From positions 1 to 64,000 of the forward strand of contig JAHBWH010000009.1 of the NCBI GenBank assembly GCA_019637115.1: 64,000 nt of DNA, given 5' to 3'. Position numbers and translations under genes: made by a program. Source of the stretch: Myxococcales bacterium (GTDB taxonomy: Bacteria > Myxococcota_A > Polyangia > Polyangiales > Houyiibacteriaceae). This document shows, one piece after another, positions 1 through 64,000 of this stretch. The notes beneath the pieces were generated by a model. The model was not told the origin of the DNA. It saw only the letters and a program-made list of their open reading frames with translations, and made no database searches. Within the stretch, counting starts at the first letter, position 1, and each line of letters opens with the position of its first letter.

Positions 1-590
<590 letters not shown>

Positions 591-611
591 CGCACGGCGC
601 GCTCGAAGCAT

Positions 612-645
612 GAACGAAGGCGGCCCTCGGGCCGCCTTCGTCGTT
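612..645. terminator. Bidirectional terminator between sucD and the HNH gene
   Basis: Perfect 12-13 bp inverted repeat ACGAAGGCGGCC / GGCCGCCTTCGT with a 4-nt loop, lying between two convergent stop codons. There is no clear T-run, as is common at this GC content. Its position suits termination from both sides. Confidence 0.7.
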
Positions 646-2903
646 CAAGGGCGGAGCTCACGCCCCTCGACGACGAGGATCGGCTCGCGGCCGAGCTCCC
701 AGCGCAGCTCTGGCGCGCGGCCCTCCACGCGGATCCGCCCACCGTGCACGCCCTCGAGGTGGCAGAACTCGCAAGGGCTCGTGAGGTTCTCGAGCTCTTC
801 GCCGCCCTGATGCGCGCGGAAGACGACGTGGTGGCAGGTCACGTTCCGGCTGTCGCAGACGGGGCTCGAGCAGCGCAACCGGTCGCGGAGGTGGACGTCA
901 CGGTACTTGCCGCCGCTGGACTCGACGAGCGGAAGCATGACGTGGCAGAGGGCGGTGACGGCGAAGCGGAGGAAGTCCCCGGGAAGGCCGGACCGCTCGT
1001 AGCTGGCCTCGAGCTGACGGTAGTGGAGCGCGGCGTCCTCGCGACACCGGATCGCGACGGTGGTGTAGCCGACGCGGCGGCGGGGGGAGCAGGTGTCAGG
1101 CGCGCTCGAGAAGTGGTCGGACATCCGAATGGAAGTCGGAATTTGCGTGGAAAGTGAGTGTTCTTCATGGATGGAGGGGGAGGAGTGGGTGCGCTCGACG
1201 GGACGGTGCGCCTCGGTGGCGGCGCGGTGCGGGGGCGTGGTGGGGGCGGTCGAGAAGTGGTCGGACATCCGAGTGGAAATCGGAATTTGCGGGGAAAGTG
1301 AGTGGGTTTCGGGGAAGGAGGGGGCAGGCCGCTCGACTGCTTCGGGGGGGCGGTGCGTACTGAATTGGGCAGGGGCAGCTGCAGGGGAAGGGGAAGGGGA
1401 CTCAGGTCGGAGAACTGAGAGAGAGGGGGGAGATGATTGGTGGGTACTGTCGTGGGCTTCGTCTTGGGCAGGGGCAGGGGCACGGGCAGGGGCAGGGGAC
1501 TTTTCGACTTCGATACGACGCGCCATCACCGTCATCACCGCCTCGCGGTGCGGCTCATGCGCGAGGCTGCCGATGAGCGCCTGCAGCGACGCGCCCGAGA
1601 GCGTGTCGCGCTCCATCTGCCACGCGGCCTCGAGGGCCTCGCGGTCGGGCGGTAGCGGCGAGCGCTTCGAGCCCGACAGCCGCATCGTGAGCTCCGCTGC
1701 CTGCACCTCCTCGCGCAGGTGCTCGTAGGTCCGCTGCTGCGCGCGCTCGACCCAGGCGTGCGCCGTCGCGCGGCTCGCGATGCGCGCGACGAGCAGCGCG
1801 GCCTCGGTGCCGAGCTTCCCGCTCCGCACGGCGTCCCCCAGCACGGGGAGCCGCCGCGCCTCGCGCGCCAGACGAATCCGCGACCGCACGAGCCCCGCCG
1901 AAAGCCCGAGCCGCTCGCGGCAATATTGCTCTTCGCTTGCGTAGTCGAGCGAGGACCAGCCGCGCCGATAGAAGACGCGCTCGGCCAGCTCGCCGAAGTA
2001 GAGCTCGCGCGCGTCGAGCGTGGCGGCCAGCGTGCGCAGCACCGCGTCGATTGCCTTTGGGCTGCGTGGCAGCGGCGGAAGCTCCGGCGCCTCACCTGCC
2101 TCCGTAGGCAGCGCAGCGAGCCGCGCCGCCGCGGCCTCCTCACGCCGCCGCTGCTCTTCACGCCCGCGCGCCTGCGCGGCGAGCCACTGGGCTTGCTCCT
2201 CGGCGACGTCCTCGGGCGTGTTGTGCCAGCCGGGGACGTGCCGCATCACCTCGAGCAGCGACATGTCGCCCTCCGCGAGGAGCAGCTCGAACCACTCGCG
2301 CGTGCCCGCGCCCTCGACCCCTTGCAAGAGCCAGCGGCCGCGCTCGAGCCACGCGGCGTCCTCGAGCGGCATCGAGAGCCGCAGCGTCACGAAGCGCTCG
2401 TCGGGCTCGTCCGGGTCGTGCCCGCGCTCGCGCAAGACCTCGCGCGCCTCGCGCACCGTGATGCCCGCCGTCGCCTCGAGCAGCTCCGCCTCGTCCTCTG
2501 CCGTCGCGAAGCGACTCAGCAGCGCGACCATGCACCACGACAGGCGCCCCTCCCAGAACGCCGCGAGCATCTGAGGAAGCTCCACCAGCCTCGACGCCAC
2601 CGCGCGCGACTCGACCGCCCAGCCCTTGCTGCGCGAGAGCCGCTGGCGCGCGTACGCGCCGAGAGACCGAAAGCCGAGCTCGCGGTGATCGCGACCGAGC
2701 GCGGCGAGCGCGAGCCCGACCTGCAGGCGCACCCGGCCGAGCCCGCGCGCCAAGACGAAGAGCTCGGCGTCGGCCGCCGCACGCTCGGCCGGGCCGAAGT
2801 CCGAGCGCCAGTCGAAGATCGCGGAGAGCTCGATGGTGTCCACGGGTGGCTCACCGGCCGGGAGGGCGTGCTCTCTCGAAGTCGAGGTGGACGGCGGTCG
2901 CAT
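645..2903 (-). CDS. HNH nuclease-domain protein with low-complexity linker
   Basis: A 752-residue protein with a helical N-terminal region (about 1-470), a Ser/Pro/His-rich low-complexity linker (about 480-620) and a C-terminal HNH module. The module shows C678-x4-C683, the H691-H692 pair, N706, and C711-x2-C714-H715, a layout of zinc-binding Cys pairs around the His-Asn-His metal finger. Such DUF222-like HNH proteins are commonly multicopy in actinobacteria and myxobacteria; their role is not settled, and homing, restriction or repair have all been considered. The linker holds a duplicated 55-bp segment. There is no Shine-Dalgarno site, but TAATCT lies 9 nt before the ATG, so a leaderless transcript is likely. 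Confidence 0.75.
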   Translation of the reverse strand: MRPPSTSTSREHALPAGEPPVDTIELSAIFDWRSDFGPAERAAADAELFVLARGLGRVRLQVGLALAALGRDHRELGFRSLGAYARQRLSRSKGWAVESRAVASRLVELPQMLAAFWEGRLSWCMVALLSRFATAEDEAELLEATAGITVREAREVLRERGHDPDEPDERFVTLRLSMPLEDAAWLERGRWLLQGVEGAGTREWFELLLAEGDMSLLEVMRHVPGWHNTPEDVAEEQAQWLAAQARGREEQRRREEAAAARLAALPTEAGEAPELPPLPRSPKAIDAVLRTLAATLDARELYFGELAERVFYRRGWSSLDYASEEQYCRERLGLSAGLVRSRIRLAREARRLPVLGDAVRSGKLGTEAALLVARIASRATAHAWVERAQQRTYEHLREEVQAAELTMRLSGSKRSPLPPDREALEAAWQMERDTLSGASLQALIGSLAHEPHREAVMTVMARRIEVEKSPAPARAPAPAQDEAHDSTHQSSPPSLSVLRPESPSPSPAAAPAQFSTHRPPEAVERPAPSFPETHSLSPQIPISTRMSDHFSTAPTTPPHRAATEAHRPVERTHSSPSIHEEHSLSTQIPTSIRMSDHFSSAPDTCSPRRRVGYTTVAIRCREDAALHYRQLEASYERSGLPGDFLRFAVTALCHVMLPLVESSGGKYRDVHLRDRLRCSSPVCDSRNVTCHHVVFRAHQGGEELENLTSPCEFCHLEGVHGGRIRVEGRAPELRWELGREPILVVEGRELRP
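1106..1304. repeat. Spaced direct repeat, two 55-bp copies
   Basis: Copies at 1106-1160 and 1250-1304 differ at only a few positions. They fall in the linker of the HNH-domain gene and encode two near-identical peptides containing RMSDHFS, so the duplication was in frame. Confidence 0.8.
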
Positions 2904-2912
2904 TGAAGGAAG

Positions 2913-2918
2913 AGATTA
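2913..2918 (-). promoter_or_regulatory. -10 box of a probable leaderless promoter
   Basis: TAATCT on the minus strand, 9 nt before the ATG at 2903, with no Shine-Dalgarno sequence between. One of a recurring set in this window. Confidence 0.45.
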
Positions 2919-3002
2919 CCCGTGGGGTGTGACACTCACGATGAAGCGCGCGGTGCCACCCGATGGGGCGCAACTGATGGTCGCGGAGTCCGACGAGCGG
3001 AC

Positions 3003-3497
3003 ATGACGGCCCCGACGGATCGGTACGTAGGCCCCCAGCGCTGCCAGGTGTGCGGCCACACGACCACGGTCACCCTCGCTTGCGATCTCTTGCGGCCGGT
3101 CGGCACGAGCCGGCGTGCCAGAACGTTCCTCGTCGGCCGGACCGCGACGCTCGATGCTCTTCCCCAAGCGTTCCTCCGCGCGGACGTGGTCACGGTGACG
3201 AGCGAGCGATGGCACCGGCTCACGACGGTCACGGGCACGATCGAGGAATGCAGCGTGCTCGCGTCGCCGCGTCATTGGGCGCGATGCGAGGACTGCGGGG
3301 CGTTCATCTTCCCGAGCGCAGTGCTGGTGGCGTGCGGCCGCCGCGTACGAGTCACTCGGATCGAGGGCAACTGCCTGGGGTGGACCGAGCCAGTCTTCGA
3401 CTTCGCCCCAAGCCAGCTCGTGGCCGCAAGTCGGGATCCACGCCGAGCGCTCGACCGGGCGATCCGTCACTGGGCCCTCGCTTGGCTCGGCGATTGA
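3003..3497 (+). CDS. Double-CXXCG motif protein (possible SitI6-type immunity family)
   Basis: A 164-residue cytosolic protein with no signal peptide or membrane segment. It carries CQVCG near the N-terminus and CEDCG in the middle, the pair that defines the myxobacterial double-CXXCG paralogous family, some members of which act as immunity proteins in contact-dependent (Sit) toxin exchange. The paired Cys motifs suggest a zinc ribbon. The open frame extends to 2922, but the ATG at 3003 begins a more typical N-terminus. No toxin gene is adjacent, so an immunity role is inferred only from the motif. Another zinc-ribbon immunity-like gene lies at 12610-14067. Confidence 0.55.
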   Translation: MTAPTDRYVGPQRCQVCGHTTTVTLACDLLRPVGTSRRARTFLVGRTATLDALPQAFLRADVVTVTSERWHRLTTVTGTIEECSVLASPRHWARCEDCGAFIFPSAVLVACGRRVRVTRIEGNCLGWTEPVFDFAPSQLVAASRDPRRALDRAIRHWALAWLGD

Positions 3498-3562
3498 GCG
3501 CCTCGCTCCCACCCAGAGCCGCTCCCCGCCCGAAGTCGAGCGTACCCCGGTCGTCGGACCGG

Positions 3563-3706
3563 TCAAGGCGCGCAGCGCGCCGTGCCTCCAGGCGGGGCGC
3601 TTGGGTCGCGCACGGTCCCGTCCGGGCACGCCGGGTCGCTGCACGCCGCCAGCAGCAGGAGCAGCACCGCCGCGGGCGCGAGGCCCCGCAGGGCGCGCAG
3701 CGCCAT
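3563..3706 (-). CDS. Small lipoprotein, duplicated N-terminal fragment of the upstream lipoprotein
   Basis: A 47-residue product with a signal peptide and lipobox (LLLAAC) followed by SDPACPDGTVRDPSAP, almost identical to residues after the lipobox of the gene at 3833-4900. The protein stops just after this shared part. It looks like a partial gene duplication that left a secreted stub at the end of the operon. It could be expressed as a mini-lipoprotein or be a remnant; its coding status is uncertain. Confidence 0.45.
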   Translation of the reverse strand: MALRALRGLAPAAVLLLLLAACSDPACPDGTVRDPSAPPGGTARCAP

Positions 3707-3832
3707 CGGTGAGCGCTGTGCGACGCCGCCTCGCCCCGGCGGGCGTCGGGGCCGGCGGGCAGAGGTTCGGGCGGTCGGGCAGGAGGGCGGCATGGCGGGC
3801 TCTTCCGTGGAGAGGGGGGGCAGGGGCTCGGG

Positions 3833-4900
3833 TCAGAGGGAGCAGAAGCTCGCGACGCCCATCGTGCAGGTGTGGCCTTCGCGGCAGTCATCGCTGCTGC
3901 TGCACTGGTACGTACAACGGGCCCCGGCCCCGCCCACGCGGCATCGCGTGTTGTCCGTCGTGCCGGGCAAGCCACACGACCCGTCCCCGGGTGCCACGCC
4001 ACCCACCACCGCGCCGTCCGTCGCCGTCATGCAGCCGGGGACTGCTGACGAGAAGTGATTGAAGCCCGCGCATGAGGTGTTTCGGTGCCGGCAGTAGTCC
4101 ACCGTCGCCCCGTCGATGCTCGTTTGCTCATTCGCCACCGCGACGAAGGGCCTCGCGCAAAACTCTTCCCGTCGCGGCAGGCAGAAGTGTCCCGTCTCCC
4201 CGTACTGCCCCGGTGACACGCACACCGTCCCCTCGATGCACTCCGCGTCCGCGATGCATCGCTGGCACTCCGCTCGGCTCCCCGCCTCCGCTTCCTCGCA
4301 CCCCCGCGTCTGGCCGTTGCAGAGCCGCCCCGCGCCGCACGGCCCGTGCTCGCCTGGGACGCACTCCACGCACGTGCCGTCGTCGCAGATGCCCAGCGGG
4401 CGGTCGCCCGCCGTGACGCCTTCGCACTCCGGCGACGCCTCGCAGGGGGCACATTCGTTCGTGTCCAGGTCACACCGCGCCGCATCAGGCGATGTGCAGT
4501 GCGCGTCCTGTGTGCACGTCACGCACGCGCCCTCGGCCGTGCACACGCCTTCCGTGCACGGGGTCGTGGGGCTGCACTCCACGCAGGTGTCGTCGAGGCA
4601 GAGGTCCGGCGCGCACAGGCCGTTGCAGGGGCCCGCGTCGGGGGGCGGGGCGTCCGGGGATGTGTCGGGGGCGTCGGGGCCCGCGTCCGCTTCCAGACAG
4701 CGTGCCGCGCTCCCTTCAGGGGCGCTCGGGTCGCGGACGGTCCCGTCCGGGCACGCCGGGTCGCTGCACGCCGCGAGGAGCAGCGCGAGCGTCGCGAGCA
4801 GCGTGAGCTGCCCGCGCTCCCGCCAGCGCGCGCGTGGCTTGCGCTCGGCGGCTCTCGCCGCCCTGGCCCGCGGGATGCTCGCGCCGTGTACGTCGCTCAT
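3833..4900 (-). CDS. Cys-rich lipoprotein
   Basis: A 355-residue predicted outer-membrane or surface lipoprotein. It has a basic n-region, a hydrophobic core and lipobox LLLAAC, an Asp/Pro/Ala linker (AGPDAPDTSPDAPPPDAG), then repeated Cys modules of the type CVEC-x4-PC..GVC..G.CV.CT.D..C resembling EGF-like or extracellular disulfide modules, and a C-terminal domain with about ten further Cys. The start at 4900 gives an ATGA overlap with the upstream paralogue, so the two are translationally coupled. The longer open frame to 4999 would overlap that gene by 100 nt and is less likely. Ligand and function are not recognisable. Confidence 0.7.
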   Translation of the reverse strand: MSDVHGASIPRARAARAAERKPRARWRERGQLTLLATLALLLAACSDPACPDGTVRDPSAPEGSAARCLEADAGPDAPDTSPDAPPPDAGPCNGLCAPDLCLDDTCVECSPTTPCTEGVCTAEGACVTCTQDAHCTSPDAARCDLDTNECAPCEASPECEGVTAGDRPLGICDDGTCVECVPGEHGPCGAGRLCNGQTRGCEEAEAGSRAECQRCIADAECIEGTVCVSPGQYGETGHFCLPRREEFCARPFVAVANEQTSIDGATVDYCRHRNTSCAGFNHFSSAVPGCMTATDGAVVGGVAPGDGSCGLPGTTDNTRCRVGGAGARCTYQCSSSDDCREGHTCTMGVASFCSL

Positions 4901-5874
4901 CCGCCGCACCATTGAGGCCCTTCTCCCAACGGGGGCGTGCCCAGGCCGCAGGTCGTGCCGGGCTCGCCGCTGGGGCGGCATTGTGCGGTCCCCGTGCACG
5001 CATAGGTGCAGCGGTTACTCGATGCGCCGACGCGGCGGCACAGCGCGCCGGGGACCTCGACCTCCGGCTCGCCCTCCGGGCCGCAGCGGCCATCCGTGCC
5101 GGTGCATCGCCAGTCGTCTCGGAGGGCGAGCACCGCCTCGCACGTCGTCTGCTCTTCGTTGATGCCGCAGTAGGCCACCGCTTCGTGGCCGCTCACGCTC
5201 GTGCGCGTCACGGGAATGGTGAAGGGGCGGTTACACTCGGTCGCTACCGCCAGACAAAACGCCCCGTGCGCCGCCTCCCGAAACGTCATCTCGATGCACC
5301 GGTGCCCCGTCGCGCACTGCGCGTCGCTCCCGCACGACTGGCACGTCTGGCGGCTCCCTCGCCCCACCTCCACGCATCGGTTCGTGGGGATGTCACACGT
5401 CCAGCCTCCCGTGCACCCCTCTTCCGCCCCGACTCCGCACTCTACGCAGGTGCCGCCTTCGCACACCTCTCCGGCAGTCACTCCCGTGCACTGCCGCGAG
5501 TCGGTGCATGGCCTGCACTCGTTGGTGTCGAGGTCGCAGCGAGCACGCCCTGGGTCCTCACAGTCGGCGTCTTCCGTGCAACCCACGCAAACCCCGTCAC
5601 CCCGACAGACTCCCTCCGCACAAGGGGTCGTCACGCTACATTCGACACAAGCGTCCGCGACGCACAGGTCCGGCGCGCATTCCCCGTTGCACGGTAGCTG
5701 GGTGTCCGGTGGGGCGTCCGGGGATGTGTCCGCGCGCGCGTCCGCGGGGCCCGCGTCGAGGCAGCGGGGGTCGGGCGGGGTCTCGTCACAGACGTCGGTC
5801 TCGACGACGGTGCAGGCGCTGAGTGCGTGGATGAGGAGGGCGAGCAGAGCTAGGCGGGGGATCGGGCGGTGCAT
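4897..5874 (-). CDS. Cys-rich lipoprotein, paralogue of the next gene
   Basis: About 325 residues: signal peptide from MHRPIPRL with lipobox ALSAC, an Asp/Ala/Pro linker, then CNGECAPDLCV.DACVECS and CDLDTNECRPC modules that match those of the 3833-4900 protein. A tandem duplication therefore produced the pair. Start chosen at the ATG (5874) directly before the signal peptide, preceded by a weak GGAG. Likely anchored at the cell surface. It is transcribed with the two PEGA proteins upstream, which suggests a shared envelope complex, but no function can be assigned. Confidence 0.7.
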   Translation of the reverse strand: MHRPIPRLALLALLIHALSACTVVETDVCDETPPDPRCLDAGPADARADTSPDAPPDTQLPCNGECAPDLCVADACVECSVTTPCAEGVCRGDGVCVGCTEDADCEDPGRARCDLDTNECRPCTDSRQCTGVTAGEVCEGGTCVECGVGAEEGCTGGWTCDIPTNRCVEVGRGSRQTCQSCGSDAQCATGHRCIEMTFREAAHGAFCLAVATECNRPFTIPVTRTSVSGHEAVAYCGINEEQTTCEAVLALRDDWRCTGTDGRCGPEGEPEVEVPGALCRRVGASSNRCTYACTGTAQCRPSGEPGTTCGLGTPPLGEGPQWCGG

Positions 5875-5940
5875 GGTGGGGCTCCAGTGGGGCGGGGTCA
5901 TTTGGGCAAGGGCAGGGGCAGGGGACTTCTTCGGCTGCGT

Positions 5941-6975
5941 TCAGAACCTCGTCCGCAGCTGCACGCTGGTCGGCCCTAGGCCGAGCTCGGTCCGGCTGCC
6001 CTCTTGGCCGATGGCGTACCAGAGCAGTCCGCTGACGAGCAGCGCGCCGCCGATCGCCAGGTACGCCGCGAAGGGGCCCGTGCCGAGGTTGCGGTCGCGG
6101 CGGCATTCGCCGTCTCCGAACGTCTCGGCGCAGCCGAGCTGTGGTAGGGTGATGGCGACCGTCGTCAGCGCGAGCGCGGCGCCGGCGCCTGCCAGGGCTA
6201 GCGCGTACCAGGGGCGGACCCGGGGGGCTGATGGCGTTGGTTCGGTCGAGCGGCGGGGGCCCGGGGTTGCGAAGGGGTCCAGGGGCTCGTCGGGGGTGTC
6301 CGTTGGCTCGAGGGCGACGTTCAGGTCGAGGTGCTGGTCGAGCTGGATGGTCTGCCGCTCCGTTCGGTGGCCGCGCGCGGCGATGACCAGCTCGGCCTGG
6401 CCTCCTCGACGGATCTCGTGCGCGAGCGGCAGCGTGCCGATGTACTGGCCGTCGAGCGTCACCGCTGCGCCTTCGGGCGCGCCCGTGATGTGCAGGCGGA
6501 CGTGGTTCTCGCCGCGGAGGTCGCTGAGCGCGCGCGCGAAGGCGTCGCGTGCCGCGCGGCCGACGTCGCCTCCCTCCACGTCGGCGCTGCCTTCGTGGAG
6601 GCCGCCTTCGAGCGTCTCGAAGGAGACGACGACTTGCCGCGCTTCGCTCGAGCCTCTCGACCCCCACACCGTCGTGAAGAGGCCGAGGCGGACGCCCGCC
6701 GCGGTGATGAGCTGTCGCGCACATGTCGAGGCCTCGGGGCAGTCGCGGAGGATGTCTTGGACCTGACCTCGTGGGCTCTCGGCGCGGTAGCCCGCGGCCG
6801 GCAGCGCGCGGCGGACGGCGTCGACGGCGAGCGCGCCCGCCCGCTCGAGGAGGGTGTCGGTGCCGCGCGCGGGGAGCACGAGGACCCGCTCTTCGGCCGC
6901 AGCCGGGGTCGTGGCGGTGAGCGTGGCGAGCACGAGCAGGGTCGCGAGCCACGGGTGGAAGCTCAGACGGTTCAC
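5941..6975 (-). CDS. PEGA-domain membrane protein
   Basis: A 344-residue protein with a Sec signal peptide (cut after TTPAAA), an N-terminal domain predicted to lie in the periplasm (VLVLPARGTDT to about 150), a PEGA-like beta domain (HITGAPEGAAVTLDGQYIG), a Pro-rich linker and two C-terminal hydrophobic segments. PEGA domains are small extracytoplasmic beta modules often near the cell surface. The GTG start forms a GTGA overlap with the stop of the upstream PEGA gene, so the pair is coupled. Confidence 0.7.
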   Translation of the reverse strand: MNRLSFHPWLATLLVLATLTATTPAAAEERVLVLPARGTDTLLERAGALAVDAVRRALPAAGYRAESPRGQVQDILRDCPEASTCARQLITAAGVRLGLFTTVWGSRGSSEARQVVVSFETLEGGLHEGSADVEGGDVGRAARDAFARALSDLRGENHVRLHITGAPEGAAVTLDGQYIGTLPLAHEIRRGGQAELVIAARGHRTERQTIQLDQHLDLNVALEPTDTPDEPLDPFATPGPRRSTEPTPSAPRVRPWYALALAGAGAALALTTVAITLPQLGCAETFGDGECRRDRNLGTGPFAAYLAIGGALLVSGLLWYAIGQEGSRTELGLGPTSVQLRTRF

Positions 6976-8699
6976 AGCGTCCCTCGAAGCGAGATGTAAA
7001 AATACCCCTCGCCCGCCGCCATCTCCGGGGCGAGCGTGGGTGTCCTGCCCCGTCCGAACAGATACGTCAAAGGAACGGTGAGGAGTGGGAGCGCCGCGGC
7101 GCCTAGGAGCGAGGTGCGCTGGGTGGCTTGCCCGCGCGAGACGCACGCGGCGGACGAGTCGGCGTCGTTGGTGCAGGGGTCGTAGGTCGCCACGAGCGCG
7201 CCGGCCGAGATGGCGAGGCCGAGCCCTACCGCGCCGCTCACCCACGCCCAGATGGGGACGCCGTCGCGTGGCGGGAGCGCGAGCGCGAGCGCCGCGCTCG
7301 TGAGGGCGCCGCCCGCGAAGGCGAGCAAGTGGGTTGGCAGCGCGAGGTTCTCCCAGGCGGCCTTGCGCGTCAGGAAGTCGACGTCGAGGGGTTGGGCGAT
7401 CGCGTAGCGGTCGCCGCGATCGGCGCGCATGAAGTGCAGCGCGAGGCTCGTCGCGAAGGCGCCGAGGCCGAGGGCGCCCACGACGGCGCCGCCAACCAGC
7501 GAGGGCGGGCCGTGCCCCGCCGTGCGGGTGGATGCGCCGCGGGTGGCGGGGCGCTCGTCGTCGAGCGGGGGGAGCTCGGCGCCGAGCGCCTGGACGACGC
7601 GGCGCGTGTCGACCTCTTCGCCGAGCTCGACAACCTGCTGTCCCCCGCGGCCGTCGACGACGGTGGCGCGCATGCCCTCGCCGCTCGAGTCGACGAGCAC
7701 GACGCGGACACCGAGGCGGCGCGCCAACGTGTGCGCGTGGCCGACGCTCGCCGCCGCCCGCATTCGCAGGCCTGCTGGGCTGGTGGCGAACGCGTGGTCG
7801 AAGGCGGTGTCGATCTGCACGCGGTTTTCGCCAGGCGCGACCTCGACGCGGTGGACGCGGCCGCGCTCGTCTTCACCGCACTCGACCTGCACCCGCCAGG
7901 TGCCTGGCGCGATTCCGTCGAGGACGAAAGGCGTGGTGCCGGACGCGAGGCCGTTGAAGCGGACGGCGCAGCCGCTGGGCGTGCTCTCGACGACGAGCGT
8001 GCCGCGGGGCCCGCGGCTGAGCCGCTGGTCGATGCGGGCGAGCATGTCGAGGATCTCGGGCGGGTGCTGGAAACGGCTCGCCTCGACGCCCGGCACGAGG
8101 CGCCGGCATTGGAGCACCGCTTGGTTCGCGGTCTCGAACTCGCGGGTCTCGAAGAGCGAGCGCACGAAGTAGAGGCACGAGTCCAGCACCTGGCGGGCCC
8201 GCCCCACCTCTCGGTTGAGCTCGGCGAAGGCGCGCTCGATGAGCCGCTGGGACTCGGCGAGGTCCGCGCGCGCGGCGTCGTACTCGCCTCGGGAGAGGTT
8301 TCGCACGGCGGACTGCGATCGGGCGACCCACTCGTCGATCTGCGTGTCCGAGACCTCGGGGGGCGCGGCGGAGATCTCCGCCTCGAAGCGTTCGCGCATC
8401 GCGTCGGGGTCTGGGACGGTGTGGCCGGCCCCGCGTAGGGTCGAGCCGACGGCGGCCGTCGCGAGATCGATCTCGGTGCTGGCGCCGCGGGAGAGCACCC
8501 AGACCTCTGAGGTCCGGGCCTCTGAGGTCCGGGCCTCAGAGGTCTGGGCATGTGTGGGGCGCGCAGCCGAAAACGCGAGCACCGTGAGCGCCGGGAGCAC
8601 CAGGGTCCACGAGGCGACACCGAGCCGGAGGGAGTTTCGGGTTGGCGGCGCCGCTGCGAGGCGCGGGATTCGACGGGGAGCGAGTGAGGGAGTGGGCAT
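6972..8699 (-). CDS. PEGA-domain protein with helical region and C-terminal membrane segments
   Basis: A 575-residue protein, first gene of a minus-strand operon of PEGA and lipoprotein genes. It has a signal peptide ending near RPTHAQ, a short TSEAR/TSEV repeat encoded by a 15-bp tandem repeat (about 8504-8550), a helical region (100-220), a PEGA domain (TLVVESTPSGCAVRFNG), and three to four hydrophobic segments from about residue 410 on. This resembles outer-envelope PEGA proteins of myxobacteria with TPR-like helices. Start chosen at ATG 8699 because it directly precedes the signal peptide; the frame stays open to 8810. Confidence 0.7.
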   Translation of the reverse strand: MPTPSLAPRRIPRLAAAPPTRNSLRLGVASWTLVLPALTVLAFSAARPTHAQTSEARTSEARTSEVWVLSRGASTEIDLATAAVGSTLRGAGHTVPDPDAMRERFEAEISAAPPEVSDTQIDEWVARSQSAVRNLSRGEYDAARADLAESQRLIERAFAELNREVGRARQVLDSCLYFVRSLFETREFETANQAVLQCRRLVPGVEASRFQHPPEILDMLARIDQRLSRGPRGTLVVESTPSGCAVRFNGLASGTTPFVLDGIAPGTWRVQVECGEDERGRVHRVEVAPGENRVQIDTAFDHAFATSPAGLRMRAAASVGHAHTLARRLGVRVVLVDSSGEGMRATVVDGRGGQQVVELGEEVDTRRVVQALGAELPPLDDERPATRGASTRTAGHGPPSLVGGAVVGALGLGAFATSLALHFMRADRGDRYAIAQPLDVDFLTRKAAWENLALPTHLLAFAGGALTSAALALALPPRDGVPIWAWVSGAVGLGLAISAGALVATYDPCTNDADSSAACVSRGQATQRTSLLGAAALPLLTVPLTYLFGRGRTPTLAPEMAAGEGYFYISLRGTL

Positions 8700-8977
8700 G
8701 TCGAGGGGTGTCTCGGCCGGTCGTTCGCGTAGTTGCGTGCGCGGCCATGGAATGGCCGATTTTTTTCTCGAGGTCCACTGGCAGAGGTGTGTCCGCACGT
8801 TCTCATCCATTTGGTCGAGAACATCCGTTCAGACCAATGAACTGGCCACGGACAACCGTTGCTGCGCGAAGCTTGTGCTCTGCCCCGGTGAACCTGCCTC
8901 GCTGCGGTCGACAACTTTTTTCCTGTTCGGGTCGATTGAACACGCAACTGGAGTAATCTCCGGCCGAGACGTCCGGC

Positions 8978-10810
8978 ATGACTGACCAATCTCTCGTTCT
9001 TTCGGCGCGTTTTCGCGTCGCTCGCCTCCCCGGCCTCCCCCTTCTCACCCTCCTCGCGTCGCTCTGGCTCGCTTGTGGAGGGCCTGGAGACTCCGGCTGT
9101 CCTGCGGGGTTTCGAGTCGAGGGGACGATGTGTGTCCCCGACGTCGTCGGGGATGGCGGCGTCGACGCACGCATGGATCTCGACGCTTGTACTCCATCGG
9201 AGGAAATTTGCGGTGATGGCGTCGACAACGACTGCGATTCGGAGGTGGATGAGGGCTGCGAGACGCCTGACGCATGTGTGGAGCGCACCCTCTACGAGGA
9301 TCGCGACGGCGACGGCTTCGGAGATCCGTCGAGGCCGTTGATGACGTGCGACGAGGAAGTCCCAGGCTACGTCGACAACGCGGACGACTGCGACGACGAT
9401 TGCCCGGAGTGTTTCCCTGGCTCGGAAGAGAGTGACCGCCCAGATCTCGAGTTTCGCGATCTCGACTGCGACGGAATCGACGGGTCGTTCGAAGACGCCG
9501 TCCTCGTCGCACCTGGAGGGGCGGAGGTTCCCGCCACGGCTTCGGAGGTCGAAACGTCGATCAGCGCTGGGATCGCGCGCGCGGTCGCGGTGGGTCGCTC
9601 GCAGGTCCTGGTCGCGGCGGGCGTGTGGGAAGAGGCCGTCGAGATGGCCTCGGGAGTCTCGGTCTTCGGTGGCTACGACTCGCGCCGCGGGTGGGCCCGG
9701 AGTCGCGACGAGGTCACGCGGATCGTGGGGCCGTCGCCCGCGCTCCGGGCGGTGCGCGTGGACGCCGAGGTGCAGCTCGTGGAGGTCGCGTCCACGGACG
9801 CGACGGCTGGCGGGAGCTCGATCGCGGCGCTCGTGCACGACGCCGATCTGACGCTCGCGGCGGTCGCGTTGCGCGCCGGACGAGGCGCCGACGGCCCCTC
9901 GCCTGCGCTGCCAATGCCCCGAGCCGCGACCGGAGCGTCGGGCTCGATCGGGGGGGTCGCTGGCCAAGCACCGTTGACCGCTGGCGCGTGCGCCGCAATC
10001 GCTCGCGGCGCCGTGGGGGCGGGGGGGTCGAGCTCCGTCGCTTGCGGCCGAGGTGGAGACGGCGGGCAGGCGCAAAACGCGCTCACGACGGGGCATGGCC
10101 AACCCGGTGGCGCCGATGGTTGCGTGAACCGCGCGCCTGGAGGCGAGACCGTCGAGGGAGGTTCGGCGCCGGGCATGATGGGCCGCACCGGCAGCGCGGG
10201 GACGCCAGGCACGGCGGGCGGCACGGGGATGTTCGCTCCGACCGGGTACACACCGCGGCGCGCAGGAAGCGGCGGAGAGGGAGGCGTCGGCGCGGGCGGC
10301 GGCGGAGGCTCGCGAGGCCCGACCACGAACTGCATGAGCTGCCTGCTGATCGGTGCCCCGGGTGGCGGTGGCGGCGCCGGCGGGGCCGGCGGCGCGGGCG
10401 GGCTCGGCGGTGTTGGGGGCGGGGCGAGCATCGGGCTCTTCGCGTGGGGCGGCCGGGTCACGTTGGTCGAGGTGACCGTAGAGACGGCAGGAGGGGGCCG
10501 CGGGGGCGATGGTCAGCTCGGCCAGCGCGGAGGCGACGGGGGGAGCCCGGGGCCGGGGCGCGCGGGCGTCTTCAACTCGTGCACTGGGCGCCAAGAGCCG
10601 ATGTCGGGCGCAGGCGGGCGCGGCGGGCTTGGGGGTGACGGTGGCCGTGGGGGCGGCGGCGCAGGTGGGCCGAGCCTCGGTGTCGTCGCGGGTGCTGGCG
10701 TGACGTTCGACGGCACGCTCGCGGACACGACGCTCGGCCCCGGCGGCCAGGGCGGCATCGGTGGGATCAACGGCGCGATGGGGCTGGTGCTGGATGTCTT
10801 CCGGCCGTGA
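8978..10810 (+). CDS. Lipoprotein with MopE-like metal-binding motif and Gly-rich repeat domain
   Basis: A 610-residue secreted lipoprotein (lipobox LWLAC). Residues 75-150 carry GDGVDNDCDSEVDEGC and EDRDGDGFGDP, the Asp/Cys-rich motif of the MopE family (putative metal-binding motif, common in myxobacteria). It is followed by a pectate-lyase-like segment (VAAGVWEEAVEMASGVSVFGGYD) and about 300 residues dominated by GG-x repeats (GGAGGAGGAGG), suggesting a beta-helix or polyglycine-rich passenger. The next lipoprotein gene starts 40 nt later, probably in the same unit. A surface or matrix role is inferred; no catalytic residues were seen. Confidence 0.75.
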   Translation: MTDQSLVLSARFRVARLPGLPLLTLLASLWLACGGPGDSGCPAGFRVEGTMCVPDVVGDGGVDARMDLDACTPSEEICGDGVDNDCDSEVDEGCETPDACVERTLYEDRDGDGFGDPSRPLMTCDEEVPGYVDNADDCDDDCPECFPGSEESDRPDLEFRDLDCDGIDGSFEDAVLVAPGGAEVPATASEVETSISAGIARAVAVGRSQVLVAAGVWEEAVEMASGVSVFGGYDSRRGWARSRDEVTRIVGPSPALRAVRVDAEVQLVEVASTDATAGGSSIAALVHDADLTLAAVALRAGRGADGPSPALPMPRAATGASGSIGGVAGQAPLTAGACAAIARGAVGAGGSSSVACGRGGDGGQAQNALTTGHGQPGGADGCVNRAPGGETVEGGSAPGMMGRTGSAGTPGTAGGTGMFAPTGYTPRRAGSGGEGGVGAGGGGGSRGPTTNCMSCLLIGAPGGGGGAGGAGGAGGLGGVGGGASIGLFAWGGRVTLVEVTVETAGGGRGGDGQLGQRGGDGGSPGPGRAGVFNSCTGRQEPMSGAGGRGGLGGDGGRGGGGAGGPSLGVVAGAGVTFDGTLADTTLGPGGQGGIGGINGAMGLVLDVFRP

Positions 10811-10850
10811 TGGATCGAGCGGTGTCGCTCAGATGCGAAGGAGACCTCCG

Positions 10851-12608
10851 ATGACCTCGCGACCCTTGCTCTTTTCGACGCTCGTCGCCGTGGCGCTCTG
10901 CTTCAGCGCTTGCGGCGGCGGCGATTGCCCCGCCGGCAGCGTGGCGTTCGATGGCCGCTGCCTCCCCTCTGGCGCCGAGCCTTGTCGCGTCGTCGGCGAT
11001 TGCGTCGAGCGACCAGGGACGGTCGCGCGATGTGCCGCCTCCATCTGCGCGTACGAGTGCGCCGAGGGGCTGGCGGACTGCAACGGCGTCCCAGACGACG
11101 GGTGTGAGGTCGACCTGACCTCACCTGACTCGTGCGGCGCTTGCGACGTCCTGTGCCCTGGCGGCGATGAGGCGGCCTGTGGGGTATCCGGCTGCACACT
11201 CGCGTGTCGGGAAGGTCGGCTCGACTGCGACGAGCTGGCAGAGAACGGGTGCGAGACCGCGATCGGGACGGAGGATGATTGTGGCGCTTGCGGGGACGGC
11301 TGTGGGCTCCGCGCTACGTGTCGTTCGCTCGAGTCACCGGGCGAGCTCGACTGCGAGCCGATCACGCTCGCGTACCTCTACACCGCCGCTTCGAGCGGTG
11401 GGGGTTCCGTGACCCCGGTCGGGCTCGCAGCCACCACGGAGGGTGCCGTCCTCGCGTTCCGGTACACGGGGACCATCGACCCAGGGCGGGGCGTGCTTAC
11501 GTCACCGGCATCTTCGGCGCGGTCCGTGGTCGTGGCGCTCGACCACGAGGGCCGCCCGCGGTGGCAGCGCGAGCTGCCTGCGCCCATTCGCCTCGAGGCC
11601 CTGACCGGCTCGGCGGATGGGATCGTCGCGGTGGGCAGCGTGCTCGAGCAAGCGAGGCAGGCATACGTCGTCCAGATGCGGCTCGCGGATGGGGCGACCG
11701 TCTGGGAGGCGACGTTCGGCGACCCCTTCAACGCCGACGCGCAAGCGTTCGCGGCGACGACCCGAGGCGATGTCGTCTACGTGGGCGGCACCGTGCGCGA
11801 CGTGGCGGATCTCGGCTACGGCGATGGGGTCAACCGCGCAGGATGCAGCGAGGTGGCCTGCGCCGTGGTCGCCGCGTACGACCTCGCCAGCGGAGGCCTG
11901 CGGTGGGTGCAAGCGGGCCGATCGAGCGGCTTGTCGTCGGGGACGGGATCGCGAGTCACACACCTCGCGACCAGCGAGGAGCGCCTCGTCGTGGCGGGCC
12001 TCGGCATGGGCAGCCTGCGTTTCGACGGAGACCCTGTTGGGGTCTCGTTGGCGGCCACCGGAGACGATGGCTTCGTGGCGCTCTTCGAGCGCAGCGACGG
12101 GGGCTTTCGCCGAGGACGACGCCTCACGGGGACGGCAGGGCAGGTCCGATCGCTGTCCACGACTGGGCCGACCGTGGAGGTCGGCGCGCAATTTTACCAA
12201 CCGACGATCTTGGACGGGCGCGCCATAGACGGGACCGTCGAGGGGGTCGCAGCCTGGCTCCGTCTGACCGACCAGCTCGGCGTGGAGTCGCTCACGGTCA
12301 TGGAGGCCACCAGCGGGGCGCGCGTGGACCTAGCGGCGCGGGGTGACACGCTGGGTCTCGCGCTGAGCCACCGTGGTCGCGCGTCGTTCTTCGACGAGAC
12401 GATCGAACCGTCCGCGCCCTTGGGCGCTGTCTTCGCAGAACAACGCGACGGCAGGATCACGTGGCGTCAGGAGGGCACCGGCCTCGACCTTCGCTTCCTC
12501 GCCCTCGACGAGTCGGCGCACCTGACGCTCGGCGAGTTCCGCCAAGCGTCGGTCGGCGGCCTGTCCCGCGCCGGCGAGGGCGTCGCGGTGGTGGCCTGGA
12601 GACGTTGA
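10851..12608 (+). CDS. Lipoprotein with Cys motifs and beta-propeller-like domain
   Basis: A 585-residue lipoprotein (lipobox CFSAC). The N-terminal third holds two NGCE-x-DL..PDSCGAC motifs of a myxobacterial Cys repeat. The rest is beta-rich with repeated hydrophobic-Gly strands (LEALTGSADGIVAVGS, LVVAGLGMGSLRFDG), typical of a propeller fold. Start ATG 10851 is backed by AAGGAG 8 nt upstream and is preferred over the in-frame ATG at 10761 that overlaps the previous gene. Only one base separates it from the next gene. Confidence 0.7.
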   Translation: MTSRPLLFSTLVAVALCFSACGGGDCPAGSVAFDGRCLPSGAEPCRVVGDCVERPGTVARCAASICAYECAEGLADCNGVPDDGCEVDLTSPDSCGACDVLCPGGDEAACGVSGCTLACREGRLDCDELAENGCETAIGTEDDCGACGDGCGLRATCRSLESPGELDCEPITLAYLYTAASSGGGSVTPVGLAATTEGAVLAFRYTGTIDPGRGVLTSPASSARSVVVALDHEGRPRWQRELPAPIRLEALTGSADGIVAVGSVLEQARQAYVVQMRLADGATVWEATFGDPFNADAQAFAATTRGDVVYVGGTVRDVADLGYGDGVNRAGCSEVACAVVAAYDLASGGLRWVQAGRSSGLSSGTGSRVTHLATSEERLVVAGLGMGSLRFDGDPVGVSLAATGDDGFVALFERSDGGFRRGRRLTGTAGQVRSLSTTGPTVEVGAQFYQPTILDGRAIDGTVEGVAAWLRLTDQLGVESLTVMEATSGARVDLAARGDTLGLALSHRGRASFFDETIEPSAPLGAVFAEQRDGRITWRQEGTGLDLRFLALDESAHLTLGEFRQASVGGLSRAGEGVAVVAWRR

Positions 12609-12609
12609 C

Positions 12610-14067
12610 GTGGATTGGCCCTACAGCACCAAGCCGAGCAGCCAGTGGCTGCTGGGGCTCCCGGTCGACCGGATACGATGGCTCGAGCGCTTCAACCGCA
12701 CGGCCGAGGTGTTCTACGAGTGCTTTCTCGAAGACGACGAGGTCACGCTCGCGCTCGGAAGCCTCCCGAAGGACGGCTCCGATGTCAGGTGGCGGGTCGA
12801 GGAGCTGCGCGAGCGGGTGCGCCAAGCGTGGCTGCTCGGGGGCTCGGCGACTTGGGTGGTCGCGCTGGCAGGGAAGGCGATCCCCTTCCTCGACCATCCT
12901 GGGGTCGCGCGCGCCAAGCGGGGGACTTGGAACGCTGCCTTGCCCTATGCGGGCCACCTGCTCTGGGTCGACGCCCTCCCCACGGCGGCGCGGCTGCTGC
13001 GTCGCCTCGGAGATCGAGACGCAGAGCTCACCTGGACGGATGCTTCGGATCTCGGCGGCGAGATCGAGCAGAGCGTGACCCCAGCGTGGCGGCACCTCCG
13101 CGCCGCCATCCTCGCGCTCGCCGAGGGTGACGAGGGCGCGGCCGCGCGCGCCCACGAGCAACTCGTCGAGGTCACGCGCCGTCCAGACGCTTGGCCACAT
13201 CGGCGTGAGCACCGACTCGGTAAGGCGCTGGCGGCCCTCGTCGCGGCCGTGCTCGAGCAGAGCTCGGCGCGCCTCGAGGCCGCGCTTCGTGCCCATGATG
13301 GCGCGGCTTGGCAGAGCTACCGACCGCGCGGCGAGCGCGATCATGGGTTCCTTCCGATCTTCGACGACATCGCGCTCGGGCTCGCCCGGCTCGCGCACCG
13401 GCGCGGGCTCGAGGTCCCCGCCGTCAGTCGGTTCGTGCCTGCCGAGCTGGTGATGCACGAGGGGCTCCGCGGGCTACCGCAGGCATGGCGAGCGCCCTCG
13501 TGGGTGCGCGCGTCGGAGGGCTCGACACATCCCGACGACCACCTGGTGGGCCACCTTCCCTGCCCACGATGTGAGGTCGAGTTACAGATCTGCGTCGAGG
13601 TCGCGCTCTTCCGTGGGCTGGTCCGGTCGCGCACGCCGGAGGGTCTCCTCGTGCTCGACCCGATCGACCCTCGCGGCCTCGTGCGTGAGCACCGCGATGA
13701 GCACGGACACACCTGGGTGCGTGTGCCGGGCGAGCTCGACCGCGACGAGGTGGCGATCCTGACCCCGCCCGCGTGCTGGACGGTATGCCCTTGTTGCGGC
13801 GGCCCTCTTCACCCCGTGGTGGAGGTTTCTCGAGGGACCGGTGGCGTCTTTGCCGAGCTCACGCTGCGAGCTCCGCAACGAATGGTGGCGGACCTCACGA
13901 CCGCGGACGCGGTCCTCGGTCCCGCTGCGCACGCCCTGGAAGGGCTCGCGGGTCAGCGCTGCGGGGCCATCGTCGATCTGGACCTTTGGCGACGCCGCCC
14001 CCTCCGCGCCCAGCAGCTCGCGTCGACCTTGGAGCGCTGGTACCTCGACGGCCTTCGCGGGCAGTGA
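12610..14067 (+). CDS. Imm49-like immunity protein with C-terminal zinc ribbon
   Basis: A 485-residue cytosolic protein. The central helical part (about 90-290) matches the feel of Imm49 polymorphic-toxin immunity proteins: an alpha-helical array with AALRAHDG and then FDDIALGLARLAHRRGLEVP..S.FVPAELV, which is characteristic near the end of that family. The C-terminal 160 residues contain CPRC and CPCC about 100 residues apart, as in a split zinc ribbon, which is unusual for the family. The GTG start one base after the upstream stop implies coupling to the lipoprotein gene. No cognate toxin is seen nearby. Confidence 0.5.
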   Translation: MDWPYSTKPSSQWLLGLPVDRIRWLERFNRTAEVFYECFLEDDEVTLALGSLPKDGSDVRWRVEELRERVRQAWLLGGSATWVVALAGKAIPFLDHPGVARAKRGTWNAALPYAGHLLWVDALPTAARLLRRLGDRDAELTWTDASDLGGEIEQSVTPAWRHLRAAILALAEGDEGAAARAHEQLVEVTRRPDAWPHRREHRLGKALAALVAAVLEQSSARLEAALRAHDGAAWQSYRPRGERDHGFLPIFDDIALGLARLAHRRGLEVPAVSRFVPAELVMHEGLRGLPQAWRAPSWVRASEGSTHPDDHLVGHLPCPRCEVELQICVEVALFRGLVRSRTPEGLLVLDPIDPRGLVREHRDEHGHTWVRVPGELDRDEVAILTPPACWTVCPCCGGPLHPVVEVSRGTGGVFAELTLRAPQRMVADLTTADAVLGPAAHALEGLAGQRCGAIVDLDLWRRRPLRAQQLASTLERWYLDGLRGQ

Positions 14068-14280
14068 CGCGACCGTGGCTGGTGCGGCTCGGTGGCAAGG
14101 GTCCATCGGCGAACGACCACACTCGCTCGCGGCTCGGCGGTCGACAGCGCTCGCTTTGGCACCAGAGCATGGACGATGCCGCCATCCTGGTGGTCGAGGG
14201 CCGCGAGCTGCGGAGCCTCCGCGGCTGAGCTCGCGCCGGTTCCGCACGAGAACAGGACGCACAGCGCAGCGGCCGAGGCG

Positions 14281-14286
14281 TATGAT
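14281..14286 (+). promoter_or_regulatory. -10 box of a probable leaderless promoter
   Basis: TATGAT, 6 nt before the ATG of the FIST gene; no Shine-Dalgarno sequence precedes that start. Confidence 0.5.
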
Positions 14287-14292
14287 GGGGGC

Positions 14293-15474
14293 ATGACGCA
14301 TCGGGCGGCGGTCGGGGAGAGCCAGAGCCGAGACAGCGAAGCCGCGGGGCGCGAGGCCACCCTCGCCGCCCTCGACGGCACCGGCGGGCAGGCCGACGCC
14401 CTCCTCGTCTTCGCGACCGCGGGCCACGACCAAGAGGCCCTCCTGCGCGGCATCCGAGAGGTCGCGGCGGACGTCCCCATGGCGGGGTGCACGGGCGCCG
14501 GGATCATCACCCGCGCAGGCTCCGACGAGGGTACCCACGCGGTCGGGGTCCTGGCCCTGCGCGCCCCGAGCCTGCGCTTCGAGGTGCTGGCGGAGCGGGG
14601 GCTCTCGGAGGACGCCGAGGCCGCTGGCGCGCGCCTCGGGGAGGCCGCGGCGCGGCTGAAGGACCCGCGCGTTCTCTTCCTCTTCCCCGACGGGTTGACG
14701 GGCAACATCACGGCGCTGCTGCGCGGGCTCGGCCGGACGGCGCCGCCAGGGGTGCTCGTCTTCGGTGGCGCCGCGGGGGAGGTCTCGCGCTTCGAGCACA
14801 CCTACCAATACGCGGACGGCGTGGCGCTCGAAGACTCGGCCGTCGCGCTGATCATCGAGGGCGATCTCGAACTCGAGGTCGCCGTCAGCCACGGCTGCAA
14901 GCTGCTCGGTATCGACCACCGCGTCACCCGCGCCGAGGGCGGCGCGGTCTTCGAGCTCGACGACCAACCCGCATGGGAGGTGATGCGCGAGTACGTCGAC
15001 GGCCCGAGGGATCGCTTCTCGGGGTCGGACGTCCCCTATCTCTGCGTCGCCCAGCCGCTCCCCGAGGACCACCCCGCGTACGGAAAGATGATCATCCGGG
15101 TCCCGCTCGGGCTCGACCCGGGCTCGGGCGCGCTCTTCTTCCCCGGCGAGCTGCGCACGGGAGAGACGCTCGGGATGGCGCGACGCGACGCGGACGAGGT
15201 CGTCGCCCGAGCCGTCGAGTCGTCGCGCGAGCTCTTCCGTCGCGAGTCTCCGCCCCTCTTCGTCCTGCAAGCGGACTGCGCCGGGCGCGGGCGGCTGCTC
15301 TTCGGCGAGCAGGTCACGGCCAAGATCATCACGCCCGTCCAGCAGGCCGCGCGCCACGACGGCGCGTGGCTCGGCTTCCACTCGTACGGCGAGATCGCGC
15401 CGGTCGGCGGGCAGACCTACTACCACAACTACACCATGGCGCTCTGTGCGGCGTACGTGCGAGCGACGGCATGA
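14293..15474 (+). CDS. FIST sensory-domain protein
   Basis: A 393-residue protein consisting of a FIST N domain (about 30-220, with GCTGAGII and the FPDGLTGN loop) and a FIST C domain (about 225-385, with PVGGQTYYHNYT near the end). FIST domains are thought to bind small ligands such as amino acids and feed signalling proteins. The gene overlaps the downstream histidine kinase by ATGA, so it very likely supplies the ligand-sensing input for that kinase. There is no membrane segment, so sensing would be cytosolic. Confidence 0.85.
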   Translation: MTHRAAVGESQSRDSEAAGREATLAALDGTGGQADALLVFATAGHDQEALLRGIREVAADVPMAGCTGAGIITRAGSDEGTHAVGVLALRAPSLRFEVLAERGLSEDAEAAGARLGEAAARLKDPRVLFLFPDGLTGNITALLRGLGRTAPPGVLVFGGAAGEVSRFEHTYQYADGVALEDSAVALIIEGDLELEVAVSHGCKLLGIDHRVTRAEGGAVFELDDQPAWEVMREYVDGPRDRFSGSDVPYLCVAQPLPEDHPAYGKMIIRVPLGLDPGSGALFFPGELRTGETLGMARRDADEVVARAVESSRELFRRESPPLFVLQADCAGRGRLLFGEQVTAKIITPVQQAARHDGAWLGFHSYGEIAPVGGQTYYHNYTMALCAAYVRATA

Positions 15475-17603
15475 GCGGAGACGACGAAGGAGACGAACGC
15501 GAACGACGCATTCGATTCCTCGGCGAGCAGGTCAAGCTGCTCGTCCGCACGGAGCAGCGCCTCTACCGCACGCAACGGTCGCTCGAGGCGCAGCTCCGCC
15601 GGATGGGCGCGCTGAGCGAGCTCACGCGCTTCGCGAGCCACGTCGCAAGCGAGCCCGAGCTGCTCTCCCGCGTCGCGCGGCTCGCCCTGAGCCTCTTCCC
15701 CTTCGAGCAGGTCGCCATCTGGCAGCGCCACGACGACGGCGTGATCCGCGCGGTCTACGTCGACGCCGTCGCGGGGCGATCGTACGACGCGGAGCGGCGA
15801 CGCGAGGACGTGCTGGTACGCGACGTCACGCTCCCCTCCGCGGCGACGTTGGTGGAGCCCGGCGCAACGGCCCCGCCTACCCTGGACGCCATGCTCGACG
15901 CGATGGAGTCGCTCTTCGCCGAGCCGGGCGCGGCGCGTCGGCCGGCGTGCGCGGCGCTGGCGGTGCCGCTGCGGGTCGACGGGCGCGCGCAGGGCGTGCT
16001 CCTCGCGCGGAAGGTCGACCCCGTGGTGCAGCCGCACACGCCGCTGCCGACCGAGGAGGACCGCGCGTTCCTCGAGCTCTTGGAGAGCCACCTCGAGAGC
16101 GCGCTCGCGAGCGTGCGCCTGCGAGCGCGAATGCAGACCGTCCTCGGGCACCTGCCGAGCGCGATCCTCGTCCTGCGCGGGGGTCGGGTCGTGCAGACCA
16201 ACGCGGCCGCGCTCCGCGTGCTCGGCTGCGACGCCGAGGCGGCGTTGCTCGGGGCGCGCTTCGTCGATCTCGTCCCGGCCGAAGAGCGCGACGCCTACGC
16301 GCAGCTGGAGGATGACGTCGCGCGGCAGGGCTCGCTGCGCCTCTTGGACCGCCGCCTGGTCGGACGAGACGGCGCGGTCCGGCCGGTGGAGCTCGTCGCG
16401 CTCCCACTGACCTTCGAAGGGGGCCCCGCGACCCTCCTCATCGCGGACGATCTCGCGGAGCGCGATCGCATGCGGACCGAGCTCGCCTTCGCCGATCGGC
16501 TCGCGACCGTGGGGGCGCTTGCCGCGGGCGTCGCGCACGAGGTGAACAACCCGCTCACCTTCGTCCTGATCCACCTCGAGCGGCTCGCTCAGGTCGTGCC
16601 CGAGGCGGAACGTGCCCGGGCGCTCGCGGCGCTCGACGGCGCGACACGGATCCGAGACATCGTGCGCGACCTGCAGACCTTCACCCGGGCCGAGACGACA
16701 CGAGTCGACGCCGTGAACGTCCACGCGGTCCTCGACAAGGTGCTCGCGCTCGCCGCGCCCGAGCTGCGTTACCGCGCCCGCGTCGAGCGTGACTTCGGAC
16801 CGCACGCTTGGGTGCGCGGGAACGAGGGGCGGCTCGCTCAGGTCTTCCTCAACCTCGTGATCAACGCCGCGCACGCGATGGACGAGGATCAGGGGGAGGC
16901 GCGGCTCCGCATCTCGACCCGTGGCGAGCGCGGCGGCGTCGAGGTGACGGATGCGGACACCCACCCCGATCGCGTCGTCATCGAGATGAGCGACACCGGC
17001 CGCGGCATCCCACCGGCAGATCTCGCGCGCATCTTCGAGCCCTTCTTTTCGACGAAGCCCTCGGGCGTGGGCTCGGGGCTGGGCCTCTCGATCTGCCGCA
17101 ACATCGTCGAGGCGCATGGCGGCACGATCGAGGTCGAGAGCCGCGTGGGGCGAGGGACCCGCTTCACCCTCCGCCTGCCGGCCGCGTGCCCGCACGCGAT
17201 CGAGCGGATCGAGCAGCTCGTGCCGGCGGGTGACCGCGCGCGCGTGCTGCTCATCGACGACGATCCGCGCGTGCTCGAGGTGCTCGCCTCGGAGATCGCC
17301 GACGTACACGACGTGGAGACCGCCGTCGGCGGCGCGCTCGGCATCTCGGCGCTCGAGCGCCGCACGTTCGACGCGGTCGCCTGCGACCTGATGATGCCCG
17401 GCGTGGACGGCGTCGACGTCTACGAGTGGCTCCAGCTCCACCGGCCCGAGCTCCTCCCCCACCTCTTTTTCGTGACGGGCGGCGCGTTCACCGGGCGCGG
17501 CGAGGCCTTCCTCGCGCGCGCCCGCCCGCGGGTGCTCTCGAAGCCGGTGCAGCGCGAGGGCCTCCTCGCGATGATCGACGAGGCGCGCGCCGGGTTCGCG
17601 TGA
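15471..17603 (+). CDS. Hybrid histidine kinase (GAF-PAS-HisKA-HATPase-REC)
   Basis: A 710-residue soluble sensor kinase: an N-terminal coiled coil (about 10-45), GAF-like domain (50-215), PAS (225-335), HisKA with GVAHEVNNPL (phospho-His at residue 356), HATPase with an N box (NLVINAAHA), G1 (DTGRGI) and G2 (GSGLGLSI), then a C-terminal receiver whose acceptor is Asp639 in CDLMMPG. The ATGA overlap with the FIST gene indicates co-expression and a FIST-kinase signalling pair. As in many myxobacterial kinases, no dedicated response regulator is adjacent. Confidence 0.9.
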   Translation: MSGDDEGDERERRIRFLGEQVKLLVRTEQRLYRTQRSLEAQLRRMGALSELTRFASHVASEPELLSRVARLALSLFPFEQVAIWQRHDDGVIRAVYVDAVAGRSYDAERRREDVLVRDVTLPSAATLVEPGATAPPTLDAMLDAMESLFAEPGAARRPACAALAVPLRVDGRAQGVLLARKVDPVVQPHTPLPTEEDRAFLELLESHLESALASVRLRARMQTVLGHLPSAILVLRGGRVVQTNAAALRVLGCDAEAALLGARFVDLVPAEERDAYAQLEDDVARQGSLRLLDRRLVGRDGAVRPVELVALPLTFEGGPATLLIADDLAERDRMRTELAFADRLATVGALAAGVAHEVNNPLTFVLIHLERLAQVVPEAERARALAALDGATRIRDIVRDLQTFTRAETTRVDAVNVHAVLDKVLALAAPELRYRARVERDFGPHAWVRGNEGRLAQVFLNLVINAAHAMDEDQGEARLRISTRGERGGVEVTDADTHPDRVVIEMSDTGRGIPPADLARIFEPFFSTKPSGVGSGLGLSICRNIVEAHGGTIEVESRVGRGTRFTLRLPAACPHAIERIEQLVPAGDRARVLLIDDDPRVLEVLASEIADVHDVETAVGGALGISALERRTFDAVACDLMMPGVDGVDVYEWLQLHRPELLPHLFFVTGGAFTGRGEAFLARARPRVLSKPVQREGLLAMIDEARAGFA

Positions 17604-17734
17604 GGTACACGAAGAACGTTTCGCGCGGTCTACTCGCGCTGCTCGAGCAGGCCCGCGGCTCACGCGAGGGCACACGAAGCACGTTTCGCGCGGTCTACTC
17701 GCGCTGCTCGAGCAGGCCCGCGGGCGGCTCACGT
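17602..17734. repeat. Tandem duplication of a gene 3' end, two ~65-bp copies
   Basis: Copy 1 (17602-17665) and copy 2 (17666-17734) share over 55 nearly identical bases, including TTTCGCGCGGTCTACTCGCG. Copy 2 encodes the last residues (PPAGLLEQRE) and stop of the minus-strand Lgt-like gene; copy 1 lies downstream of that stop, against the histidine kinase stop. Confidence 0.8.
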
Positions 17735-18612
17735 GAGGGCTCGGACCTCAGCGCCCGCGCGAGCATGAACCCGAACGCGACGACGAGCGCGGCCGTGGCC
17801 GCGTCCGAGATGCTCGCGGGATCCCGGAACCGATCGAGCGCGAGCCGTCCGAGCGCGTAGAGCGCGAGCGCGTAGCCGCTGGCACGCGGGAACCGGGCGG
17901 CCAAGGCGGCGAGCGTGAGCGCGATCGTCGCGTCGAAGAAGGGCGCGGGGAACGTGGGAAGCGACCACGCGGCGGTCGGCTCGAGGAGGCCGGCGTCGAC
18001 GTGCGCGCGCCACGCGGGGGCGCCGAGCGCGTGCGTCGGATCCGTGGAGGCGCTCGGCCACCGTGGGTACGTCCCGAGCGACGAGAGCCCCGCCGCCACG
18101 CCGCGGACGCCGAAGCGTGCGCCCCCGAGGTGCTCGCCGATGGCGATCGCGCCCGCCACGAGCAGCCCGGCCGGCACGAAGCGGGAGGCGACGGTCACGA
18201 GCGCGCGCGGCGCCTCGCGGAGCCGGTCTCGCAGCATCGCCCACGAGGCGAGGCCGGCACCGAGGAGGAAACCGAGCGCCTCGACGCCGCCCTCGAAGAG
18301 CACCCCGTCCGTGGCCGCTGCCCGCGCGAGCTTGCCCATGAAGATCCCCGCGAGCGCGCTCGCGAGCACGACGCGCCCGCGGAAGGCGCGGTCGAGCGGG
18401 CCTACGCGGGGAGCGGGCTCGGTTGGCTTCGTCTCGCCCGGCTCCGTCGGCTCGGGCGTGGGCTGGTCCGCGCGCTCGGACGTCGTCGGTTCGAGCGAGG
18501 GGTGCACGATGAGGTACCACGCCACGAGGAGCGCGAGCGCGAGGAGGGCGCCGTGCGTGTAGAGGGGGATCGGGCCCCAAGGGGTCGGGATCTCCGCGAG
18601 CCGCGGGAACAT
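17695..18612 (-). CDS. Lgt-like integral membrane protein, probably catalytically degenerate
   Basis: About 305 residues with roughly seven hydrophobic segments. The start (MFPRLAEIPTPWGPIPLYTHGALLALALL) and the end (PAPFFDATIALTL ... YALGRLALDRFR) align by eye with prolipoprotein diacylglyceryl transferase, which attaches diacylglycerol to lipobox Cys in the inner membrane. The signature that normally reads GRIGNF/GRIGCF appears as GAIAIGEHLGG, so the conserved Arg is missing. A Pro/Glu/Thr-rich loop (about 45-75) is also unusual. It is more likely a paralogue with another role than the housekeeping Lgt. The ATG at 18612 is chosen over the open frame to 18804 because it fits the Lgt N-terminus. 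Confidence 0.6.
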   Translation of the reverse strand: MFPRLAEIPTPWGPIPLYTHGALLALALLVAWYLIVHPSLEPTTSERADQPTPEPTEPGETKPTEPAPRVGPLDRAFRGRVVLASALAGIFMGKLARAAATDGVLFEGGVEALGFLLGAGLASWAMLRDRLREAPRALVTVASRFVPAGLLVAGAIAIGEHLGGARFGVRGVAAGLSSLGTYPRWPSASTDPTHALGAPAWRAHVDAGLLEPTAAWSLPTFPAPFFDATIALTLAALAARFPRASGYALALYALGRLALDRFRDPASISDAATAALVVAFGFMLARALRSEPSREPPAGLLEQRE

Positions 18613-18772
18613 CGGGGGATGGTGACGCCGCGCGGACCCACGCGCGAGGGGCATGTGCCAAACCGCGCTCGTGTCGGCTTGGTTCTCCGGCTCCTGGCCG
18701 CCGCGGGGCGGCTCGACGTCCGAGAGCTCACGTTGCGCGGGTCGAGCCACCGCACGGATCGCGTGGATTGGC

Positions 18773-19546
18773 TCACTCTGCGCGCGTCCCTCCAAAGCCA
18801 CCATAGGAGGCGAGGAGCGGGACGAGCCAGCCCGAGGCGACCCCGATCAGCACCCCCACCAGCACGTCGCTGAGGTGGTGCCGTCGCGCGACGAGCCGGA
18901 GCAGCGAGGTCGTCGTCGCGATCGCGATCGCCGCACCGCACGCCGCGACGCGGGCGCCGCGAGAGGCGCCGTAGAGCGGGAGGTGCCGGTGCGCGGTGCA
19001 GCTCAGGCTCGCCGCCGTGAACGCGAGCGCGGCGTGCCCGCTCGGGAAGCTACGGTGAGCGGCCTGCGGCGCGCACGGGACGAGGCCGGCCTCGTCGCAG
19101 GTCGGGCGGCGCCGCCGGAGACCGTATTTGAGCGCGCTCAGGGCGAGGCTCGTGAGCGCGAAGCTACGGAAGCTCGCGACCGCGAGCTGAGCCGCGACAC
19201 CCTGATGATCGCGCCACGCGACGAGCGGCTCCACGAGCGTGGGGCCCGAGGCGAGCGAGAGCGCGAGGAAGACGTCGCTGGCGATCGACGCGCGACGTCG
19301 CGTGGTCGGCGCGTCGGCGCCCAGACGGAGCACCGCGCGGTCGACAGGCCCGGCGCCCACCCAACCGGCGCGCGAGTCGTCGACGGCCAGCGCCAGGGTG
19401 GCGGCGCCCGCGAAGCCAACCGCGATGACGACGCCGTCCGGCCACGACGCGCGGCGCCAGTCCTCCTGCCACGCGAGGCGCTGCGCGCTCGCGCTCGCGG
19501 GCGCGAGCCCGGCGAGCAGCAGCGTGACGACGAAGACGCGCAGCAC
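18773..19546 (-). CDS. PAP2-family phosphatase
   Basis: A 257-residue protein with an N-terminal signal or membrane segment and several further hydrophobic segments. The three PAP2 motifs are present: K140-x6-RP148, PSGH at 168-171, and R217-x5-H223-x3-D227. Members hydrolyse lipid phosphates such as undecaprenyl pyrophosphate or phosphatidate on the periplasmic face. The GTG start has TATGGT 6 nt before it and no Shine-Dalgarno sequence. Proximity to the Lgt-like gene (160 bp) suggests a shared lipid-related unit, though this is only positional. Confidence 0.85.
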   Translation of the reverse strand: MLRVFVVTLLLAGLAPASASAQRLAWQEDWRRASWPDGVVIAVGFAGAATLALAVDDSRAGWVGAGPVDRAVLRLGADAPTTRRRASIASDVFLALSLASGPTLVEPLVAWRDHQGVAAQLAVASFRSFALTSLALSALKYGLRRRRPTCDEAGLVPCAPQAAHRSFPSGHAALAFTAASLSCTAHRHLPLYGASRGARVAACGAAIAIATTTSLLRLVARRHHLSDVLVGVLIGVASGWLVPLLASYGGFGGTRAE

Positions 19547-19552
19547 CGAGCG

Positions 19553-19558
19553 ACCATA
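19553..19558 (-). promoter_or_regulatory. -10 box of a probable leaderless promoter
   Basis: TATGGT on the minus strand, 6 nt before the GTG at 19546 of the PAP2 gene. Confidence 0.4.
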
Positions 19559-19664
19559 GCAGCCCGAGGGCCGGCGTCCGGAGAATCAGGACAACGCGAC
19601 AACATTTAGACAAAATCACGACACGCCGCTTGTCGGGGCCGATCCAGGTCCCCATAGACCCCCC

Positions 19665-20330
19665 ATGGTTCGAATGGTCATCCTCGACGACTCCCTCCCC
19701 AAACAGCTCGAGCACGCGGCTGGGCCGCTCGCCGACGTCTCCATCACGTGGACCGGCACCGATCCGGACGCGCTCGTCGCGCACTGCCGCCGGCAGCGTC
19801 CGCACGTCGCCATCGTCAACGTCGACCTGCTCGGTCCCGGCCTCCAGCCCGACCGCCGGATCGCGGCGCTGAAGGAAGAGACCGGCGCCGAGCTGGTCAT
19901 CGCCCTCTACACCTTCCTTCGACGCGACGACCTCGAGGCGCTCACGAGCGTCAGCCGGCCGCTGCGGGGCCCCGTCTCACTCGCGCGGTTGCGCAGCCAG
20001 ATGCTCTCGGTGATCGTCCGGCACATGCTCGACGACGACGACACCGCGAAGTCGCCCCCGCCAGTCGAAGTCGGCCCACCCCGCTTCAGCTCCGCGCAGC
20101 TCGCGCGCCTCATGGAGATCCAGTCTGCCGTCGACTGCGAGTGCCCGAACCACCTGAGCGAGCTGGTGTCGTCGCTGAGCGCGTTCGAGGCGTACGCCCG
20201 CAACTGCGAGAACCGCAGCCCCGCCGACGCGAAGATCCACGCCGACCTCGCGCTCTTCACGGCGCAGGCCCGCGCCATCATGGAGCGCGCGCTCGAGCGC
20301 ATCATCGAGCACGAGAAGATCGTCCTCTGA
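19665..20330 (+). CDS. Degenerate receiver protein with Cys-containing helical C-terminal domain
   Basis: A 221-residue cytosolic protein. Residues 1-115 have the alternating strand/helix pattern of a response-regulator receiver (VRMVILDDSL ... VAIVNVDLLG ... ELVIALYTF), but the usual acidic pocket and phosphoacceptor region are altered (NVDLLGPG). The C-terminal 90 residues contain CECPNHLSELV..L.AFE.Y...CENRSPADA, a helical domain I associate with myxobacterial MerR or receiver-type regulators and which may bind metal or a cofactor through its Cys residues. It probably works as a phosphorylation-independent adaptor or regulator. Confidence 0.6.
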   Translation: MVRMVILDDSLPKQLEHAAGPLADVSITWTGTDPDALVAHCRRQRPHVAIVNVDLLGPGLQPDRRIAALKEETGAELVIALYTFLRRDDLEALTSVSRPLRGPVSLARLRSQMLSVIVRHMLDDDDTAKSPPPVEVGPPRFSSAQLARLMEIQSAVDCECPNHLSELVSSLSAFEAYARNCENRSPADAKIHADLALFTAQARAIMERALERIIEHEKIVL

Positions 20331-20487
20331 CATCGCCGCTCGGGTCGACAGGGACATGCGCCTGCGTCCAGAAGCTCGTGGACCTGCGCAGGTCGACCGC
20401 TTGGAATCGCTGGGAGGCCTCGGCGTGCGGCAGTCTGGAGCCATGGTACCGAGCCCGACCATCACCGCAAGCCCGGTCGGAGCCCCG

Positions 20488-21774
20488 TCAATCTGGCAAA
20501 CGCAGCCGCCAGATGGTGCGGTCAGCGGCTTGAGGACGAACCGCGACCGCGAGTTCATTCTGGTATACGTACAGGAACTTCGGGAACGTGTGATCTGCGG
20601 GCCGAATGATGGTATGTTCCAACCCGTCTTCGATTCGATAGGCGTGCGTCGACGGATGGTCCTGGTTGTTGTTCGTCCACGCAACCCACCCGTCTTGAAC
20701 GACAATGTTTTGGATCATAGGACCTGGACCATGAGACGCGATGATCCGGGGCACCAATGCGCCCCAGCCGGCGGAAAGGTCGGCGACTACGACGTGGCGT
20801 TCGTCCCAAAGCAATCGACCTTCCGGATGACGTCCCTCGGCGCGAATCCAGACGAGGTGTCGGCCATCCGTTCGAGGGGTTCCGAAGGTCACACCCTCCT
20901 CCTCGGCGACGACCGTCAAGACATCGGCTTCATCGACGCGGAGCAGACGGACCGTTGGCGCTGACCAGTCCTCGAAGACCACGGAATCGCCGATCGGGAT
21001 TGGCTCTCGGGCGGCGCCAGGCACGCTCGGCCTCTCGAAGATCCCTTCCCGAAGGACTCCGAAACGGGCGCCGAGCGCTTGGGGCAGGGTGATCAGCCCC
21101 GTCTCGCTCACCCTCATGGTGCCGACCGTAGTCGGCAACACATCCTCCTCGATGAGAAGGACATTTCGCTCAGGGTCCATCAGATCGACCAGTCCGAACC
21201 TGAATCCGACCGAATTGCCGTTGATTCCGAGCAGGGAACGAGCATCCTCGAAGCTCGCAGGGCCGAAGGCGCCGACGAAACACGCGGGGTCACCTCCGCC
21301 CGGGGCGCGAACGGCACGCTCGATTGTTCCGTCACGGTTGGCTACGAGCAGCTCCGTGTAAACAGTCGGCGTACCCCGACGACTGAACGCGATCCTCGGC
21401 GTTCCTCGGTGCGGGTACATCGCGGGGGCGACGTTGAGGGTTCCGAGGAGCTCCCAATTGCCCCAGTCGACGATCAGCTCTTCGCACCCCTCCCGCCCGT
21501 CGAAACATGGGCCCCATCGAAGCGGAGGGATCGCCTCGGGTCGAGCGGCGATGAGGAAGTCATCGCAACCCGCAGGCAGAGCGGCGAGCGGTTGAAAGTC
21601 GGCGTCGCCCCCATCTCGGCGTGCCGATGCATCCCGTCCAGCGTCGATCCCCGAGTCACTTCCGGCGTCCGTGCCCGCATCCACGCCAGCGTCGAGTCCT
21701 GCATCGGGTTCGGCCGCCGCGGTGCCGCAGGCCACGACTGTTGCGAACAGCCCGAGCGTGACCGCACGGGTCAT
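20488..21774 (-). CDS. Lipoprotein with beta-propeller-like domain
   Basis: A 428-residue lipoprotein (lipobox TVVAC), an Asp/Ala/Gly linker (DAGLDAGVDAGTDAGSDSG) and a beta-rich body with TolB-like strands (GRHLVWIRAEG, ENELAVAVR-type repeats). The start forms an ATGA overlap with the stop of the thrombospondin-3 repeat gene, so it is the downstream gene of that pair. Probably surface exposed; function unknown. Confidence 0.65.
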   Translation of the reverse strand: MTRAVTLGLFATVVACGTAAAEPDAGLDAGVDAGTDAGSDSGIDAGRDASARRDGGDADFQPLAALPAGCDDFLIAARPEAIPPLRWGPCFDGREGCEELIVDWGNWELLGTLNVAPAMYPHRGTPRIAFSRRGTPTVYTELLVANRDGTIERAVRAPGGGDPACFVGAFGPASFEDARSLLGINGNSVGFRFGLVDLMDPERNVLLIEEDVLPTTVGTMRVSETGLITLPQALGARFGVLREGIFERPSVPGAAREPIPIGDSVVFEDWSAPTVRLLRVDEADVLTVVAEEEGVTFGTPRTDGRHLVWIRAEGRHPEGRLLWDERHVVVADLSAGWGALVPRIIASHGPGPMIQNIVVQDGWVAWTNNNQDHPSTHAYRIEDGLEHTIIRPADHTFPKFLYVYQNELAVAVRPQAADRTIWRLRLPD

Positions 21775-23918
21775 ATCGTGTCTCCCACGATTCCGCCCTT
21801 GTCGACATCGAGGTGCTCGAGCCGAAACGCTCGAACTTGGGCCACGGGTTTGTGACCCTGGACGACCAGCGAGAGCGCCTCGCCGTCGAAAGCCACACCC
21901 ATCACCGTCGACGAGTCGTCGCGCTCCCACGAGACGTCCTTGGGTGCGGCGACGGTGCTGACGCGGACCTTGACCCCTCCCGCGTCCGACCACCCGAGCC
22001 ACCACAGCCTCTCGTCGAGGTCGATGAAGAGCGCGTGGTGGTCGGCCTTCGGCTGCATCGGTTCCGCCCAAAGTACCTCGGGCAGCGCTCCCCAGCTGTG
22101 CTGGCGCACCAACATGACGACCCCCTCCGCGCTCACCACGGTGAGGAAGAGCTCGCGCGTGCGTGGAAGGACCGCGATCGCCAAGACCCGGTCGACCGTC
22201 GCGCGGTCGAAGTCGCACCCTGCGCCTCCCGTCATGCAGGGGACCTCCAGCGGGAGCTGGGTCCACCGACGGGTGAAGAGGTCGAATGACCAGAGCTCGG
22301 ACGGTTGCCCGTCGGAACGGCCCGCCGCGTAGATCTGCCCGGTCGCGGCGGCGTACGCGGCGACGAGGCCCTCAGCGATCCTTGGATGCTCCGTGGTGCT
22401 CCACGGCGAAGCCGCCACCTCGCCCTTCATCCCCGGCCAGAACTCCGCGCCGCCCTTGAGCATCAGGAGCTTCGAGCCCGTCGTGTCGTAGCCGAGCCCC
22501 GCGCGCGGGACGATGGACGCGCCGTCGGTGACCAAGGAGACCGCAAAAGGACGCACGCCAGTGTCCAAGAGCTCGCGCACCTGCGGCAGGTCGACCGCGG
22601 GGTACCACCGCTCGGAGGCTTCGGCCGAAACGGCACCGAAGTTGGGGGCGACACCGACATCGCGGTAGCGAAGTTGCAGGTGATCCAGGCCGCAGCCGCC
22701 GGCGCGGAAACAAGGAGCAGCCACCAGCCAGCCGAGGCCGAACGCGGAGCGACACGCGGGGCAATCCCGAGGTGGGATCAACACCGGAGCGAAGGGGTCC
22801 TCGATGGGGAACTCTGGGAAGGGGTTGTTGGTGCGGCGCTCCATCACGCCGCTCCAGAAGTGGCTCGCAACATCGTCCTGGGTTGGGCCGTAGGGAATGG
22901 TGGTAGGCCCGCACAGCCCCCCAGGCGGGGGCGGGAACGCTGGCAGGCAGAAGGTGGCTTGCGGCTCCTTCGTGGAGTGGCTCCAGAGCACCCCGGCCGC
23001 TGCGGCGTAGATGCTGGTGCCAGGGGGGAGACCCATCGCCGCGAGATCGGCCTCGAAGTCCCAGTAGTTGGTGTAGGGGATCGAGGCGTAGACGAGGCCG
23101 GCTCCACCTCGGAACCGAGTGTCGCACCGCCAACCTTCTCCGCTCTCGGCGCAAGCTCCAGGCTCGTACGAGAGGGGATTCGCGACCCCGATCGTCATAT
23201 CACGCCAACCTGAGCCCATCGGGTGTTCAAACAGCGCCGGGTCATCTAGGACACAGCCATCGACCACACATGCCGCACGTTCGGCCTGAGAATCACGACC
23301 GCCCATTGCATCGATGCACGGGCAGAATCGCCACCCCACTGGCGCCTCCACGTACGACGCCTCCACCGACACCGCGCTCGGCGTCGTCCGCAGGACCGCG
23401 TTCGTCCGCGAACCGCCGCCCAGAACTCCGCCGAGATCCGTCAGGAGCGTTTGTGGGCGAGTCGCCGGGCACGGCGTCGCGTCGCACGCGTCCGAGTAGG
23501 TTTCGTGGCCATGGATTGCGATCTCTGCGTCCGCGTTGCAGTTCCGCGCTCGGCCGGCCTCGACGACGTCGAAGTGGAGGGGGCAGAGGTCACAAGCGTC
23601 ACCTAGGCCGTCGCCATCGCTGTCGGTCTGGTCTTGGTTCTCAGTGAACACGTCTGGGCAGTTGTCACAGAGGTCACCGACGCCGTCGTTGTCGCGGTCA
23701 GCCTGAAGAGGATCGTAGATGTTCGGGCAGACGTCGCAAGCGTCCGGGATCCCGTCTCGATCCGTGTCGCGCTGGCTCGCGTCCGGATGATTGGGGCATC
23801 GACCGTACTGGTCGTTGATCCCGTCCCCGTCCGTGTCGCTGGCGTCACAGGCTGACGTCCGCGCGGGATCTCCTGCTGGGGGACAATGGGTCGGTCCTAC
23901 GTACACACCGCCCAGCAT
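21771..23918 (-). CDS. Secreted protein with thrombospondin type 3 repeats, probable 3' part of a broken protease gene
   Basis: About 715 residues. The N-terminal 100 carry four calcium-binding TSP3 repeats (DTDGDGINDQYG, DRDGIPDACDVCP, DNDGVGDLCDNCP, SDGDGLGDACDLCP); the rest is a large beta-rich domain with many Cys and Trp. It has no signal peptide of its own. The frame remains open upstream to 24071, overlapping in a different frame the trypsin-like fragment at 23969-24259, which has the signal peptide. The two look like halves of one gene separated by a frameshift or deletion, because no protease Asp or GDSGGP is found between them. The start is therefore uncertain; ATG 23918 has no Shine-Dalgarno sequence. 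Confidence 0.6.
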   Translation of the reverse strand: MLGGVYVGPTHCPPAGDPARTSACDASDTDGDGINDQYGRCPNHPDASQRDTDRDGIPDACDVCPNIYDPLQADRDNDGVGDLCDNCPDVFTENQDQTDSDGDGLGDACDLCPLHFDVVEAGRARNCNADAEIAIHGHETYSDACDATPCPATRPQTLLTDLGGVLGGGSRTNAVLRTTPSAVSVEASYVEAPVGWRFCPCIDAMGGRDSQAERAACVVDGCVLDDPALFEHPMGSGWRDMTIGVANPLSYEPGACAESGEGWRCDTRFRGGAGLVYASIPYTNYWDFEADLAAMGLPPGTSIYAAAAGVLWSHSTKEPQATFCLPAFPPPPGGLCGPTTIPYGPTQDDVASHFWSGVMERRTNNPFPEFPIEDPFAPVLIPPRDCPACRSAFGLGWLVAAPCFRAGGCGLDHLQLRYRDVGVAPNFGAVSAEASERWYPAVDLPQVRELLDTGVRPFAVSLVTDGASIVPRAGLGYDTTGSKLLMLKGGAEFWPGMKGEVAASPWSTTEHPRIAEGLVAAYAAATGQIYAAGRSDGQPSELWSFDLFTRRWTQLPLEVPCMTGGAGCDFDRATVDRVLAIAVLPRTRELFLTVVSAEGVVMLVRQHSWGALPEVLWAEPMQPKADHHALFIDLDERLWWLGWSDAGGVKVRVSTVAAPKDVSWERDDSSTVMGVAFDGEALSLVVQGHKPVAQVRAFRLEHLDVDKGGIVGDTI

Positions 23919-23968
23919 AGCCGTTTCGGAGAGAAAGGGTTCCAGCCACGCGGGAGCACGCGAACGAC

Positions 23969-24259
23969 TTAGGTCGGGCCCGACGGCGAGGCTCCGAAAC
24001 GGACGGTTCGGGGGAGCCGACAATGAGCCGCGGTGAGGATCAACCGCGGCGTAATCAACGTCCCCGTGCAACCGCTGCTGAGGCGCACCGTCGCATTGCG
24101 CCGGGCCATGTTCACGACGTTGGTCGACACGTCATCCGCTCCGCGAATGATCGCGTTGACGCGGTGTTCGGCGACCTCGGTTGAACCACATGCGGCGAGG
24201 ACGACGCAAAGAGCCCAAGGGCCAACGGAACTGACGGAGCCACCGCGAACGACTTTCAT
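23969..24259 (-). pseudogene. Truncated trypsin-like serine protease N-terminus
   Basis: 96 residues: signal peptide with lipobox VVLAAC, IRGADDV pro-region boundary, then TVRLSSGCTGTLITPRLILTAAHC, which is the trypsin catalytic His segment, and a stop about 16 residues later. The catalytic Asp and Ser parts are absent. The downstream frame continues into thrombospondin-3 repeats, as seen in full-length myxobacterial trypsin-TSP3 proteins. A frameshift near 23970-24000 plus a deletion explains the arrangement; a sequencing error would explain the frameshift but not the missing 150 or so residues. Confidence 0.55.
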
Positions 24260-24287
24260 CCACGGACCATGCCGTGACCGGAGGCGC

Positions 24288-24316
24288 AATATCAATGGAT
24301 TGTTCGAGACACACAA
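24288..24316 (-). promoter_or_regulatory. Possible sigma-70-type promoter
   Basis: TTGTGT, 17-bp spacer, GATATT on the minus strand, about 30 nt upstream of the ATG at 24259. It matches only part of the consensus. Confidence 0.25.
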
Positions 24317-24623
24317 CGAACTCTCATGCGACGAATTATCCACCAAGACTAGAACACTCTACTCTCGGTGGCGGCTCGCAGAAGGCTCGGATCTCACGCG
24401 CCGACACGCAGCCCCTGATGAACGCCGAGTCCAGCTGGCGCGGTCGTCATAACGGCGGCGTCGCAAGCCATCCCGTGCGGACGGGACCGGCGAGCGTTGC
24501 CGCATGGATACGGATTGCGTGTCGCCGTGGCTCGTCGTTCCGCGCTCTCCACGCGTGTCGACGCACGAGCACTGGACGAGCCCGGACGACTCGGGCGACC
24601 CTAGCGTCGATGAGGTGGCGTCG
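24317..24623. other. Divergent intergenic region, lower GC
   Basis: Together with the promoter-like site this fills the 364-bp gap between divergent genes starting at 24259 and 24624. Its base composition is visibly less GC-rich than flanking genes. I see no convincing small gene, terminator or repeat here. Confidence 0.4.
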
Positions 24624-25319
24624 ATGAGGAGCCTCGGCGTCTGGTGTCCGCTCTGCGTCGCGCTGGCGCTCGGCTTCGCGGACCCTTCGGCCGCGTCGGC
24701 TGACGGCCCGACCTCGGACGACGTGTCGCTCTGGAGCGGCCGCACCGTCGACGAGGGGGACATCGTGCTCGCTGGGGGCATCGGCTGGCCCGGCGTCTTC
24801 GCCGAGGCGCTCTTCGCGCCGAGCTCCCGCTTCAACGTCTCGCTCCGGATCGACGTCGACTGGGGCTCCCCGCTCCTCGGCTTCGACACCGCGCTCGGCG
24901 GCGAGCTCTCGCTCCCGATGCGCCTGCACGTCTATGGCAAGGGTAGCGTCGACCTCGCGCTCGCGGCGCGCCCCTTCGGCATCCTCGGCGAGGGGGCGGC
25001 GGTCGGTCAGGTCGGCGTCTTCTCGGACAACATCGGCGGCGGCGCCGGCCTCGAGGTCGGGCTGCGCTCCGGCTTCCGCGTCAGCGAGCGGGTGACCCTC
25101 GGCGCCAGCCCCTTCGCGAGCTTCGCGCTCGTCCGCACGAGCGGCGCGGGCACGGGCGCTGTCGGCGTCTTCGGGCTGGTGGGATCGCTCGAGGCCAACA
25201 TGAGCCGCGCGACGATGCTCTTCGTCATGGTCGGCGGCGGCTACGGCGTGGCGAGCGAGGCGCTCTTCGACAGCCGCGGCATGGTGCGGCTCGCGATCGG
25301 CCTCGCCTATCGCCTCTGA
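24624..25319 (+). CDS. Exported beta-barrel-like protein
   Basis: 231 residues: signal peptide (MRSLGVWCPLCVALALG, cut near ASA), then alternating hydrophobic strands with Gly and aromatic turns (VLAGGIGWPGVFAEALF, LDVGLRSGFRVSERVTLGASPFASF) ending in AIGLAYRL with a terminal hydrophobic strand, as in small outer-membrane barrels. No family is recognised. Start at ATG 24624 is taken because the signal peptide begins there; the frame is open to 24504. Confidence 0.6.
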   Translation: MRSLGVWCPLCVALALGFADPSAASADGPTSDDVSLWSGRTVDEGDIVLAGGIGWPGVFAEALFAPSSRFNVSLRIDVDWGSPLLGFDTALGGELSLPMRLHVYGKGSVDLALAARPFGILGEGAAVGQVGVFSDNIGGGAGLEVGLRSGFRVSERVTLGASPFASFALVRTSGAGTGAVGVFGLVGSLEANMSRATMLFVMVGGGYGVASEALFDSRGMVRLAIGLAYRL

Positions 25320-25321
25320 TG

Positions 25322-25350
25322 GCCGCGCGCCACGCGATGTATCGCGCGGC
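25322..25350. terminator. Possible bidirectional terminator hairpin
   Basis: GCCGCGCG and CGCGCGGC separated by 13 nt, between the convergent genes ending at 25319 and 25377. No T-run; weak by itself. Confidence 0.3.
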
Positions 25351-25376
25351 GATTCGGCGATCGGAGGAGAGGCTCG

Positions 25377-26273
25377 TTACGCGTCGAGCTGTAGCTGGGC
25401 GCGGAACCACTGACCGGCGCGGCCGAGCGGGCGCTCGCGGCGAGTCACCGCGTGCATCGAGACCCGATGCCCCTCCGGCGGCCACGGCTCTGGGTAGAGG
25501 CGCACCAGCTCGCCGGCTTCGATCCACGGGTCGGCCAGCTCGAGCGGGAGGCTCCCCCAGCCGACGCCTCGGCGGATCAGCTTCGCCTTGAGGCCGAGAT
25601 CCGTGACCCGCCACGTGCGCCCGCCGATGACGCCCTGGTCGGCCGACGCCTCGGCGCGCTCGGCGTGGACGATCTGCACGCTCTGCGCGAGCAAGGGGCC
25701 GCGCTGCGGCGCTGACAACCGCGCGAGCGGGTGCGCCGCCGCGCAGGTCGGGACCACGTGGACCGTGCCGAGGTGCGCGGTCGCGAGCTCGGGCGCTGCG
25801 CCGCCCGCGAGGTTGCACGCGCCGAGGTCGGCGTTGCCGGCGGCGACCACCGCGACCGCGTCTCTCAAGAGGCCCACCTCGAGGCGCAGCGCGGTAGAGG
25901 GGAACTCCTCTCGGAACGCGGCGCAGACGGAGAGGAGCCGCTCGCTCGGGTAGTAGGCGTCCACGACGACGCGGAGCTCGGGCTCGGTGCCGACGCGGAG
26001 CCGCGCCGCGACCTCGGTCAGCTCGCGCGCCTGCGTGAGGACGAGCCGAGCCTCCGCGGCGAGACGCCGCCCCGCGTCCGTCAGCGTGGGCGTCCGCGTC
26101 GCGCGGTCGAAGAGCGAGGTCCCCAGCGCGTCCTCGAGCTGCCCGATGGTGTAGCTGATCGCCGACTGGACCCGCCCGAGCCGGCGCCCCGCGGCGCTGA
26201 AGCTCCCCTCGTCCACCACCGCGAGGAAGGTGGTGAGCTGGTCGAGCGTGTAGGGGGTATGCGGCGCCTGCAT
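25377..26273 (-). CDS. LysR-family transcriptional regulator
   Basis: 298 residues: winged HTH at about 8-67 (TLDQLTTFLAVVDEGSFSAAGRRLGRVQSAISYTIGQLEDALG is the usual LysR N-terminus), a linker helix, and a periplasmic-binding-protein-like effector domain (about 95-290, with VVDAYYPSERL and GVGWGSLPLELA). It is transcribed divergently from the lipoprotein gene at 26475 and could control it or itself. TAGACT lies 9 nt before the ATG without a Shine-Dalgarno site. The AT-rich dyad around 26343-26356 (CTCAAATATTGAAC) is a candidate operator. Confidence 0.9.
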   Translation of the reverse strand: MQAPHTPYTLDQLTTFLAVVDEGSFSAAGRRLGRVQSAISYTIGQLEDALGTSLFDRATRTPTLTDAGRRLAAEARLVLTQARELTEVAARLRVGTEPELRVVVDAYYPSERLLSVCAAFREEFPSTALRLEVGLLRDAVAVVAAGNADLGACNLAGGAAPELATAHLGTVHVVPTCAAAHPLARLSAPQRGPLLAQSVQIVHAERAEASADQGVIGGRTWRVTDLGLKAKLIRRGVGWGSLPLELADPWIEAGELVRLYPEPWPPEGHRVSMHAVTRRERPLGRAGQWFRAQLQLDA

Positions 26274-26282
26274 CGAGCGCCG

Positions 26283-26288
26283 AGTCTA
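26283..26288 (-). promoter_or_regulatory. -10 box of a probable leaderless promoter
   Basis: TAGACT on the minus strand, 9 nt before the ATG at 26273 of the LysR gene. Confidence 0.45.
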
Positions 26289-26432
26289 CCCTCGGCGAAG
26301 CACGACCAGACGACGTCGATGCCGACCCAAAATCGAACATGCTCAAATATTGAACGTCCACAAACAGACCAGCAGCGAACCTCGCTCACCCAACAGATCC
26401 GAATAACCACATAATTTCGAGGCTCGACGCCG

Positions 26433-26448
26433 CGGCACGGATTCTGCT
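26433..26448 (+). promoter_or_regulatory. Candidate sigma-54 promoter
   Basis: CGGCAC-GGATT-CTGCT, with GG and GC exactly 10 nt apart, close to the -24/-12 consensus TGGCAC-N5-TTGC. A start site near 26460 would give a short leader carrying the GGAGG ribosome-binding site of the gene at 26475. Confidence 0.4.
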
Positions 26449-26474
26449 GAACAGCTTTCACAGTGGAGGACGTG

Positions 26475-27659
26475 ATGCGGAGAGCCATCCTGTCGAGCGT
26501 GTGTGTGATCGCCTTGGGCTGTTCCTTCGAAGGGGACGGTGAGCGCGCCGCCGTCTTCGACGGCCTGACGGTGCTCGAGGCGGGAGAAGGCGCTCTGTCG
26601 CTCGCGTTCCGCGCCGGGGACGACGTGATCTACATGGAGGCGCTCCGCGGGCGCGCCACGCCCGAGCACTACCGAGAGGTGCCCGACATGCCCGCCTGGG
26701 AGGTCGACGCGCGATTCCTCTCGGACGCTGGCGGGACGTTCTACAGCCGCCGAGGCGGCGACGGGTGGGTGAACCGCCAGTGGGCGCGGGATCTCGACGC
26801 GCAGAGCGACGCCCGCCCCTCGGCCACCTCGAACGAGCACCTCTTCCGGCTCGCGAGCGACGCCGCCGCGGTGATGCGCGACGAGATCGTGCGCCAGATC
26901 GGCGCCGAGCGCGCGGCCGCGCTCGCGCCCGAGATCGACGCCATCCACGGCTTCGCCGCCCGCGCGCTCGAGGCGTTCGAGGCGAGCCTCGCCCACCGAC
27001 GCGAGCAGCTGGCCGAGCGCGGGGCCATCCCGTCGATCGAGGGCCCGACGGGCGACGTCACCTACGGCACGAACGGCCCCGAGAACGAGGACCGCCAGCT
27101 CGGCGGCAACTACTACTACATCGCGATGCACAGCGAGTCGCTCAGCGGCGTCGCTGGCTGGTTCGGCGACCACAGCGCGACCCAGCTCCACGAGTGGCTC
27201 GGCGCCTGGTACCACGTCCACGACGCCTGCAACCACGGCCGCTGCGCGAGCCAGATGCGCCGGGCCTGCCTCTTGCAGTACTACGAAGCGGTCGACGTCT
27301 TCAAGCCGGCGTGGCGTTTCCAGAACTGCAAGACGCACTACGACTGGAACTCGGGCGGCGGCGGCCACAACTGCCACGACGACTCGCGCCTGCAGATGAA
27401 CAACTTCGTCTACGGCTCGATCCTCGATACGCAGTCGGCGTGGTGCAAGGACACGAACACGAACCTCTGGCAGGCGCCGAACTGCGACCAACACACCGCG
27501 CGCGGCTACCACCACCCCTCGCACTGCGACTACAGCTGGAACCAGTCCTGCCCCCTCTCGTGGCGCGGCACGCAGGACGGCTGCGACTGCGGCTGCGTGT
27601 GGCCCGCTTCGGTGACGGGCCTGCCTGGCAACGTCGGTTCCGATCCCGACTGTCGCTGA
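26475..27659 (+). CDS. Lipoprotein of unknown function, Cys/His/Trp-rich C-terminal half
   Basis: 394 residues with lipobox IALGC right after a short signal peptide, a helical middle region (about 100-175) and a C-terminal half rich in Cys, His, Trp and Tyr (HEWLGAWYHVHDACNHGRC, WRFQNCKTHYDWNSGGGGH, HHPSHCDYSWNQSC), which may bind metal. No known family is recognised. GGAGG lies 5 nt before ATG 26475, which decides this start over the GTG 12 nt upstream. A sigma-54-like site lies just upstream and a LysR gene is divergent. Confidence 0.65.
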   Translation: MRRAILSSVCVIALGCSFEGDGERAAVFDGLTVLEAGEGALSLAFRAGDDVIYMEALRGRATPEHYREVPDMPAWEVDARFLSDAGGTFYSRRGGDGWVNRQWARDLDAQSDARPSATSNEHLFRLASDAAAVMRDEIVRQIGAERAAALAPEIDAIHGFAARALEAFEASLAHRREQLAERGAIPSIEGPTGDVTYGTNGPENEDRQLGGNYYYIAMHSESLSGVAGWFGDHSATQLHEWLGAWYHVHDACNHGRCASQMRRACLLQYYEAVDVFKPAWRFQNCKTHYDWNSGGGGHNCHDDSRLQMNNFVYGSILDTQSAWCKDTNTNLWQAPNCDQHTARGYHHPSHCDYSWNQSCPLSWRGTQDGCDCGCVWPASVTGLPGNVGSDPDCR

Positions 27660-27696
27660 CCGCCAAGGCCGCAGCGGCCAACCCGTGAGCCCGTCG

Positions 27697-27720
27697 AGAG
27701 CCCGTCTCTCGGCGGGCTCT
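27697..27720. terminator. Terminator hairpin after the lipoprotein gene
   Basis: AGAGCCCG and CGGGCTCT form an 8-bp stem with an 8-nt loop 37 nt after the stop at 27659, followed by the relatively T-rich GCCGTCTTGTCC. Confidence 0.55.
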
Positions 27721-27728
27721 GCCGTCTT

Positions 27729-27836
27729 GTCCGAGTCCGTCTCCGAGTCCGTCTCCGAGTCCGTCTCCGAGTCCGTCTCCGAGTCCGTCTCCGAGTCCGT
27801 CTCCGAGGTCTCCGAGTCCGTCTCCGAGTCCGAGTC
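27729..27836. repeat. 12-bp tandem repeat array
   Basis: About nine units of GTCTCCGAGTCC between convergent stops. It can be read in frame on both strands (SESVSESV or SETDSETD), but no real gene runs through it. Confidence 0.85.
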
Positions 27837-27850
27837 TCTGACCGACAGGG

Positions 27851-29035
27851 TCAGGGCCCTCGCCGTTGCCGAGCGCGGCCGCGTCTCGCGACCAGCCCGA
27901 TCAGCCCGATCATGAGCAGGAGCGGAGACGCCGGGCCAGGGTTCGCCGGGGTCGCCGCGCAACCGCGGGATGGCGTCGGCGCGGCGAGGCAATAGAAGCG
28001 CGTGCCGCCGAGGTGCGCGCATTCGAAACCAGCCGGGCAATCTCCGCGGCCCGTCACGCAGCGGACGCTGCAGACCTGCTCGTCCTCGAGGCACTCGCCG
28101 CGCGCGCACGCCAGGTCGCCATCGCACGTCGCCCCGAGCGCGCCTGGGCTTGGAAGCGGATGCCGGCACAGCGCCTCCTCGCAGACGAGCGGCGCTGCAC
28201 AATCGCGCGCCGCAGCGCAGGGCGCGGCGCAGAAGCGGAGCGAGGGATCGTCGAACGCTGCGACGCAGCGCGCGCTTTCGCAGTGCATGTCGTAGAGGCA
28301 TGCGCCGCCGAGCGAGACCGCGCCGGGTGCCCACGCGTCGAGCCAGGGCCGCAAGAAGCCGTCGACGTGCGCGTCGACGCGGGTCGCCCGCCCGCGCTCT
28401 TCGCATGCGGCGTCACCGCGACTGGTGACGGCGACGAGCGCGTCGTCGGAGGCCTCCTCGAAGACCGGACCGCCCGAGTCGCCGTGACAGGGCAACGAAG
28501 GGCTCGCGCCGAGCGTGAGCGTCGTCGGCGTCACGTCGACGACCCGGCTCGTCCCCTCGCGCTTTCGGTCGTCGTCCCCGGCGCCGATCCCCGTCAGCCC
28601 GAAGCCGACGAGGCGCACCGTCGAGGGGACGGTAGGCGCGCTCACGAGGCGCGCGCGCGCTGCGGTGGGCGCGGGCTCGGCGAGCAAGAGGAGCGCGAGA
28701 TCCGCGTCCGCCGACCCGTCGTAGGCGGGGTGCGCCACCGCGTCGAGGATCGCGACGCGCGCTCCGGCGCCGCCAAGGTCGGCGCCGAAGAAGACCTGCA
28801 ACGCCGACTCCAGGTGGACGTCGCAGTGCGCTGCCGTCAGCACGACGCGCTCGCTCACCAAGGTGCCGGTGCAGCGGAGCGTGGTCGGCGCGTTGGCGCT
28901 GACGATCGCGACGACGGCGGGGTCTCCGGCGGTGGGCGTGCCCGCCGTGATCGCCGACCCCGCGGCGCCCTCACCCGACGCCGACGCCAGGCATCCAGCG
29001 AGCGAGAGGCCGAGGAGCAGACCGACGACGCGCAT
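27851..29035 (-). CDS. Trypsin-like serine protease with MYXO-CTERM-like anchor
   Basis: 394 residues: lipobox-type signal (LSLAGC), a complete S1 trypsin domain (about 30-240) with catalytic His in LTAAHC, Asp in DADLALLLL and Ser in CHGDSGGP, then a Cys-rich stalk (about 245-345) and a C-terminal GCAATP...PLLLMIGLIGLVARRGR tail. The tail, a Cys motif, hydrophobic stretch and basic end, is the MYXO-CTERM type of surface-sorting signal of myxobacteria. A secreted, surface-held protease is inferred. TATCCT is 9 nt before the ATG, with no Shine-Dalgarno site. Confidence 0.85.
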   Translation of the reverse strand: MRVVGLLLGLSLAGCLASASGEGAAGSAITAGTPTAGDPAVVAIVSANAPTTLRCTGTLVSERVVLTAAHCDVHLESALQVFFGADLGGAGARVAILDAVAHPAYDGSADADLALLLLAEPAPTAARARLVSAPTVPSTVRLVGFGLTGIGAGDDDRKREGTSRVVDVTPTTLTLGASPSLPCHGDSGGPVFEEASDDALVAVTSRGDAACEERGRATRVDAHVDGFLRPWLDAWAPGAVSLGGACLYDMHCESARCVAAFDDPSLRFCAAPCAAARDCAAPLVCEEALCRHPLPSPGALGATCDGDLACARGECLEDEQVCSVRCVTGRGDCPAGFECAHLGGTRFYCLAAPTPSRGCAATPANPGPASPLLLMIGLIGLVARRGRARQRRGP

Positions 29036-29044
29036 CGACGGTGG

Positions 29045-29050
29045 AGGATA
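29045..29050 (-). promoter_or_regulatory. -10 box of a probable leaderless promoter
   Basis: TATCCT on the minus strand, 9 nt before the ATG at 29035 of the trypsin-like protease. Confidence 0.45.
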
Positions 29051-29150
29051 GCAGCGCCGTCGGCGCTCCGGTCGCCAGGGTGGTCGTCATCGTGGTCGCC
29101 AACGTGGTGGTGGTCGTGGCTGTCGTGGTCTTGCGCGGTCACGGCGCGCG

Positions 29151-29338
29151 CGTCGACAGGCCGCCCGGCTGGACGGCCGCGCCGCGCCAGCCATGGTGAC
29201 GCGGCGTCGCGACCCCAACGTCCCTGCACGGCGACACTTACGCGCGTCGACAGGCCGCCCGGCTGGACGGCCGCGCCGCGCCAGCCATGGTAACGCGGCG
29301 TCGCGACCCCAACGTCCCTGCACGGCGACGCTTGCGCG
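29151..29338. repeat. 94-bp tandem repeat, two copies
   Basis: Two nearly identical 94-bp units (29151-29244 and 29245-29338), each with CGTCGACAGGCCGCCCGGCT. They occupy most of the 311-bp gap between the protease and the heme-oxygenase-like gene. The preceding 29070-29140 is a degenerate GTGGTC-rich stretch. No gene is seen in the gap. Confidence 0.85.
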
Positions 29339-29346
29339 CGCGTTGG

Positions 29347-30072
29347 TCAAGGGAAGAGCCCGTCGCCCGCCGCGTGCGGCCCACGCACCTCGCGGCGGAG
29401 CCGCCGCCCGCGCGCGACGTAGAGCCCGCGATACATCTCGAGGAAGGCGTGCGCGCCGAGCGCGAGCCCTTGTTCGATCGCGTAGCGCGACGCGGCGTCG
29501 TCCCAGCGCGGGCGGATGAGCTCGTAGAACTCCTCCGCGTGCTCGACGTCGAGCACCTCGTGTGTCGCGTAGTGGACGATCTCCTCTCGCGGCATCCAGC
29601 CTCGACGCGCGATCTGGTCACCGAGGAAGGCTGAGATCCCCGCGAAGAGGTCTTCGATGATTCCCATCCCCGCGAGCGCGGTTCGCGGGTCGTCGAGCGT
29701 GCACAGGCCGATGAGCATCGTGTTGAAGGCACGCACCTCGGGCCCGAGCGCGCGCGCGGCGATGTCCTCCGGAGTCACCCCGAGCCGCCCGAGCAACTCC
29801 GTGAAGGTCGCCTCGTGTGTGCGGCTCGGGTCGCCGTGGCCGTGCTCCTCGCTGACGTTGCGCAGCAGGTTCTGGCGCAGCGCGCTGCGGGGCAGGCGGG
29901 CCGCGAGCACCGCCATCGGCCGCGAGAAGAAGGCGACGGCCGAGAGGAACTGCACCTGCGTCTCGACGAAGTCGTCGCGCTCGAAGCGACCGGCCGCGAG
30001 CTCCGCGAAGTACGGGTTGTCGCGCCACGCGGTGTGGGTCTTCACGTGGCGGACGTGCTCGTCGAAGGTCAT
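29347..30072 (-). CDS. Heme-oxygenase-fold iron-containing redox enzyme (TenA/PqqC-like)
   Basis: About 241 residues, all helical: TFDEHVRHVKTHTAWRDNPYFAEL at the start, EEHGHGDPSRTHEATF in the second third, and HYATHEVLDVEHAEEFYELI near the end. The repeated E-x2-H / H-x3-E pattern fits the heme-oxygenase-like diiron family, which includes TenA, PqqC and oxidative enzymes of natural-product pathways. The substrate is unknown. Start ATG 30072 is preferred because it begins the conserved domain; a GTG at 30144 is in frame. The upstream copy of the palindromic element ends 187 bp before the start. Confidence 0.7.
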   Translation of the reverse strand: MTFDEHVRHVKTHTAWRDNPYFAELAAGRFERDDFVETQVQFLSAVAFFSRPMAVLAARLPRSALRQNLLRNVSEEHGHGDPSRTHEATFTELLGRLGVTPEDIAARALGPEVRAFNTMLIGLCTLDDPRTALAGMGIIEDLFAGISAFLGDQIARRGWMPREEIVHYATHEVLDVEHAEEFYELIRPRWDDAASRYAIEQGLALGAHAFLEMYRGLYVARGRRLRREVRGPHAAGDGLFP

Positions 30073-30258
30073 CGGATCTCGGAGGTCGGTGCCGTGCACG
30101 GCGCGCGCCGCGGGAGGGTCGCGGGTGCGAGTTGGATCGTACACGGGCCGACGGACCTCGCGCCACGGCGCGCGTGGGCGCCCGCGAAGCGCTCGTCGGA
30201 AGGAGCTCGTCGACGGCGACGCTACCCGCGCCTCGACGCTGCGCCGTGTCGCGTCGTA

Positions 30259-30401
30259 GTGCCCCCAACCCGAAGTTCGTTCCGGGTTGCCGTGGATGAT
30301 CGGCGTGGAGGTCGTTTGCCGCGTTGGACAGGCCGAAGCCTATTCGAGGAGGTCGGCGAGCGAGATCCGCGTCGAGAGCCGCGGATACCCGGAACGAATT
30401 C
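30259..30401. repeat. Palindromic dispersed element, copy A
   Basis: 143 bp starting GTGCCCCCAACCCGAAGTTC, with interior GAGGAGGTCGGCGAGCGAGA. Its left arm is the exact reverse complement of the right arm of copy C over about 27 nt. The right arm is cut short after GGATACCCGGAACGAATTC, and the stop codon of the gene at 30400-31431 lies at that edge. Confidence 0.85.
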
Positions 30402-31431
30402 AGTACGGACGACGAGGGACCTGATCGCCCCGGGCCAGGAGGACCAGGTGCTCGTAGACGTGTCCGGCGCGCTCGAAGACGATCGACGTGTGTCCTCTCG
30501 TCCGAAGCGCTGCCAGCGCGTCGACCGCGTCGGAGGAGGTCTGGACGGGTCGCCCCCCGACCTGGAGCATGATGTCGCCGTCTTGCAACCCCATGCTCGC
30601 GAGCACGCTCACGTCGTGGACCCCGAAGACCTGCACGCCAGCGGAGCCGTCCTTGGCGAGCGCGGGCGACATGCGCGTGGTGCCGGGCCAGGCGATCGCG
30701 AGCGCCGCCTCCGAGACCTCGAAGCTCGGTGCCGGCGCGATCGCGCCCATCGTCACGGTCTGGCCACGCAGGTACTCGACGAGCGTGTCGAAGGGCAGAC
30801 TCGCGCTCCCCGCGGGAGCCTCGTCCGACCCCGCCAGGGCCGAGTCTCCCGACGGGAGCGCGACGGCCACGAGCGCGCCGCTCGCGAGCGCCGCCGCGGT
30901 GGCCCCCGCGGCGCGTGCGCGCGCTCGTTCGACCCAGCTCGGAGGCGGGCAGTCTGCCGTCACCACGCGTCCATCGCGCCGACGTCGGAGGCGCACGCAA
31001 GGGCCCTCACCCGCGCGCGCGCTCGCGAGGAGCGCCTCGGCCTCGGCCGTCGTCATCGACGCGAGGTCGTAGACGTCCTGGTCGCACCGCCGGCAATGAC
31101 GCACGACGTCGTCACCCGCCATGTCCTCCCACCGCTCGCGACAGGGCGTCGCGATGCGCACGCGTGCGAGCACCGACGTCGCGCTCTCGCGCAGCGCGGA
31201 GTCGACGTGCTCGAGCTCCTGGCGGAGGAGATCCGCTTGCTCCGCTGCGCGCTCGGCCCATTCGAGGGACGCGCGCACGCGACGTCTCTTGGCGAGCAGG
31301 ACGTCTCGCGCGTCCCGATAGGGCCCAGCCTCGTCCACCCGCGAGGCGCCGGTCGCGTCCGCCGCGGAATCCTCCGGGCCGCGCTCGGCGCTGGTCCTCA
31401 CGCTCGCCTCGTGTCGATCCCTCTCGCTCAT
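30400..31431 (-). CDS. Cys-motif protein with membrane segment and PDZ-like domain
   Basis: 343 residues: a helical N-terminal region, a Cys motif domain with PCRERWEDMAGDDVVRHCRRC and YDLASMTTAEAEALLA (a small domain repeatedly found in myxobacterial proteins), one transmembrane segment at about 175-190, and a C-terminal PDZ-like fold (DGDIMLQVGGRPV). It probably sits in the inner membrane with the PDZ part outside. The stop codon falls at the edge of repeat copy A, and the start lies only 10 bp from a MITE whose end supplies TAGAAT 6 nt before the ATG. Confidence 0.65.
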   Translation of the reverse strand: MSERDRHEASVRTSAERGPEDSAADATGASRVDEAGPYRDARDVLLAKRRRVRASLEWAERAAEQADLLRQELEHVDSALRESATSVLARVRIATPCRERWEDMAGDDVVRHCRRCDQDVYDLASMTTAEAEALLASARAGEGPCVRLRRRRDGRVVTADCPPPSWVERARARAAGATAAALASGALVAVALPSGDSALAGSDEAPAGSASLPFDTLVEYLRGQTVTMGAIAPAPSFEVSEAALAIAWPGTTRMSPALAKDGSAGVQVFGVHDVSVLASMGLQDGDIMLQVGGRPVQTSSDAVDALAALRTRGHTSIVFERAGHVYEHLVLLARGDQVPRRPY

Positions 31432-31437
31432 GTGGGC

Positions 31438-31443
31438 ATTCTA
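31438..31443 (-). promoter_or_regulatory. -10 box formed at the MITE edge
   Basis: TAGAAT on the minus strand, 6 nt before the ATG at 31431. Its first bases (TAG) are the terminal bases of the MITE. Confidence 0.4.
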
Positions 31444-31597
31444 GCAGCCCGTTGAAGAACCTAGTTCTTCAACGGAGCCGCGTGTTTTGGGGGAGGCTCC
31501 GGTGGGCTTTGCCCACTGGAGGGGGTCTTTCCGAAAGACCCCAGGAAGAAGAGGCAGTCCGTTGAAGGACTCGAAGAGTTCTTCAACGGGCTGCTAG
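31441..31597. mobile_element. MITE-like element with 20-bp perfect inverted repeats
   Basis: 157 bp bounded by CTAGCAGCCCGTTGAAGAAC and its exact reverse complement. It contains internal hairpins (GGTCTTTCCGAAAGACC) and no ORF. These are the features of a non-autonomous DNA transposon. No transposase with these ends is present in the window. Confidence 0.85.
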
Positions 31598-31716
31598 ACA
31601 ACCTCGGGGACGATCGGTTCCACCCACGCTCGCGCGACCGGCTCGTCGCGACCGAACGATGCGCCCGTGAGCGTCTCGAGGTGACCGACGCCTCGAACCT
31701 CCACGCGCGTAGGCCC

Positions 31717-32613
31717 TCAGATCTCGGAGGTCGGGTAGTGCACCCAGGGCGCCCGGCGTAGCCGAGAGGGGCCACGCCACGGGTGGGAGAACGCGAGGAT
31801 CGTGCACGTGCCGCCCGGTCGCACGCCACGGCTCGCGAGCCAGGCGTGGGCGTCTTCGAGGCGTTCGTCGATCGCGAAGCACGCGAGCTCGTCGTCGGCG
31901 AGCGCGTGGGCTCCCTCGCGCAGGCGCGCGCCGAGGCCAGGCGTCCACTCCGCCGGGCTCCACGGGAGGTGGACGAGGGGCCAGGGGGCGCCGCTCGAGA
32001 CGAGGCGAAACTCCTTGGTGCCGACGTTGCGCACGACGGAGGGGCGGGGCCCGGGTCGACCGAGATCCACGCCCTCGGCGAGGGGACCGGGGCCGTCGTC
32101 GAGCCCGCGCAGCCGCGCGGGTGGCTCGAAGAAGACCGAGAGCACCGCGAGCGGCGAGGCCATGCGCCCAGGGTGCTGGCCGCGAAACGTCTCTCGGAGG
32201 TCGCCGCGCTCGCCGCGCATCGCGGCGCCGAAGGCGAGGTCCCAGCGGGGCAGCGCAGAGCCGAAGAAGGCGAGACGGAAGCCGCTGATGAAGAGCTTCC
32301 GCGCGACGCCCTGGCCGCGCGCCTCAGGCGCGAGCTTGAGGTCCCCTCCGTAGAAGACCGAGAAGACGCGGCCGTCGACCGGGCGCGCCTCGCGCACCGC
32401 CGCCGCGCAGATGCCGACGAGCCGCTCCCCCTCGAAGCCGACGAGGAAGCGCGCGTGCCCGAGCCCTTCGAAGAACGCCGCGTAGCGCGGGCCGTGATCG
32501 ACGAAGAAGCGATCCTCCGAGAGCGGATACGTGATGCCATCTTCGATCTCGCGCAGCCGCGCCGCGTGCTGCTGCACCGCGTCGCCGTCCATCACCTGGA
32601 AGCGGACCTTCAC
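31717..32613 (-). CDS. GNAT-like acyltransferase
   Basis: About 298 residues: VRFQVMDGD start, a GNAT-like core with LVGFEGERLVGICAAAV followed by LKLAPEARGQGVARKLFI, which resembles the acetyl-CoA binding motif A, and an unusual C-terminal domain of about 130 residues. The GTG at 32613 forms a GTGA overlap with a micro-ORF that itself overlaps the upstream BtaA-like gene. The open frame runs further upstream to 32970 through the 36-bp repeat array, so a longer N-terminus with DVDARVEGVGVA repeats cannot be excluded. Confidence 0.65.
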   Translation of the reverse strand: MKVRFQVMDGDAVQQHAARLREIEDGITYPLSEDRFFVDHGPRYAAFFEGLGHARFLVGFEGERLVGICAAAVREARPVDGRVFSVFYGGDLKLAPEARGQGVARKLFISGFRLAFFGSALPRWDLAFGAAMRGERGDLRETFRGQHPGRMASPLAVLSVFFEPPARLRGLDDGPGPLAEGVDLGRPGPRPSVVRNVGTKEFRLVSSGAPWPLVHLPWSPAEWTPGLGARLREGAHALADDELACFAIDERLEDAHAWLASRGVRPGGTCTILAFSHPWRGPSRLRRAPWVHYPTSEI

Positions 32614-32879
32614 GCGCGTCGATCCTTGCGCCCGCGCGGCGCGACACGCGGCGTCCACGTCGGCCACGGCATCGGCGTCCACGTCGGCCACGCCGACGCC
32701 CTCCACGTCGGCCACGCCGACGCCCTCCACGTCGGCGTCCACGTCGGCCACGCCGACGCCCTCCACGCGGGCGTCCACGTCGGCCACTCCGACGCCCTCC
32801 ACGCGGGCGTCCACGTCGTCCGCATCAGCCAGGCCGACGTCCTCCCCGACGGCCGCGGCGCGCGCGACGTCGACCTCAT
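32610..32879 (-). CDS. Repeat-encoded micro-ORF (WPTWTP repeats), doubly overlapping
   Basis: An 89-codon ORF starting ATGA-overlapped with the stop of the BtaA-like gene (32876) and ending GTGA-overlapped with the GTG of the acyltransferase (32613). Its product consists mostly of repeats such as AWRASAWPTWTP from the 36-bp array. The precise 4-nt overlaps on both sides look like translational coupling, but the composition suggests it may be only a ribosome pass-through or a frame left by repeat expansion in the acyltransferase gene. Confidence 0.35.
   Translation of the reverse strand: MRSTSRAPRPSGRTSAWLMRTTWTPAWRASEWPTWTPAWRASAWPTWTPTWRASAWPTWRASAWPTWTPMPWPTWTPRVAPRGRKDRRA
32650..32825. 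repeat. Degenerate 36-bp tandem repeat array
   Basis: Units based on GCGTCCACGTCGGCCACGCC followed by GACGCCCTCCAC, four to five copies with internal partial units, at the junction of the acyltransferase and BtaA-like genes. Confidence 0.8.
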
Positions 32880-33802
32880 CGGCGCACCGCGACGGTGACG
32901 CGCTCGTAGAAGAGGCTGCGGTCGCGCGCGAGCAGGCCCTCGCCGAGCGCCTCGTCGACCGCGAAGCCATCGAGGAAGTCCGCGAGCGCGCGCTGGTTGT
33001 TGAGCTGCCGGATCGTCACCGCCGCGCCGGGCCTCAGCGCGTGGAGGGCCCGCCCCCAGCGCGCGACGGTCGCGTCGGTCGACCAATCGAAGATGTTCGA
33101 GAGGTGGACGAGATCGAAGCGGTCGAGCCCCGCGACGTCGGGCAGCTCGCCGTGGGTCACGTCGAAGTCGAAGCGACGCCGCGCGCGGAGGTGGGGGAAG
33201 GCGTCGCGGCCGAGGTAGCGGCCGAGGAGGACGTGCTGCAGGAAGGGGTTCGACGGTCCGTCCGAGCGCGCGAGCCCGAGCTCGAAGCGCCGCCGGAAGT
33301 AGGCCGGGTACGAGCCTGGCGTGGCGTGCTGCACGGCGTCGGGGCCGAACATCGCGACCAGCAAGGTCTCGGTGAACGTCGCCTCGAAGACCGCCGGCCA
33401 ATAGCGGTGCGTCATCCAGGCGCGCGCGCGCGAGCGGTCACCCGCGAAGTACGCCTCGCGCTCGTCCGCGTCGGCGACGAGCGCGCCCATCGCCTCCCGC
33501 ATCACCTCGAAGAGGCGCTCGAAGGCGCCGCATTGCGAGAGCCCCTCGCGGCGGTCGTCGTCGACGTTCAACGCCGCGAGCTCCCCGGCCGCGATGGCGT
33601 CCGCCTTGCGCTCGACGTGCGCCAGCTGATGAGGGTTCGCGTCGTAGAGCGAGAGCTTCACGTCGGGGAGCGCGTGGGCCATCGCGAACGCCGTGCATCC
33701 CCCGGACGCCACGAGCAGCACCCGGCGCGCGCCGAGCCGCCGCGCGACCTCGATCTCGATCTCGGGATCTTCGCGGACCACCGCGAACTTCAGCTCGTCC
33801 AT
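32876..33802 (-). CDS. DUF3419/BtaA-like SAM-dependent aminocarboxypropyltransferase
   Basis: 308 residues, no signal peptide. RVLLVASGGCTAFAMA and LSLYDANPHQLAHVERK form a SAM-binding motif and the acidic loop typical of DUF3419, the family of BtaA, which transfers the 3-amino-3-carboxypropyl group of SAM to diacylglycerol in betaine-lipid synthesis. ...VHLSNIFDW and RQLNNQR near the end are also family-like. No BtaB methyltransferase is adjacent; a GNAT-like enzyme is, so the lipid headgroup may be acylated instead of methylated (inference). TATCCT lies 9 nt before the ATG. Confidence 0.75.
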   Translation of the reverse strand: MDELKFAVVREDPEIEIEVARRLGARRVLLVASGGCTAFAMAHALPDVKLSLYDANPHQLAHVERKADAIAAGELAALNVDDDRREGLSQCGAFERLFEVMREAMGALVADADEREAYFAGDRSRARAWMTHRYWPAVFEATFTETLLVAMFGPDAVQHATPGSYPAYFRRRFELGLARSDGPSNPFLQHVLLGRYLGRDAFPHLRARRRFDFDVTHGELPDVAGLDRFDLVHLSNIFDWSTDATVARWGRALHALRPGAAVTIRQLNNQRALADFLDGFAVDEALGEGLLARDRSLFYERVTVAVRR

Positions 33803-33811
33803 CCGCGGTCG

Positions 33812-33817
33812 AGGATA
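33812..33817 (-). promoter_or_regulatory. -10 box of a probable leaderless promoter
   Basis: TATCCT on the minus strand, 9 nt before the ATG at 33802 of the BtaA-like gene. Confidence 0.45.
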
Positions 33818-33905
33818 CCGGAGCCCTCGCCCCCGCCTCCATCGAAGACTTCGATGGTAGATATCACGATTTTCCGAATCCCTTCGGCGGTACGCCTTCC
33901 CTAGG

Positions 33906-35606
33906 ATGATGAGCGGGATGTCGTCGCTGCCGCCGATGGGGAGCGCGGTGCCGAGCACCGTGGCGAGCCTCTTTGTGTCGAACGCCCGCGTCCGGCCGGA
34001 CGCGCTGGCCGTCGCGGACGCGCGCGTCTCGTGGACCTATGGGGAGTTGCTGGTGCGGGTCCAGCGCCTCGCGGCGTGTCTGCGCGCTTGCGGAGTCGAC
34101 CCCGGAGACCGCGTCGCGGTGCTCTCGCGCAACCGCGCGGAGTACCTCGAGGCCTTTCTCGCGAGCGCGTGGATCGGCGCCATCGTGGCGTGCCAGAACT
34201 GGCGACTGGCCGACGCCGAGCTCGCGCATTGTCTCGACCTCGTCGAGCCGAAGCTCCTGCTCGCGTCGCCGGACGAGGCGCCCCGGCTGGCCACGCGAGG
34301 CGAGCCGACGCTCGTCTTCGGTGAGGCGTACGAGCGCGCGCTCGAGGAGGCGAGCCCGAGCGCGCTGCGCCCGCCGTCTCGCGCGTGGCGAGATTCGCAC
34401 GTCGGCCGACGCGCCGACGATCCGGCGTTCGACGATCCGGCGTCCGACGATCCAGCGTCCGACGACCCAGCGTCCGACGACCCAGCAGGCGGAGATCCGC
34501 GCCTCCACCCCTTCCCGCTCGACCCCGAGACGCCGCTGCTGATCCTCTACACGAGCGGCACGACGGGCTTGCCGAAGGGCGCGGTCGTCAGCCACCGCGC
34601 CGAGATCGCCCGCAACCTGGTGCTGCGCGCGGAGTTCGGCATCGCGGCCGCAGACGCGTACGTCGCGTGGAGCCCGCTCTACCACATGGGCGGCGCCGAG
34701 TATTCGCTCGGCACCTTGATGAGCGGCGGCGCCGTGCACGTCGTCGACGGCTTCGACGCCGAGCGGCTCGCGGACCTGGCCGAGGCGCACGCCATCGGGT
34801 GGCTGCTCCTGATGCCCGGCATGGTCGGCCGCTTCGCGGACCTGCTCGAGTCGCGCCGCGGGTGGAGGCCGCGCGGCGTGAAGGTCTGCGGCGTGATGGC
34901 GGACCTCGTGCCCCCCGCGGACATCGCGCGCATCACGCGGCTGCTCGGCGCTCCCTACGCCAACACCTTCGGCGCGACCGAGACCGGCTGCCCGCCCTGC
35001 TCGTCGAGCCTGCTCCCGATCGGTGTCGAGCCCGAGCGGCTCTCGAAGGAGCAGAGCCCCTTCTGCGAGGTCCGCCTCGTCGACGAGCACGACCGCGACG
35101 TCCCGATCGGCACCCCCGGCGAGCTGTGCATGCGCGGGCCGACGCTCTTCAGCGGCTATTGGCGCGCCCCCGACGTCAACGAGGAAGACTTCCGCGGCGG
35201 GTGGTTCCACATGGGGGACGTCTTCGTCCGTAACCCAGATGGGACCCTCGACTTCGTCGACCGGCGGAAGTACCTGATCAAGTCGGGGGGTGAGAACATC
35301 TATCCGGCGGAGATCGAGCGGGTGCTCCTGCACGAGCCCGGCGTGGCCGAGGCCGCGGTCGTACGTCGCGCCGATCCGACGTGGGGCGAGGTGCCCATCG
35401 CGTTCGTCGCGCGCGCGAGCGACGACGCGGGCGACGAGGTGACGGCCGAGGCGCTGATCGAGGCCTGCCGCGCTCGGCTCGCGAGCTACAAGAAGCCCCG
35501 CGACGTGATCTTCCTCGCGTACGAGGACTTCCCGCGCAGCGCCTCGGGCAAGGTGCTCCGGCACGAGCTCGAGGCCCGCGCGGCCGCCCCGAAGGAGCCC
35601 GCATGA
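33906..35606 (+). CDS. AMP-dependent acyl-CoA synthetase
   Basis: 566 residues of the ANL superfamily: P-loop TSGTTGLPKGAVVSH, A5-type motif FGATETG, YWRAPD, A8 hinge region DRRKYLIKSGGENIYPAEIE and the catalytic Lys in SASGKVLRHE. It would activate a carboxylic acid as acyl-AMP and then the CoA thioester. A stretch of five DDPAS/DDPAF repeats (about 170-195) interrupts the N-terminal domain, from a 15-bp tandem repeat. It is the first gene of a five-gene catabolic operon. Start is ATG 33906 or the ATG at 33918, which has TAGGAT 10 nt before it. Confidence 0.9.
   Translation: MMSGMSSLPPMGSAVPSTVASLFVSNARVRPDALAVADARVSWTYGELLVRVQRLAACLRACGVDPGDRVAVLSRNRAEYLEAFLASAWIGAIVACQNWRLADAELAHCLDLVEPKLLLASPDEAPRLATRGEPTLVFGEAYERALEEASPSALRPPSRAWRDSHVGRRADDPAFDDPASDDPASDDPASDDPAGGDPRLHPFPLDPETPLLILYTSGTTGLPKGAVVSHRAEIARNLVLRAEFGIAAADAYVAWSPLYHMGGAEYSLGTLMSGGAVHVVDGFDAERLADLAEAHAIGWLLLMPGMVGRFADLLESRRGWRPRGVKVCGVMADLVPPADIARITRLLGAPYANTFGATETGCPPCSSSLLPIGVEPERLSKEQSPFCEVRLVDEHDRDVPIGTPGELCMRGPTLFSGYWRAPDVNEEDFRGGWFHMGDVFVRNPDGTLDFVDRRKYLIKSGGENIYPAEIERVLLHEPGVAEAAVVRRADPTWGEVPIAFVARASDDAGDEVTAEALIEACRARLASYKKPRDVIFLAYEDFPRSASGKVLRHELEARAAAPKEPA
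34416..34490. repeat. 15-bp tandem repeat inside the acyl-CoA synthetase gene
   Basis: Five units of GACGATCCGGCGTTC-type sequence, in frame, encoding DDPAF/DDPAS repeats. Confidence 0.85.
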
Positions 35607-36454
35607 AGCCGACGACGTCGCTCTGTCACGCCACCGCCGACGACGTCGTCGTCCACGGTCGCAGCTTGCCCCGCGAGCTCATCGGCAAGCGCAGCTTCAC
35701 CGAGATGATCTTCCTGCACCTCACGGGCGCCGAGCCGACGCCCGCGCAGGCCGCCGTGCTCGACGCGTGCCTCGTGACGCTGATGGAGCACGGCCTGACG
35801 CCGACGGCGGTGAGCACGCGCCTCACCTACGGCAGCGCGCCGGAGGCCATGCAGGGCGCCATCGCCGCGGGCCTCTTGAGCGTGGGCAGCACCTTCGTCG
35901 GCACCACCGAGGGCTGCGCGGCGCTCCTCGCGCGGATCGTCCGCGCGAGCGATCCGGACGCCGAGGCCGCGCGTGTCGCGCGCGAGAGCCGCGAGACGAA
36001 GGCGCGCCTGCCCGGCTTCGGCCACCCGCTGCATCGCCCGGTCGATCCGCGGACCGTCGCCCTGCTCGCGCTCGCGCGCGCCGAGGGGCTCTTCGGCGCA
36101 CACTGCGAGGCGCTCGAGCGGCTCTCTGCCGCGGTCGACGAGGGCGCGGGGCGGGCGATCCCCGTCAACGCGACGGGCGCCATCGCCGCCGTCCTCCTCG
36201 ACGCGGGCGTCCCCGCCGAGATCTTGCGCGGCGTCGCGCTCATCAGCCGCTGCGCCGGGCTCGTCGGCCACGTCCGCGAAGAGCAGACGAAGCCCTCGAT
36301 GCGCGCGCTCTGGGAGGGCGCCGAGGCCGCCGTGCCCTACGTCGCCGACCCCCATGCCGCCGGCCGCCACGCCGCTGGCCCGCATGCTGCCGTCGCGCCG
36401 CCCAACGACGACGCTCCGAACGCCACCACACGACCCGCCGAGGAGGAGACATGA
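35603..36454 (+). CDS. Citryl-CoA lyase-like (citrate synthase superfamily) protein
   Basis: 283 residues, shorter than citrate synthase. LIGKRSFTEMIFLHLTG, the LTYGSAPEAMQGAIAAGLL segment, GFGHPLHRPVDPRT with the conserved His region, and ATGAIAAVLLD match the citryl-CoA lyase/CcsA-like subgroup of the citrate synthase superfamily, which splits or forms C-C bonds of CoA esters. The C-terminus is a low-complexity His/Ala-rich tail. It overlaps the acyl-CoA synthetase stop by ATGA, so it probably handles the CoA ester made by that enzyme. Confidence 0.8.
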   Translation: MKPTTSLCHATADDVVVHGRSLPRELIGKRSFTEMIFLHLTGAEPTPAQAAVLDACLVTLMEHGLTPTAVSTRLTYGSAPEAMQGAIAAGLLSVGSTFVGTTEGCAALLARIVRASDPDAEAARVARESRETKARLPGFGHPLHRPVDPRTVALLALARAEGLFGAHCEALERLSAAVDEGAGRAIPVNATGAIAAVLLDAGVPAEILRGVALISRCAGLVGHVREEQTKPSMRALWEGAEAAVPYVADPHAAGRHAAGPHAAVAPPNDDAPNATTRPAEEET

Positions 36455-36987
36455 AACCTGCGACCCACCGCCCCACGGGAATCCAGGGGCTCCACCACAA
36501 CGCCTACCGCTGCCGCGACTCGGAAGAGACGCGCGAGTTCTACGAGGACTTCCTCGGCTTGCCGCTCACCGTCACCCTCGAGCTCGGCGCGACGAAGACG
36601 GGGCGCTCCTGCCAGCACCTCCACACCTTCTACCAGATGGACGACGGCAGCTTCCTCGCCTTCTTCGAGGCGCCGGACATGCCCTTCGAGTTCGAGGATC
36701 ACCACGACTTCGACCTGCACATCGCGCTCGAGGTCGAGCACGAGCACATGCTCGCGATGAAGGAGAAGGGGGAGCGCCTCGGCATGGAGGTCCGTGGGAT
36801 CTCGGACCACGGCTTCATCGACTCGATCTACTTCCGTGACCCCAACGGCTACGTGATCGAGCTGACGAGCCGCAAGCGGAACCACGACGAGGCCACCGAC
36901 CCCTCGCAGAACCGGGCGCGCGAGAAGCTCGCGGCGTGGCAGCGGACGAAGCGCGCCGCGAACGACACGCACGCCGAGAGCGCGTGA
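36451..36987 (+). CDS. VOC-family protein (glyoxalase/dioxygenase fold)
   Basis: 178 residues with paired beta-alpha-beta modules: LHHNAYRCRDSEETREFYEDFLGLPL at the start and SIYFRDPNGYVIELT near the end. His (LHHN), His in DLHIALEV and Glu in YVIELT are in the usual metal-ligand places. VOC enzymes in aromatic catabolism can be extradiol dioxygenases, isomerases or glyoxalase-like. ATGA overlap with the upstream gene; AGGAGG lies 5 nt before the start. A basic/acidic C-terminal tail follows the fold. Confidence 0.85.
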   Translation: MKPATHRPTGIQGLHHNAYRCRDSEETREFYEDFLGLPLTVTLELGATKTGRSCQHLHTFYQMDDGSFLAFFEAPDMPFEFEDHHDFDLHIALEVEHEHMLAMKEKGERLGMEVRGISDHGFIDSIYFRDPNGYVIELTSRKRNHDEATDPSQNRAREKLAAWQRTKRAANDTHAESA

Positions 36988-37184
36988 ACGGCGCGCGTGC
37001 ACCCGTTTCGCGGCGGTCCGCACGCAACATCGGACCGAGCACACTCCGCCGCTCGCGCGCCCGCGCCACCATGAGGTACGCAGCCACGCACGAGCGCCCC
37101 TCGGGCGAAGCCCCGCAGCCTTCGGGCGAAGCCCCGAGCATCCAACGAATCGAACGACGACAGCGAACGACCGGAGAACGAACG

Positions 37185-37871
37185 ATGACCATCCACCTGC
37201 ACATGCTCCCGCCCAGCGTGAACAACCTCTGCGTGCGCGTCTTCCTGCGCGCCGCGGGCCTGCCCTACGAGGAAGAGAACGCCTGGGGCAAGACCCGATC
37301 GCCCGAGTTCATGGCGAAGATCCCCGCGCACCTCACCCCCGCGATCGAGCTCGACGCGCACCCGCGCGGCGCGATGTGGGAGAGCTGCGCGATCATGATG
37401 TACCTCTCGAACCTCCACGGCCTCGAGAAGCTCTACCCGAAGGACCCCGGCCGGCGCGCGCTGGTCGACTCCGCGAATTTCTACCTGACGAGCACCCTCT
37501 ACCCGCTCGTCTCGCGCGCCACCTACCCGCGCCTCGGCTTCCCTTGCTACCCGGGCGAGGTCGCGGCGACCGAAGACGCCCCCGCCGCGCTCAAGGCGGA
37601 GGCCCGCCAGGCCGCCGAGGACGCGCTCGCCGAGCCGCTCGAGGTCTTCCGCTCGTACTTCGTGCGCGACGGCTTCATCGGTGACGGCGAGCACCCTTCC
37701 ATCGCCGACATCCGCTTGGCGGCGACGCTCGAGTTCCTCGCGATGAACGACACGCCCGTCCCGCAATGGGCGCAGGACTACCTCAAGCGCGTCGAGGCCG
37801 CGCTCGGGTCCGCCTACAGCGAGCCGGCCGCCGACGTCCGTGGCTTCGTCGCGCAGGTGAAGGCGGCCTGA
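37185..37871 (+). CDS. Glutathione S-transferase family protein
   Basis: 228 residues with an N-terminal thioredoxin-like half (LHMLPPSVNNLCVRVFLRAAGLPYEE, then LTPAIELD and the WESCAIMMYL segment carrying the Glu-Ser pair for glutathione) and a helical C-terminal half with HPSIADIRLAATLEFL. In an operon with a homogentisate-dioxygenase domain it could act as the maleylacetoacetate isomerase, although it lacks a clear zeta-class SSCX(W/H)RVRIAL motif. The start has a GGAG 8 nt upstream. The 197-bp gap before it contains a duplicated 20-bp CTCGGGCGAAGCCCC-type repeat (about 37098-37136). Confidence 0.8.
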   Translation: MTIHLHMLPPSVNNLCVRVFLRAAGLPYEEENAWGKTRSPEFMAKIPAHLTPAIELDAHPRGAMWESCAIMMYLSNLHGLEKLYPKDPGRRALVDSANFYLTSTLYPLVSRATYPRLGFPCYPGEVAATEDAPAALKAEARQAAEDALAEPLEVFRSYFVRDGFIGDGEHPSIADIRLAATLEFLAMNDTPVPQWAQDYLKRVEAALGSAYSEPAADVRGFVAQVKAA

Positions 37872-37874
37872 GCC

Positions 37875-40800
37875 ATGGAGACGCTCTCCCACGCGCCCGC
37901 GCGCGTCGTCTTCGGCGTCGGCGCGGAGGCCCACGTCGCGGCGCTCCTCGACGAGCTCGGCGCGCGCCGCGTGCTGCTCGTCGCGATGGCGCGCCACGCC
38001 GAGGGCGCCGAACGCATCGCGCGGGCGCTCGGAGAGCGTTCGGTCGGGGTGTTCACCACCGACCACCCTCAGGTCCCCGGAGACGTCGCCGACGCCGCCG
38101 TCCGGCGCGCCCGGGAGACGAACGCCGACTGGGTGGTGGCGCACGGCGGCGGCACCCCCATCGGCGTCGCCAAGGCCATCGCGCTCGAGCTCGGCGAGGG
38201 ATTGAGGGTGGGAGCGGTCCCGACCACCTACGCCGGCTCGGAGCGCACGAACATCTGGGGCATCACGCGCGACGGCGCGAAGAAGACCGGCCGCGAGGAG
38301 CGCGTGCGCCCGAGCCTCGTCGTCTACGACCCGACGCTCACGCTCGGCCTCGATCGCGAGCTCTCGCTGCAGAGCCTCTTCAACGCGATGGCCCACGCCC
38401 TCGAGGCCCTCTACGCGGACGACGCGACGGACGATGCGCGTGGCGCGGCCGAAGCGAGCCTCCGGCCGCTCGTCGAGGGCGCCCGCGCCATCGCCGCGGA
38501 TCCGAGCGATCTCGAGGGCCGGACCGAGGCGCTGCGCGGCGCGGCGCTCGCCTCGGCGGCGCTCGGCGCCGCTGGCATGGCGCTCCACCACAAGCTCGCG
38601 CACGTGCTGGGCGGGAGCTTCGGCACGCCGCACGCGGCGACCCACGCGACGCTCCTGCCCTACACCTTCGGCTTCAACGCTCCTGCCGCCCCCGAGGCGC
38701 TCGCCGCCGCGCGGCGCGCCTTCGGCACGGACGACCCGCCAGCGTTCCTCTACGACCTGCAGCGCGCGCTCGGCCTCTCCACCTCGCTGCGCGCGCTCGG
38801 CCTCGGCGAAGACGACCTCCCGGCGATCGCCGACGCCGTGCTCGAGGCGACGTATCCGAACCCGCGCGCGGTGGACCGCGAGGGCCTGCTCGCGTTGTTG
38901 AGCGACGCGCTGCACGACCGCCGCCCCTCGCTGCACACCCGCCGCATGTCGCTGCCGAGCGGCTGCGAGGGGCCGCACGCCACGCTCCCCGTCACCGTCC
39001 GAGGCGCGCCGATCGATCGCGCGCGCGTCATCGTGCTCGCGCTGCATGGTCGCGGCGCGAGCGCCGACCGCTTCGTCGCGGACCTCGAGCGCCGCCTCGG
39101 GCCGCGGGACGACGTCGCCTTCGTCGCCCCTCAGGCGCGCCACAACACGTGGTACCCCAAGGGCTTCCGCGCGCCGCTCGACGAGAACGCGCCCTTCCTC
39201 GAGAGCGCCCTCTCGGTGGTCGAGGCGCTCTACGCCGAGCTCGCGGGCCAGCGCGCGCCGACGGCCGAGGGAGGGCTGAGCCCATCGGAGACGGAGCTCG
39301 CCGCGAGGGTCGGTGACGCGCGCGTCATCCCCGTCGGCTTCTCGCAGGGCGCCTGCCTCCTGCTCACCTGGCTCTCGCGCACGAAGGCGCGCCCACAGCA
39401 GGCGCTCGCGTTCACCGGCGCGCACACGCCGCTGCCGGACGCCGACTTCGGCGCCGCGCGCGGGCTCCGCCTGCACCTCGGGAGCGCTGCGGGCGACCCG
39501 TGGATCGCCCGCGAGACCTTCGAGGAGGCCGTCGGGCGCTTCCGCGAGGCCGGCGCAGAGGTGGACGCGACGCTCGTGCCCGGAGACACCCACGGCATCC
39601 ACCGCCCCGACGAAGACGCGCTCCGCCGCGCCCTCGATCACGCCGCCATGAACGACCCCCTCGACTACCAAGCTGGCTTCGGCAACGCGCTCGCGTCCGA
39701 GGCCCGACCGGGCGCGCTCCCGCGCCACCAGAACAGCCCGCGTCGCGTGCCCTTCGGGCTGGTCGCCGAGCAGCTCAACGGCACGGGCTTCACCGTGAAG
39801 CGGGCCGAGAACCGCCGCACCTGGATGTACCGGCTTCGCCCGCAGATCCTCGACCGCGGCTTCCGCCCCCGCGCGCACGCGCGCTTCGTCGGTGACTTCC
39901 ACGAGGCGGTGCCCTTCCCCGAGCACCTCGGCTTCTCGCCCCTGCCGATCCCCGAGGCGCCGACCGATTTCCTCGCGGGGCTCACCACCTTCGCAGGCGC
40001 GGGCGACGCCTCGATGCGCCGCGGCGCCGCCATCCACCTCTACGCCGCGAACGCGAACATGGGCCGTGTGGCCTTCTGCGACGTCGATGGCGACCTCTGC
40101 GTCGTGCCCGAGCGCGGCCGCCTGCACGTCCGCACCGAGCTCGGCCGCCTCAACGTCCTGCCGGGTGAGCTCGTGATCCTCCCGCGCGGGATCCGCTTCA
40201 CCGTCGAGGTCCCCGACGGGCAGGCCCGCGGCTTCGTCGCGGAGCTCTTCGACGGACATTTCACGCTCCCCGAGCGTGGCCCCATCGGCGCCAACGGCCT
40301 CGCCGACGAGCGCCACTTCCTCGCCCCCGTCGCTTCCTTCGAGGACGACGCGCAGCCGTGGACGATCGTCGTGCGCCAGGGCGGGCGCCTCTGGGAGATC
40401 GAGTCGCCGCACTCCCCCTTCGACGTGGTCGCGTGGCACGGGAGCTACGCGCCCTTCAAGTACGCGCTCGAGCGCTTCAACAGCCTCGGGAGCGTGAGCT
40501 TCGACCACCCGGACCCGTCGATCCTCACCGTGCTCACGAGCCCGTTGGACGCCCACGGCCGCAACGCGATCGACGTCGCCGTCTTCCGCAGCCGCTGGGA
40601 CGTCTCGCAGCACACCTTCCGCCCGCCCTACTACCACCGCAACTCGGCGATCGAGCTGAACGGCGTGATCTCGAGCCCGGCGGGCAGCCGCTGGGCGCCC
40701 GGCTCGTTCACCTTCACGCCCTACCTCACCCCCCACGGCATCGCGACCGCCAGCTACGAGGCCACGGTCGGCGCCGACGACGAAGCGGCAGACCGTCCCG

Positions 40801-40943
40801 AGCGCATCCCCGAGGACTCCCTCTGGATCCAGTTCGAGAGCACCTATCTTCTGAAGGTCATGCCCTGGATGCTCGACCACCCCTCGCGCGACCACGCATT
40901 CCTGGAGCGCTTCTCGGGCTTCGAGCGCCGCGAGCCGCTCTGA
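37875..40943 (+). CDS. Triple fusion: maleylacetate reductase + alpha/beta esterase + homogentisate 1,2-dioxygenase
   Basis: A 1022-residue protein read through one uninterrupted frame. Residues 1-355 match maleylacetate reductase (iron alcohol dehydrogenase fold): VVFGVGAEA, PTTYAGSERTNIWG, HHKLAHVLGG.FGTPHA. Residues about 358-590 are an alpha/beta hydrolase of the phospholipase/carboxylesterase type: LALHGRGASADRF, nucleophile S490 in GFSQG, and a His in DTHGIH (573 or 576). Residues 592-1022 match homogentisate 1,2-dioxygenase with H855 (WHGSYAPFKY), H921 and E927 (YYHRNSAIE) and H954 (TPHG), so the known iron ligands and active-site His are kept. It begins 3 nt after the GST stop. Ring cleavage, hydrolysis and reduction may be channelled. 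A missed frameshift cannot produce this, because all joins are in frame. Confidence 0.9.
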   Translation: METLSHAPARVVFGVGAEAHVAALLDELGARRVLLVAMARHAEGAERIARALGERSVGVFTTDHPQVPGDVADAAVRRARETNADWVVAHGGGTPIGVAKAIALELGEGLRVGAVPTTYAGSERTNIWGITRDGAKKTGREERVRPSLVVYDPTLTLGLDRELSLQSLFNAMAHALEALYADDATDDARGAAEASLRPLVEGARAIAADPSDLEGRTEALRGAALASAALGAAGMALHHKLAHVLGGSFGTPHAATHATLLPYTFGFNAPAAPEALAAARRAFGTDDPPAFLYDLQRALGLSTSLRALGLGEDDLPAIADAVLEATYPNPRAVDREGLLALLSDALHDRRPSLHTRRMSLPSGCEGPHATLPVTVRGAPIDRARVIVLALHGRGASADRFVADLERRLGPRDDVAFVAPQARHNTWYPKGFRAPLDENAPFLESALSVVEALYAELAGQRAPTAEGGLSPSETELAARVGDARVIPVGFSQGACLLLTWLSRTKARPQQALAFTGAHTPLPDADFGAARGLRLHLGSAAGDPWIARETFEEAVGRFREAGAEVDATLVPGDTHGIHRPDEDALRRALDHAAMNDPLDYQAGFGNALASEARPGALPRHQNSPRRVPFGLVAEQLNGTGFTVKRAENRRTWMYRLRPQILDRGFRPRAHARFVGDFHEAVPFPEHLGFSPLPIPEAPTDFLAGLTTFAGAGDASMRRGAAIHLYAANANMGRVAFCDVDGDLCVVPERGRLHVRTELGRLNVLPGELVILPRGIRFTVEVPDGQARGFVAELFDGHFTLPERGPIGANGLADERHFLAPVASFEDDAQPWTIVVRQGGRLWEIESPHSPFDVVAWHGSYAPFKYALERFNSLGSVSFDHPDPSILTVLTSPLDAHGRNAIDVAVFRSRWDVSQHTFRPPYYHRNSAIELNGVISSPAGSRWAPGSFTFTPYLTPHGIATASYEATVGADDEAADRPERIPEDSLWIQFESTYLLKVMPWMLDHPSRDHAFLERFSGFERREPL

Positions 40944-40989
40944 CCGCACACCGACCCACGGTCGCCGGGGACGTGCGTTCATCCGGTCG

Positions 40990-41120
40990 CTGGGGTCGGC
41001 GCCACCGACATGGAGTGCGGGAGAGCGACCGCGTGTCGAGTCGGCGGACGTCGGCGCCTCGAGGACGCCGCCTCGAGGACGCCGCCTCGCGGACGCCGCC
41101 TCGAAGACGCCACCGCGAGG
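40990..41120. repeat. 15-bp degenerate tandem repeat (CGAGGACGCCGCCTC)
   Basis: Several near copies between about 41055 and 41120, in the 192-bp gap after the fusion gene and before the small lipoprotein. No gene is recognised in the gap. Confidence 0.6.
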
Positions 41121-41135
41121 ACGCCGGCCTCGGCG

Positions 41136-41300
41136 TCAGAAGCTCGGGCCGAAGGTCCGCAGGCGCCCGTCGACGCGACAGACGGTCCCGTCGCTCGGGT
41201 TCTGCAGGGTCACGCCCGTGAACGTGAGGTCCATCGAGGGCGGCCGATCGTCGTCGCCGCACGCCATCAACAAGGCCAGCCCGAAGAGCAAATTCCGCAC
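41136..41300 (-). CDS. Small lipoprotein, 54 residues
   Basis: A short minus-strand ORF with GTG start, hydrophobic core VRNLLFGLALLMAC (lipobox LMAC) and a 40-residue mature part containing LTFTGVTLQNPSDGTVCRVDG. No Shine-Dalgarno sequence was found. The signal and the coding-like composition support it; its function is unknown. Confidence 0.5.
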   Translation of the reverse strand: MRNLLFGLALLMACGDDDRPPSMDLTFTGVTLQNPSDGTVCRVDGRLRTFGPSF

Positions 41301-41358
41301 GCCGCACGTATACGCGCATCGCGAGGCATTTGCCCCCTCGCGCCCCGCAGAGGTGGGT

Positions 41359-42129
41359 TCAGGGGCGGCGATGCGCGAAGAGGTTCAGCGCCAACGCGTG
41401 CACCCACTCGTCGCGGTCGCGGCGCAGGTGCACGAGGAGGTAGCCGACTTCGAGCCGGGAGCTCGCGCCGATCGCGATCGAGGCGCCAGCGAAGAGCCGG
41501 TTCTGGTCGTATCCGCGGCGGGCGCCCCACTCCGTGCCGTTGAAGCCGACGAAGAGCTCGTCCCAGAGCACGGCGCCGACCGCGCCGCGCGTCCAGCCGA
41601 GCCGCACGAATTGGCGGAGCCGATGCCCCACCCCCTCGCCCGGCCCGAAGCGCTGCTCGGTCCGCGTGCGCGACTGGAGGCTCACCCCGCGGCCGAGCTC
41701 TCCCGCGACGATCGCCTGCTGCCAGCTTCGGTGCTCGTCGCGCCGGCTCGCGTTCGAGTCGTCGAAGAAGGGAACCCACGCGTAGCCCGCGTGCAGGCTC
41801 AGCCACGGCTTGGCCCGGAATCCCACGGCCGGCCGAAGGATGAAGAGCGTCCCGGCGTCGCCGCGCCGCAGGTGGGTGTCGAGCCAGAGGCTCGCGCTCG
41901 GGGCCTCTTGGCCGAGGTCGGCGCTAGCGATCACCCCAGCCCAGACGGCGAGGTCGCGGGTGGACTCGGGGGCCTGCGCCGCACCCACGCTGGCGGTGAG
42001 CGAGGAGGTCAGGAGAGCGAGGAGTGCCCCCAACCCGAAGCCCGTTCGAGGAGGTCGGCGAGCGAGATCCGCTCCCTTGGCCGTGGATACCCGGAACGAA
42101 GTTCGGGTTGGGGGCGCTGAGATGCGCAT
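41359..42129 (-). CDS. DUF2490-family outer-membrane protein with repeat-derived N-terminus
   Basis: 256 residues. After the signal core LLALLTSSLTASVGAAQA the body shows the DUF2490 pattern: EHRSWQQAIVAGELGRGVSLQSRTRTEQRF, HRLRQFVRLGW, LWDELFVGFNG and YDQNRLFAGASIAI, as in outer-membrane barrel proteins of this family. The N-terminus MRISAPPTRTSFRVST... up to GLGA is encoded by palindromic element copy B. Removing the element would leave MRIS directly joined to the hydrophobic core, a normal signal peptide, so the element appears to have inserted in frame just after the start. Confidence 0.75.
   Translation of the reverse strand: MRISAPPTRTSFRVSTAKGADLARRPPRTGFGLGALLALLTSSLTASVGAAQAPESTRDLAVWAGVIASADLGQEAPSASLWLDTHLRRGDAGTLFILRPAVGFRAKPWLSLHAGYAWVPFFDDSNASRRDEHRSWQQAIVAGELGRGVSLQSRTRTEQRFGPGEGVGHRLRQFVRLGWTRGAVGAVLWDELFVGFNGTEWGARRGYDQNRLFAGASIAIGASSRLEVGYLLVHLRRDRDEWVHALALNLFAHRRP
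42024..42117. repeat. Palindromic dispersed element, copy B (internally deleted)
   Basis: 94 bp with both arms (GTGCCCCCAACCCGAAG ... ACGAAGTTCGGGTTGGGGGC) but missing about 55 bp of the left half. The deletion joins two GAAG-containing sites present in the full copies. It lies within the 5' coding region of the DUF2490 gene. Confidence 0.85.
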
Positions 42130-42294
42130 GCCTTGGGCCAAAGCATCGGGCGTGCCGCTCGAATTCGCCGAGAACGAAGCTCCTACGCCCGCCGCGTCGC
42201 ACCCGTCATGTCGCAGCGTCTCGCTCGAACGTCGCGCCGTGTGTCAGGAAGCGCCCGGCGAAGAACCCCCTTCCGGGCGCTGACCGAGCGGTCG

Positions 42295-42300
42295 TATACT
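42295..42300 (+). promoter_or_regulatory. -10 box of a probable leaderless promoter
   Basis: TATACT, 9 nt before the ATG at 42310. No Shine-Dalgarno sequence; no good -35 at 17 bp. Confidence 0.5.
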
Positions 42301-42309
42301 GCTGGACCC

Positions 42310-42561
42310 ATGCAACGACGCTCCACCTCCCTCCACGCCCTCCTCCTCGCGTTCGTCCTCGGCGCCTGCGGAGGCGCCGACATCGGGGAGTCGTGCGACA
42401 CCCCCGGCTCCACCGACGAGTGCGTGAGCGACGCGATCTGCACGAACGAGTCGGCTGGGGGCGTCTGCCGGCAGATCTGCGACAACCACGGGGACTGCCC
42501 CGACGCGCATAGCTGCAATGGTGTGAGCGGGAGCTCGACCAAGAGCTGCCAGCCGGACTGA
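42310..42561 (+). CDS. Small Cys-rich lipoprotein
   Basis: 83 residues: lipobox VLGAC after MQRRSTSLHALLLAF, then eight Cys in GESCDTPGSTDECVSDAICTN and CRQICDNHGDCPDAHSC, resembling a single small disulfide module of the kind repeated in larger lipoproteins of this window. Transcribed ahead of the glycosyltransferase (70 bp apart). Function unknown. Confidence 0.75.
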   Translation: MQRRSTSLHALLLAFVLGACGGADIGESCDTPGSTDECVSDAICTNESAGGVCRQICDNHGDCPDAHSCNGVSGSSTKSCQPD

Positions 42562-42630
42562 TCGCCGCTGCGAGCCGACCTGAGCTCGTTCGAACGGGCG
42601 CCCTCCCCCCGCCTCGCGCATCCTCGGGCC

Positions 42631-43872
42631 GTGCGGAGCCTCCACGTCGCGTGCTTGCCCTTCCCGTCCCCGCAGGGGACGCAAGGAGTGCTGCGCGCGA
42701 TGCTCGACGGGCTCGCGGGCGAGGGGCACGACGCCCACCTGCTCACGTACGACTATGGCGCCGACTGCGCCGACGGCGCCGATTGCGCCAACGCCGACGC
42801 GCCGCGCGCGTGGACGCTCCATCGCTCCCCGTCGCCCCGAGGCCTCCGGCCGCGGACGCTGCGCTCGGGGCCGTCATGGTCGAAGCTCGCGCTCGACGCG
42901 CGAATGGTCGCCGAGGCTCGCCGGCTCGCGCGGGCGCTCGAGCCCGCCGTCGTCATCGCACACAACGTCGAGGCGGCGCTCGTGGCGAGGGCCGCCGGGC
43001 TCGACGCCGTGTACTACGCGCACACCCGCTTCGACGTGGAGCTGCCAACGTATCGCCAGCGCTTCGGCCGGGCGCTCCACCCCCTCGGCGCGGCGCTCGA
43101 CCGTGCCGCGGCGGGCGCGTCGAGGGTGGTCGCGATCACGCCCTCGCTCGCCGCGCACCTCGAGGCGACGCTCGAGCGCTCGGTCGCGACCCTCCTGCCC
43201 CCGTGGTCGCTCGACGCGCGCGGGTCGACGAAGGAGCGCGCGCCCTTCCACACGACCCTTCCTGCCGCAGCCTCCCCCACCATGAGCGACGACGTGCGCG
43301 ACGACGCGGCCCTTCCTGCCGCGCCCTCCCCCACCATGAGCGACGACGCGGCGGAGCGCAGCGCCGCGCGCGCCTCCCTCTCCCTGCCCCGCGATCGCCC
43401 CGTGGCGCTCTACGCGGGCAACCTCGACGGCTACCAGGGGTGGGAGCACGCGGGCGCGGCCGCGGCCCGCGCTGGCTTCACCTGGCTCGTGGCGACCGAG
43501 AGCGATCCCACCCCGCTGCGCGCGTTCCCGCACGTGCGCGCGCGGCTCGCCACCGAGGCAGACCGACGCCGCGCCCACGCCGCGTGCGACGTCGCCCTCG
43601 TCCCACGCCGCGCGCCCGGAGGCCTGCCCATCAAGCTCCTCGACGCGCTCGCGCGCGACGTGCCCGTGGTCGCGATGCATCGCGCCCTGGCAGGCCTCGC
43701 GCCCGACGGCGTCGAGGTCTGCCAGGGCGACGACAGCGCGGCCCTCGCGGACGGCCTGAGGCGCGCGCTCGCGCGTCCCCCACGCGGAGGGCGCGCCTGG
43801 GTCGCGCGGCACCTCGACGCGCGGACGTTCGCGCGCCGGGTCGAGGCGCTCGGAAACGCGCCCGCGCCGTGA
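42631..43872 (+). CDS. Family 4 glycosyltransferase
   Basis: 413 residues with a two-Rossmann GT-B layout: N-terminal half HVACLPFPSPQGTQGVLRAMLDGLAGEGHDAHLLTYD and VVIAHNVEAAL, C-terminal half VALYAGNLDGYQGWEHA and the E/D-containing PGGLPIKLLDALARDVPVV. A loop of 38 residues between the halves carries a duplicated LPAAxSPTMSDD segment from a DNA repeat. GTG start; CATCCT is 6 nt before it, a weak TANNNT relative. It probably decorates an envelope glycan; the acceptor is unknown. Confidence 0.8.
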   Translation: MRSLHVACLPFPSPQGTQGVLRAMLDGLAGEGHDAHLLTYDYGADCADGADCANADAPRAWTLHRSPSPRGLRPRTLRSGPSWSKLALDARMVAEARRLARALEPAVVIAHNVEAALVARAAGLDAVYYAHTRFDVELPTYRQRFGRALHPLGAALDRAAAGASRVVAITPSLAAHLEATLERSVATLLPPWSLDARGSTKERAPFHTTLPAAASPTMSDDVRDDAALPAAPSPTMSDDAAERSAARASLSLPRDRPVALYAGNLDGYQGWEHAGAAAARAGFTWLVATESDPTPLRAFPHVRARLATEADRRRAHAACDVALVPRRAPGGLPIKLLDALARDVPVVAMHRALAGLAPDGVEVCQGDDSAALADGLRRALARPPRGGRAWVARHLDARTFARRVEALGNAPAP

Positions 43873-43909
43873 CCACGATGTCACGTGAGGTGTGGTGAGA
43901 TCACCACTC

Positions 43910-44383
43910 ATGGTGCTCTTCACGCTCTCGGCCGGCGCGACCTTCATCGTAAGCGATTGGTTCGAAAGGTTCGGAGGCTTCTCGATCCAGAACGCGCTCG
44001 CGAACATTGGCTTCGACGATCAGGACCGCTCCGGCTCCACCCTCTCCGCCGTCCGTATCCCCGAGCCCGGGCGCTTCGTGCGCGGCCAGTACTACTACCC
44101 CATCAACTTCGGCCACATGAACGCCGGCCACGCCCACTGGGGCGGCTTCGCCGTGACGATCGGCGTGCAGCTCGGCGAGCTCGCGCCGGAGCGGACGCAC
44201 CAGCCCACGTACGAGCCGACGTACGCGCCTCAGCCCGCGTACGCGCCGCCGACGACGCCCGCGTACGCGCCGCCGCCGGCGCCCACCCCTCACGTCACGC
44301 CCGCGGCACCGCTCACGCCGACGACGTACGACGCGCCCACGCCCCCGGCGCAGGTGCCCGCCGTCTTCGACGAAGACAAATGA
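43910..44383 (+). CDS. Hypothetical protein with barrel-like segment and P/Y/T-rich tail
   Basis: 157 residues from the ATG at 43910 (two in-frame GTG codons lie 12-18 nt upstream). The first 95 residues (FTLSAGATFIVSDWFERFGGF ... GHAHWGGFAVTIGVQLGEL) look like the last strands of an outer-membrane barrel, and the rest is a repeat of TYEPTYAPQPAYAPP type. The gene could be a remnant of a larger barrel gene or a short surface protein. No signal peptide is clear. Confidence 0.5.
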   Translation: MVLFTLSAGATFIVSDWFERFGGFSIQNALANIGFDDQDRSGSTLSAVRIPEPGRFVRGQYYYPINFGHMNAGHAHWGGFAVTIGVQLGELAPERTHQPTYEPTYAPQPAYAPPTTPAYAPPPAPTPHVTPAAPLTPTTYDAPTPPAQVPAVFDEDK

Positions 44384-44412
44384 GCGCAGAATGAGGACCG
44401 AGCGACCGAGCG

Positions 44413-45723
44413 TTACCGGAAAGCGCCGACGACGCCCAGCGTGAGCGAGTCCTGCACGCGGCTCGTCGGCGCCGTCCGCAGATCGTCGCGCTGGTAATAG
44501 ACCGGCGCTTGCGCGTGATCGCGCCGGTACTCGACGTAGACGTCGATGCCCTTCACGGGGCGGAGGATCGTCGTGAGGGTGACGCTCGAGACCCACTCGC
44601 TGCCCGCCCAGAAGAGCGCGCCTTCCGGGGATTGGGTCGCGTCGCGGAAGAAGTCGCCCCGCGCCGCCAGCCCGAGCCACTGCAGCGGCGCGACGTGCAC
44701 GTCGAGGCTGCTCGCCATCCACCACAGCCGCGCAGGCGACGGCCCTCGCTCGAAGCCGCCGTTCACCTGCGCTTGCACGCCCAGCCACGTCGTCGGCGCC
44801 GCATGCACGGTGAGGTCGAAGAGGTGGCGCCAGCTCCGCCAGCTCACGTCGTGCGGCCGCTCGTTGCCGCCGAAGTAGAGCAGATTGGCCGAGAGGCGCT
44901 CGGAGCCATAGCCGACGTGCGCCGCGACGCTCTTGTTGCGGTTGCCGTCGACCACGGCGTTCCAGCCGTTGTAGACGGCGACCCCGGCCTCGAGCCCAGA
45001 CTCGAAGGGCACGCGGGCGCGGACGCCCGCGTGATAGAAGGGCAGCCCGTAAAAGAGGTTGCTGCGCGAGTAGTGCCACTGCCCGGCGATGTTCATGCCC
45101 TCGATGCCGATGGGCGAGAGGAAGAGGCCGGCTTCGACGGGGATCGCCACCCCGCCGAGCGGCGCCTCGTAGCCGAGGTAAACTTGCTGCAAGACCCGCC
45201 AGAGCGGCGCGCCCGAAGGGCCGACGCCGAGACCGCCGAGGTCCGCGGGCTCGGCGAGGTAGTAGGTCGTCGGCGTGTTGCCCCATTGGAGCGCGACGTG
45301 CGCGTAGGCATCTCCGTAGCGAAAGTCGCTCCCAAAGACCACGTTCGAGAACGTGAAGCTGGCGTGCCGGTTGTCGAAGCCGCGCAGCGCGAGAACCCCG
45401 ACCTCGGGGTTCTGCATCGCCCAGGTGAAGTGCAGCTCGATCATGCCGAAGGGACGGAACGTGAGCGCGCGCCCCCGCTCGCCGTCCTCCACCGCCTCGA
45501 CCTCGCTCGGGAGAACGACGACGTCCGCGTCGAGCGGTGAGAGCGGCACGAGGGGCTCGGCGGAGGTCGCGTCGTGTGGGGCGTGTGGCGCGCTTTGCGC
45601 CGCCGCCATCTCCGCCAGCCAGAGCAGGGCGCCACAGGCCCACGTCAGGTGCCTGGTCACGCGTTGTTGGCGCTTCCCTGGCGCCGCGGACTCCCTCGCT
45701 CGGTCCAACATCGCGCCGACCAT
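44413..45723 (-). CDS. BBP2-like putative outer-membrane beta-barrel porin
   Basis: About 436 residues: basic N-terminus, signal core HLTWACGALLWLAEMAAAQ, a short linker, then a strand-rich body: GMIELHFTWAMQNP, NRHASFTFSNVVFGSDFRYGDAYAHVALQWG, WHYSRSNLFYGLPFYHAGVRA, ending DSLTLGVVGAFR with a C-terminal aromatic-type strand. This matches OmpL/BBP2-like barrels. No substrate can be deduced. ATG 45723 or 45711 are equally possible starts. Confidence 0.75.
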   Translation of the reverse strand: MVGAMLDRARESAAPGKRQQRVTRHLTWACGALLWLAEMAAAQSAPHAPHDATSAEPLVPLSPLDADVVVLPSEVEAVEDGERGRALTFRPFGMIELHFTWAMQNPEVGVLALRGFDNRHASFTFSNVVFGSDFRYGDAYAHVALQWGNTPTTYYLAEPADLGGLGVGPSGAPLWRVLQQVYLGYEAPLGGVAIPVEAGLFLSPIGIEGMNIAGQWHYSRSNLFYGLPFYHAGVRARVPFESGLEAGVAVYNGWNAVVDGNRNKSVAAHVGYGSERLSANLLYFGGNERPHDVSWRSWRHLFDLTVHAAPTTWLGVQAQVNGGFERGPSPARLWWMASSLDVHVAPLQWLGLAARGDFFRDATQSPEGALFWAGSEWVSSVTLTTILRPVKGIDVYVEYRRDHAQAPVYYQRDDLRTAPTSRVQDSLTLGVVGAFR

Positions 45724-45739
45724 AACCCAACGGCCGCCC

Positions 45740-45960
45740 CGTGCCCGAGCGCGCTCTGCCTCGACGGGCGCTGCCCGACCCAACATCAGGTCACCGACTG
45801 CGCCTCGTACGCTGCCGCGCGAGCTTCGCGGGCGGCCCGGAGATCTGCCAGTTGCTCGGGAGTGCCGCCCGGACTGCGCTGCAGTGAGTGCGTCGCGGCC
45901 GACGGGCGATGCACCACCGACTCGGATTGCTGCACCACGTACCTCGTGTCGCCGCGGGGA
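45740..45960 (+). pseudogene. Remnant of a Cys-rich secreted protein
   Basis: The plus frame reads ALCLDGRCPTQHQVTDC...SCSG...LRCSECVAADGRCTTDSDCC, which has the Cys spacing of the DKK-like modules seen at 52724-54235, but there is no start or signal peptide upstream, the frame is degraded, and it runs into the antisense of the kinase gene. It fills the 250-bp gap between the porin and kinase genes. Confidence 0.35.
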
Positions 45961-45975
45961 CATGCCCCGACGGCG

Positions 45976-48744
45976 TCACGGTGGAGGCGGCGCGCCCTGC
46001 GAAGATCGCCGCGCGCCGTCGAAGGTGATGCGGAAGCGGGTGCCCTCGCCTCGCTCGAGCGTGACCTGGCCGCGGAGCTGTCGGGTCAGATCGCGGACCA
46101 AGCGCAGCCCGAGCGAGCGCGCGCGCTCCCAGTCGAAATCGGGCGGCACGCCGATCCCATCGTCGGCCACCTCGAGCACGACGGCGCCCTCGGCGTCGAG
46201 CAGGGCCGTGACCGTGACGCGTCCGCGTCGGGTCGGGAAGGCGTGCTTCAGCGAGTTCGAGACGAGCTCGGCCACGATGAGCGCGCACGGGACCGCCGCC
46301 TCGATGTCGAGGACGACGTCGCTCGCATGCGCCTCGACCTCGATGCCTTCGGCGCCATAGCTCGCGCGGATCGCGCCGACGAGGCCCCGGAGGTAGAGGC
46401 CGAGGTCGACCCCCGCGAGATCCGCCGAGCGGTAAAGCTGCTCGTGCACGAGCGCGATCGACTGGATGCGCAGCCGGCTCTCGTCGAGCATTGCGCGGGC
46501 CTCCTCGCTGTCCGTGCGTCCGCGCTGGAGCGAAAAGAGGCTCGAGATCACCTGCAGGTTGTTCTTCACGCGGTGGTGGACCTCCTTGAGCAGCATCTCC
46601 TTCTCGCGCAGCGCGCGCACGGTCGCCTCTTCGAGGCGCTTGCGCTCGCTGATGTCGGTGTGCACCGAGATCCACACGGGGCCGTACTCCTCGTGCTCGT
46701 ACGTGGAGACGCTCGCGGCGGTCCAGATCGTCGTGCCATCCTTTCGACGGTTGAGGATCTCGCCGTGCCACTCTCCGTGGCGCTCGAAGTGCGCGATGAT
46801 CTCCGCGGCGCGCGCTTCGGGGTCGAGGTCGCCGGGCGCGTTGATGACGTGGACCGGTTGGCCGACGAGCTCCCCCGGTCCATAGCCGAAGAGCTCCTCG
46901 ATGCGACGGTTCGCGAAGACGATGCGGAGATCGCTCGTCCGCGTGAGGAAGACGCCCTCGGCGAGGTTCGTGAACATGGCCGCCTGAAAGCGCGACTGCT
47001 CGAGGAGGCGCGCGTTGTCGAGCGCCAGCGCGACCCGCGCGGCGAGCGCTTCTGCGAGGACGAGATCCGAGCGCTCGAAGGGGGGTTCGGCCTCGGCGCG
47101 AGCGAGGCAGATCACGGCGAGGCGCTGCCCGCGCGCGCTCATCGGCGCCCACATCACGGAGTGGACCCCCGCGGCCTGTAACGCTTCGAGGTGCGCGGGG
47201 CTGGTGGCGAGCGCCTCGCGCAGCGGCGCCCCACGAGCCTCGGCGATGCGCCCGGCCGTCGCCTGCGCCATCTCGGACGCGAGGCAGTCGGGCGGAAAGC
47301 TCGGCGCCTCGAGCGCGGCCGCCACCGCCGAATCCAGGGGAGCCCGCGACGCGAGCGCGACGCGACGCATCGAATCCCCCTCGACGAGGTCGACGGCGCA
47401 GAGCGATCCCAGCGCGTCCGCGCCTAGCTTCGCCGCCACCTCGAGCAGCCCCTTCGGGTCGAGCTCCGAGGCGAGCTCGACGCTCGCGCGCGCCAAGAAC
47501 TCCTGCTCGGCGAGCGCCGCGCGCACTTGGCCCTCGAGCGCGGCGCGCTCGGACACGTCCGCGATGAAGCCGAGCCAGCGGCCGTCGGGGAGCACCTTCG
47601 CGGTCACCTCGACCGGGAGCCACGTGCCCGCCTTCGTGCGCATCTCCCAGGCGCCGACCTCGACCGAGCCGGCGAGCTGACGATCGCGAAGCGCCCAAAA
47701 ACGCGCCTCATCCTCTGCTCGGATCAGGTCGACGACCCTCATCGACACCAGCTCCTCGCGCTGATAGCCGAGCATCTCGCACCCGGCCGGGTTCACGTCG
47801 GCGTAGCGGCCCTCGAGATCCGCCGTGAACACCCCCATGGGAGCGTAGGTCAGGAGCTCTTGCGTCCGCCGTCGCTGCGCCTCCTCGCGCTGGTGTGTTC
47901 GCTCGAGGCGGGCCGCGGTCACCCCCACGAGCGCGAGCGCGAACGCCACGCCAGCGACGGTGCCGAGACCGAGGAGGAGCGGGAGATCGCGCAGGCCGGC
48001 GGCTCGCACGGCGGCCAAGAGCCCGAGCCCGGCGAGCGGCCCCACGACGATCGCCGCGACGCCGAGGCGCCGCAGCAGGCCGCCTGCGGGGGTCGCCGAC
48101 GTGACGAGGCGCATCACCCCCTCGCGCGGGCGCGCCAGCAGCGCCCCCGCGGCGATCAAGAGCAACGAGACGCTCGTGGGGATCGCGACCCCCTGCACGG
48201 CTTTGGGCTCCGCCTCGTAGAGCTCCCCCGCGCCGAAGAGGTGCCCCACCAGCGTGACGAACGCGATGAAGAGCACGAGGAGCGCGAGCACCTCGCGCGG
48301 TCGCGCGCCCCTCGGGCCCTCGGCGTCGAAGACGATCGCCGCAGCGCCGAGCAGCGCGATCGCGAAGGCCGCGAGTGGAGACGGGCGTCCCGGGTGCGGC
48401 CCGGCCTCGTGCAGACGGGTCGGGAGCACGCGATCGATGCCGAGCTCGAGATCACCCAGGTACTCGACGAGGACGAGGGCGCCTACGACCAGCGCGAGCG
48501 CGCCGAGCACGCGCGCCAGCGCCTGCGCGGCGCGCGTGGGCTCCGCGCGGCTCGAGAGCGCGACCGCAACACCCGCGAGGACGAGGCTGAATCCGGTGAT
48601 CGGCTGGATCGCCGGTCGTCCCGGCGCGAAGGTCGCGAACGAAGGCTCGCGCACGACGTGACCAAGCGAGGCGACGCCGGTGACCACCACCCCGAGGAGG
48701 GTGGCGAGGCGACCGGCCGCGACGAGGCGTCCGCGGTGGGGCAT
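45976..48744 (-). CDS. Membrane sensor histidine kinase (PAS-GAF-PAS, HisKA_2)
   Basis: 922 residues: about eight transmembrane segments (10-280), PAS (about 295-400), GAF (415-590), a second PAS (600-710), then HisKA_2 with KEVHHRVKNNLQVISSLFSLQ (phospho-His 724) and an HATPase with the N box ELVSNSLKHAFP and DDGIGVPP. HWE/HisKA_2 kinases often pair with PAS-linked or general stress regulators. It begins 1 nt after the stop of the receiver-PAS-receiver gene, so the pair forms one signalling operon. Confidence 0.88.
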   Translation of the reverse strand: MPHRGRLVAAGRLATLLGVVVTGVASLGHVVREPSFATFAPGRPAIQPITGFSLVLAGVAVALSSRAEPTRAAQALARVLGALALVVGALVLVEYLGDLELGIDRVLPTRLHEAGPHPGRPSPLAAFAIALLGAAAIVFDAEGPRGARPREVLALLVLFIAFVTLVGHLFGAGELYEAEPKAVQGVAIPTSVSLLLIAAGALLARPREGVMRLVTSATPAGGLLRRLGVAAIVVGPLAGLGLLAAVRAAGLRDLPLLLGLGTVAGVAFALALVGVTAARLERTHQREEAQRRRTQELLTYAPMGVFTADLEGRYADVNPAGCEMLGYQREELVSMRVVDLIRAEDEARFWALRDRQLAGSVEVGAWEMRTKAGTWLPVEVTAKVLPDGRWLGFIADVSERAALEGQVRAALAEQEFLARASVELASELDPKGLLEVAAKLGADALGSLCAVDLVEGDSMRRVALASRAPLDSAVAAALEAPSFPPDCLASEMAQATAGRIAEARGAPLREALATSPAHLEALQAAGVHSVMWAPMSARGQRLAVICLARAEAEPPFERSDLVLAEALAARVALALDNARLLEQSRFQAAMFTNLAEGVFLTRTSDLRIVFANRRIEELFGYGPGELVGQPVHVINAPGDLDPEARAAEIIAHFERHGEWHGEILNRRKDGTTIWTAASVSTYEHEEYGPVWISVHTDISERKRLEEATVRALREKEMLLKEVHHRVKNNLQVISSLFSLQRGRTDSEEARAMLDESRLRIQSIALVHEQLYRSADLAGVDLGLYLRGLVGAIRASYGAEGIEVEAHASDVVLDIEAAVPCALIVAELVSNSLKHAFPTRRGRVTVTALLDAEGAVVLEVADDGIGVPPDFDWERARSLGLRLVRDLTRQLRGQVTLERGEGTRFRITFDGARRSSQGAPPPP

Positions 48745-48745
48745 C

Positions 48746-50167
48746 TCACGCGCTCGCGGTGGTGCGCCTCGCCCCTATGCACCGCGCGATCAGGGGCTCG
48801 AGCTCGTCCGCGCGAAAGGGCTTGTCGAGCCGGCGCCCGGCCATCGACTCGAGGAACGCCACGCCGCGTGCGTCTCGCGCCCCACCGCTCATGACGATCA
48901 TCCGACGCGCCAGGTCGGGGTGACGCGCCAGCAGATGCTCGTAGAGCTCCCGCCCGCTCATGCCCGGCATCGTCAGATCCGAGAGGACGACGTCGAAGGT
49001 CGCGCCGCCCTCGATGAGCTCGAGGCCTCGCTCGGCGGAGCTGACGACCGTGACGTCGTAGCGTGGCCGAAGGGTGACCTCGAGGATCCGGCCGATGAGC
49101 GGCTCGTCGTCGATGACGAGCACGTGGGCCCGCGCCTCGCGGAGGGCCGCGGGCGCCGCGGGCGCGACCGCAGGCAGTGACGAGGCCCGGAGCGCGCGCA
49201 TGATCGCAGCGACCCGGCTCGCGCCCTCCTCGGCCGAGCGCAAGGCGCCCTCGATGCGGGCGAGGATGGCGAGCTCCTCCGTCGCACGCCGAGGCCCGTC
49301 TCCAGCGCGGTCGGCGACCGAGCGCAGCGCGCGGAGGGCGTCGAGCTCGCGGAGGGCCGCGCCGATCCCGACGAGCGAGGTCGTGAGCGGCCCGTTGATG
49401 TCGTGCTGCGCCCGCGGGCTCGGCGCGCCGACGTCTCGAAACACGAGCACCGCCCCGAGCGTCCGTCCGTCGTCGCCGAGCACCGGGCCCGCGCTGCACT
49501 CGACCTCGCGCTCGCCGCTCGCCGCGCACAACCGCGCCTTCGAGGAGAGCACCTCACCCTCGAGCGCGCGGCGCAGGAGGTCGAGGGGCGCGCGGGTCGC
49601 CGCGTCGAGCAGACTCAGCGCAGGCTGTCGCCCGATCAGGTTCGCCTCCTCGGCCTCGAGGCACGAGAGCGCCGAGGCGTTCGCGAAGCGCACACGCCCC
49701 GCCGCGTCGACGGCGATCAGCGCGTCGCTCACGCTGCCCACGGCCGACCGCAAGAGCGCCTCCCGCTCGCGCGCTTCGCGCTCGGCGTCGCGACGCGCGA
49801 GCGCGACCTGCACCGCCGCCGCGACGGTTCGCTCCGTGAAAGGCTTGACGAGGTAGCCGTAGGGACTCGTCTCGCAAGCGCGATCGACCGTCTCGGGGTC
49901 GGCGAACGCCGTGAGGAAGACGATCGGCACCGAAGCCGCCTCCCGCGCGGCCACCTCCCGGATCCTCGCCGAGGCCTCGATCCCCGTCATCTCGCCTTGC
50001 AGACGGATGTCCATGAGCACGAGGTCCGGCGCGAGCGACCTCGCCTTCTCGACCGCGTCCTCGCCCGCGTCCGCCCAGCCGACGACCTCGTGACCGACGG
50101 CGACGAGCATCTGCTCGAGGTCCATCGCCGTGACCGGCTCGTCCTCCACCACCATGATGCGCGCCAT
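48746..50167 (-). CDS. REC-PAS-REC signalling protein
   Basis: 473 residues: a receiver with acceptor Asp53 (LVLMDIRL), a PAS domain (about 145-250), a helical segment with QHDINGPLTTSLVGI that looks like a HisKA dimerisation helix with its His retained but without an ATPase domain, and a second receiver (about 345-465, SDLTMPGM, KPF). It has no output DNA-binding domain, so it acts within a phosphorelay, probably with the downstream kinase. ATG 50167 is chosen because GGAGG lies 5 nt upstream. Confidence 0.85.
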   Translation of the reverse strand: MARIMVVEDEPVTAMDLEQMLVAVGHEVVGWADAGEDAVEKARSLAPDLVLMDIRLQGEMTGIEASARIREVAAREAASVPIVFLTAFADPETVDRACETSPYGYLVKPFTERTVAAAVQVALARRDAEREAREREALLRSAVGSVSDALIAVDAAGRVRFANASALSCLEAEEANLIGRQPALSLLDAATRAPLDLLRRALEGEVLSSKARLCAASGEREVECSAGPVLGDDGRTLGAVLVFRDVGAPSPRAQHDINGPLTTSLVGIGAALRELDALRALRSVADRAGDGPRRATEELAILARIEGALRSAEEGASRVAAIMRALRASSLPAVAPAAPAALREARAHVLVIDDEPLIGRILEVTLRPRYDVTVVSSAERGLELIEGGATFDVVLSDLTMPGMSGRELYEHLLARHPDLARRMIVMSGGARDARGVAFLESMAGRRLDKPFRADELEPLIARCIGARRTTASA

Positions 50168-50315
50168 CACACCTCCGACACACGACACAGTCGCCCGTCA
50201 TGAATAATAACGATCTCGTCATGTCACCAGTGCCCGGGTGGTGAGGGTCGCGGCCGGGGTGAAGGCTCACGGTTGTCGGGCATCCCACCGCCATCATGGG
50301 AGTGCCGGGGCGTGG

Positions 50316-50321
50316 TAAGCT
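50316..50321 (+). promoter_or_regulatory. -10 box of a probable leaderless promoter
   Basis: TAAGCT, 5 nt before the GTG at 50327 of the lipoprotein gene. Confidence 0.4.
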
Positions 50322-50326
50322 GAGGC

Positions 50327-51880
50327 GTGCGGACGACCTGCAGTCTCTGGGTGCTCCTCCTCGTGGCGTGCGCGGTCGACCCCACCGGGCTGAACGGGGG
50401 ACGCCGGGACGGCGGCGACCCGCTCCCCGACGGTTCGTCCCCCCTCGACGCCGACGAACCACGCGACGCCGACGAAGCGCGCGACGCGCCGCCTCTCGAC
50501 GCGCCACCGCCTCTCGACGCGCCGTGGCCCATCGACGCGCCGAGCTGCTCTGGCCCGTGCCCCGATGGCCCCTGCCTCCAATGGGCCGGGACGTGCTCTG
50601 CGGACGGACGGTGCGACTACCTCGCACGCGTCGGGGCCACCTGCGAACGAGAAGGAGAAGTCTGCCCCGGCGTCTGCGACGGCGCGGGCGAATGCTCGCC
50701 TCGGAGCTGCACGCCTCGTGCGCTCGTGCACCGCGCCGCGCTCACCATCGTGCAGCGCGAGGATAGCAGCGTCTACGGCAGCCTCTCGGGGTCGCCGATG
50801 GAGCTCCTCTGTCCCGAAGGCCATGGCGCGGTGGGTGTGCGCGCGGTCGCCCTGCGCGACGGCGACGATCGCGATCGGCTCCGCGAGCTCGCCCTCCTCT
50901 GCGCGCCGCTCGTCCTCCACGACGACGGAACGCTCGCGACCGCGGTCGAGGGCCCAGAGGTCGCCATCGGCGCCGACGCGAGCGAGGAGTCCCAGGTCGC
51001 GCGCTGCGCCTCAGGGTTCTTGCTCACCGGCTTCAAATACGGCGAGTCCTCGAGCCGCCTCGGCGGGCTGCGCATGCGCTGCCATCGACCGGCCGTGTCA
51101 CGCTCGACGTCGGGCGGCCGCACGGTCGGCTATATCCTCAGCCGCGACGGCGGGCGCTCCGAGCCCGAGTCGGGCACCGTAGGCATCTCGAGCAACTCCA
51201 ACTTCGAGTGCGCGAACCCTGACTTCATCCGCGGCCTGTTGCTGGACGTCACGCCGACGGGCCGATACGTGTTCGCGCTCTCCGCGCGCTGCGGACGGAT
51301 GGTCGAGCCGCCGCGGACCACGCGGCTCGGCAGCGAGCGAGACGATCGCACGATCGACCTCTGCCCCGTCGGCGCGCTCATGACGGGTGTCGAGGCGAGG
51401 CTCGCGCTGGGCGGCGCGGCTGGACAGCTCGCGGGGTACGCGACGCGGTGCACCGCCCAAGACGTCATCGACCTCGGCGCCGCGGGCCTCTCGCTGCGGG
51501 CGGGCGCGGTGACGCGGGCGCCGGCGAGCGGGAGCCGCGGCTCGTTCTCGGACACGGACCCGCCAACGAGCGAGGACCCCGAGCGGCGCGCCTGCGCCGA
51601 GGGTGTGGTGGTGGAGCTCGGCGCGACGGAGGCCTCGAGCGGAGGCGAGGTGAGGCCCTCGGGTCTGCGCGGTGGATGCCGCGCGCTGGCGACCCCCGCC
51701 CCGCCCGCCCCGCTCGCGCCGACCGGCGCCACGGCCTCGTGGAGCTACGGCGGCTCGGGCGAGGCCCGTGGGCCCTTCGCGTGCCCCGCGGGCCACCTGG
51801 CCCGCGGGGTCGTGGTCGACCACGGGCCGACGCTCAACGGCATCGCGCTCGAGTGTTGGCAGACCTTCGTCCGCGACTGA
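50327..51880 (+). CDS. Large lipoprotein, unknown beta-rich domains
   Basis: 517 residues: lipobox LLLVAC after MRTTCSLWV, an Asp/Ala/Pro-rich linker with DADE and LDAP repeats (about 35-70), a Cys-rich module (CSGPCPDGPC.. to CSPRSC), then three similar beta-rich segments each with a Cys and a Gly-Leu (FIRGLLLDV, LMTGVEARLA, LARGVVVDHG). The repetition suggests a multi-domain lectin- or jacalin-like surface protein, but no family is secure. GTG start. Confidence 0.65.
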   Translation: MRTTCSLWVLLLVACAVDPTGLNGGRRDGGDPLPDGSSPLDADEPRDADEARDAPPLDAPPPLDAPWPIDAPSCSGPCPDGPCLQWAGTCSADGRCDYLARVGATCEREGEVCPGVCDGAGECSPRSCTPRALVHRAALTIVQREDSSVYGSLSGSPMELLCPEGHGAVGVRAVALRDGDDRDRLRELALLCAPLVLHDDGTLATAVEGPEVAIGADASEESQVARCASGFLLTGFKYGESSSRLGGLRMRCHRPAVSRSTSGGRTVGYILSRDGGRSEPESGTVGISSNSNFECANPDFIRGLLLDVTPTGRYVFALSARCGRMVEPPRTTRLGSERDDRTIDLCPVGALMTGVEARLALGGAAGQLAGYATRCTAQDVIDLGAAGLSLRAGAVTRAPASGSRGSFSDTDPPTSEDPERRACAEGVVVELGATEASSGGEVRPSGLRGGCRALATPAPPAPLAPTGATASWSYGGSGEARGPFACPAGHLARGVVVDHGPTLNGIALECWQTFVRD

Positions 51881-51918
51881 CCCGGCCGCGACTGATCCGG
51901 CCGCGACTGATCCAGGCT
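51868..51918. repeat. 15-bp tandem repeat over the lipoprotein stop codon
   Basis: Three near-identical units of CGCGACTGACCCGGC type (CCGCGACTGATCCGG). The first supplies the stop of the gene at 50327-51880. Confidence 0.65.
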
Positions 51919-51931
51919 GGTCCTGGCGCGA

Positions 51932-52483
51932 TCATCCGCAGGCGACGCCGCACACCATCGTCCCGTCGGGGCAAGTCACCCCCGCCGGCGCGCCGTCATC
52001 GGGGCCGCAGTTCAGCGAGCACGAGGCGTTGGTCCCGCACACCACCACGCAGCCGCCGGTGCACTTCACGTTGCAGCTCGACGAGTCCGTGCACTCGACC
52101 CGGCTCCCCGGCCCGAGGTTCAGCTTGCAGTCGGACGAGTCACGACACGAGACGAGGGTCTCCCCCGTAGTCTTCAGGTCGCAGTCGGACGAGTCCTCGC
52201 AGGCCAGCTCACCCGACTCGACGTTCGCTTTGCACTCGGTCGAACCCACGCAACGCAGGAGGACGCGCTCGCCCGAGCCGTTGCACTTGGCGTCGCCCTC
52301 GCAAAGCAGATCGCACGTCCCCTCGCAGGTCGTGTTGCAGTCGTCCGTGCAGGCACACCCTGCCGCGTCGTCACATGCGCACGCGCCCGCGCACGTCGCC
52401 CGGCCGGGAGGTTCGCTGCTCCCGCACCCTACCAAGCCGAGACCGGACACCAGCACCGCCAAACCGAAAGCAATCGTTCGCAT
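51932..52483 (-). CDS. Cys-rich lipoprotein
   Basis: 183 residues: signal peptide with lipobox GLVGC, then about 28 Cys in short repeats such as CACDDAAGCACTDDC, CTEC-like and DSSDCDLKTTGETLVSCRDSSDCKL. It resembles secreted multi-disulfide proteins of myxobacteria. GAGGT lies shortly before ATG 52483. It is convergent with the gene at 50327 and divergent from 52724. Confidence 0.7.
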   Translation of the reverse strand: MRTIAFGLAVLVSGLGLVGCGSSEPPGRATCAGACACDDAAGCACTDDCNTTCEGTCDLLCEGDAKCNGSGERVLLRCVGSTECKANVESGELACEDSSDCDLKTTGETLVSCRDSSDCKLNLGPGSRVECTDSSSCNVKCTGGCVVVCGTNASCSLNCGPDDGAPAGVTCPDGTMVCGVACG

Positions 52484-52723
52484 GGTCACCTCGAACTCTG
52501 AAGACCTCGTCATCCTGCCAAATACCCGCTCGAAGGGACGTCAGGGGTTCCCTCTCCGCGACCGCGCTGCGCTCCACGACCGTGAGCTCGCCCCACGGCG
52601 CACAGACCAACAAAGCCGGAAGATTTCGTCATCACTGTGATCTCGTCGTGTTTCGACTGACACGGGATCACCCGATGGACCCGTTCGTCGGACGTCGTGC
52701 CACCCTCCGACGTGGAGGTCAGG

Positions 52724-54235
52724 ATGCGACTGGAGCTCGACTCGACTCGTGTGGTCACGCGCTTCCCCGAGGTGCTCGCTGCGTTCCTCGCGGTGACGTT
52801 GGTGGCGTGCAGCTGCAACGGCGACGACCCAGCGCCGCCCGACGGCGGCGACGCCGCGAGCTGCGCGCCGATCGGCGCGAGCTGCGCAGAGGTCGCTTGC
52901 TGCACCGGCGCGCTCTGCGAAGGTGGGGTCTGCGTCGAGGAAGGGCCGTGCGCGGCGCTCGGCGCGAGCTGCGCCGACGAGGCCTGTTGCAGCGGTGGCG
53001 TCTGCGAGGACGACGTCTGCGTCGAGGAGCCTTGCGCGGAGCTCGGCGAGGCCTGCGGCGACCTGCTCTGCTGCGGGGAGGGGCGCTGCGAGGACGCGCT
53101 CTGCGTCTCGTGCAGCAGCGATGGGCGGTCGTGCGCCGTCAATTCCGATTGTTGCTCCGAGCTCTGCGACGGCGGCCGGTGCACGACGGGCGTCGACTGC
53201 GGCCTGGTGGGCACCGCCTGCGCCGAGGACGGCGACTGCTGCGCGGGCGCGTGCACCGAGGGCGAGTGTGTCCCGCCCCCGGTCGACTGCGCGCCGCTCG
53301 GCTCGGCCTGCGCGAACGCGGGCGCGTGCTGCTCCGGCAACTGCGAGGGCGGCGCCTGCGCGACCTCCCCGGGATGCCGCCCTGCTGGGGAGACCTGCAC
53401 CGACGACTCCCAATGCTGCATCGGCCTGTGCTCGGACGGCCTCTGCGCTGCCTCCGGCGCGTGCCGCGTCGCGGGCGAGCCCTGCGGGACCGAGGGCTTG
53501 AGCGGCTCGTGTTGCTCGACGCTCTGCCTCGACGCCACGGGCAGCGGCGTCGCCACGTGCCAATTCCTTGGGGGCTGCCGCGTCGTCCGGGAGGTCTGCA
53601 CCCGCGACAGCGACTGCTGCTCGGGCTCGTGCGCGGCGTCGGGGACGACGTCAGACGGCCGGCCCATCATGCGCTGCGAGCGGACCACGTCGTGCCAGCA
53701 GCCTGGCGAGACGTGTGCCTTCGGCGGCTCGAGCTCGAACTGCTGCCCGAGCGGCGGCGGCCGACGAGGGTGTGAGCCCGCCGGTATCGGCGTCTCCCGG
53801 TGCGTCGGCGGAGGTCGCTGCGAGGCGCTCGCGGGCGACGCATGCGAAGCCGACGCGGACTGCTGCCCAGAGCCCCCTGGCCTTCGCTGTCGCCCGAGCG
53901 TGGCCGCGGGGGGCGCCGACCGCTGCTGCCTGCCCGACGGAGAGACGTGCGCGTTCGGCGACCTCTGCTGCGGCGGCGTCTGCACGCCGGACTCGGAGGG
54001 CGTGCTCCGCTGCGGGTCGGCCTGCGTCCCGGACGGCGGGTCCTGCACCACCGCGCGCGACTGCTGCGGCTGCGCCTGCGTGAGCGGCACGTGCTCGAGC
54101 GATCCGGCCGATTGCAGCGAGTGCACGCTCGGGCAGCTCGGCGACTTCTGCTCGACCACGGCCGAGTGCTGCAACGCACCGCCGGTCTACTGCAACTCGG
54201 ACGTGGCCGAGTTCTCGACGTGCGTCGTGCGCTGA
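52724..54235 (+). CDS. Lipoprotein with about twelve DKK-like Cys repeats
   Basis: 503 residues with lipobox VTLVAC and a very high Cys content. Repeats of the pattern C..LG.SC....CC.G.LC..G.C (CAPIGASCAEVACCTGALCEG, CGLVGTACAEDGDCCAGACTEG) resemble the Dickkopf-type N-terminal Cys module or a knottin fold. Such arrays are expected to be rigid stalks, binders or protease-resistant surface rods. GGAGG 6 nt before ATG 52724 decides the start over the in-frame GTG at 52697. The remnant at 45740-45960 looks related. Confidence 0.75.
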   Translation: MRLELDSTRVVTRFPEVLAAFLAVTLVACSCNGDDPAPPDGGDAASCAPIGASCAEVACCTGALCEGGVCVEEGPCAALGASCADEACCSGGVCEDDVCVEEPCAELGEACGDLLCCGEGRCEDALCVSCSSDGRSCAVNSDCCSELCDGGRCTTGVDCGLVGTACAEDGDCCAGACTEGECVPPPVDCAPLGSACANAGACCSGNCEGGACATSPGCRPAGETCTDDSQCCIGLCSDGLCAASGACRVAGEPCGTEGLSGSCCSTLCLDATGSGVATCQFLGGCRVVREVCTRDSDCCSGSCAASGTTSDGRPIMRCERTTSCQQPGETCAFGGSSSNCCPSGGGRRGCEPAGIGVSRCVGGGRCEALAGDACEADADCCPEPPGLRCRPSVAAGGADRCCLPDGETCAFGDLCCGGVCTPDSEGVLRCGSACVPDGGSCTTARDCCGCACVSGTCSSDPADCSECTLGQLGDFCSTTAECCNAPPVYCNSDVAEFSTCVVR

Positions 54236-54239
54236 TGGC

Positions 54240-55151
54240 TCACGGCGTCGCGTAGCGGCGCCACGCGCGCTCGGAGGGCGAGCGGACGAAGATGGCCGCG
54301 AGGCCCAGCCCCCCGACCGCGGTGGTGCCCGTCGCGATCGCCGCGCCGAGGTGCGTGTCGATGCGCGAGCGTGCCGTGAAGCCGATGAGCACGGCCGTGG
54401 CCACGAGGTTCAGGGCGCCGAAGACGCCGCCGAAGATGCGGCGGCGACGATCGCGCGCGGCGGCGGCTTCGAGGGCGCGCTCGCTGGCCTCGAAGGCCGT
54501 CGGCGTCAGGCCGGCGGCGCGTGCGGCGACGAAGTCGTCGTAGTTCTGGCGCGCGTCGCGCGGGCCGCGCGGGCGCGCGAACCCTCGGTAGGCGATCACG
54601 GCGAGCGTCGCCGCTCCGACGAGGCAGCCGACGCCGAGGACCAGGTCGACCGTGCTGGGGTTCCGCTCGAGCAGGTGGTCGAACGCGCAATAGGCCTCGA
54701 AGACGGCGACGACCAGCGCGCGCTGGGCGGCGAGGAACGAGACCGGATCGAAGGCGAGCGCGGCGTACTCGAGCGAGTACGCGAGGCGGTCGACGTCGGT
54801 GGAGGGGAGCGTGAGGCGGACGGGGCTGGAGTGTCGCGCCGTGTCGACGTCCGAGCCCACGCCCAAGACCGCGTCCGAGCCCGTGGAGACGGTGTCCGAG
54901 CCCGCTTCCGAGACCGCGTGGGAGACCGTGGAGACGGTGTCCGAGCCCGCCGCGTGGGAGACCGTGGAGACGGTGTCCGAGCCCGCCGCGTGGGAGACCG
55001 TGGAGACGGTGTCCGAGCCCGCGTCCGAGGCCGCGTCCGTGGTTTCCGGGTCGGGAACGACCCCGTCCTGCGCGTACGCCGTGGGGGTCGACAGCGCCAG
55101 CGCGAGGAAGAGGCTCACGCTTCTAGCCCGAAGCTCGTTCCGGGTTGCCAT
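54240..55151 (-). CDS. Exported membrane protein with tandem-repeat linker and repeat-derived start
   Basis: 303 residues from ATG 55151: signal core SVSLFLALALSTPTAYAQ, a linker of three 12-residue SDTVSTVSHAAG repeats, two transmembrane segments at about 175-195 and 250-300, and helical parts between. No family is recognised. The chosen ATG lies inside palindromic element copy C; the frame continues through the whole element to ATG 55298 (MALASRAS), so the original start was probably there and the element inserted in frame between it and the hydrophobic core. Confidence 0.6.
   Translation of the reverse strand: MATRNELRARSVSLFLALALSTPTAYAQDGVVPDPETTDAASDAGSDTVSTVSHAAGSDTVSTVSHAAGSDTVSTVSHAVSEAGSDTVSTGSDAVLGVGSDVDTARHSSPVRLTLPSTDVDRLAYSLEYAALAFDPVSFLAAQRALVVAVFEAYCAFDHLLERNPSTVDLVLGVGCLVGAATLAVIAYRGFARPRGPRDARQNYDDFVAARAAGLTPTAFEASERALEAAAARDRRRRIFGGVFGALNLVATAVLIGFTARSRIDTHLGAAIATGTTAVGGLGLAAIFVRSPSERAWRRYATP
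54882..55020. repeat. 36-bp tandem repeat in coding sequence
   Basis: Three near-perfect 36-bp units starting GTGGGAGACCGTGGAGACGG at 54918, 54954 and 54990 with a partial unit before, in frame in the linker of the minus-strand gene. Confidence 0.85.
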
Positions 55152-55276
55152 GGATGATCGGCATGCAGATCGTTTGCCGCGCGGACGAAGGACGGGCCAA
55201 AGCCGACTCGAGGTCGGCGAGCAAGATCCGCAGCGAGGGCCGCGGATCCCCGGAACGAACTTCGGGTTGGGGGCAC
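55126..55276. repeat. Palindromic dispersed element, copy C (full length)
   Basis: 151 bp from AGCCCGAAGCTCGTTCCGGG to CCCGGAACGAACTTCGGGTT then GGGGGCAC. Orientation equals the other copies, upstream of and within the 5' coding region of the minus-strand gene at 54240-55151. Confidence 0.9.
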
Positions 55277-55448
55277 TTGCGCGGCTCGCGAGGGCCATGA
55301 CGCGCTCGGTACGCGCCGACCGCCCCCGCGTCAACCGCATGCGTCCCGCGGTCCGCTCCGCTGGCCGCTCGCGAGCGGGGCAGAACCTCCCTCAGCGCGC
55401 GAGGATCATCGTCGTCTCGGCTTCGCCAGCAGCGGCGGCGCGCGGGTA

Positions 55449-55511
55449 TCACTCGAAGCGCACGAAGTCGTGCGGACGAACGTCAAAGGGGTCTCCGTCA
55501 TCGTGATTCAT
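55449..55511 (-). CDS. Possible 20-residue peptide with strong ribosome-binding site
   Basis: ATG 55511 follows AGGGAGG by about 8 nt, one of the best Shine-Dalgarno sites in the window, and opens a 20-codon acidic peptide beginning MNHDDGDPFDVRPHDF and ending in VRFE. No hydrophobic core. It could be a leader or regulatory peptide, or a coincidence; no downstream gene is close. Confidence 0.3.
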   Translation of the reverse strand: MNHDDGDPFDVRPHDFVRFE

Positions 55512-55716
55512 GTCGGTCCTCCCTGTGCTCACCACGACCTCCACCTGAGCACACCTCATGCCACCGAGCCTCGCCGCGGAATGTCGCGCTTTCGCGGCCC
55601 CACACCTCCACACGTGTAGACACCTGCCTACAGGGCGGACCACGTGAGGGCTCCCGAGCGGGGCCTCTCAACCCCAACGAATCCCGACGCTTACAGTTCG
55701 TTCGCGGCGACGCGGC

Positions 55717-58320
55717 TCATCGCGCCAGCACGTAGCGGTCGCCGACGTGACGGAGCGTGTGGAGGCCGAGCTTGCGGAGCTCACGCACCGCCCCGTGGAC
55801 GCGATGCCGAGCGCGCTCGGGCCGGAGGCGTTCCTCGGGCCATCCGCGCTGCAGCAGGCCCTCGGTCGTCAACCCCTCGACGTGCTCGACGAGCGCCGCG
55901 CACACGCGCCAGAGCACGGCGCGCTGAGATAGATCGACGAAGCGGTCCGCCAACATCACGCCGTCGGGGGTCATCTTCGGCGCGCTCCCATCACGGCGTG
56001 CCCGCCACCGCGCGGCGAGCCGAGCGCGACACCCACCCCGGCGGAGCTCGGCTGGACTCAGAGGGCTCCGGAGCGCCTCCGCGGCCACCCGGGCGCGGGT
56101 CCTCGGCCCGAGCGTCGCGAGCAGGCCGTCCATCCGCGCGCCGTCATCCTCCGCCGCCGCCGCGAAGATCCGCGCGAGGGTCGCCGCGGGCACGTCGACG
56201 CGGTCGAGCTCCCGCGCGACGTCCTCGAGCGCGGTGGCCGCGCCGCCGTCCTCGAAGAAGCGCAGGAGCGCCTGATCGAAGCGGGCGTAGAGGACGCTGC
56301 GATCGACCCCCGAATCCTCGGCGAGTCGAATCGCGAAGTCGACGGCGCCTCGCGCGCCCTCGACGTCCCCCATGTCGAACGACAACCAAGCCCGCGCGAG
56401 CTGGAGGAGCGGCACGAGGCGGGCGCCCACCCCGCGTCGCTCCGCCTCCGCGATCGCGCGCTCGGCCGCGTCTTGGTCCCCGAGCTCGACCAGGATCCGC
56501 GCGAGGTTGGTCTCCGCCGTGAACGCCGCGCGCGCGAGCCCGAGGCTCCGCAGTCGCTCGAGCGCGACGGTCGACAGGCGCGCCGCCTCGTCGAGCTCCC
56601 CACGCGCGAGCTCGACGAGACCGAGCGAGGCGCCGATGTGCGCCTGACCGTCGAAGAGCGCGTGCGCGCCAGCGGCGGCGAGCGCGTCGCGCAAGAGTCG
56701 GTGCGCCACGTCGAGATCTCCGCGCTGGGTCAGCGCGGTCGCGAGCCCCGTCGTCGCCTGCGCCTCGAGGCGAGGGTTCTTGGTCGACCGAGCGCACTCG
56801 AGGGCGCGGTCGAAGCTGAGCTTCGCGGCGTCCAAGTCTCCACGCTCCAGGAGGAACGCCCAGCCGACCTCTCGGTGGACCTCCCCCTCGAGCCGCACGT
56901 CGCTCCCCGCGGACACCCACGCGAGCGCACGCCGGAGGTCGGCGTCCGCGCCCTCGGTGTCCCCGGTGACGCCACGCATGCGGCCGCGGAGCGCGAGCAG
57001 GCGCGGCGCGGAGGGGAGCGCCACGTCGGCCCCCAACACGCGGTCGATCGCCCTTCGGAGTCGATCGATCGGCCCGTGCTGCAGAAGGAACGGACCCACG
57101 ACGAGCAGAGCGGCGGCGCCCTCCGCCGTGGGGCCGCGGCGCTCGATGACGGCGATGAGGTTCTCCCGCTCGCGCGGGGCCATGGTCTCGTCCGCGTGCC
57201 CGACGAAGTACGCTGCGTGCGCCTCCTCGGCGGCCTCACGCGTTGCGTCGTCGAGCTGCGCCGTCGCGTACGCACGCACCGCCTGGTAGAGCTGGAAGCG
57301 ACCGGCCTCCACCCGCAAGAGCGACCGACGCCGAAGCGACTCCAAGGTCTGCGCAGCGTCCGAGGTTCCGATGACCGCCTCCGCCGCGGGTAGCTCGAAC
57401 CCACCCCGGAAGACCGTCAGCCGCGCGAGCGCCCGACGCTCCTCGTCGCCACACAACGCCCAGCTCGCCGCGACCGCGGCGTCCATGCTCGCGTGGCGCG
57501 GCGGTCGATCGCGCCGCACCGCACGGAGCTGCTCGCTCTGCGCCTCGAGCCTCGAGAGGAGTGCTCGCGGACCGAGCACGGACGCCCTCGCCGCGGCGAG
57601 CTCGATGGCGAGCGGGACGTAGTCGAGCCACGCCAGGAGCTCGTCGAGCCCATCCTCCCGCGCGTCGGGTCCCGCGCGGGTCCGGTAGAGCGCGCGCGCG
57701 TCCGCGAGCGCGAGCGCGCGCACCTCGACGACGCGCTCGGCGTCGAGCGCGAGCGGCTCGCGCGCGGTCGTGACCACGTTCAAGCTCGGCAGGGTCGCGC
57801 GCCACCCCCGCACGGCGTCCGCCAGGCACGTCACGACGGCGTCGGCGTCGTCGAGCACGACGAGCGCCGGTCGCTTCCTCGCGAGCACCACGTCGATGTC
57901 CTTCACCGGACAGCCCAGCGCCGCCGCGAGCGCGCCGGAGACGTCGTCGGGGGTTCGCGCGTCGACGAGGTCGACCACGACGCTCGGGGTCCTCCGGAGC
58001 GCGAGCAAGCGCGCGAGCGCGCTCTTGCCGATCCCCGGGGTGCCCACGAGGCTCACGAGCGCGGGTCCGGCGCGCACGTACGCCTCGAGCTCCGACATGA
58101 GCGCCGCTCGCCCGACGAGCTCGGGCTCCGGTGTCGCCACACCGAGCGTGTGCGCGAGCGCGATCACGTCGTCGCGCAGGTAGAGCCGGTACGCGTTCGT
58201 CGGGTGACGGCTCGCGCGGAGCTTCCCCGCCTGGTCCCAGCGTCGCAGAGTCTTCGTGCTCACTCCGAGCAGCTCCGCGGCCTCTGCGACGGTCAGCACG
58301 GCCCCCTGCCTCAGCGACAT
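55717..58320 (-). CDS. Large regulator: MerR-type HTH, NB-ARC-like ATPase, TPRs, C-terminal winged helix
   Basis: 867 residues. Residues 8-50 form a MerR-type HTH (VAEAAELLGVSTKTLRRWD). An ATPase domain has Walker A GTPGIGKS (93-100), Walker B ALVVLDDADAV (about 150) and VVTTAREPLAL, as in AfsR/NB-ARC STAND proteins. From about 430 to 700 there are helical repeats of TPR type, and the last 70 residues (VHGAVRELRKLGLHTLRHVGDRYVL) resemble an OmpR-type winged helix. STAND regulators act as ligand-triggered switches. TATCGT lies 7 nt before the ATG with no Shine-Dalgarno sequence. Confidence 0.8.
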   Translation of the reverse strand: MSLRQGAVLTVAEAAELLGVSTKTLRRWDQAGKLRASRHPTNAYRLYLRDDVIALAHTLGVATPEPELVGRAALMSELEAYVRAGPALVSLVGTPGIGKSALARLLALRRTPSVVVDLVDARTPDDVSGALAAALGCPVKDIDVVLARKRPALVVLDDADAVVTCLADAVRGWRATLPSLNVVTTAREPLALDAERVVEVRALALADARALYRTRAGPDAREDGLDELLAWLDYVPLAIELAAARASVLGPRALLSRLEAQSEQLRAVRRDRPPRHASMDAAVAASWALCGDEERRALARLTVFRGGFELPAAEAVIGTSDAAQTLESLRRRSLLRVEAGRFQLYQAVRAYATAQLDDATREAAEEAHAAYFVGHADETMAPRERENLIAVIERRGPTAEGAAALLVVGPFLLQHGPIDRLRRAIDRVLGADVALPSAPRLLALRGRMRGVTGDTEGADADLRRALAWVSAGSDVRLEGEVHREVGWAFLLERGDLDAAKLSFDRALECARSTKNPRLEAQATTGLATALTQRGDLDVAHRLLRDALAAAGAHALFDGQAHIGASLGLVELARGELDEAARLSTVALERLRSLGLARAAFTAETNLARILVELGDQDAAERAIAEAERRGVGARLVPLLQLARAWLSFDMGDVEGARGAVDFAIRLAEDSGVDRSVLYARFDQALLRFFEDGGAATALEDVARELDRVDVPAATLARIFAAAAEDDGARMDGLLATLGPRTRARVAAEALRSPLSPAELRRGGCRARLAARWRARRDGSAPKMTPDGVMLADRFVDLSQRAVLWRVCAALVEHVEGLTTEGLLQRGWPEERLRPERARHRVHGAVRELRKLGLHTLRHVGDRYVLAR

Positions 58321-58327
58321 CGAAACG

Positions 58328-58333
58328 ACGATA
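58328..58333 (-). promoter_or_regulatory. -10 box of a probable leaderless promoter
   Basis: TATCGT on the minus strand, 7 nt before the ATG at 58320. Confidence 0.4.
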
Positions 58334-58403
58334 GCAACCCTCCCGAGAGATGCGAGCTTTCCTCACGAATTACGTATACTCCGGCCGTGAATGACGCTCG
58401 CGT

Positions 58404-59081
58404 TCAGCGCACCGTTCGGGTCGCCGTGAGGATCCATCGTCCGAGGTTCACCTCATCGTGGCGCTCGTCGCAGGGGAGGTCGACGTGGTAGCCGAGTCGC
58501 GCCGTGCCCCCAACCCCTGCGGGACGGTCCACCGTCTCGTCCTGTCGATACCGGTGCGCGCCGATCTCGAAACGGAGCGTGTCCGTGCGGGCGGCGAGCA
58601 GAGGCTGCCGGGTCAACAAGCCGCTCGCCGAGGGCACGATGGCGGCCACCGGTGCGATCGACGTCACGAAGAACGTCCCTTGCGACTCCGCCTCCGTCGG
58701 CCCGTCCAGCTCTCCTTCGCACGCCCCCAGCGCATCTCGCCACGCCTGACCACGAGAGTCGGTTCCGACGCGCAGGACTCGGTCATATCCGCCGTTCACG
58801 AAGGCCATGAGCGACCAGACGAGGACGATGACTGGAAGGCAGATGACCGCCTCGGCGAAGACACCCCCGCGCTCACAGTCCAAGAGCCCCTCTCTGGAGC
58901 CCACACCCCGAAGCTCGTTCCGGGTTGCCGTCGATGCCCGAGGACGTTCGCCGCGCCGACGGAGGACTGGCCGAGGCCGATTCGAGGAGGTCGGCGAGCG
59001 AGATTCGCGTCGGCGACCTCGAATACCCGGAGCGGACTTCGGGTCGGGGGTACCAAGTTCGCTTTTGCCGTCGCGCTCCAT
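58404..59081 (-). CDS. TadE-like pseudopilin with in-frame repeat insertion
   Basis: 225 residues. GGAGG 8 nt before ATG 59081 supports this start (MERDGKSELG). The next ~50 residues (TPDPKSAPGIRG ... TATRNELRG) are encoded by palindromic element copy D, then the TadE-type segment GSREGLLDCERGGVFAEAVICLPVIVLVWSLMAFV with its Gly before a Glu-containing hydrophobic helix, followed by a periplasmic domain. The normal TadE N-terminus is short, so the element has enlarged the cytosolic leader without breaking the frame. It is the last gene of the Tad-like operon. Confidence 0.7.
   Translation of the reverse strand: MERDGKSELGTPDPKSAPGIRGRRRESRSPTSSNRPRPVLRRRGERPRASTATRNELRGVGSREGLLDCERGGVFAEAVICLPVIVLVWSLMAFVNGGYDRVLRVGTDSRGQAWRDALGACEGELDGPTEAESQGTFFVTSIAPVAAIVPSASGLLTRQPLLAARTDTLRFEIGAHRYRQDETVDRPAGVGGTARLGYHVDLPCDERHDEVNLGRWILTATRTVR
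58905..59053. repeat. Palindromic dispersed element, copy D (full length)
   Basis: 149 bp from CACCCCGAAGCTCGTTCCGG to GGAGCGGACTTCGGGTCGGG, in the coding region of the TadE-like gene; interior GAGGAGGTCGGCGAGCGAGA is shared with the other copies. Confidence 0.9.
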
Positions 59082-59100
59082 CTCGTGCACCTCCGCGAGC

Positions 59101-60285
59101 TCAGTGGATGAATGCCTGCTCGAGCCCACCGCAACCGGGCACGCCCGGTGGGCAGAGCCCGCCCCCACCAGCGCGAATGCGTCGTAGGCGTGCGCGCCAC
59201 TGCATGCGCCAGGTCCAGAGCCCGCGATCGACGTCACCGTCGAAGTAGTACTCAGCCTGCGCGACGGCGAGGTCCGTCCCGTCGCGAAGCAAGTCCGCCG
59301 TCCGCCCCAGCCCGCCGCTCTCGTCGGGCTGACCCCACGTCAACAAGCTCACGCGCTCCTGGTTGGGGTCGAGCGGCATCGCGTCTGCGCCGGCGCGCGC
59401 GATCACACGGAGCTGAAACTCGGAGCCGCCCATCCGCACTCCTTCGCGCACACGCTGCGTTCGACCGTCGACGTCCTCGCGCACCATCGGGCACGCGAGC
59501 CACGTCAGCGGGACACCCAGGCCGGCGTTCACGTAGCGCTCGGCGCCGCAGCTCGAGGCGATTCGGCGGGCCTCGCGAACGGCGAAGTCGGCGGTGACGA
59601 GCAGCGGCATGTCCCCTGCTCCTCCCGACGGGCCGTTGAACGAGAGCACCTCGTCGCACGCGCGGCTCGGGTCTTCGTCCTCGATGGGGATGGCGCCGAC
59701 GAGCGCGATCGCCTCGCTCACGGGGGGCGCGTACCGGGTGGTCGTGATGTCGTGCGCCGCCCCGATCGCGGCGAGCTGCGTCGCCCTCGCGAGATCGCGA
59801 GCCGCCGATTGCGCGTTCTGCGCGACGTCCCTCGCCACGCTCCGCTTCGAGTCCGCGTTGCCGCACGCGTCAGGGATGCCGATCAGCGTCAAGCAGACCG
59901 CCGCGAGGCAGGCACCGGGGTTGAACGGACCGCATTCGCGCGCGGCGGCTCCCGCCGCTGCCGCGACGAGGAAGATCGCCGCTTGGGCGGCGACGCCGAC
60001 CGCGAAGATCGAGGCCACCGTCATGTTGAGGAGCGCGATCACGTTCATCGCGCGCGCGTGGAGCAGCGCCCCGCCGTAGGCCGCGGTGTCCGCGGCGTCC
60101 TGCATCCGCTCGCGGTAGGTGATCGTCTCCCCGAGACCAGCGACGTAATAGAGCAATCCGACGAGGATCGTCGCCATGAAGATCCCGAGCAGCATCATGG
60201 CGCCGCGCTCGTCCGCGACGAGCGCGCGCGGCTCTCTGCGTCCATCGCCGCTGGTGCGTTCAGCCACGCGAGCGTCGTCATTCAT
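59101..60285 (-). CDS. TadG-like Flp pilus assembly protein
   Basis: 394 residues: short cytosolic N-terminus, DERGAMMLLGIFMATILVGLLYYV (the TadE/TadG-type N-terminal helix), then AADTAAYGGALLHARAMNVIALLN, as found in putative Flp pilus assembly TadG-like proteins. A large extracytoplasmic domain follows. It overlaps the upstream TadE gene by 8 nt. The C-terminus ends GCGGLEQAFIH. It is thought to be a minor pilus or secretion component at the inner membrane. Confidence 0.75.
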   Translation of the reverse strand: MNDDARVAERTSGDGRREPRALVADERGAMMLLGIFMATILVGLLYYVAGLGETITYRERMQDAADTAAYGGALLHARAMNVIALLNMTVASIFAVGVAAQAAIFLVAAAAGAAARECGPFNPGACLAAVCLTLIGIPDACGNADSKRSVARDVAQNAQSAARDLARATQLAAIGAAHDITTTRYAPPVSEAIALVGAIPIEDEDPSRACDEVLSFNGPSGGAGDMPLLVTADFAVREARRIASSCGAERYVNAGLGVPLTWLACPMVREDVDGRTQRVREGVRMGGSEFQLRVIARAGADAMPLDPNQERVSLLTWGQPDESGGLGRTADLLRDGTDLAVAQAEYYFDGDVDRGLWTWRMQWRARLRRIRAGGGGLCPPGVPGCGGLEQAFIH

Positions 60286-61144
60286 AACGGTACCCGGCTC
60301 CTTGGTTGGGCATCGACGCCTCCGCGCGCAGGTAGAGGAAGCGCCCGCGCTCGGCCCAGGGGGCGATGCCGGGGAAGAGCTCGGCGTGTTGCATCTCGTC
60401 GAGACCGCGAGCGATGTCGCTATGGGGCCCCCCTGTGCGGTCGAGCCGCCCGAAACCAGATGGCCGACGGCTCTCCGCAGGCGCCCCGGCTCCGGGAAGC
60501 CCGAGCTCCATCGCGGCGTCGCAGATGAAGCGCTTCACGAGCGGGACGCCACAGTGGAAGACGTATGTGACACGCGCCGTGATCAACTCGCGAGGTCCGA
60601 ATCGCTCTCTCAGGTCGTCCGAGCCCGGGCGCTCGGGGAAGGTCACGGAGGTGGCTGCGCGGTTGTAGCGGATGGCCTCGGTCACGAACGAGTCCCCCGT
60701 CGCCGCGACGGCCGTGCGGATGCTGCTCTGGACCTCTTCGGTCAGCGTCACCGACGGCGCGAGGTGAATGAGCGGAAGGTACGCCGCCGAGCGGATCGCG
60801 CGAATCCTCGGGCTTCCGCGACCCGCGCTCGGCTCACCTCCAAAGACCAAATCGGCCGGCTCGGCGCCGCCGACCTCGTCGAAGTCGACCTGGTTGATCT
60901 CCTCACCATCGTAGAACGCAGGATCGTCCGGGAGCACGACGATCGCGGCCCGCACGGCTCGGTTCGCGGCGTGCCGGACCGAGAGCTTCGCCACGTAGAG
61001 GAGCGAGAGCTGCACGAGACTCAGGAAGAGGATCGTCACGATGGGGAACGCGATGAGGAACTCCGCGTAGGCAGCGCCCTGAGAGTCGCTCGCGAGCGAA
61101 CGACGAGCCCCTGAGTCTCCCTTCGGTGATGTCGCTCGCTGCAC
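60278..61144 (-). CDS. TadE-like pseudopilin
   Basis: 288 residues with SDSQGAAYAEFLIAFPIVTILFLSLVQLSLLY, the TadE motif with Gly before the Glu-containing helix, and a C-terminal periplasmic domain. GTG start with GGGAGG 6 nt before it. TadE/F proteins are processed by the prepilin peptidase TadV and help assemble Flp pili. Neither TadV nor the TadA ATPase lies in this window. Confidence 0.8.
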   Translation of the reverse strand: MQRATSPKGDSGARRSLASDSQGAAYAEFLIAFPIVTILFLSLVQLSLLYVAKLSVRHAANRAVRAAIVVLPDDPAFYDGEEINQVDFDEVGGAEPADLVFGGEPSAGRGSPRIRAIRSAAYLPLIHLAPSVTLTEEVQSSIRTAVAATGDSFVTEAIRYNRAATSVTFPERPGSDDLRERFGPRELITARVTYVFHCGVPLVKRFICDAAMELGLPGAGAPAESRRPSGFGRLDRTGGPHSDIARGLDEMQHAELFPGIAPWAERGRFLYLRAEASMPNQGAGYRYE

Positions 61145-61165
61145 GGCGCCTCCCTCTCGGTTTCC

Positions 61166-61354
61166 TCAGTCGGGCGCGGGGTACCCGAACTCTTGGTACT
61201 GCACGTCCGCGTCGTCTCGGACGGCCTCGTAGTGACGGACCCACGCCACGATGGCGACGATCGCCACGAGCACGAGCACGATGAGGTACTCGGAGGTCAT
61301 GCCGCCGACCTCGTCGTCGAGCAGGCGCACCCGCTCCCGGGAACGAACGCTCAT
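61166..61354 (-). CDS. Small Flp-pilin-like protein
   Basis: 62 residues: a charged N-terminus, DEVGGMTSEYLIVLVLVAIVAIVAWV with a prepilin-like G|x3-E-Y pattern, and a short acidic tail. ATG 61354 overlaps the stop of the next pilin-like gene (ATGA). Such 55-65 residue proteins are major or minor Flp pilins. Confidence 0.75.
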   Translation of the reverse strand: MSVRSRERVRLLDDEVGGMTSEYLIVLVLVAIVAIVAWVRHYEAVRDDADVQYQEFGYPAPD

Positions 61355-61554
61355 GGGACCGGCGCTCCCAGGACGATTTGGCTGAAGCGGAAGGCACGGA
61401 AGATGGGGACGCCGACCGCCAAGAGAGAGGCCGAGACCAAGATCCCCACGACGATCACGAGCAGGAGATACTCGGTGAAGGCGATGCCTCGCTCGTCCTC
61501 GAGGAGGCTCGCTGGCACCGCTCGTAGATCCCGCGCGTTGGTCTCGTCGGTCAT
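61351..61554 (-). CDS. Small Flp-pilin-like protein
   Basis: 67 residues with ERGIAFTEYLLLVIVVGILVSASLLAVGV, again Gly before TEY and a single hydrophobic helix. GAGGAG precedes the ATG. It overlaps the neighbouring pilin-like gene by 4 nt, so the set is co-translated. Confidence 0.75.
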   Translation of the reverse strand: MTDETNARDLRAVPASLLEDERGIAFTEYLLLVIVVGILVSASLLAVGVPIFRAFRFSQIVLGAPVP

Positions 61555-61569
61555 CTCTCGTCTCCTCGT

Positions 61570-61746
61570 TCAATCGTCGGAGAGCATCTCCGTCGACTGG
61601 CTCCGAACACCGAACTCGACGTGGTCACCGAAGGTCCTCCACGTCAGCAGGCAGACCACCGCCAAGAGCACGAGCAAGATCACGTATTCCGACGTCGAGA
61701 GACCTCGCTCGTCGTGACGGAGGCTCGATGAGGGGGAGTCGACCAC
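61570..61746 (-). CDS. Small Flp-pilin-like protein, first of the operon
   Basis: 58 residues from GTG 61746: VVDSPSSSLRHDERGLSTSEYVILLVLLAVVCLLTW then an acidic tail. It has the same ERG-x3-SEY signature as the two following genes and was too short for a simple 60-residue cut-off. AAATCT lies 6 nt before the GTG. Start uncertain, but the pilin signature makes the gene convincing. Confidence 0.7.
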   Translation of the reverse strand: MVDSPSSSLRHDERGLSTSEYVILLVLLAVVCLLTWRTFGDHVEFGVRSQSTEMLSDD

Positions 61747-62011
61747 GAATCGAGATTTGTCGGCGCGTCGCGACGGGGCGACGACAATTGCGCGCCTTCG
61801 TTCGTTTCTTGGGCATCCCGACCTGCCGTCGTCGCGCGCTGTCCAACGTTGTCCACCGTTCGCAGGCCATCAGCCCGACTCTTCGGGTCGAGGCGGAACG
61901 AGAGTCCCCAGTGGGACCACGAGGCGGATTGTGTGAACGCCACTCCGGATCTGAATTCTCGCGCTGGGACGCGCGACCTTTCGGCACGTGCTTTGCTGAG
62001 CGGCTGGCGAC

Positions 62012-63640
62012 ATGAGGACCTCTCTCACGCTCGTCGTCACGCTCGTCGTTCCAACGCTCATGAGCTGCGTCAGCGACAGCGCCGAGCTCGACGGACCGCC
62101 GCTCGACGGCGGCGAGCGGCCGCGGATCCCCGACGCGACCAGCCCCGAGCCGTTTGGCGATCTGCGGGATCCCGACGCGCTCCCGCCCTCTGTCGAGCTA
62201 GACGACGAGCCCCTGATCTTCGCCCGAGGCGCGCGGTTCCGCGACGTCCAGGCGAGCTGGGCGAACGCGATGATCTCCTCGCTCAGCGAACGAGGCGTGA
62301 TCGCGGGCTACTCGGATGGCACGTTCCGCCCAAATCACCTCGTCACACGCGCAGAGCTCGCTGCGCTCCTCGTCGCGGCCTTTCCGCGCTGCGCGACGAC
62401 GCGCCCCGTGCGCGCCTTCCGCGACGTGCCCGAAAGCCATTGGGCACACGCAGCGGTCGACCGCGCGCAGCGCTGCGCGATGATGAGCGGATACCCCGAC
62501 GGGTCGTTCGGCCCAGCCCGCTCGACCACGCGCGTCGAGGCGCTCGTCGCGATCCACGGAGCCCTCCGAGGAACGACGCCATCCGTCGACGAGCGCGCAG
62601 GCATCGTCGAACGTTGGAGCGCAGGAGCCCGCGCGTCGGCGGTCCACGAGCGGTACTTCGACGCCGCCCGCATCCCCGCGTGGGCCCACGCTGCGTTGAT
62701 CTCGGCGACCGAAGCCGGGATGGTCATCCTCGGCGCCGATCGCGAGGGCATCGAACGCGGCGCTCGGCGCGTGCTGCTTCACGACGTCGCCGCCACGCGC
62801 GCCGACGTCGCCGCGTTGCTCTACGGCGCGGTGAACCATCCTCGCGGGGACGACCTCGGCGAGAACCCGCGCCCGCCGGCGGGGGGAGCCTTCCGCGCGA
62901 CCCCCTACCGAGGAGAGGCTCTCCTCGACGGCGAGTGGGTGCTCTCGTTCGATGACGGCCCGCGCGCTTCCAGCGTCCAAGTCGCGCGCGCCCTTCGAGC
63001 GAAGGGCGTCACGGGCCTCTTCTTCATGGTCTCGCACACCCTCGGGTGGGTGGACGCGAACGGCGTTCAACTCAACCCGTCGACGCAGAGCTTCGTCGAC
63101 GGAGTGCTGCGCGAAGGACACGTGCTGGCGAACCACTCTCACCGGCACTGCATTCGGGGCGCGTCCTGCGGGGGTCGAGGGCTCGCGGAGCTGCCGAGCG
63201 GGGAGCTCTCGTTCGAGCTCGAGACGACGCACCGCGTTCTGCGGGCCTCGATCGCGCACGCGGGGCACCGCCCGACCGACAAGATGCTGCACTTCTTCCG
63301 CGCACCGGGCAGCCAGGATGGTGCGTCTTGGAGCGCAGCGGCGGCCGCGAGCGCGTCCACCGCGCGCTTGCCCGGGAACTACCGTGGGACGATCGCATGG
63401 GACCTTCCCCGCAGCGGCCATGACATCGGCGAGTGCTGGAACCGGGGGCTCGACGGGGCAGCCTGCGCGACTCGTTACCTGCGGGAAATCGACGCGGCGC
63501 GGATGCGGAAAGGCGTGATCCTCATCCACGACAACTTTCCTCAGGCCGCCGACATGGTCGGGCCGCTCATCGATGGGCTGCGCGCGCGTGGAATGCGCGT
63601 CGTCCACCCACGTTGCGTCGTGGGGTGCAGTCGACCCTGA
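62012..63640 (+). CDS. Lipoprotein with SLH domains and NodB-type polysaccharide deacetylase
   Basis: 542 residues: lipobox TLMSC, an Asp/Pro/Glu linker, three SLH-like domains (about 70-255; FRDVQASWANAMISSLSERGVIAGYSDGTFRPN, VPESHWAHAAVDRAQRCAMMSGYPDGSFGP and a weaker third), and a NodB deacetylase domain (about 300-540) with SFDDGP (D314/D315), HSHRH (H375, H379), FRAPGS and VILIHD. NodB enzymes remove acetyl groups from GlcNAc polymers. SLH domains usually bind secondary cell-wall pyruvylated polymers of Gram-positives, so their presence on a lipid-anchored protein of a Gram-negative is notable. Confidence 0.85.
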   Translation: MRTSLTLVVTLVVPTLMSCVSDSAELDGPPLDGGERPRIPDATSPEPFGDLRDPDALPPSVELDDEPLIFARGARFRDVQASWANAMISSLSERGVIAGYSDGTFRPNHLVTRAELAALLVAAFPRCATTRPVRAFRDVPESHWAHAAVDRAQRCAMMSGYPDGSFGPARSTTRVEALVAIHGALRGTTPSVDERAGIVERWSAGARASAVHERYFDAARIPAWAHAALISATEAGMVILGADREGIERGARRVLLHDVAATRADVAALLYGAVNHPRGDDLGENPRPPAGGAFRATPYRGEALLDGEWVLSFDDGPRASSVQVARALRAKGVTGLFFMVSHTLGWVDANGVQLNPSTQSFVDGVLREGHVLANHSHRHCIRGASCGGRGLAELPSGELSFELETTHRVLRASIAHAGHRPTDKMLHFFRAPGSQDGASWSAAAAASASTARLPGNYRGTIAWDLPRSGHDIGECWNRGLDGAACATRYLREIDAARMRKGVILIHDNFPQAADMVGPLIDGLRARGMRVVHPRCVVGCSRP

Positions 63641-63663
63641 GGACGACGAGCAGGTGACCCACG

Positions 63664-64000
63664 TCACGCGACCAAGATGATGCCTGCCACGAAGAGCGTG
63701 AGGATGCTCGCGAGCGCGAGCAGAACCCAGCGTGGTGCTCCGAGGTCCGAGTCGGCGGTGGCCCAGGCGAGGAACCTCATCCGCCACATCGCAAAGGTCG
63801 TCGACCTGGCCGGGAGGAGGTCCGTCGGCGCCACGAAGACCCCGACGCCCTCGTGAGGTTTCGGGGGCGCGGAGAGAGAGTTCGCTCGCGGGCGCGGGGC
63901 CGCGGAGGGCGGCAAGGGGATACTCGGCAACGTCGTCGCGTATGGGGATGCCGCCCGACCCGTGCCGTACCGGACGCGGCCGACCCTCGGGGGAGCTTCG
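63664..64000 (-). CDS. C-terminal part of a membrane-anchored protein, 5' end outside window
   Basis: The minus-strand frame is open to the right edge: 112 residues ending in a single membrane segment (WVLLALASILTLFVAGIILVA). The preceding part is Pro/Ala/Arg-rich (PPRVGRVRYGTGRAASPY, LPSIPLPPSAAPRPRAN). The layout, a charged linker then one C-terminal helix, fits a tail-anchored protein or a Ser/Thr kinase-type end, but no catalytic domain is visible. Confidence 0.55.
   Translation of the reverse strand, partial: EAPPRVGRVRYGTGRAASPYATTLPSIPLPPSAAPRPRANSLSAPPKPHEGVGVFVAPTDLLPARSTTFAMWRMRFLAWATADSDLGAPRWVLLALASILTLFVAGIILVA

Follow-up and report, generated by a model that had tools for sequence, protein, structure and literature searches.

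ERIC/IRU repeats of Enterobacteria (127 bp) and YPAL/RU-2 repeats of Yersinia (~168 bp) are palindromic, high-copy and mostly intergenic sequences with stem-loop transcripts, and for ERIC no transposase has been recognised (PMC2229807). Rickettsia palindromic elements (RPE) are also palindromic and dispersed, with lengths of 105-146 bp (PMC2229807). RUP of pneumococcus and Correia/NEMIS of Neisseria are likewise non-autonomous MITEs of ~105-155 bp with TA ends and terminal inverted repeats. Double-foot and atypical forms of REP exist, and in other bacteria hairpins of this kind are the substrates of RAYT-type transposases (PMC6006769). Here we analysed an element of similar size, palindromic, high-copy and intergenic, in a window of 64,000 nucleotides (the whole stretch of DNA under study) from a Myxococcales bacterium, together with its copies in the rest of that genome and in related genomes.

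Copies, boundaries and distribution

The window holds four copies, all with their cores on the + strand and none fully intact, each being somewhat damaged. Copy A (30259..30398) has an intact left arm, while its right arm is missing after CCCGGAACGAA; its core match (30284-30390) is complete apart from a 6-bp deletion. Copy B (42024..42117) keeps both arm ends and has 69 bp deleted in the left half of the core. Copy C (55116..55276, with the start at ~55116; core 55142-55251) is near full length, its outer left arm decayed and its right arm intact, and copy D (58897..59053; core 58922-59028) is full-length with both arms degenerate. Three of the four match our covariance model of the core at E-values of 1e-27 to 1e-19, which are rough figures from a home-made model with copies C and D among its building sequences.

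The four-copy repeat reported earlier near these positions stands far above chance, since the 25-nt arm, allowing up to 3 mismatches, occurs at 78 sites genome-wide against 0 for the reversed control. The many further copies anticipated by the preliminary description for a BLASTN-type check were also found: copy C has 65 matches in its own genome (8.88 Mb, 434 contigs), of which the best 39 apart from itself share 76-90% identity and are mostly nearly full length, and the core model gives 68 matches in the same genome. The canonical unit measures 163 bp, not the ~150 bp first proposed, and consists of ~29-bp arms flanking a 105-nt core, with CTA...TAG as its usual boundaries. It carries no ORF of its own, as had been stated. 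No arm pair in the examined loci spans more than 182 bp, in agreement with the earlier claim that no transposon has these ends, in assemblies that are mostly draft MAGs, where a transposon may escape notice because repeats frequently interrupt the contigs.

Among 22 copies with both ends intact, a C stands at -3 in 20 and a G at +3 in 19, and the two bases between C and G match on both sides as TA in four copies, CA in two and TC in one. The bases that follow CTAG vary by lineage (TGC, TAC, ACC, ATG, TAG), which means that no fixed sequence marks the ends. CTAG itself is scarce, with 17 occurrences in the window against ~43 expected. Genome-wide, all of 46 copies fall outside predicted genes, as judged by crude gene calls from a simple codon-usage caller trained on the window, and none of 31 joined flanks has an open coding frame across the junction. 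Several copies abut or begin at a TAG stop codon, as insertion at CTAG would predict; at one of the copies (L007), the stop position is identical in G008, a genome of the same genus that lacks the element at this place. With respect to the flanking genes, the copies point either way (15/10/8/8 across the four arrangements, 46 copies), and 5' and 3' gene ends are used about equally. The proposed concentration at 5' ends did not hold up, and the orientation shared by the four window copies beside minus-strand genes, correct in itself, is a small-sample effect, given the mixture genome-wide.

The neighbours of different copies are unrelated, and the genes that recur beside copies include no transposase and no reverse transcriptase. 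In a search for empty sites covering about half of the chosen copies (2635 of 4760 nt), joined flanks compared with four relatives matched on one side only and no match spanned the join. The many dispersed copies, with their unrelated neighbours and similar ends, make it very likely that the element is mobile, with a putative target duplication.

Relatives with copies are G008 (Prado145), G003 (Sandaracinus NAT131) and G033 (HCUG1432-5), and the core covariance model adds G002, G013, G014 and G018. Beyond the family, the core model detects the element in G057, G059, G061, G171, G178 and G180, which belong to other families of the order, and elsewhere in the phylum it gives weak matches in G256 and G366; a match in G387 lacks the motifs and looks like chance. 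A second subfamily in G033 (L281-L284, L286, L287) comprises several near-identical copies whose ends are CTAAACCAGAG...CTCTGGTTTAG and whose core is a variant; their near-identity suggests recent activity. One hairpin of G005 (L122:1495-1663) has arms like those of the element (CTAGTGCCTCC...CGAAGTTCGTTCC) around an unrelated interior and is missed by the core model.

Fold, strand bias and covariation

The consensus forms one long hairpin, as the preliminary description had envisaged for an RNA-folding check, the + strand reaching -126.5 kcal/mol and the - strand -97. The bias resides in the core as well, which without its arms has a z of -5.3 on the + strand versus -0.1 on the - strand. In each of the 19 copies checked the + strand gives the better fold, whether RNA or DNA energies are used, in a sample drawn by a model search that favours copies folding on the modelled strand. 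The core consensus contains 8 G-U pairs, which turn into A-C oppositions on the other strand, against only one C-A opposition on the + strand. What is conserved falls for the most part in loops (GAGG/GAGAU, GACGnnGGA and UUCGAGGA), and the conserved internal loops of the core are GAGG/GAGAU on the one hand and GACGnnGGA...UUCGAGGA on the other. Because the consensus produced by RNAalifold itself recovered the arms and missed the core, we took the MFE fold of the consensus instead and tested it by counting pairs. Rfam contains no match to the element at gathering score, and a permissive search returned only chance-level matches to long hairpins below that score.

Pair counts support the fold. 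Over the whole structure, 30 pairs have changed on both sides against 13.2 after shuffling, and the core alone has 9 against 3.2, both comparisons resting on 39 copies aligned with MAFFT by sequence only. Across genera and families, 35 of 39 core pairs vary on both sides, and the core covariation score across families is 0.60, with slid partners reaching no more than 0.12; these are approximate figures from an alignment (A4) that was fitted to the model, which inflates the score, and that holds two reverse-strand rows.

Arm sequence varies from species to species, and from one subfamily to another within a genome, yet complementarity is retained, and at least three arm types occur on the same core in the genome of the window. 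Consensus matches in G008, G003 and G033 mostly end ~10 nt inside each end because the arms there differ while still pairing. The model does not contain the outer flanks, and in genomes that took no part in building it these flanks are complementary (mean score 16.6 versus 3.1 shuffled); in 18 of 21 copies from these genomes they pair better than the best of 2000 shuffles. Covariation of the arms alone could stem from template-switch correction of palindromes; the evidence from the core is free of that weakness. The core is conserved as a strand-specific structure, and it appears to be the fold itself that is kept.

Candidate mobilisers and competing explanations

A MITE moved by a DDE transposase has ends that are bound in sequence and a middle that drifts. 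Here the arms are free and the core is conserved, the reverse of that pattern. A folded single strand recognised by its core is the simplest reading. With a confidence that falls a little short of an even chance, we propose that the repeat, present in Sandaracinaceae and in other members of the Polyangiales, is a non-autonomous MITE/REP-like dispersed element that is recognised in the form of a folded single strand and inserted at CTAG, with a RAYT as the candidate enzyme. The active form would be a folded single strand of DNA or RNA, both of which would fit the sequence evidence; a trans-acting factor would read the core fold, the arms would act as a clamp, and insertion would take place at CTAG, between genes. 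The best candidate for this factor is a transposase of the RAYT type (Y1 HUH) that would work on single-stranded DNA, which we treat as a lead. A more far-reaching claim, that the element is addressed by its core fold (RNA or single-stranded DNA) and not by terminal repeats, that its ends diverge while pairing, and that it forms a new Polyangiales-wide class, is tenable but rather doubtful.

RAYTs occur in all 8 element-bearing genomes of the family, and also in 22 of the 26 family genomes in which no elements were detected. Specifically, a RAYT-like protein at L162:1501-2610 (G000:C135:23864-24973) has 14 matches in its own genome and is present in 30 of 34 family genomes. This protein itself matches no Pfam or NCBIfam family; the NCBIfam model REP_Tyr_transpos matches 7 of 10 aligned RAYT-like members (best 1.2e-13), and the RAYT-like profile weakly matches the TnpA-REP structure 4er8 (E 0.03). 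A lone element arm forms the left boundary of a RAYT-bearing repeated segment at C422 (L033:1480-2408) and C201 (L067:1520-2066); at C422 the RAYT-like gene lies ~0.5 kb beyond the arm, and the C201 contig ends before the gene. A scan of 26 RAYT loci found no flanking element hairpins save the lone arm at C422, to which the arm search adds that at C201, and the RAYT unit was set aside as an autonomous partner and kept as a lead. At C422 the element arm adjoins an IS630-like end (CATCTCGACGGCGGTGCACTA). A second conserved palindrome (CTGGCGGCCGCCAGGGATTGGCGGCGGATCCGCCGCCAATCCGCCAGG) lies upstream of the RAYT-like genes (L033:1899-2060, L067:1930-2056) and is a candidate for the cognate REP of the RAYT-like transposase.

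The CTA...TAG ends around the arms, in a genome where CTAG is scarce, also fit an IS630/Tc1-mariner MITE, whose arms would be bound as TIRs by a DDE transposase inserting at the TA of CTAG, with the core as a passenger. IS630-family elements duplicate TA, and a preference for TA within CTAG, reported by a paper cited in PMC2170065, agrees with these ends; the pneumococcal MITE RUP is moreover attributed to IS630-Spn1 (PMC3049150). The one DDE_3 transposon of the genome is likewise inserted in CTAG and has ends starting with GTGC, and these ends (GTGCACCGCCGTCGAGATG) are otherwise different from those of the element. Of 14 genomes with the element, at least 5 (G003, G013, G014, G018 and G033) have no DDE_3 match; this co-occurrence, incomplete in a search of 179 genomes where G171 and G178 are not listed and may lie outside the sample, speaks against IS630 as the mobiliser. 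Free arms around a conserved passenger would also reverse what such a MITE is expected to keep, and we consider this origin unlikely. The DDE_3 (IS630-type) transposon, the only one found in the genome, is located at L117 (G000:C391:71159-74587), between short repeats CTAGTCCCCCCTAG and with ends CTAGTGCACCGCCGTCGAGATG.

The one-strand fold, the G-U pairs kept across genera and the conserved purine-rich internal loops would also suit RNA-based spread, or domesticated copies that work as RNA in processing or stability, the transcript being what is selected, and ERIC and Correia elements do act on transcripts (PMC2229807, PMC3049150). Since the flanking genes are met in either orientation, however, the + strand would be in mRNA only about half the time, and no reverse transcriptase was seen beside copies, which leaves this RNA-based explanation as a whole improbable. 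An old palindromic repeat without structural selection, its arms kept complementary by template-switch (quasipalindrome) correction, would account for compensatory change in near-perfect arms with no selected function. Such correction would erase the imperfect core pairs that are kept (8 G-U versus 1 C-A in the consensus), as well as the one-strand bias and the loops conserved across families, and we hold this explanation to be very improbable. Two further systems were considered and set aside: integron attC sites, as there are no arrays and no conserved core-site ends in other species, and retron msDNA, as there is no msr/msd layout.

Comparison with known repeat families

The element is short, lacks an ORF, and has inverted repeats and many dispersed copies, all of which agree with the broad notion of a bacterial MITE. 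It resembles ERIC, YPAL, REP and RUP but departs in a defining feature from each narrow family tested, ERIC being compared by description. Searches of the literature collection covered here returned no description of it, including in myxobacteria, and together with the Rfam result this supports the preliminary view that no described family in Myxococcota has this sequence. The same view likened it to RPE/REP-type elements and not to a simple IS; a palindromic, high-copy, intergenic, non-IS nature is supported, and the in-frame insertions of RPE and the strict features of REP are missing.

If the proposed reading is confirmed, the element would be a tractable genome-wide repeat selected as a folded single strand, and it would add a structured family absent from Rfam. 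The covariance model is ready for use, recent copies and related genomes are available, and multi-copy RAYTs provide a candidate enzyme family, all of which would help to test how ERIC/YPAL-like intergenic palindromic repeats move.

Compared with RPE, the element shows no in-frame gene insertions (0 of 31 joined flanks). With REP/RAYT (TnpA-REP) systems it shares imperfect hairpins, a tetranucleotide foot, a putative strand-specific recognition and the presence of RAYTs in the genome, whereas it measures 163 nt and not 21-65 nt, has the foot CTAG in place of GTAG/GTGG, and is not clustered at RAYT genes. The arms of RUP match a resident IS630 (PMC3049150); for the element no such partner was found, and its arms are not fixed in sequence. 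In comparison with ERIC and YPAL, again by description, the element is GC-rich, resides in other hosts and has CTAG ends. ERIC has TA ends. Further, the arms of the element differ between species while its structured core is conserved. The usual MITE has constrained ends and a drifting middle, and here the reverse holds: the element is of the palindromic-repeat/MITE kind, set apart by a structure-conserved core and free arms.

Follow-up and report, generated by a model that had tools for sequence, protein, structure and literature searches.

The closest described counterpart of the locus reported here is a fungal pathway. As reported for A. niger (PMC8336404), MhdA, a homologue of homogentisate 1,2-dioxygenase (HGD) that was purified and assayed, converts methoxyhydroquinone to 4-hydroxy-6-methoxy-6-oxohexa-2,4-dienoate. 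A maleylacetate reductase (MAR) homologue is proposed there as the reductase, and the carboxylesterase OmeA, whose gene adjoins mhdA, is proposed to catalyse the final step to 3-oxoadipate; deletion of omeA leads to accumulation of the reduced methyl ester (PMC8336404). Direct cleavage of methoxy- and dimethoxyhydroquinone is described for the MHQD enzyme of Phanerochaete (PMC12915361), and the FAMeDB article mentions an analogous bacterial pathway, citing Pseudomonas work (PMC13094099).

The window, that is, the whole 64,000-nucleotide stretch of Myxococcales DNA analysed here, contains on its plus strand a gene (37875-40943) of 1022 codons uninterrupted by stops, whose product comprises, in order, a MAR part (residues 1-357; 37875-38945), a PF02230-type esterase part (residues 358-591; 38946-39647) and an HGD-like cupin ring-cleavage dioxygenase part (residues 592-1022; 39648-40940). 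Pfam models matched above their cut-offs at residues 8-153 (Fe-ADH), 168-345 (ADH_Fe_C), 598-865 (HgmA_N) and 867-1018 (HgmA_C), and GC3 is even across the three parts (0.947, 0.940 and 0.951). The DNA is GC-rich and the reverse frame of the gene is likewise open, over 1023 codons, so openness alone is little proof; the proof comes from conservation. Among 57 relatives and 377 genomes of the phylum, two samples that overlap, the complete MAR-esterase-HGD order was found in one open frame in 13 genomes (G000, which is the window's own, and G003, G009, G015, G039, G121, G241, G249, G286, G352, G364, G388 and G389), genes in the relatives' genomes being called by a script on reading frame length and GC3 rather than by a gene finder. 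Invariant in all 13 full fusions are T118, K136, H243 and H253 of the MAR part, S490, D541 and H573 of the esterase part, and H878, H921, E927 and H954 of the dioxygenase part. An assembly or frameshift error joining three adjacent genes would be in line with the relatives in which the parts are neighbouring genes: in G253 MAR and esterase are fused and the HGD is separate, and in G186 and G332 MAR and HGD lie side by side. Such an error is nevertheless ruled out, its likelihood being close to nil, by the full frame in 13 separately assembled genomes, down to about 40% identity. Given intact fusions from so many separate assemblies, the separated parts are read as a history of fusion and splitting. 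The conserved three-enzyme fusion is real. The preliminary description had recognised a single 1022-residue protein with MAR, esterase and HGD-family parts, which the reading frame, Pfam, phmmer and the conserved order confirm, and had placed H921, E927, H954 and S490 correctly; the stops between parts, or separate proteins in close relatives, that it had listed as signs of an assembly error were looked for and did not stand up against the 13 full frames. A structure model of the full-length protein was poor (pTM 0.42, mean pLDDT 63) and is left out of the argument. As MARs form dimers and HGDs hexamers, the fusion could build a joint assembly.

Other arrangements also occur. Six genomes (G006, G038, G045, G158, G285 and G374) encode MAR-HGD two-part fusions, around which no esterase was found within the fetched stretches, suggesting that the ester step is not obligatory. 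G046 has MAR-esterase only and G360 HGD only, and the fusion type is cut by contig ends in G059, G053 and G392, the last being a contig-edge esterase-HGD locus. Two candidates per genome were scored in the survey of the 377 genomes, in which second copies may therefore be missed. The three-part label switches seven times on the HGD tree of 58 rows (see below), suggesting either repeated fusions and splits or repeated gain and loss of the esterase. In a search reaching beyond the phylum, which had at least 598 matches, the 80 best included one other full-length three-part fusion (L043), and it lies on the same contig as that of G121, which matches record SBGP01000104.1, placed in Myxococcota; coverage of 80% of the query was reached in none of the 72,556 plasmid records. 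As a separate observation, G034 carries an HGD-like gene (L039 9121-10659) with the fusion-type active-site motif, neither MAR nor esterase being detected nearby.

In a phmmer search of the PDB, the MAR part matched the solved MARs 3w5s (233.7 bits) and 3hl0 (227.4 bits); its top match was 3jzd (292.6 bits), an entry named iron-containing alcohol dehydrogenase, and the best match outside the four top MAR-like chains reached about 90 bits. By these matches it belongs to the Fe-ADH family, with MARs as its closest solved relatives. The esterase part of the window protein is a weak match to Abhydrolase_2 (PF02230; residues 474-575, 20.4 bits for a cut-off of 23). The domain search suggested in the preliminary description supports the MAR and HGD parts in the window protein itself and the esterase clearly in the further full fusions scanned with Pfam, G003, G009, G039 and G015 (34.9, 41.1, 54.4 and 38.5 bits, respectively). 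The part also matches the solved carboxylesterase 4h0c (phmmer, E 1e-22) and contains a GFSQG motif and a putative catalytic triad, S490, D541 and H573, to which family membership would assign this role.

Relatives of the esterase part point to its partners. Fifty plasmid records contained one, and in all 15 of those opened, picked for differing organisms, a VOC-family dioxygenase gene accompanies the esterase type, adjacent to it, fused to it or, in the LinE operon, two genes off. MAR is also present in four of the 15 (Deinococcus D7000, D. ficus, P. chlorophenolicus A6 and Agrobacterium LN-1). The P. chlorophenolicus A6 gene row reads FAD monooxygenase, VOC, phospholipase (the esterase), YceI, MAR, 3-oxoadipyl-CoA thiolase-like and CoA-transferase A and B. 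On the D. ficus and D. deserti plasmids, VOC and esterase form one protein according to Pfam. Proteins of about 550 residues were seen on Deinococcus plasmids at L164 4975-6648, L190 2957-4612 and L200 2969-4639, and Pfam runs on the first two showed a VOC domain fused to the esterase type. The association in 15 of 15 records suggests that this esterase type partners a ring-cleaving dioxygenase, often together with MAR, whatever the fold of the dioxygenase. Following the annotation of LinE, we presume that the VOC proteins beside these esterases act on hydroquinones.

The dioxygenase part matches HGDs in the PDB (phmmer) and scores 444.9 bits with the hmgA model TIGR01015, under the curated cut-off of 510.75. 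We aligned 113 HGD domains with three PDB sequences (116 rows). Twenty-six rows are of the fusion type: 17 labelled three-part (the 13 full fusions, the contig-end loci G059, G053 and G392, and G253 with its HGD apart), six two-part and three separate. H921, E927 and H954 of the fusion align with the HGD iron ligands His331, Glu337 and His367, and the fusion-type rows keep these ligands together with His288, Arg332 and Asn333, with the exception of G392. In this fusion-type HGD, cut by the contig end (L159 6008-7678), Tyr replaces the third iron ligand, His367. In P. putida HGDO, homogentisate contacts Tyr346, which folds the lid loop over the site (PMC6337169). In that numbering, Tyr346 is missing from all 17 three-part, all six two-part and all three separate rows, that is, it occurs in 0 of 26 fusion-type domains versus 85 of 87 other HGDs (the two without it are L011, in G034, and L141, in G221). 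Lys349 and His361 are also lost in the fusion type, and Met339 is replaced by Asn in 25 of 26. Of the 116 aligned rows, 58 went into a tree: each fusion-type or PDB row, nine selected others and, from the remainder, every fourth row. In it, canonical HGDs, including those of human and P. putida, form a clade with 100/100 support, and the fusion type lies outside this clade. A model of the HGD domain (pLDDT 76.6) matches HGD structures at Z 42-43, which confirms the fold only. Tyr346 is likewise missing from PDB entry 9pz4, a chain of 496 residues that was deposited under the name homogentisate 1,2-dioxygenase. As a pointer to a methoxyhydroquinone enzyme it was set aside, since it was absent among the structure matches of the domain model and grouped weakly with human HGD in the tree; it remains a lead.

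Judged from these sequence features, the dioxygenase part is probably not a homogentisate enzyme. A homogentisate route would nonetheless be chemically balanced on paper: HGD would yield maleylacetoacetate, a hydrolase would split it into maleylacetate and acetate by a retro-Claisen reaction, and MAR would give 3-oxoadipate. The own genome lends it some weight, as it encodes HPPD (358.6 bits; contig C374:42957-43940; L168, L180), and neither an HGD other than the fusion, of the long or the short type, nor a full-length FAH was found in the assembly; this is the main fact contrary to methoxyhydroquinone. The HPPD without a partner HGD may mean that homogentisate meets another fate, or that the fusion takes homogentisate. 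However, two PF01557 genes in the same genome could act as FAH, the esterase type belongs to operons of hydroquinone-kind ring-cleaving dioxygenases, and G009, G015 and G053 retain canonical HGD paralogues with the Tyr-Asp-Ala-Lys motif besides the fusion type. Together with the position outside the canonical clade and the loss of Tyr346 and its surrounding loop in all 26 fusion-type domains, this makes homogentisate an improbable substrate. The assignment of the third part to homogentisate in the preliminary description is accordingly not upheld, the HPPD without another HGD being what still speaks for it.

We propose instead, with a probability of about 0.52, that the fusion is a one-chain route from an alkoxyhydroquinone, most likely methoxyhydroquinone, to 3-oxoadipate. 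Lignin-type phenols would be the source of methoxyhydroquinone. The C-terminal HGD-like Fe(II) cupin would cleave the ring between an OH-bearing carbon and the adjacent alkoxy carbon to give a maleylacetate monoester, the esterase part would remove the alcohol, and the N-terminal MAR would reduce the C=C bond with NAD(P)H, before or after the esterase step; 3-oxoadipate would then pass to a 3-oxoacid CoA-transferase and a thiolase. The substrate, the reactions and their order are what we infer; the basis on which they are proposed is the fusion, its conservation, the intact residues in the three parts, the loss of Tyr346 and the link to CoA-transferase genes. Methoxyhydroquinone is favoured because the A. 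niger pathway uses the same three activities, which appear, by family, to be encoded together here. The idea put forward at the outset, of a route that hydrolyses and then reduces what ring cleavage yields, is supported by the three-enzyme chain and by a CoA-transferase pair in three genomes.

The same chain could also lead to the same product from a different substituted hydroquinone (hydroxyquinol, a chloro- or alkylhydroquinone, or a thioether adduct), the esterase acting on an activated acyl group, a lactone or a thioester, perhaps in quinone detoxification. Cleavage of hydroxyquinol or chlorohydroquinone leads directly to the MAR step, two-part MAR-HGD fusions exist without the esterase, and a glutathione S-transferase (GST) gene adjoins the fusion both here and in G121. 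The esterase type, moreover, accompanies VOC ring-cleaving dioxygenases of varied use, and its occurrence in the LinE operon counts against methoxyhydroquinone: the chlorinated substrates of LinE yield no methyl ester. Yet the esterase is in frame in all 13 full fusions, with its catalytic residues intact, which implies that an ester-type intermediate arises regularly, and the fungal three-enzyme set fits without extra assumptions, so that we regard another hydroquinone as rather unlikely, if clearly less so than homogentisate.

Immediately behind the fusion in G121 and G059, and behind the HGD in G360, lie genes of the 3-oxoacid CoA-transferase (pcaI/pcaJ families), and this pairing in three genomes indicates 3-oxoadipate as the product. 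The G121 pair was assigned by tblastn to that of G059 (66.8 and 69.3% identity) and not by the pcaI/pcaJ family models; a closely related pair, 66 and 68% identical to that of G059, lies on a different contig of the window's own genome. Next to the fusion type, G003, G006, G053 and G286 have a sigma-54 regulator of the aromatic-sensing XylR_N/V4R type together with a pirin gene, and pirin was likewise seen in G186, G241, G332 and G360; the domains were checked in G003, the regulator of G286 is MobR-like, and the others were identified by tblastn. Together, CoA-transferase, regulator and pirin are in keeping with an aromatic pathway whose end product is 3-oxoadipate. Against the proposed route, no FAD monooxygenase like that of A6, such as would form methoxyhydroquinone, was found near any of 29 loci with one A6 query of weak sensitivity.

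In the window, the fusion is the last gene of an apparent plus-strand operon that begins with an AMP-dependent acyl-CoA ligase (33906-35606; PF00501/PF13193), followed by a citryl-CoA lyase-type short citrate synthase (35603-36454; PF00285, and NF004868 at 315.2 bits for a cut-off of 193), a small protein of the VOC (glyoxalase/dioxygenase) superfamily (36451-36987; PF00903) and, directly upstream of the fusion, a GST-like protein (37185-37871; GST_N/GST_C). Ligase and lyase also occur at the fusions of G009, G121, G389 and G374, the small VOC gene at those of G009, G121 and G389, at the esterase-HGD locus of G392 and beside the MAR-esterase of G046, and a GST homologue at the G121 fusion and beside the G046 MAR-esterase. 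The methoxyhydroquinone pathway accounts for none of these four linked genes. In Sinorhizobium americanum, a citryl-CoA lyase, a VOC and a 60% identical GST gene lie together (L202 4225-7681), and no ring-cleavage gene was recognised nearby. Short repeats were also seen in the window: in-frame Asp-Asp-Pro-Ala-Ser units in the ligase gene (about 34385-34500), Val-Asp-Ala units (about 32600-32900) in a minus-strand reading frame (31717-32970), and short repeated units at 41060-41110, just downstream of the fusion gene.

It is tempting, if still rather doubtful, to go one step further: the fusion may mark a family of bacterial alkoxyhydroquinone 1,2-dioxygenases related to HGD and standing apart from it, and may serve as a Rosetta stone by which the esterases of VOC operons, and MhqD by likeness, would be hydrolases of ring-cleavage monoesters, dioxygenases of two unrelated folds sharing one partner, and a single chain channelling every step from the ring to 3-oxoadipate. 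MhqD is taken by us to resemble, by family, the esterases of VOC ring-cleaving dioxygenase operons. If the proposed route is right, it would give bacteria a way to degrade methoxylated hydroquinones that bypasses O-demethylation, would provide a testable function for hydroquinone-operon esterases, and would correct a likely misannotation, since the family name would label the fusion-type HGD-like domains as homogentisate dioxygenases. A one-chain enzyme leading from the ring to 3-oxoadipate would also be useful for lignin conversion.

Several known systems share parts of this design. MAR fused to hydroxyquinol 1,2-dioxygenase is annotated in other organisms; such fusions likewise combine MAR with a ring-cleaving dioxygenase, which is however intradiol, and they have no esterase. 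The operons of P. chlorophenolicus A6 and of the Deinococcus and Agrobacterium LN-1 plasmids have the esterase type and MAR in common with the fusion, that of A6 also having 3-oxoadipate genes, and differ in that their VOC dioxygenase has an unrelated fold and that the genes are separate or only VOC and esterase are fused. HmgA (TIGR01015) shares with the dioxygenase part the fold and the residues H331, E337, H367, H288, R332 and N333, whereas the dioxygenase part lacks Tyr346, Lys349 and His361, scores under the family cut-off and lies in a separate clade. A report of a three-part MAR-esterase-HGD fusion was not found in the literature searched, most subscription papers being outside its reach. 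With the A. niger methoxyhydroquinone pathway, the fusion has in common HGD-family cleavage, MAR-type reduction, a carboxylesterase and 3-oxoadipate as the end point (PMC8336404). That pathway is made of three separate fungal proteins, whereas the fusion is a single bacterial polypeptide whose HGD-like domain, likened to MhdA by description, falls outside the canonical clade. The pathway is thus already known, and what is new, within the reach of our searches, is that one chain carries it, the order of the parts, and an HGD-like family standing apart.

Follow-up and report, generated by a model that had tools for sequence, protein, structure and literature searches.

We report a palindromic element in the genome of a Myxococcales bacterium, present in about 95 copies (a lower bound, the copies having been gathered by sequence searches), with some 20 copies lying in frame in genes of unrelated Pfam families. 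In nearly all of these in-frame copies, listed partly by eye, the element follows the ancestral start codon and precedes the hydrophobic core of a signal peptide or of an N-terminal membrane anchor. Judged from its sequence, it is probably a non-autonomous, MITE-like palindrome of Myxococcota that is tolerated in genes mainly in the n-region of signal peptides. Copies A to D fall within the window, the whole stretch of DNA that was analysed (64,000 nucleotides; assembly GCA_019637115.1, contig JAHBWH010000009.1, positions 1 to 64,000).

A sequence-only reading had placed copy D in frame inside a TadE-like gene, and this proved correct. The minus-strand open reading frame 58404-59237 is open across the entire copy, and the ATG at 59081 is preceded by GCGGAGGTGCACGAG, which provides GGAGG at 8-nt spacing. 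The host gene (58404-59081, minus strand, 225 aa) encodes MERDGKSELG, then the element-coded TPDPKSAPGIRGRRRESRSPTSSNRPRPVLRRRGERPRASTATRNELRG, then VGSREGLLDCERGGVFAEAVICLPVIVLVW; the insertion adds a net of about 53 codons, none of them a stop. Based on BLAST to the consensus and on the alignment of copies, the element itself occupies about 58898-59052 (minus strand); the span first given for it, 58905-59081, also took in the native codons. The core of copy D measures 155 bp, that is 161 bp minus a 6-bp deletion, and is 82-84% like the family consensus. Copy D is not due to chance, because it matches other genomic copies with E values down to 3e-38; used as a query, it returned at least 43 alignments, even with the scoring limited to 40 candidates.

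Comparison with homologues, which the reading had named as a check, showed that the insertion in D is not ancestral. Homologues from the sister genome, from family members and from a paralogous operon of the source genome all lack the element. They start close behind the upstream gene, at the same place as the D gene, and carry a short variable tail of a few to about 48 residues ahead of a conserved LLRDERGG...EAVI helix. Given this shared start and the absence of the element, the insert in D lies in the variable tail that precedes the membrane helix at the N-terminus. Initiation behind the element is the less likely reading. The family name was only partly upheld. The D host protein itself has no match to Pfam TadE, and its homologue L070 matches weakly and below the cut-off (E 0.019), whereas neighbouring genes match TadE (7e-7) and Tad (0.01). 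We therefore call the protein TadE-like, on the basis of its helix motif, the weak L070 match and the neighbouring genes.

Copies B and C of the window are both signal-peptide cases. Copy C (about 55118-55275, minus strand) carries a 3-bp deletion and precedes a signal-peptide core in frame, as MALASRA-element-RSVSLFLALALSTPTAYAQ. Its host reading frame (54240-55340, minus strand) has ATGs before the element, one of them 21 nt away, and copy C is read in the same frame as D (GIRG...ATRNELR), as the earlier reading had claimed. The same gene contains a 36-bp tandem repeat, SDTVSTVSHAAG, at 54869-55036, after the signal peptide, which is likely to vary in length. Copy B (42025-42116, minus strand) is internally deleted to 92 bp with the frame preserved, and is found between MRIS and LGALLALLTSSLTASVGAAQ (MRIS-element-LGALLALLTSSLTASVGAAQA as listed among the examples) in the gene of an exported protein (41359-42132, minus strand) whose homologue in genome G009 (L188) is free of the insert. 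Copy A (30260-30400, plus strand) has a degraded right end, and no gene was found reading through it. The window also holds recent-looking near-tandem duplications, at 29147-29334 (94 bp, 97% identity) and 17604-17723 (55 bp, 96% identity).

Across host genes the layout recurs: the start codon leads into a handful of residues, frequently basic ones, after which come the in-frame element and the signal-peptide core. Examples are MKKLVRQ-element-WLGCVAVLGASVVAHAQ in a phosphate-porin family protein (Pfam E 1.5e-25), MRTSLT-element-LSALLLIAFGC in SCO1, MATGTLSACGA-element-CARRRALALWAIALALPASARAD in NosD (E 1e-42) and MRRAGILA-element-LAVLVATIGYVEPVVADA in a PEGA protein, and two further cases (L229, L236) were present among copies fetched later. 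The NosD homologue of the sister genome reads MATRTLIALVLVASFAPRARAEILRP with no element, and the DNA around the start codon is much alike in the filled gene and this homologue. Homologues free of the element were also found for SCO1, the L011 and L124 lipoproteins, the L025 transglutaminase-like protein and the copy B host. Given these homologues, the element is an insertion and not an ancestral part of the proteins. There is one clear internal case, a sigma-54 regulator (L122) whose AAA and C-terminal parts are separated by 30 additional residues absent from three homologues. L132 was rejected as a coding-through case, as the start of its gene probably lies beyond the element. This copy and seven others (L023, L045, L129, L138, L235, L238 and L239) immediately precede genes for lipoproteins or exported proteins in which the start codon comes after the element, a hint that the 5' ends of such genes are favoured.

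The family extends beyond the window. A search with a 20-base core gave about 65 near matches, the remainder of its 118 hits being at noise level, while the left arm gave 45 matches and the terminus 90, each against 0 in the control. After fetching and de-duplication the working set comprised 104 copies, 74 from the source genome and 30 from relatives; a later set of 128 places included short fragments. The element occurs in the source genome, in far fewer copies in the sister genome (MAG Prado145, Myxococcota), and in more diverged form in other genomes of the same family. Copies are mainly intergenic, with the genic minority concentrated at protein N-termini. Neither plasmid relatives (plasmid search) nor an Rfam family (Rfam search) were found for it.

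The consensus is a near-complete palindrome of 169 nt including flanking CTAG (-134.6 kcal/mol, z -14.9), and the core is exactly 161 bp in most copies that have both ends. The same 4-mer occurs on both sides in 7/29 copies against 2.9 expected (p 0.01), the match being imperfect in most copies. Matching 4-mers are CTAG, CCAG and CTCG, and the pairs CCAG/CCAG and CTCG/CTCG are not palindromes. An apparent 4-bp target duplication brings the 161-bp core to a net 165 bp of inserted DNA, which is a multiple of three (55 codons). Four of the six frames of the consensus core are free of stops and three are seen used in genes, about equally, so it is not the peptide itself that is conserved. In L023 (463-630, reverse strand) and L015 (1489-1654) the outer stem is changed on both arms with pairing kept, pointing to copying between the arms or to selection for pairing; L023 also has a second partial arm after the element. 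The half-length copies L040, L045, L051, L122, L124 and L131 all break off near position 84 of the consensus and may thus represent a distinct half-element.

The element is short, has terminal inverted repeats and contains no transposase gene, as MITEs do. Searches for a partner transposase recognised none and turned up only a longer repeat that shares the terminus. This repeat of about 530 bp begins with that terminus (TGCCCCCAACCCGAAGTTCGTTCC) and occurs in the source genome at L230 (1499-2028, contig C422) and L231 (1491-2007, C201). No transposase was recognised in either, and the repeat is possibly a relative of the mobilising element. A REP/RAYT origin was rejected, since PF01797 (Y1 transposase) had no match in the genome while the controls were positive.

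To evaluate the positional bias, we identified signal peptides with a simple rule rather than with SignalP. Because this rule accepts 52% of window genes if more than one start may be used, all claims rest on matched random controls. A first loose test was dropped, as it accepted 19/104 copies but 6.8% of random positions too. Under a strict rule (an in-frame ATG within 48 nt, non-coding DNA before the ATG, and a hydrophobic core and cleavage motif after the element) 13/104 copies qualified, against 0.67% of 30,000 random positions (P 4e-13). Among the 128 places there were 16 in-frame N-terminal placements where 3.06 were expected (P 8e-8), and 12 of the 16 involved signal peptides compared with 18% in the control (P 1e-6); of the remainder, L032 narrowly misses the signal-peptide rule, and in D the element is followed by a membrane helix. 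An internal control pointed the same way. For 21 copies beside a signal-peptide core, an ATG at most 50 nt beyond the element was in frame in 13, against 2 and 1 in the other frames, and the element was open in the needed frame in 20/21. Among diverged copies (<93% identity) the frame was broken in 1/18 in-frame copies and 24/53 others (P 0.002), with equal mean divergence from the consensus in both groups. This retention argues that ribosomes still cross the element, although the test is partly circular, given that a shifted copy would count as 'other'.

These data bear on how the pattern arose. Neutral tolerance alone may fall short of the signal-peptide share, since the strict rule is satisfied by 13/104 copies but by 0.67% of random positions, with non-coding DNA forming about 12% of the window. 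It is unlikely that signal-peptide insertions are favoured because an arginine-rich product, from any of three frames, or a hairpin behind the start tunes translation or export. Signal-peptide copies are several times commoner, relative to other copies, than random positions predict, and old copies keep the frame, both of which speak for such an advantage; yet with three frames in use no one peptide is conserved, divergence from the consensus is the same as in other copies, and flank comparison found no insertion common to the source genome and its relatives. Somewhat less doubtful is a preference of the machinery for the 5' ends of such genes, with loss elsewhere in genes doing the rest. The copies just upstream of lipoprotein genes and the CNNG-type target speak for this, but no transposase was found to supply the preference, and cytosolic genes likewise have upstream copies (L005, L015, L094, L157).

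A different possibility is that translation of the host genes now begins within the element or behind it, leaving the in-frame ATGs before it as remnants. Some copies do supply or precede a start, as with an ATG within copy C and a TTG at +13 in L009. As a general account this is nevertheless improbable, slightly more so than a favoured product, given that the sole nearby in-frame start of L011 lies before the element, that diverged copies keep the frame and that the upstream ATG of D has a good Shine-Dalgarno sequence. Finally, the idea that the TadE-like protein ancestrally contained the element-coded segment can be dismissed with near certainty: it is refuted by the D homologues, and the same DNA turns up in three reading frames among unrelated genes and, for the most part, in intergenic DNA.

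We accordingly favour tolerated insertion of a MITE-like palindrome. The element would be moved by a transposase that prefers CTAG-like sites, and its net length of 165 bp would preserve the frame. Genic insertions would survive where 30-55 extra residues are harmless. Signal-peptide n-regions would be foremost among such places, being flexible in length and removed by signal peptidase, which leaves the mature protein unchanged. In D, the extra residues would form a longer tail ahead of the membrane helix. Translation across the element is what we infer, and start codons inside or after it are possible in some genes. A 5'-end preference of the machinery, or usefulness of some insertions, may also contribute. 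More tentatively, and with rather less than even confidence, we suggest that the signal peptide is the main genic niche, the element repeatedly splitting n- and h-regions through target preference, selection or both and equipping exported proteins with long cleavable leaders that it encodes.

The closest known systems are the Rickettsia palindromic elements (RPEs), dispersed palindromes of about 100-150 bp that are tolerated in frame in unrelated protein genes (PMC2229807, PMC10969869). The sequence-only reading had drawn this comparison from in-frame, tolerated insertion, which recurs here at about 20 loci. In these dispersed copies of a 161-bp palindrome the likeness holds, but the element is found in Myxococcota rather than Rickettsia, has a larger intergenic share, and its genic copies are mostly N-terminal, splitting signal peptides. 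Nor is there the single shared frame that the reading had raised as a check, three being used about equally. The element thus appears to work like an RPE, a likening by behaviour and not by established family membership. Like RPEs, repeat units of enterobacteria are translated in frame as parts of genes, and one repeat of Yersinia contributes to a predicted signal peptide (PMC2229807, PMC2759123, PMC10969869). The MITE-like RU-1/ERIC, RU-2/YPAL and RU-3 repeats (PMC2759123) similarly have frames fused to genes, but there one repeat supplies part of a signal peptide, whereas here existing ones are recurrently split between n- and h-region, with clear statistical support. Bacterial MITEs such as Correia/NEMIS and RUP (PMC2229807) share terminal inverted repeats and the lack of their own transposase, and have a short target duplication, which is apparent here in part of the copies; as differences, many of them have TA at their ends and RUP has stops in all frames. 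Our searches of the open-access literature turned up no repeat described as splitting signal peptides recurrently.

Most known protein-coding palindromes of this type come from Rickettsia and Wolbachia. With some 20 cases, insert-free homologues and a clear positional rule, a second lineage makes the tolerance of genes for selfish DNA testable. For annotation, the host genes carry unusually long leaders and their starts are easily miscalled. The pattern suggests how selfish DNA can live in genes at little cost, by occupying residues that the cell discards.
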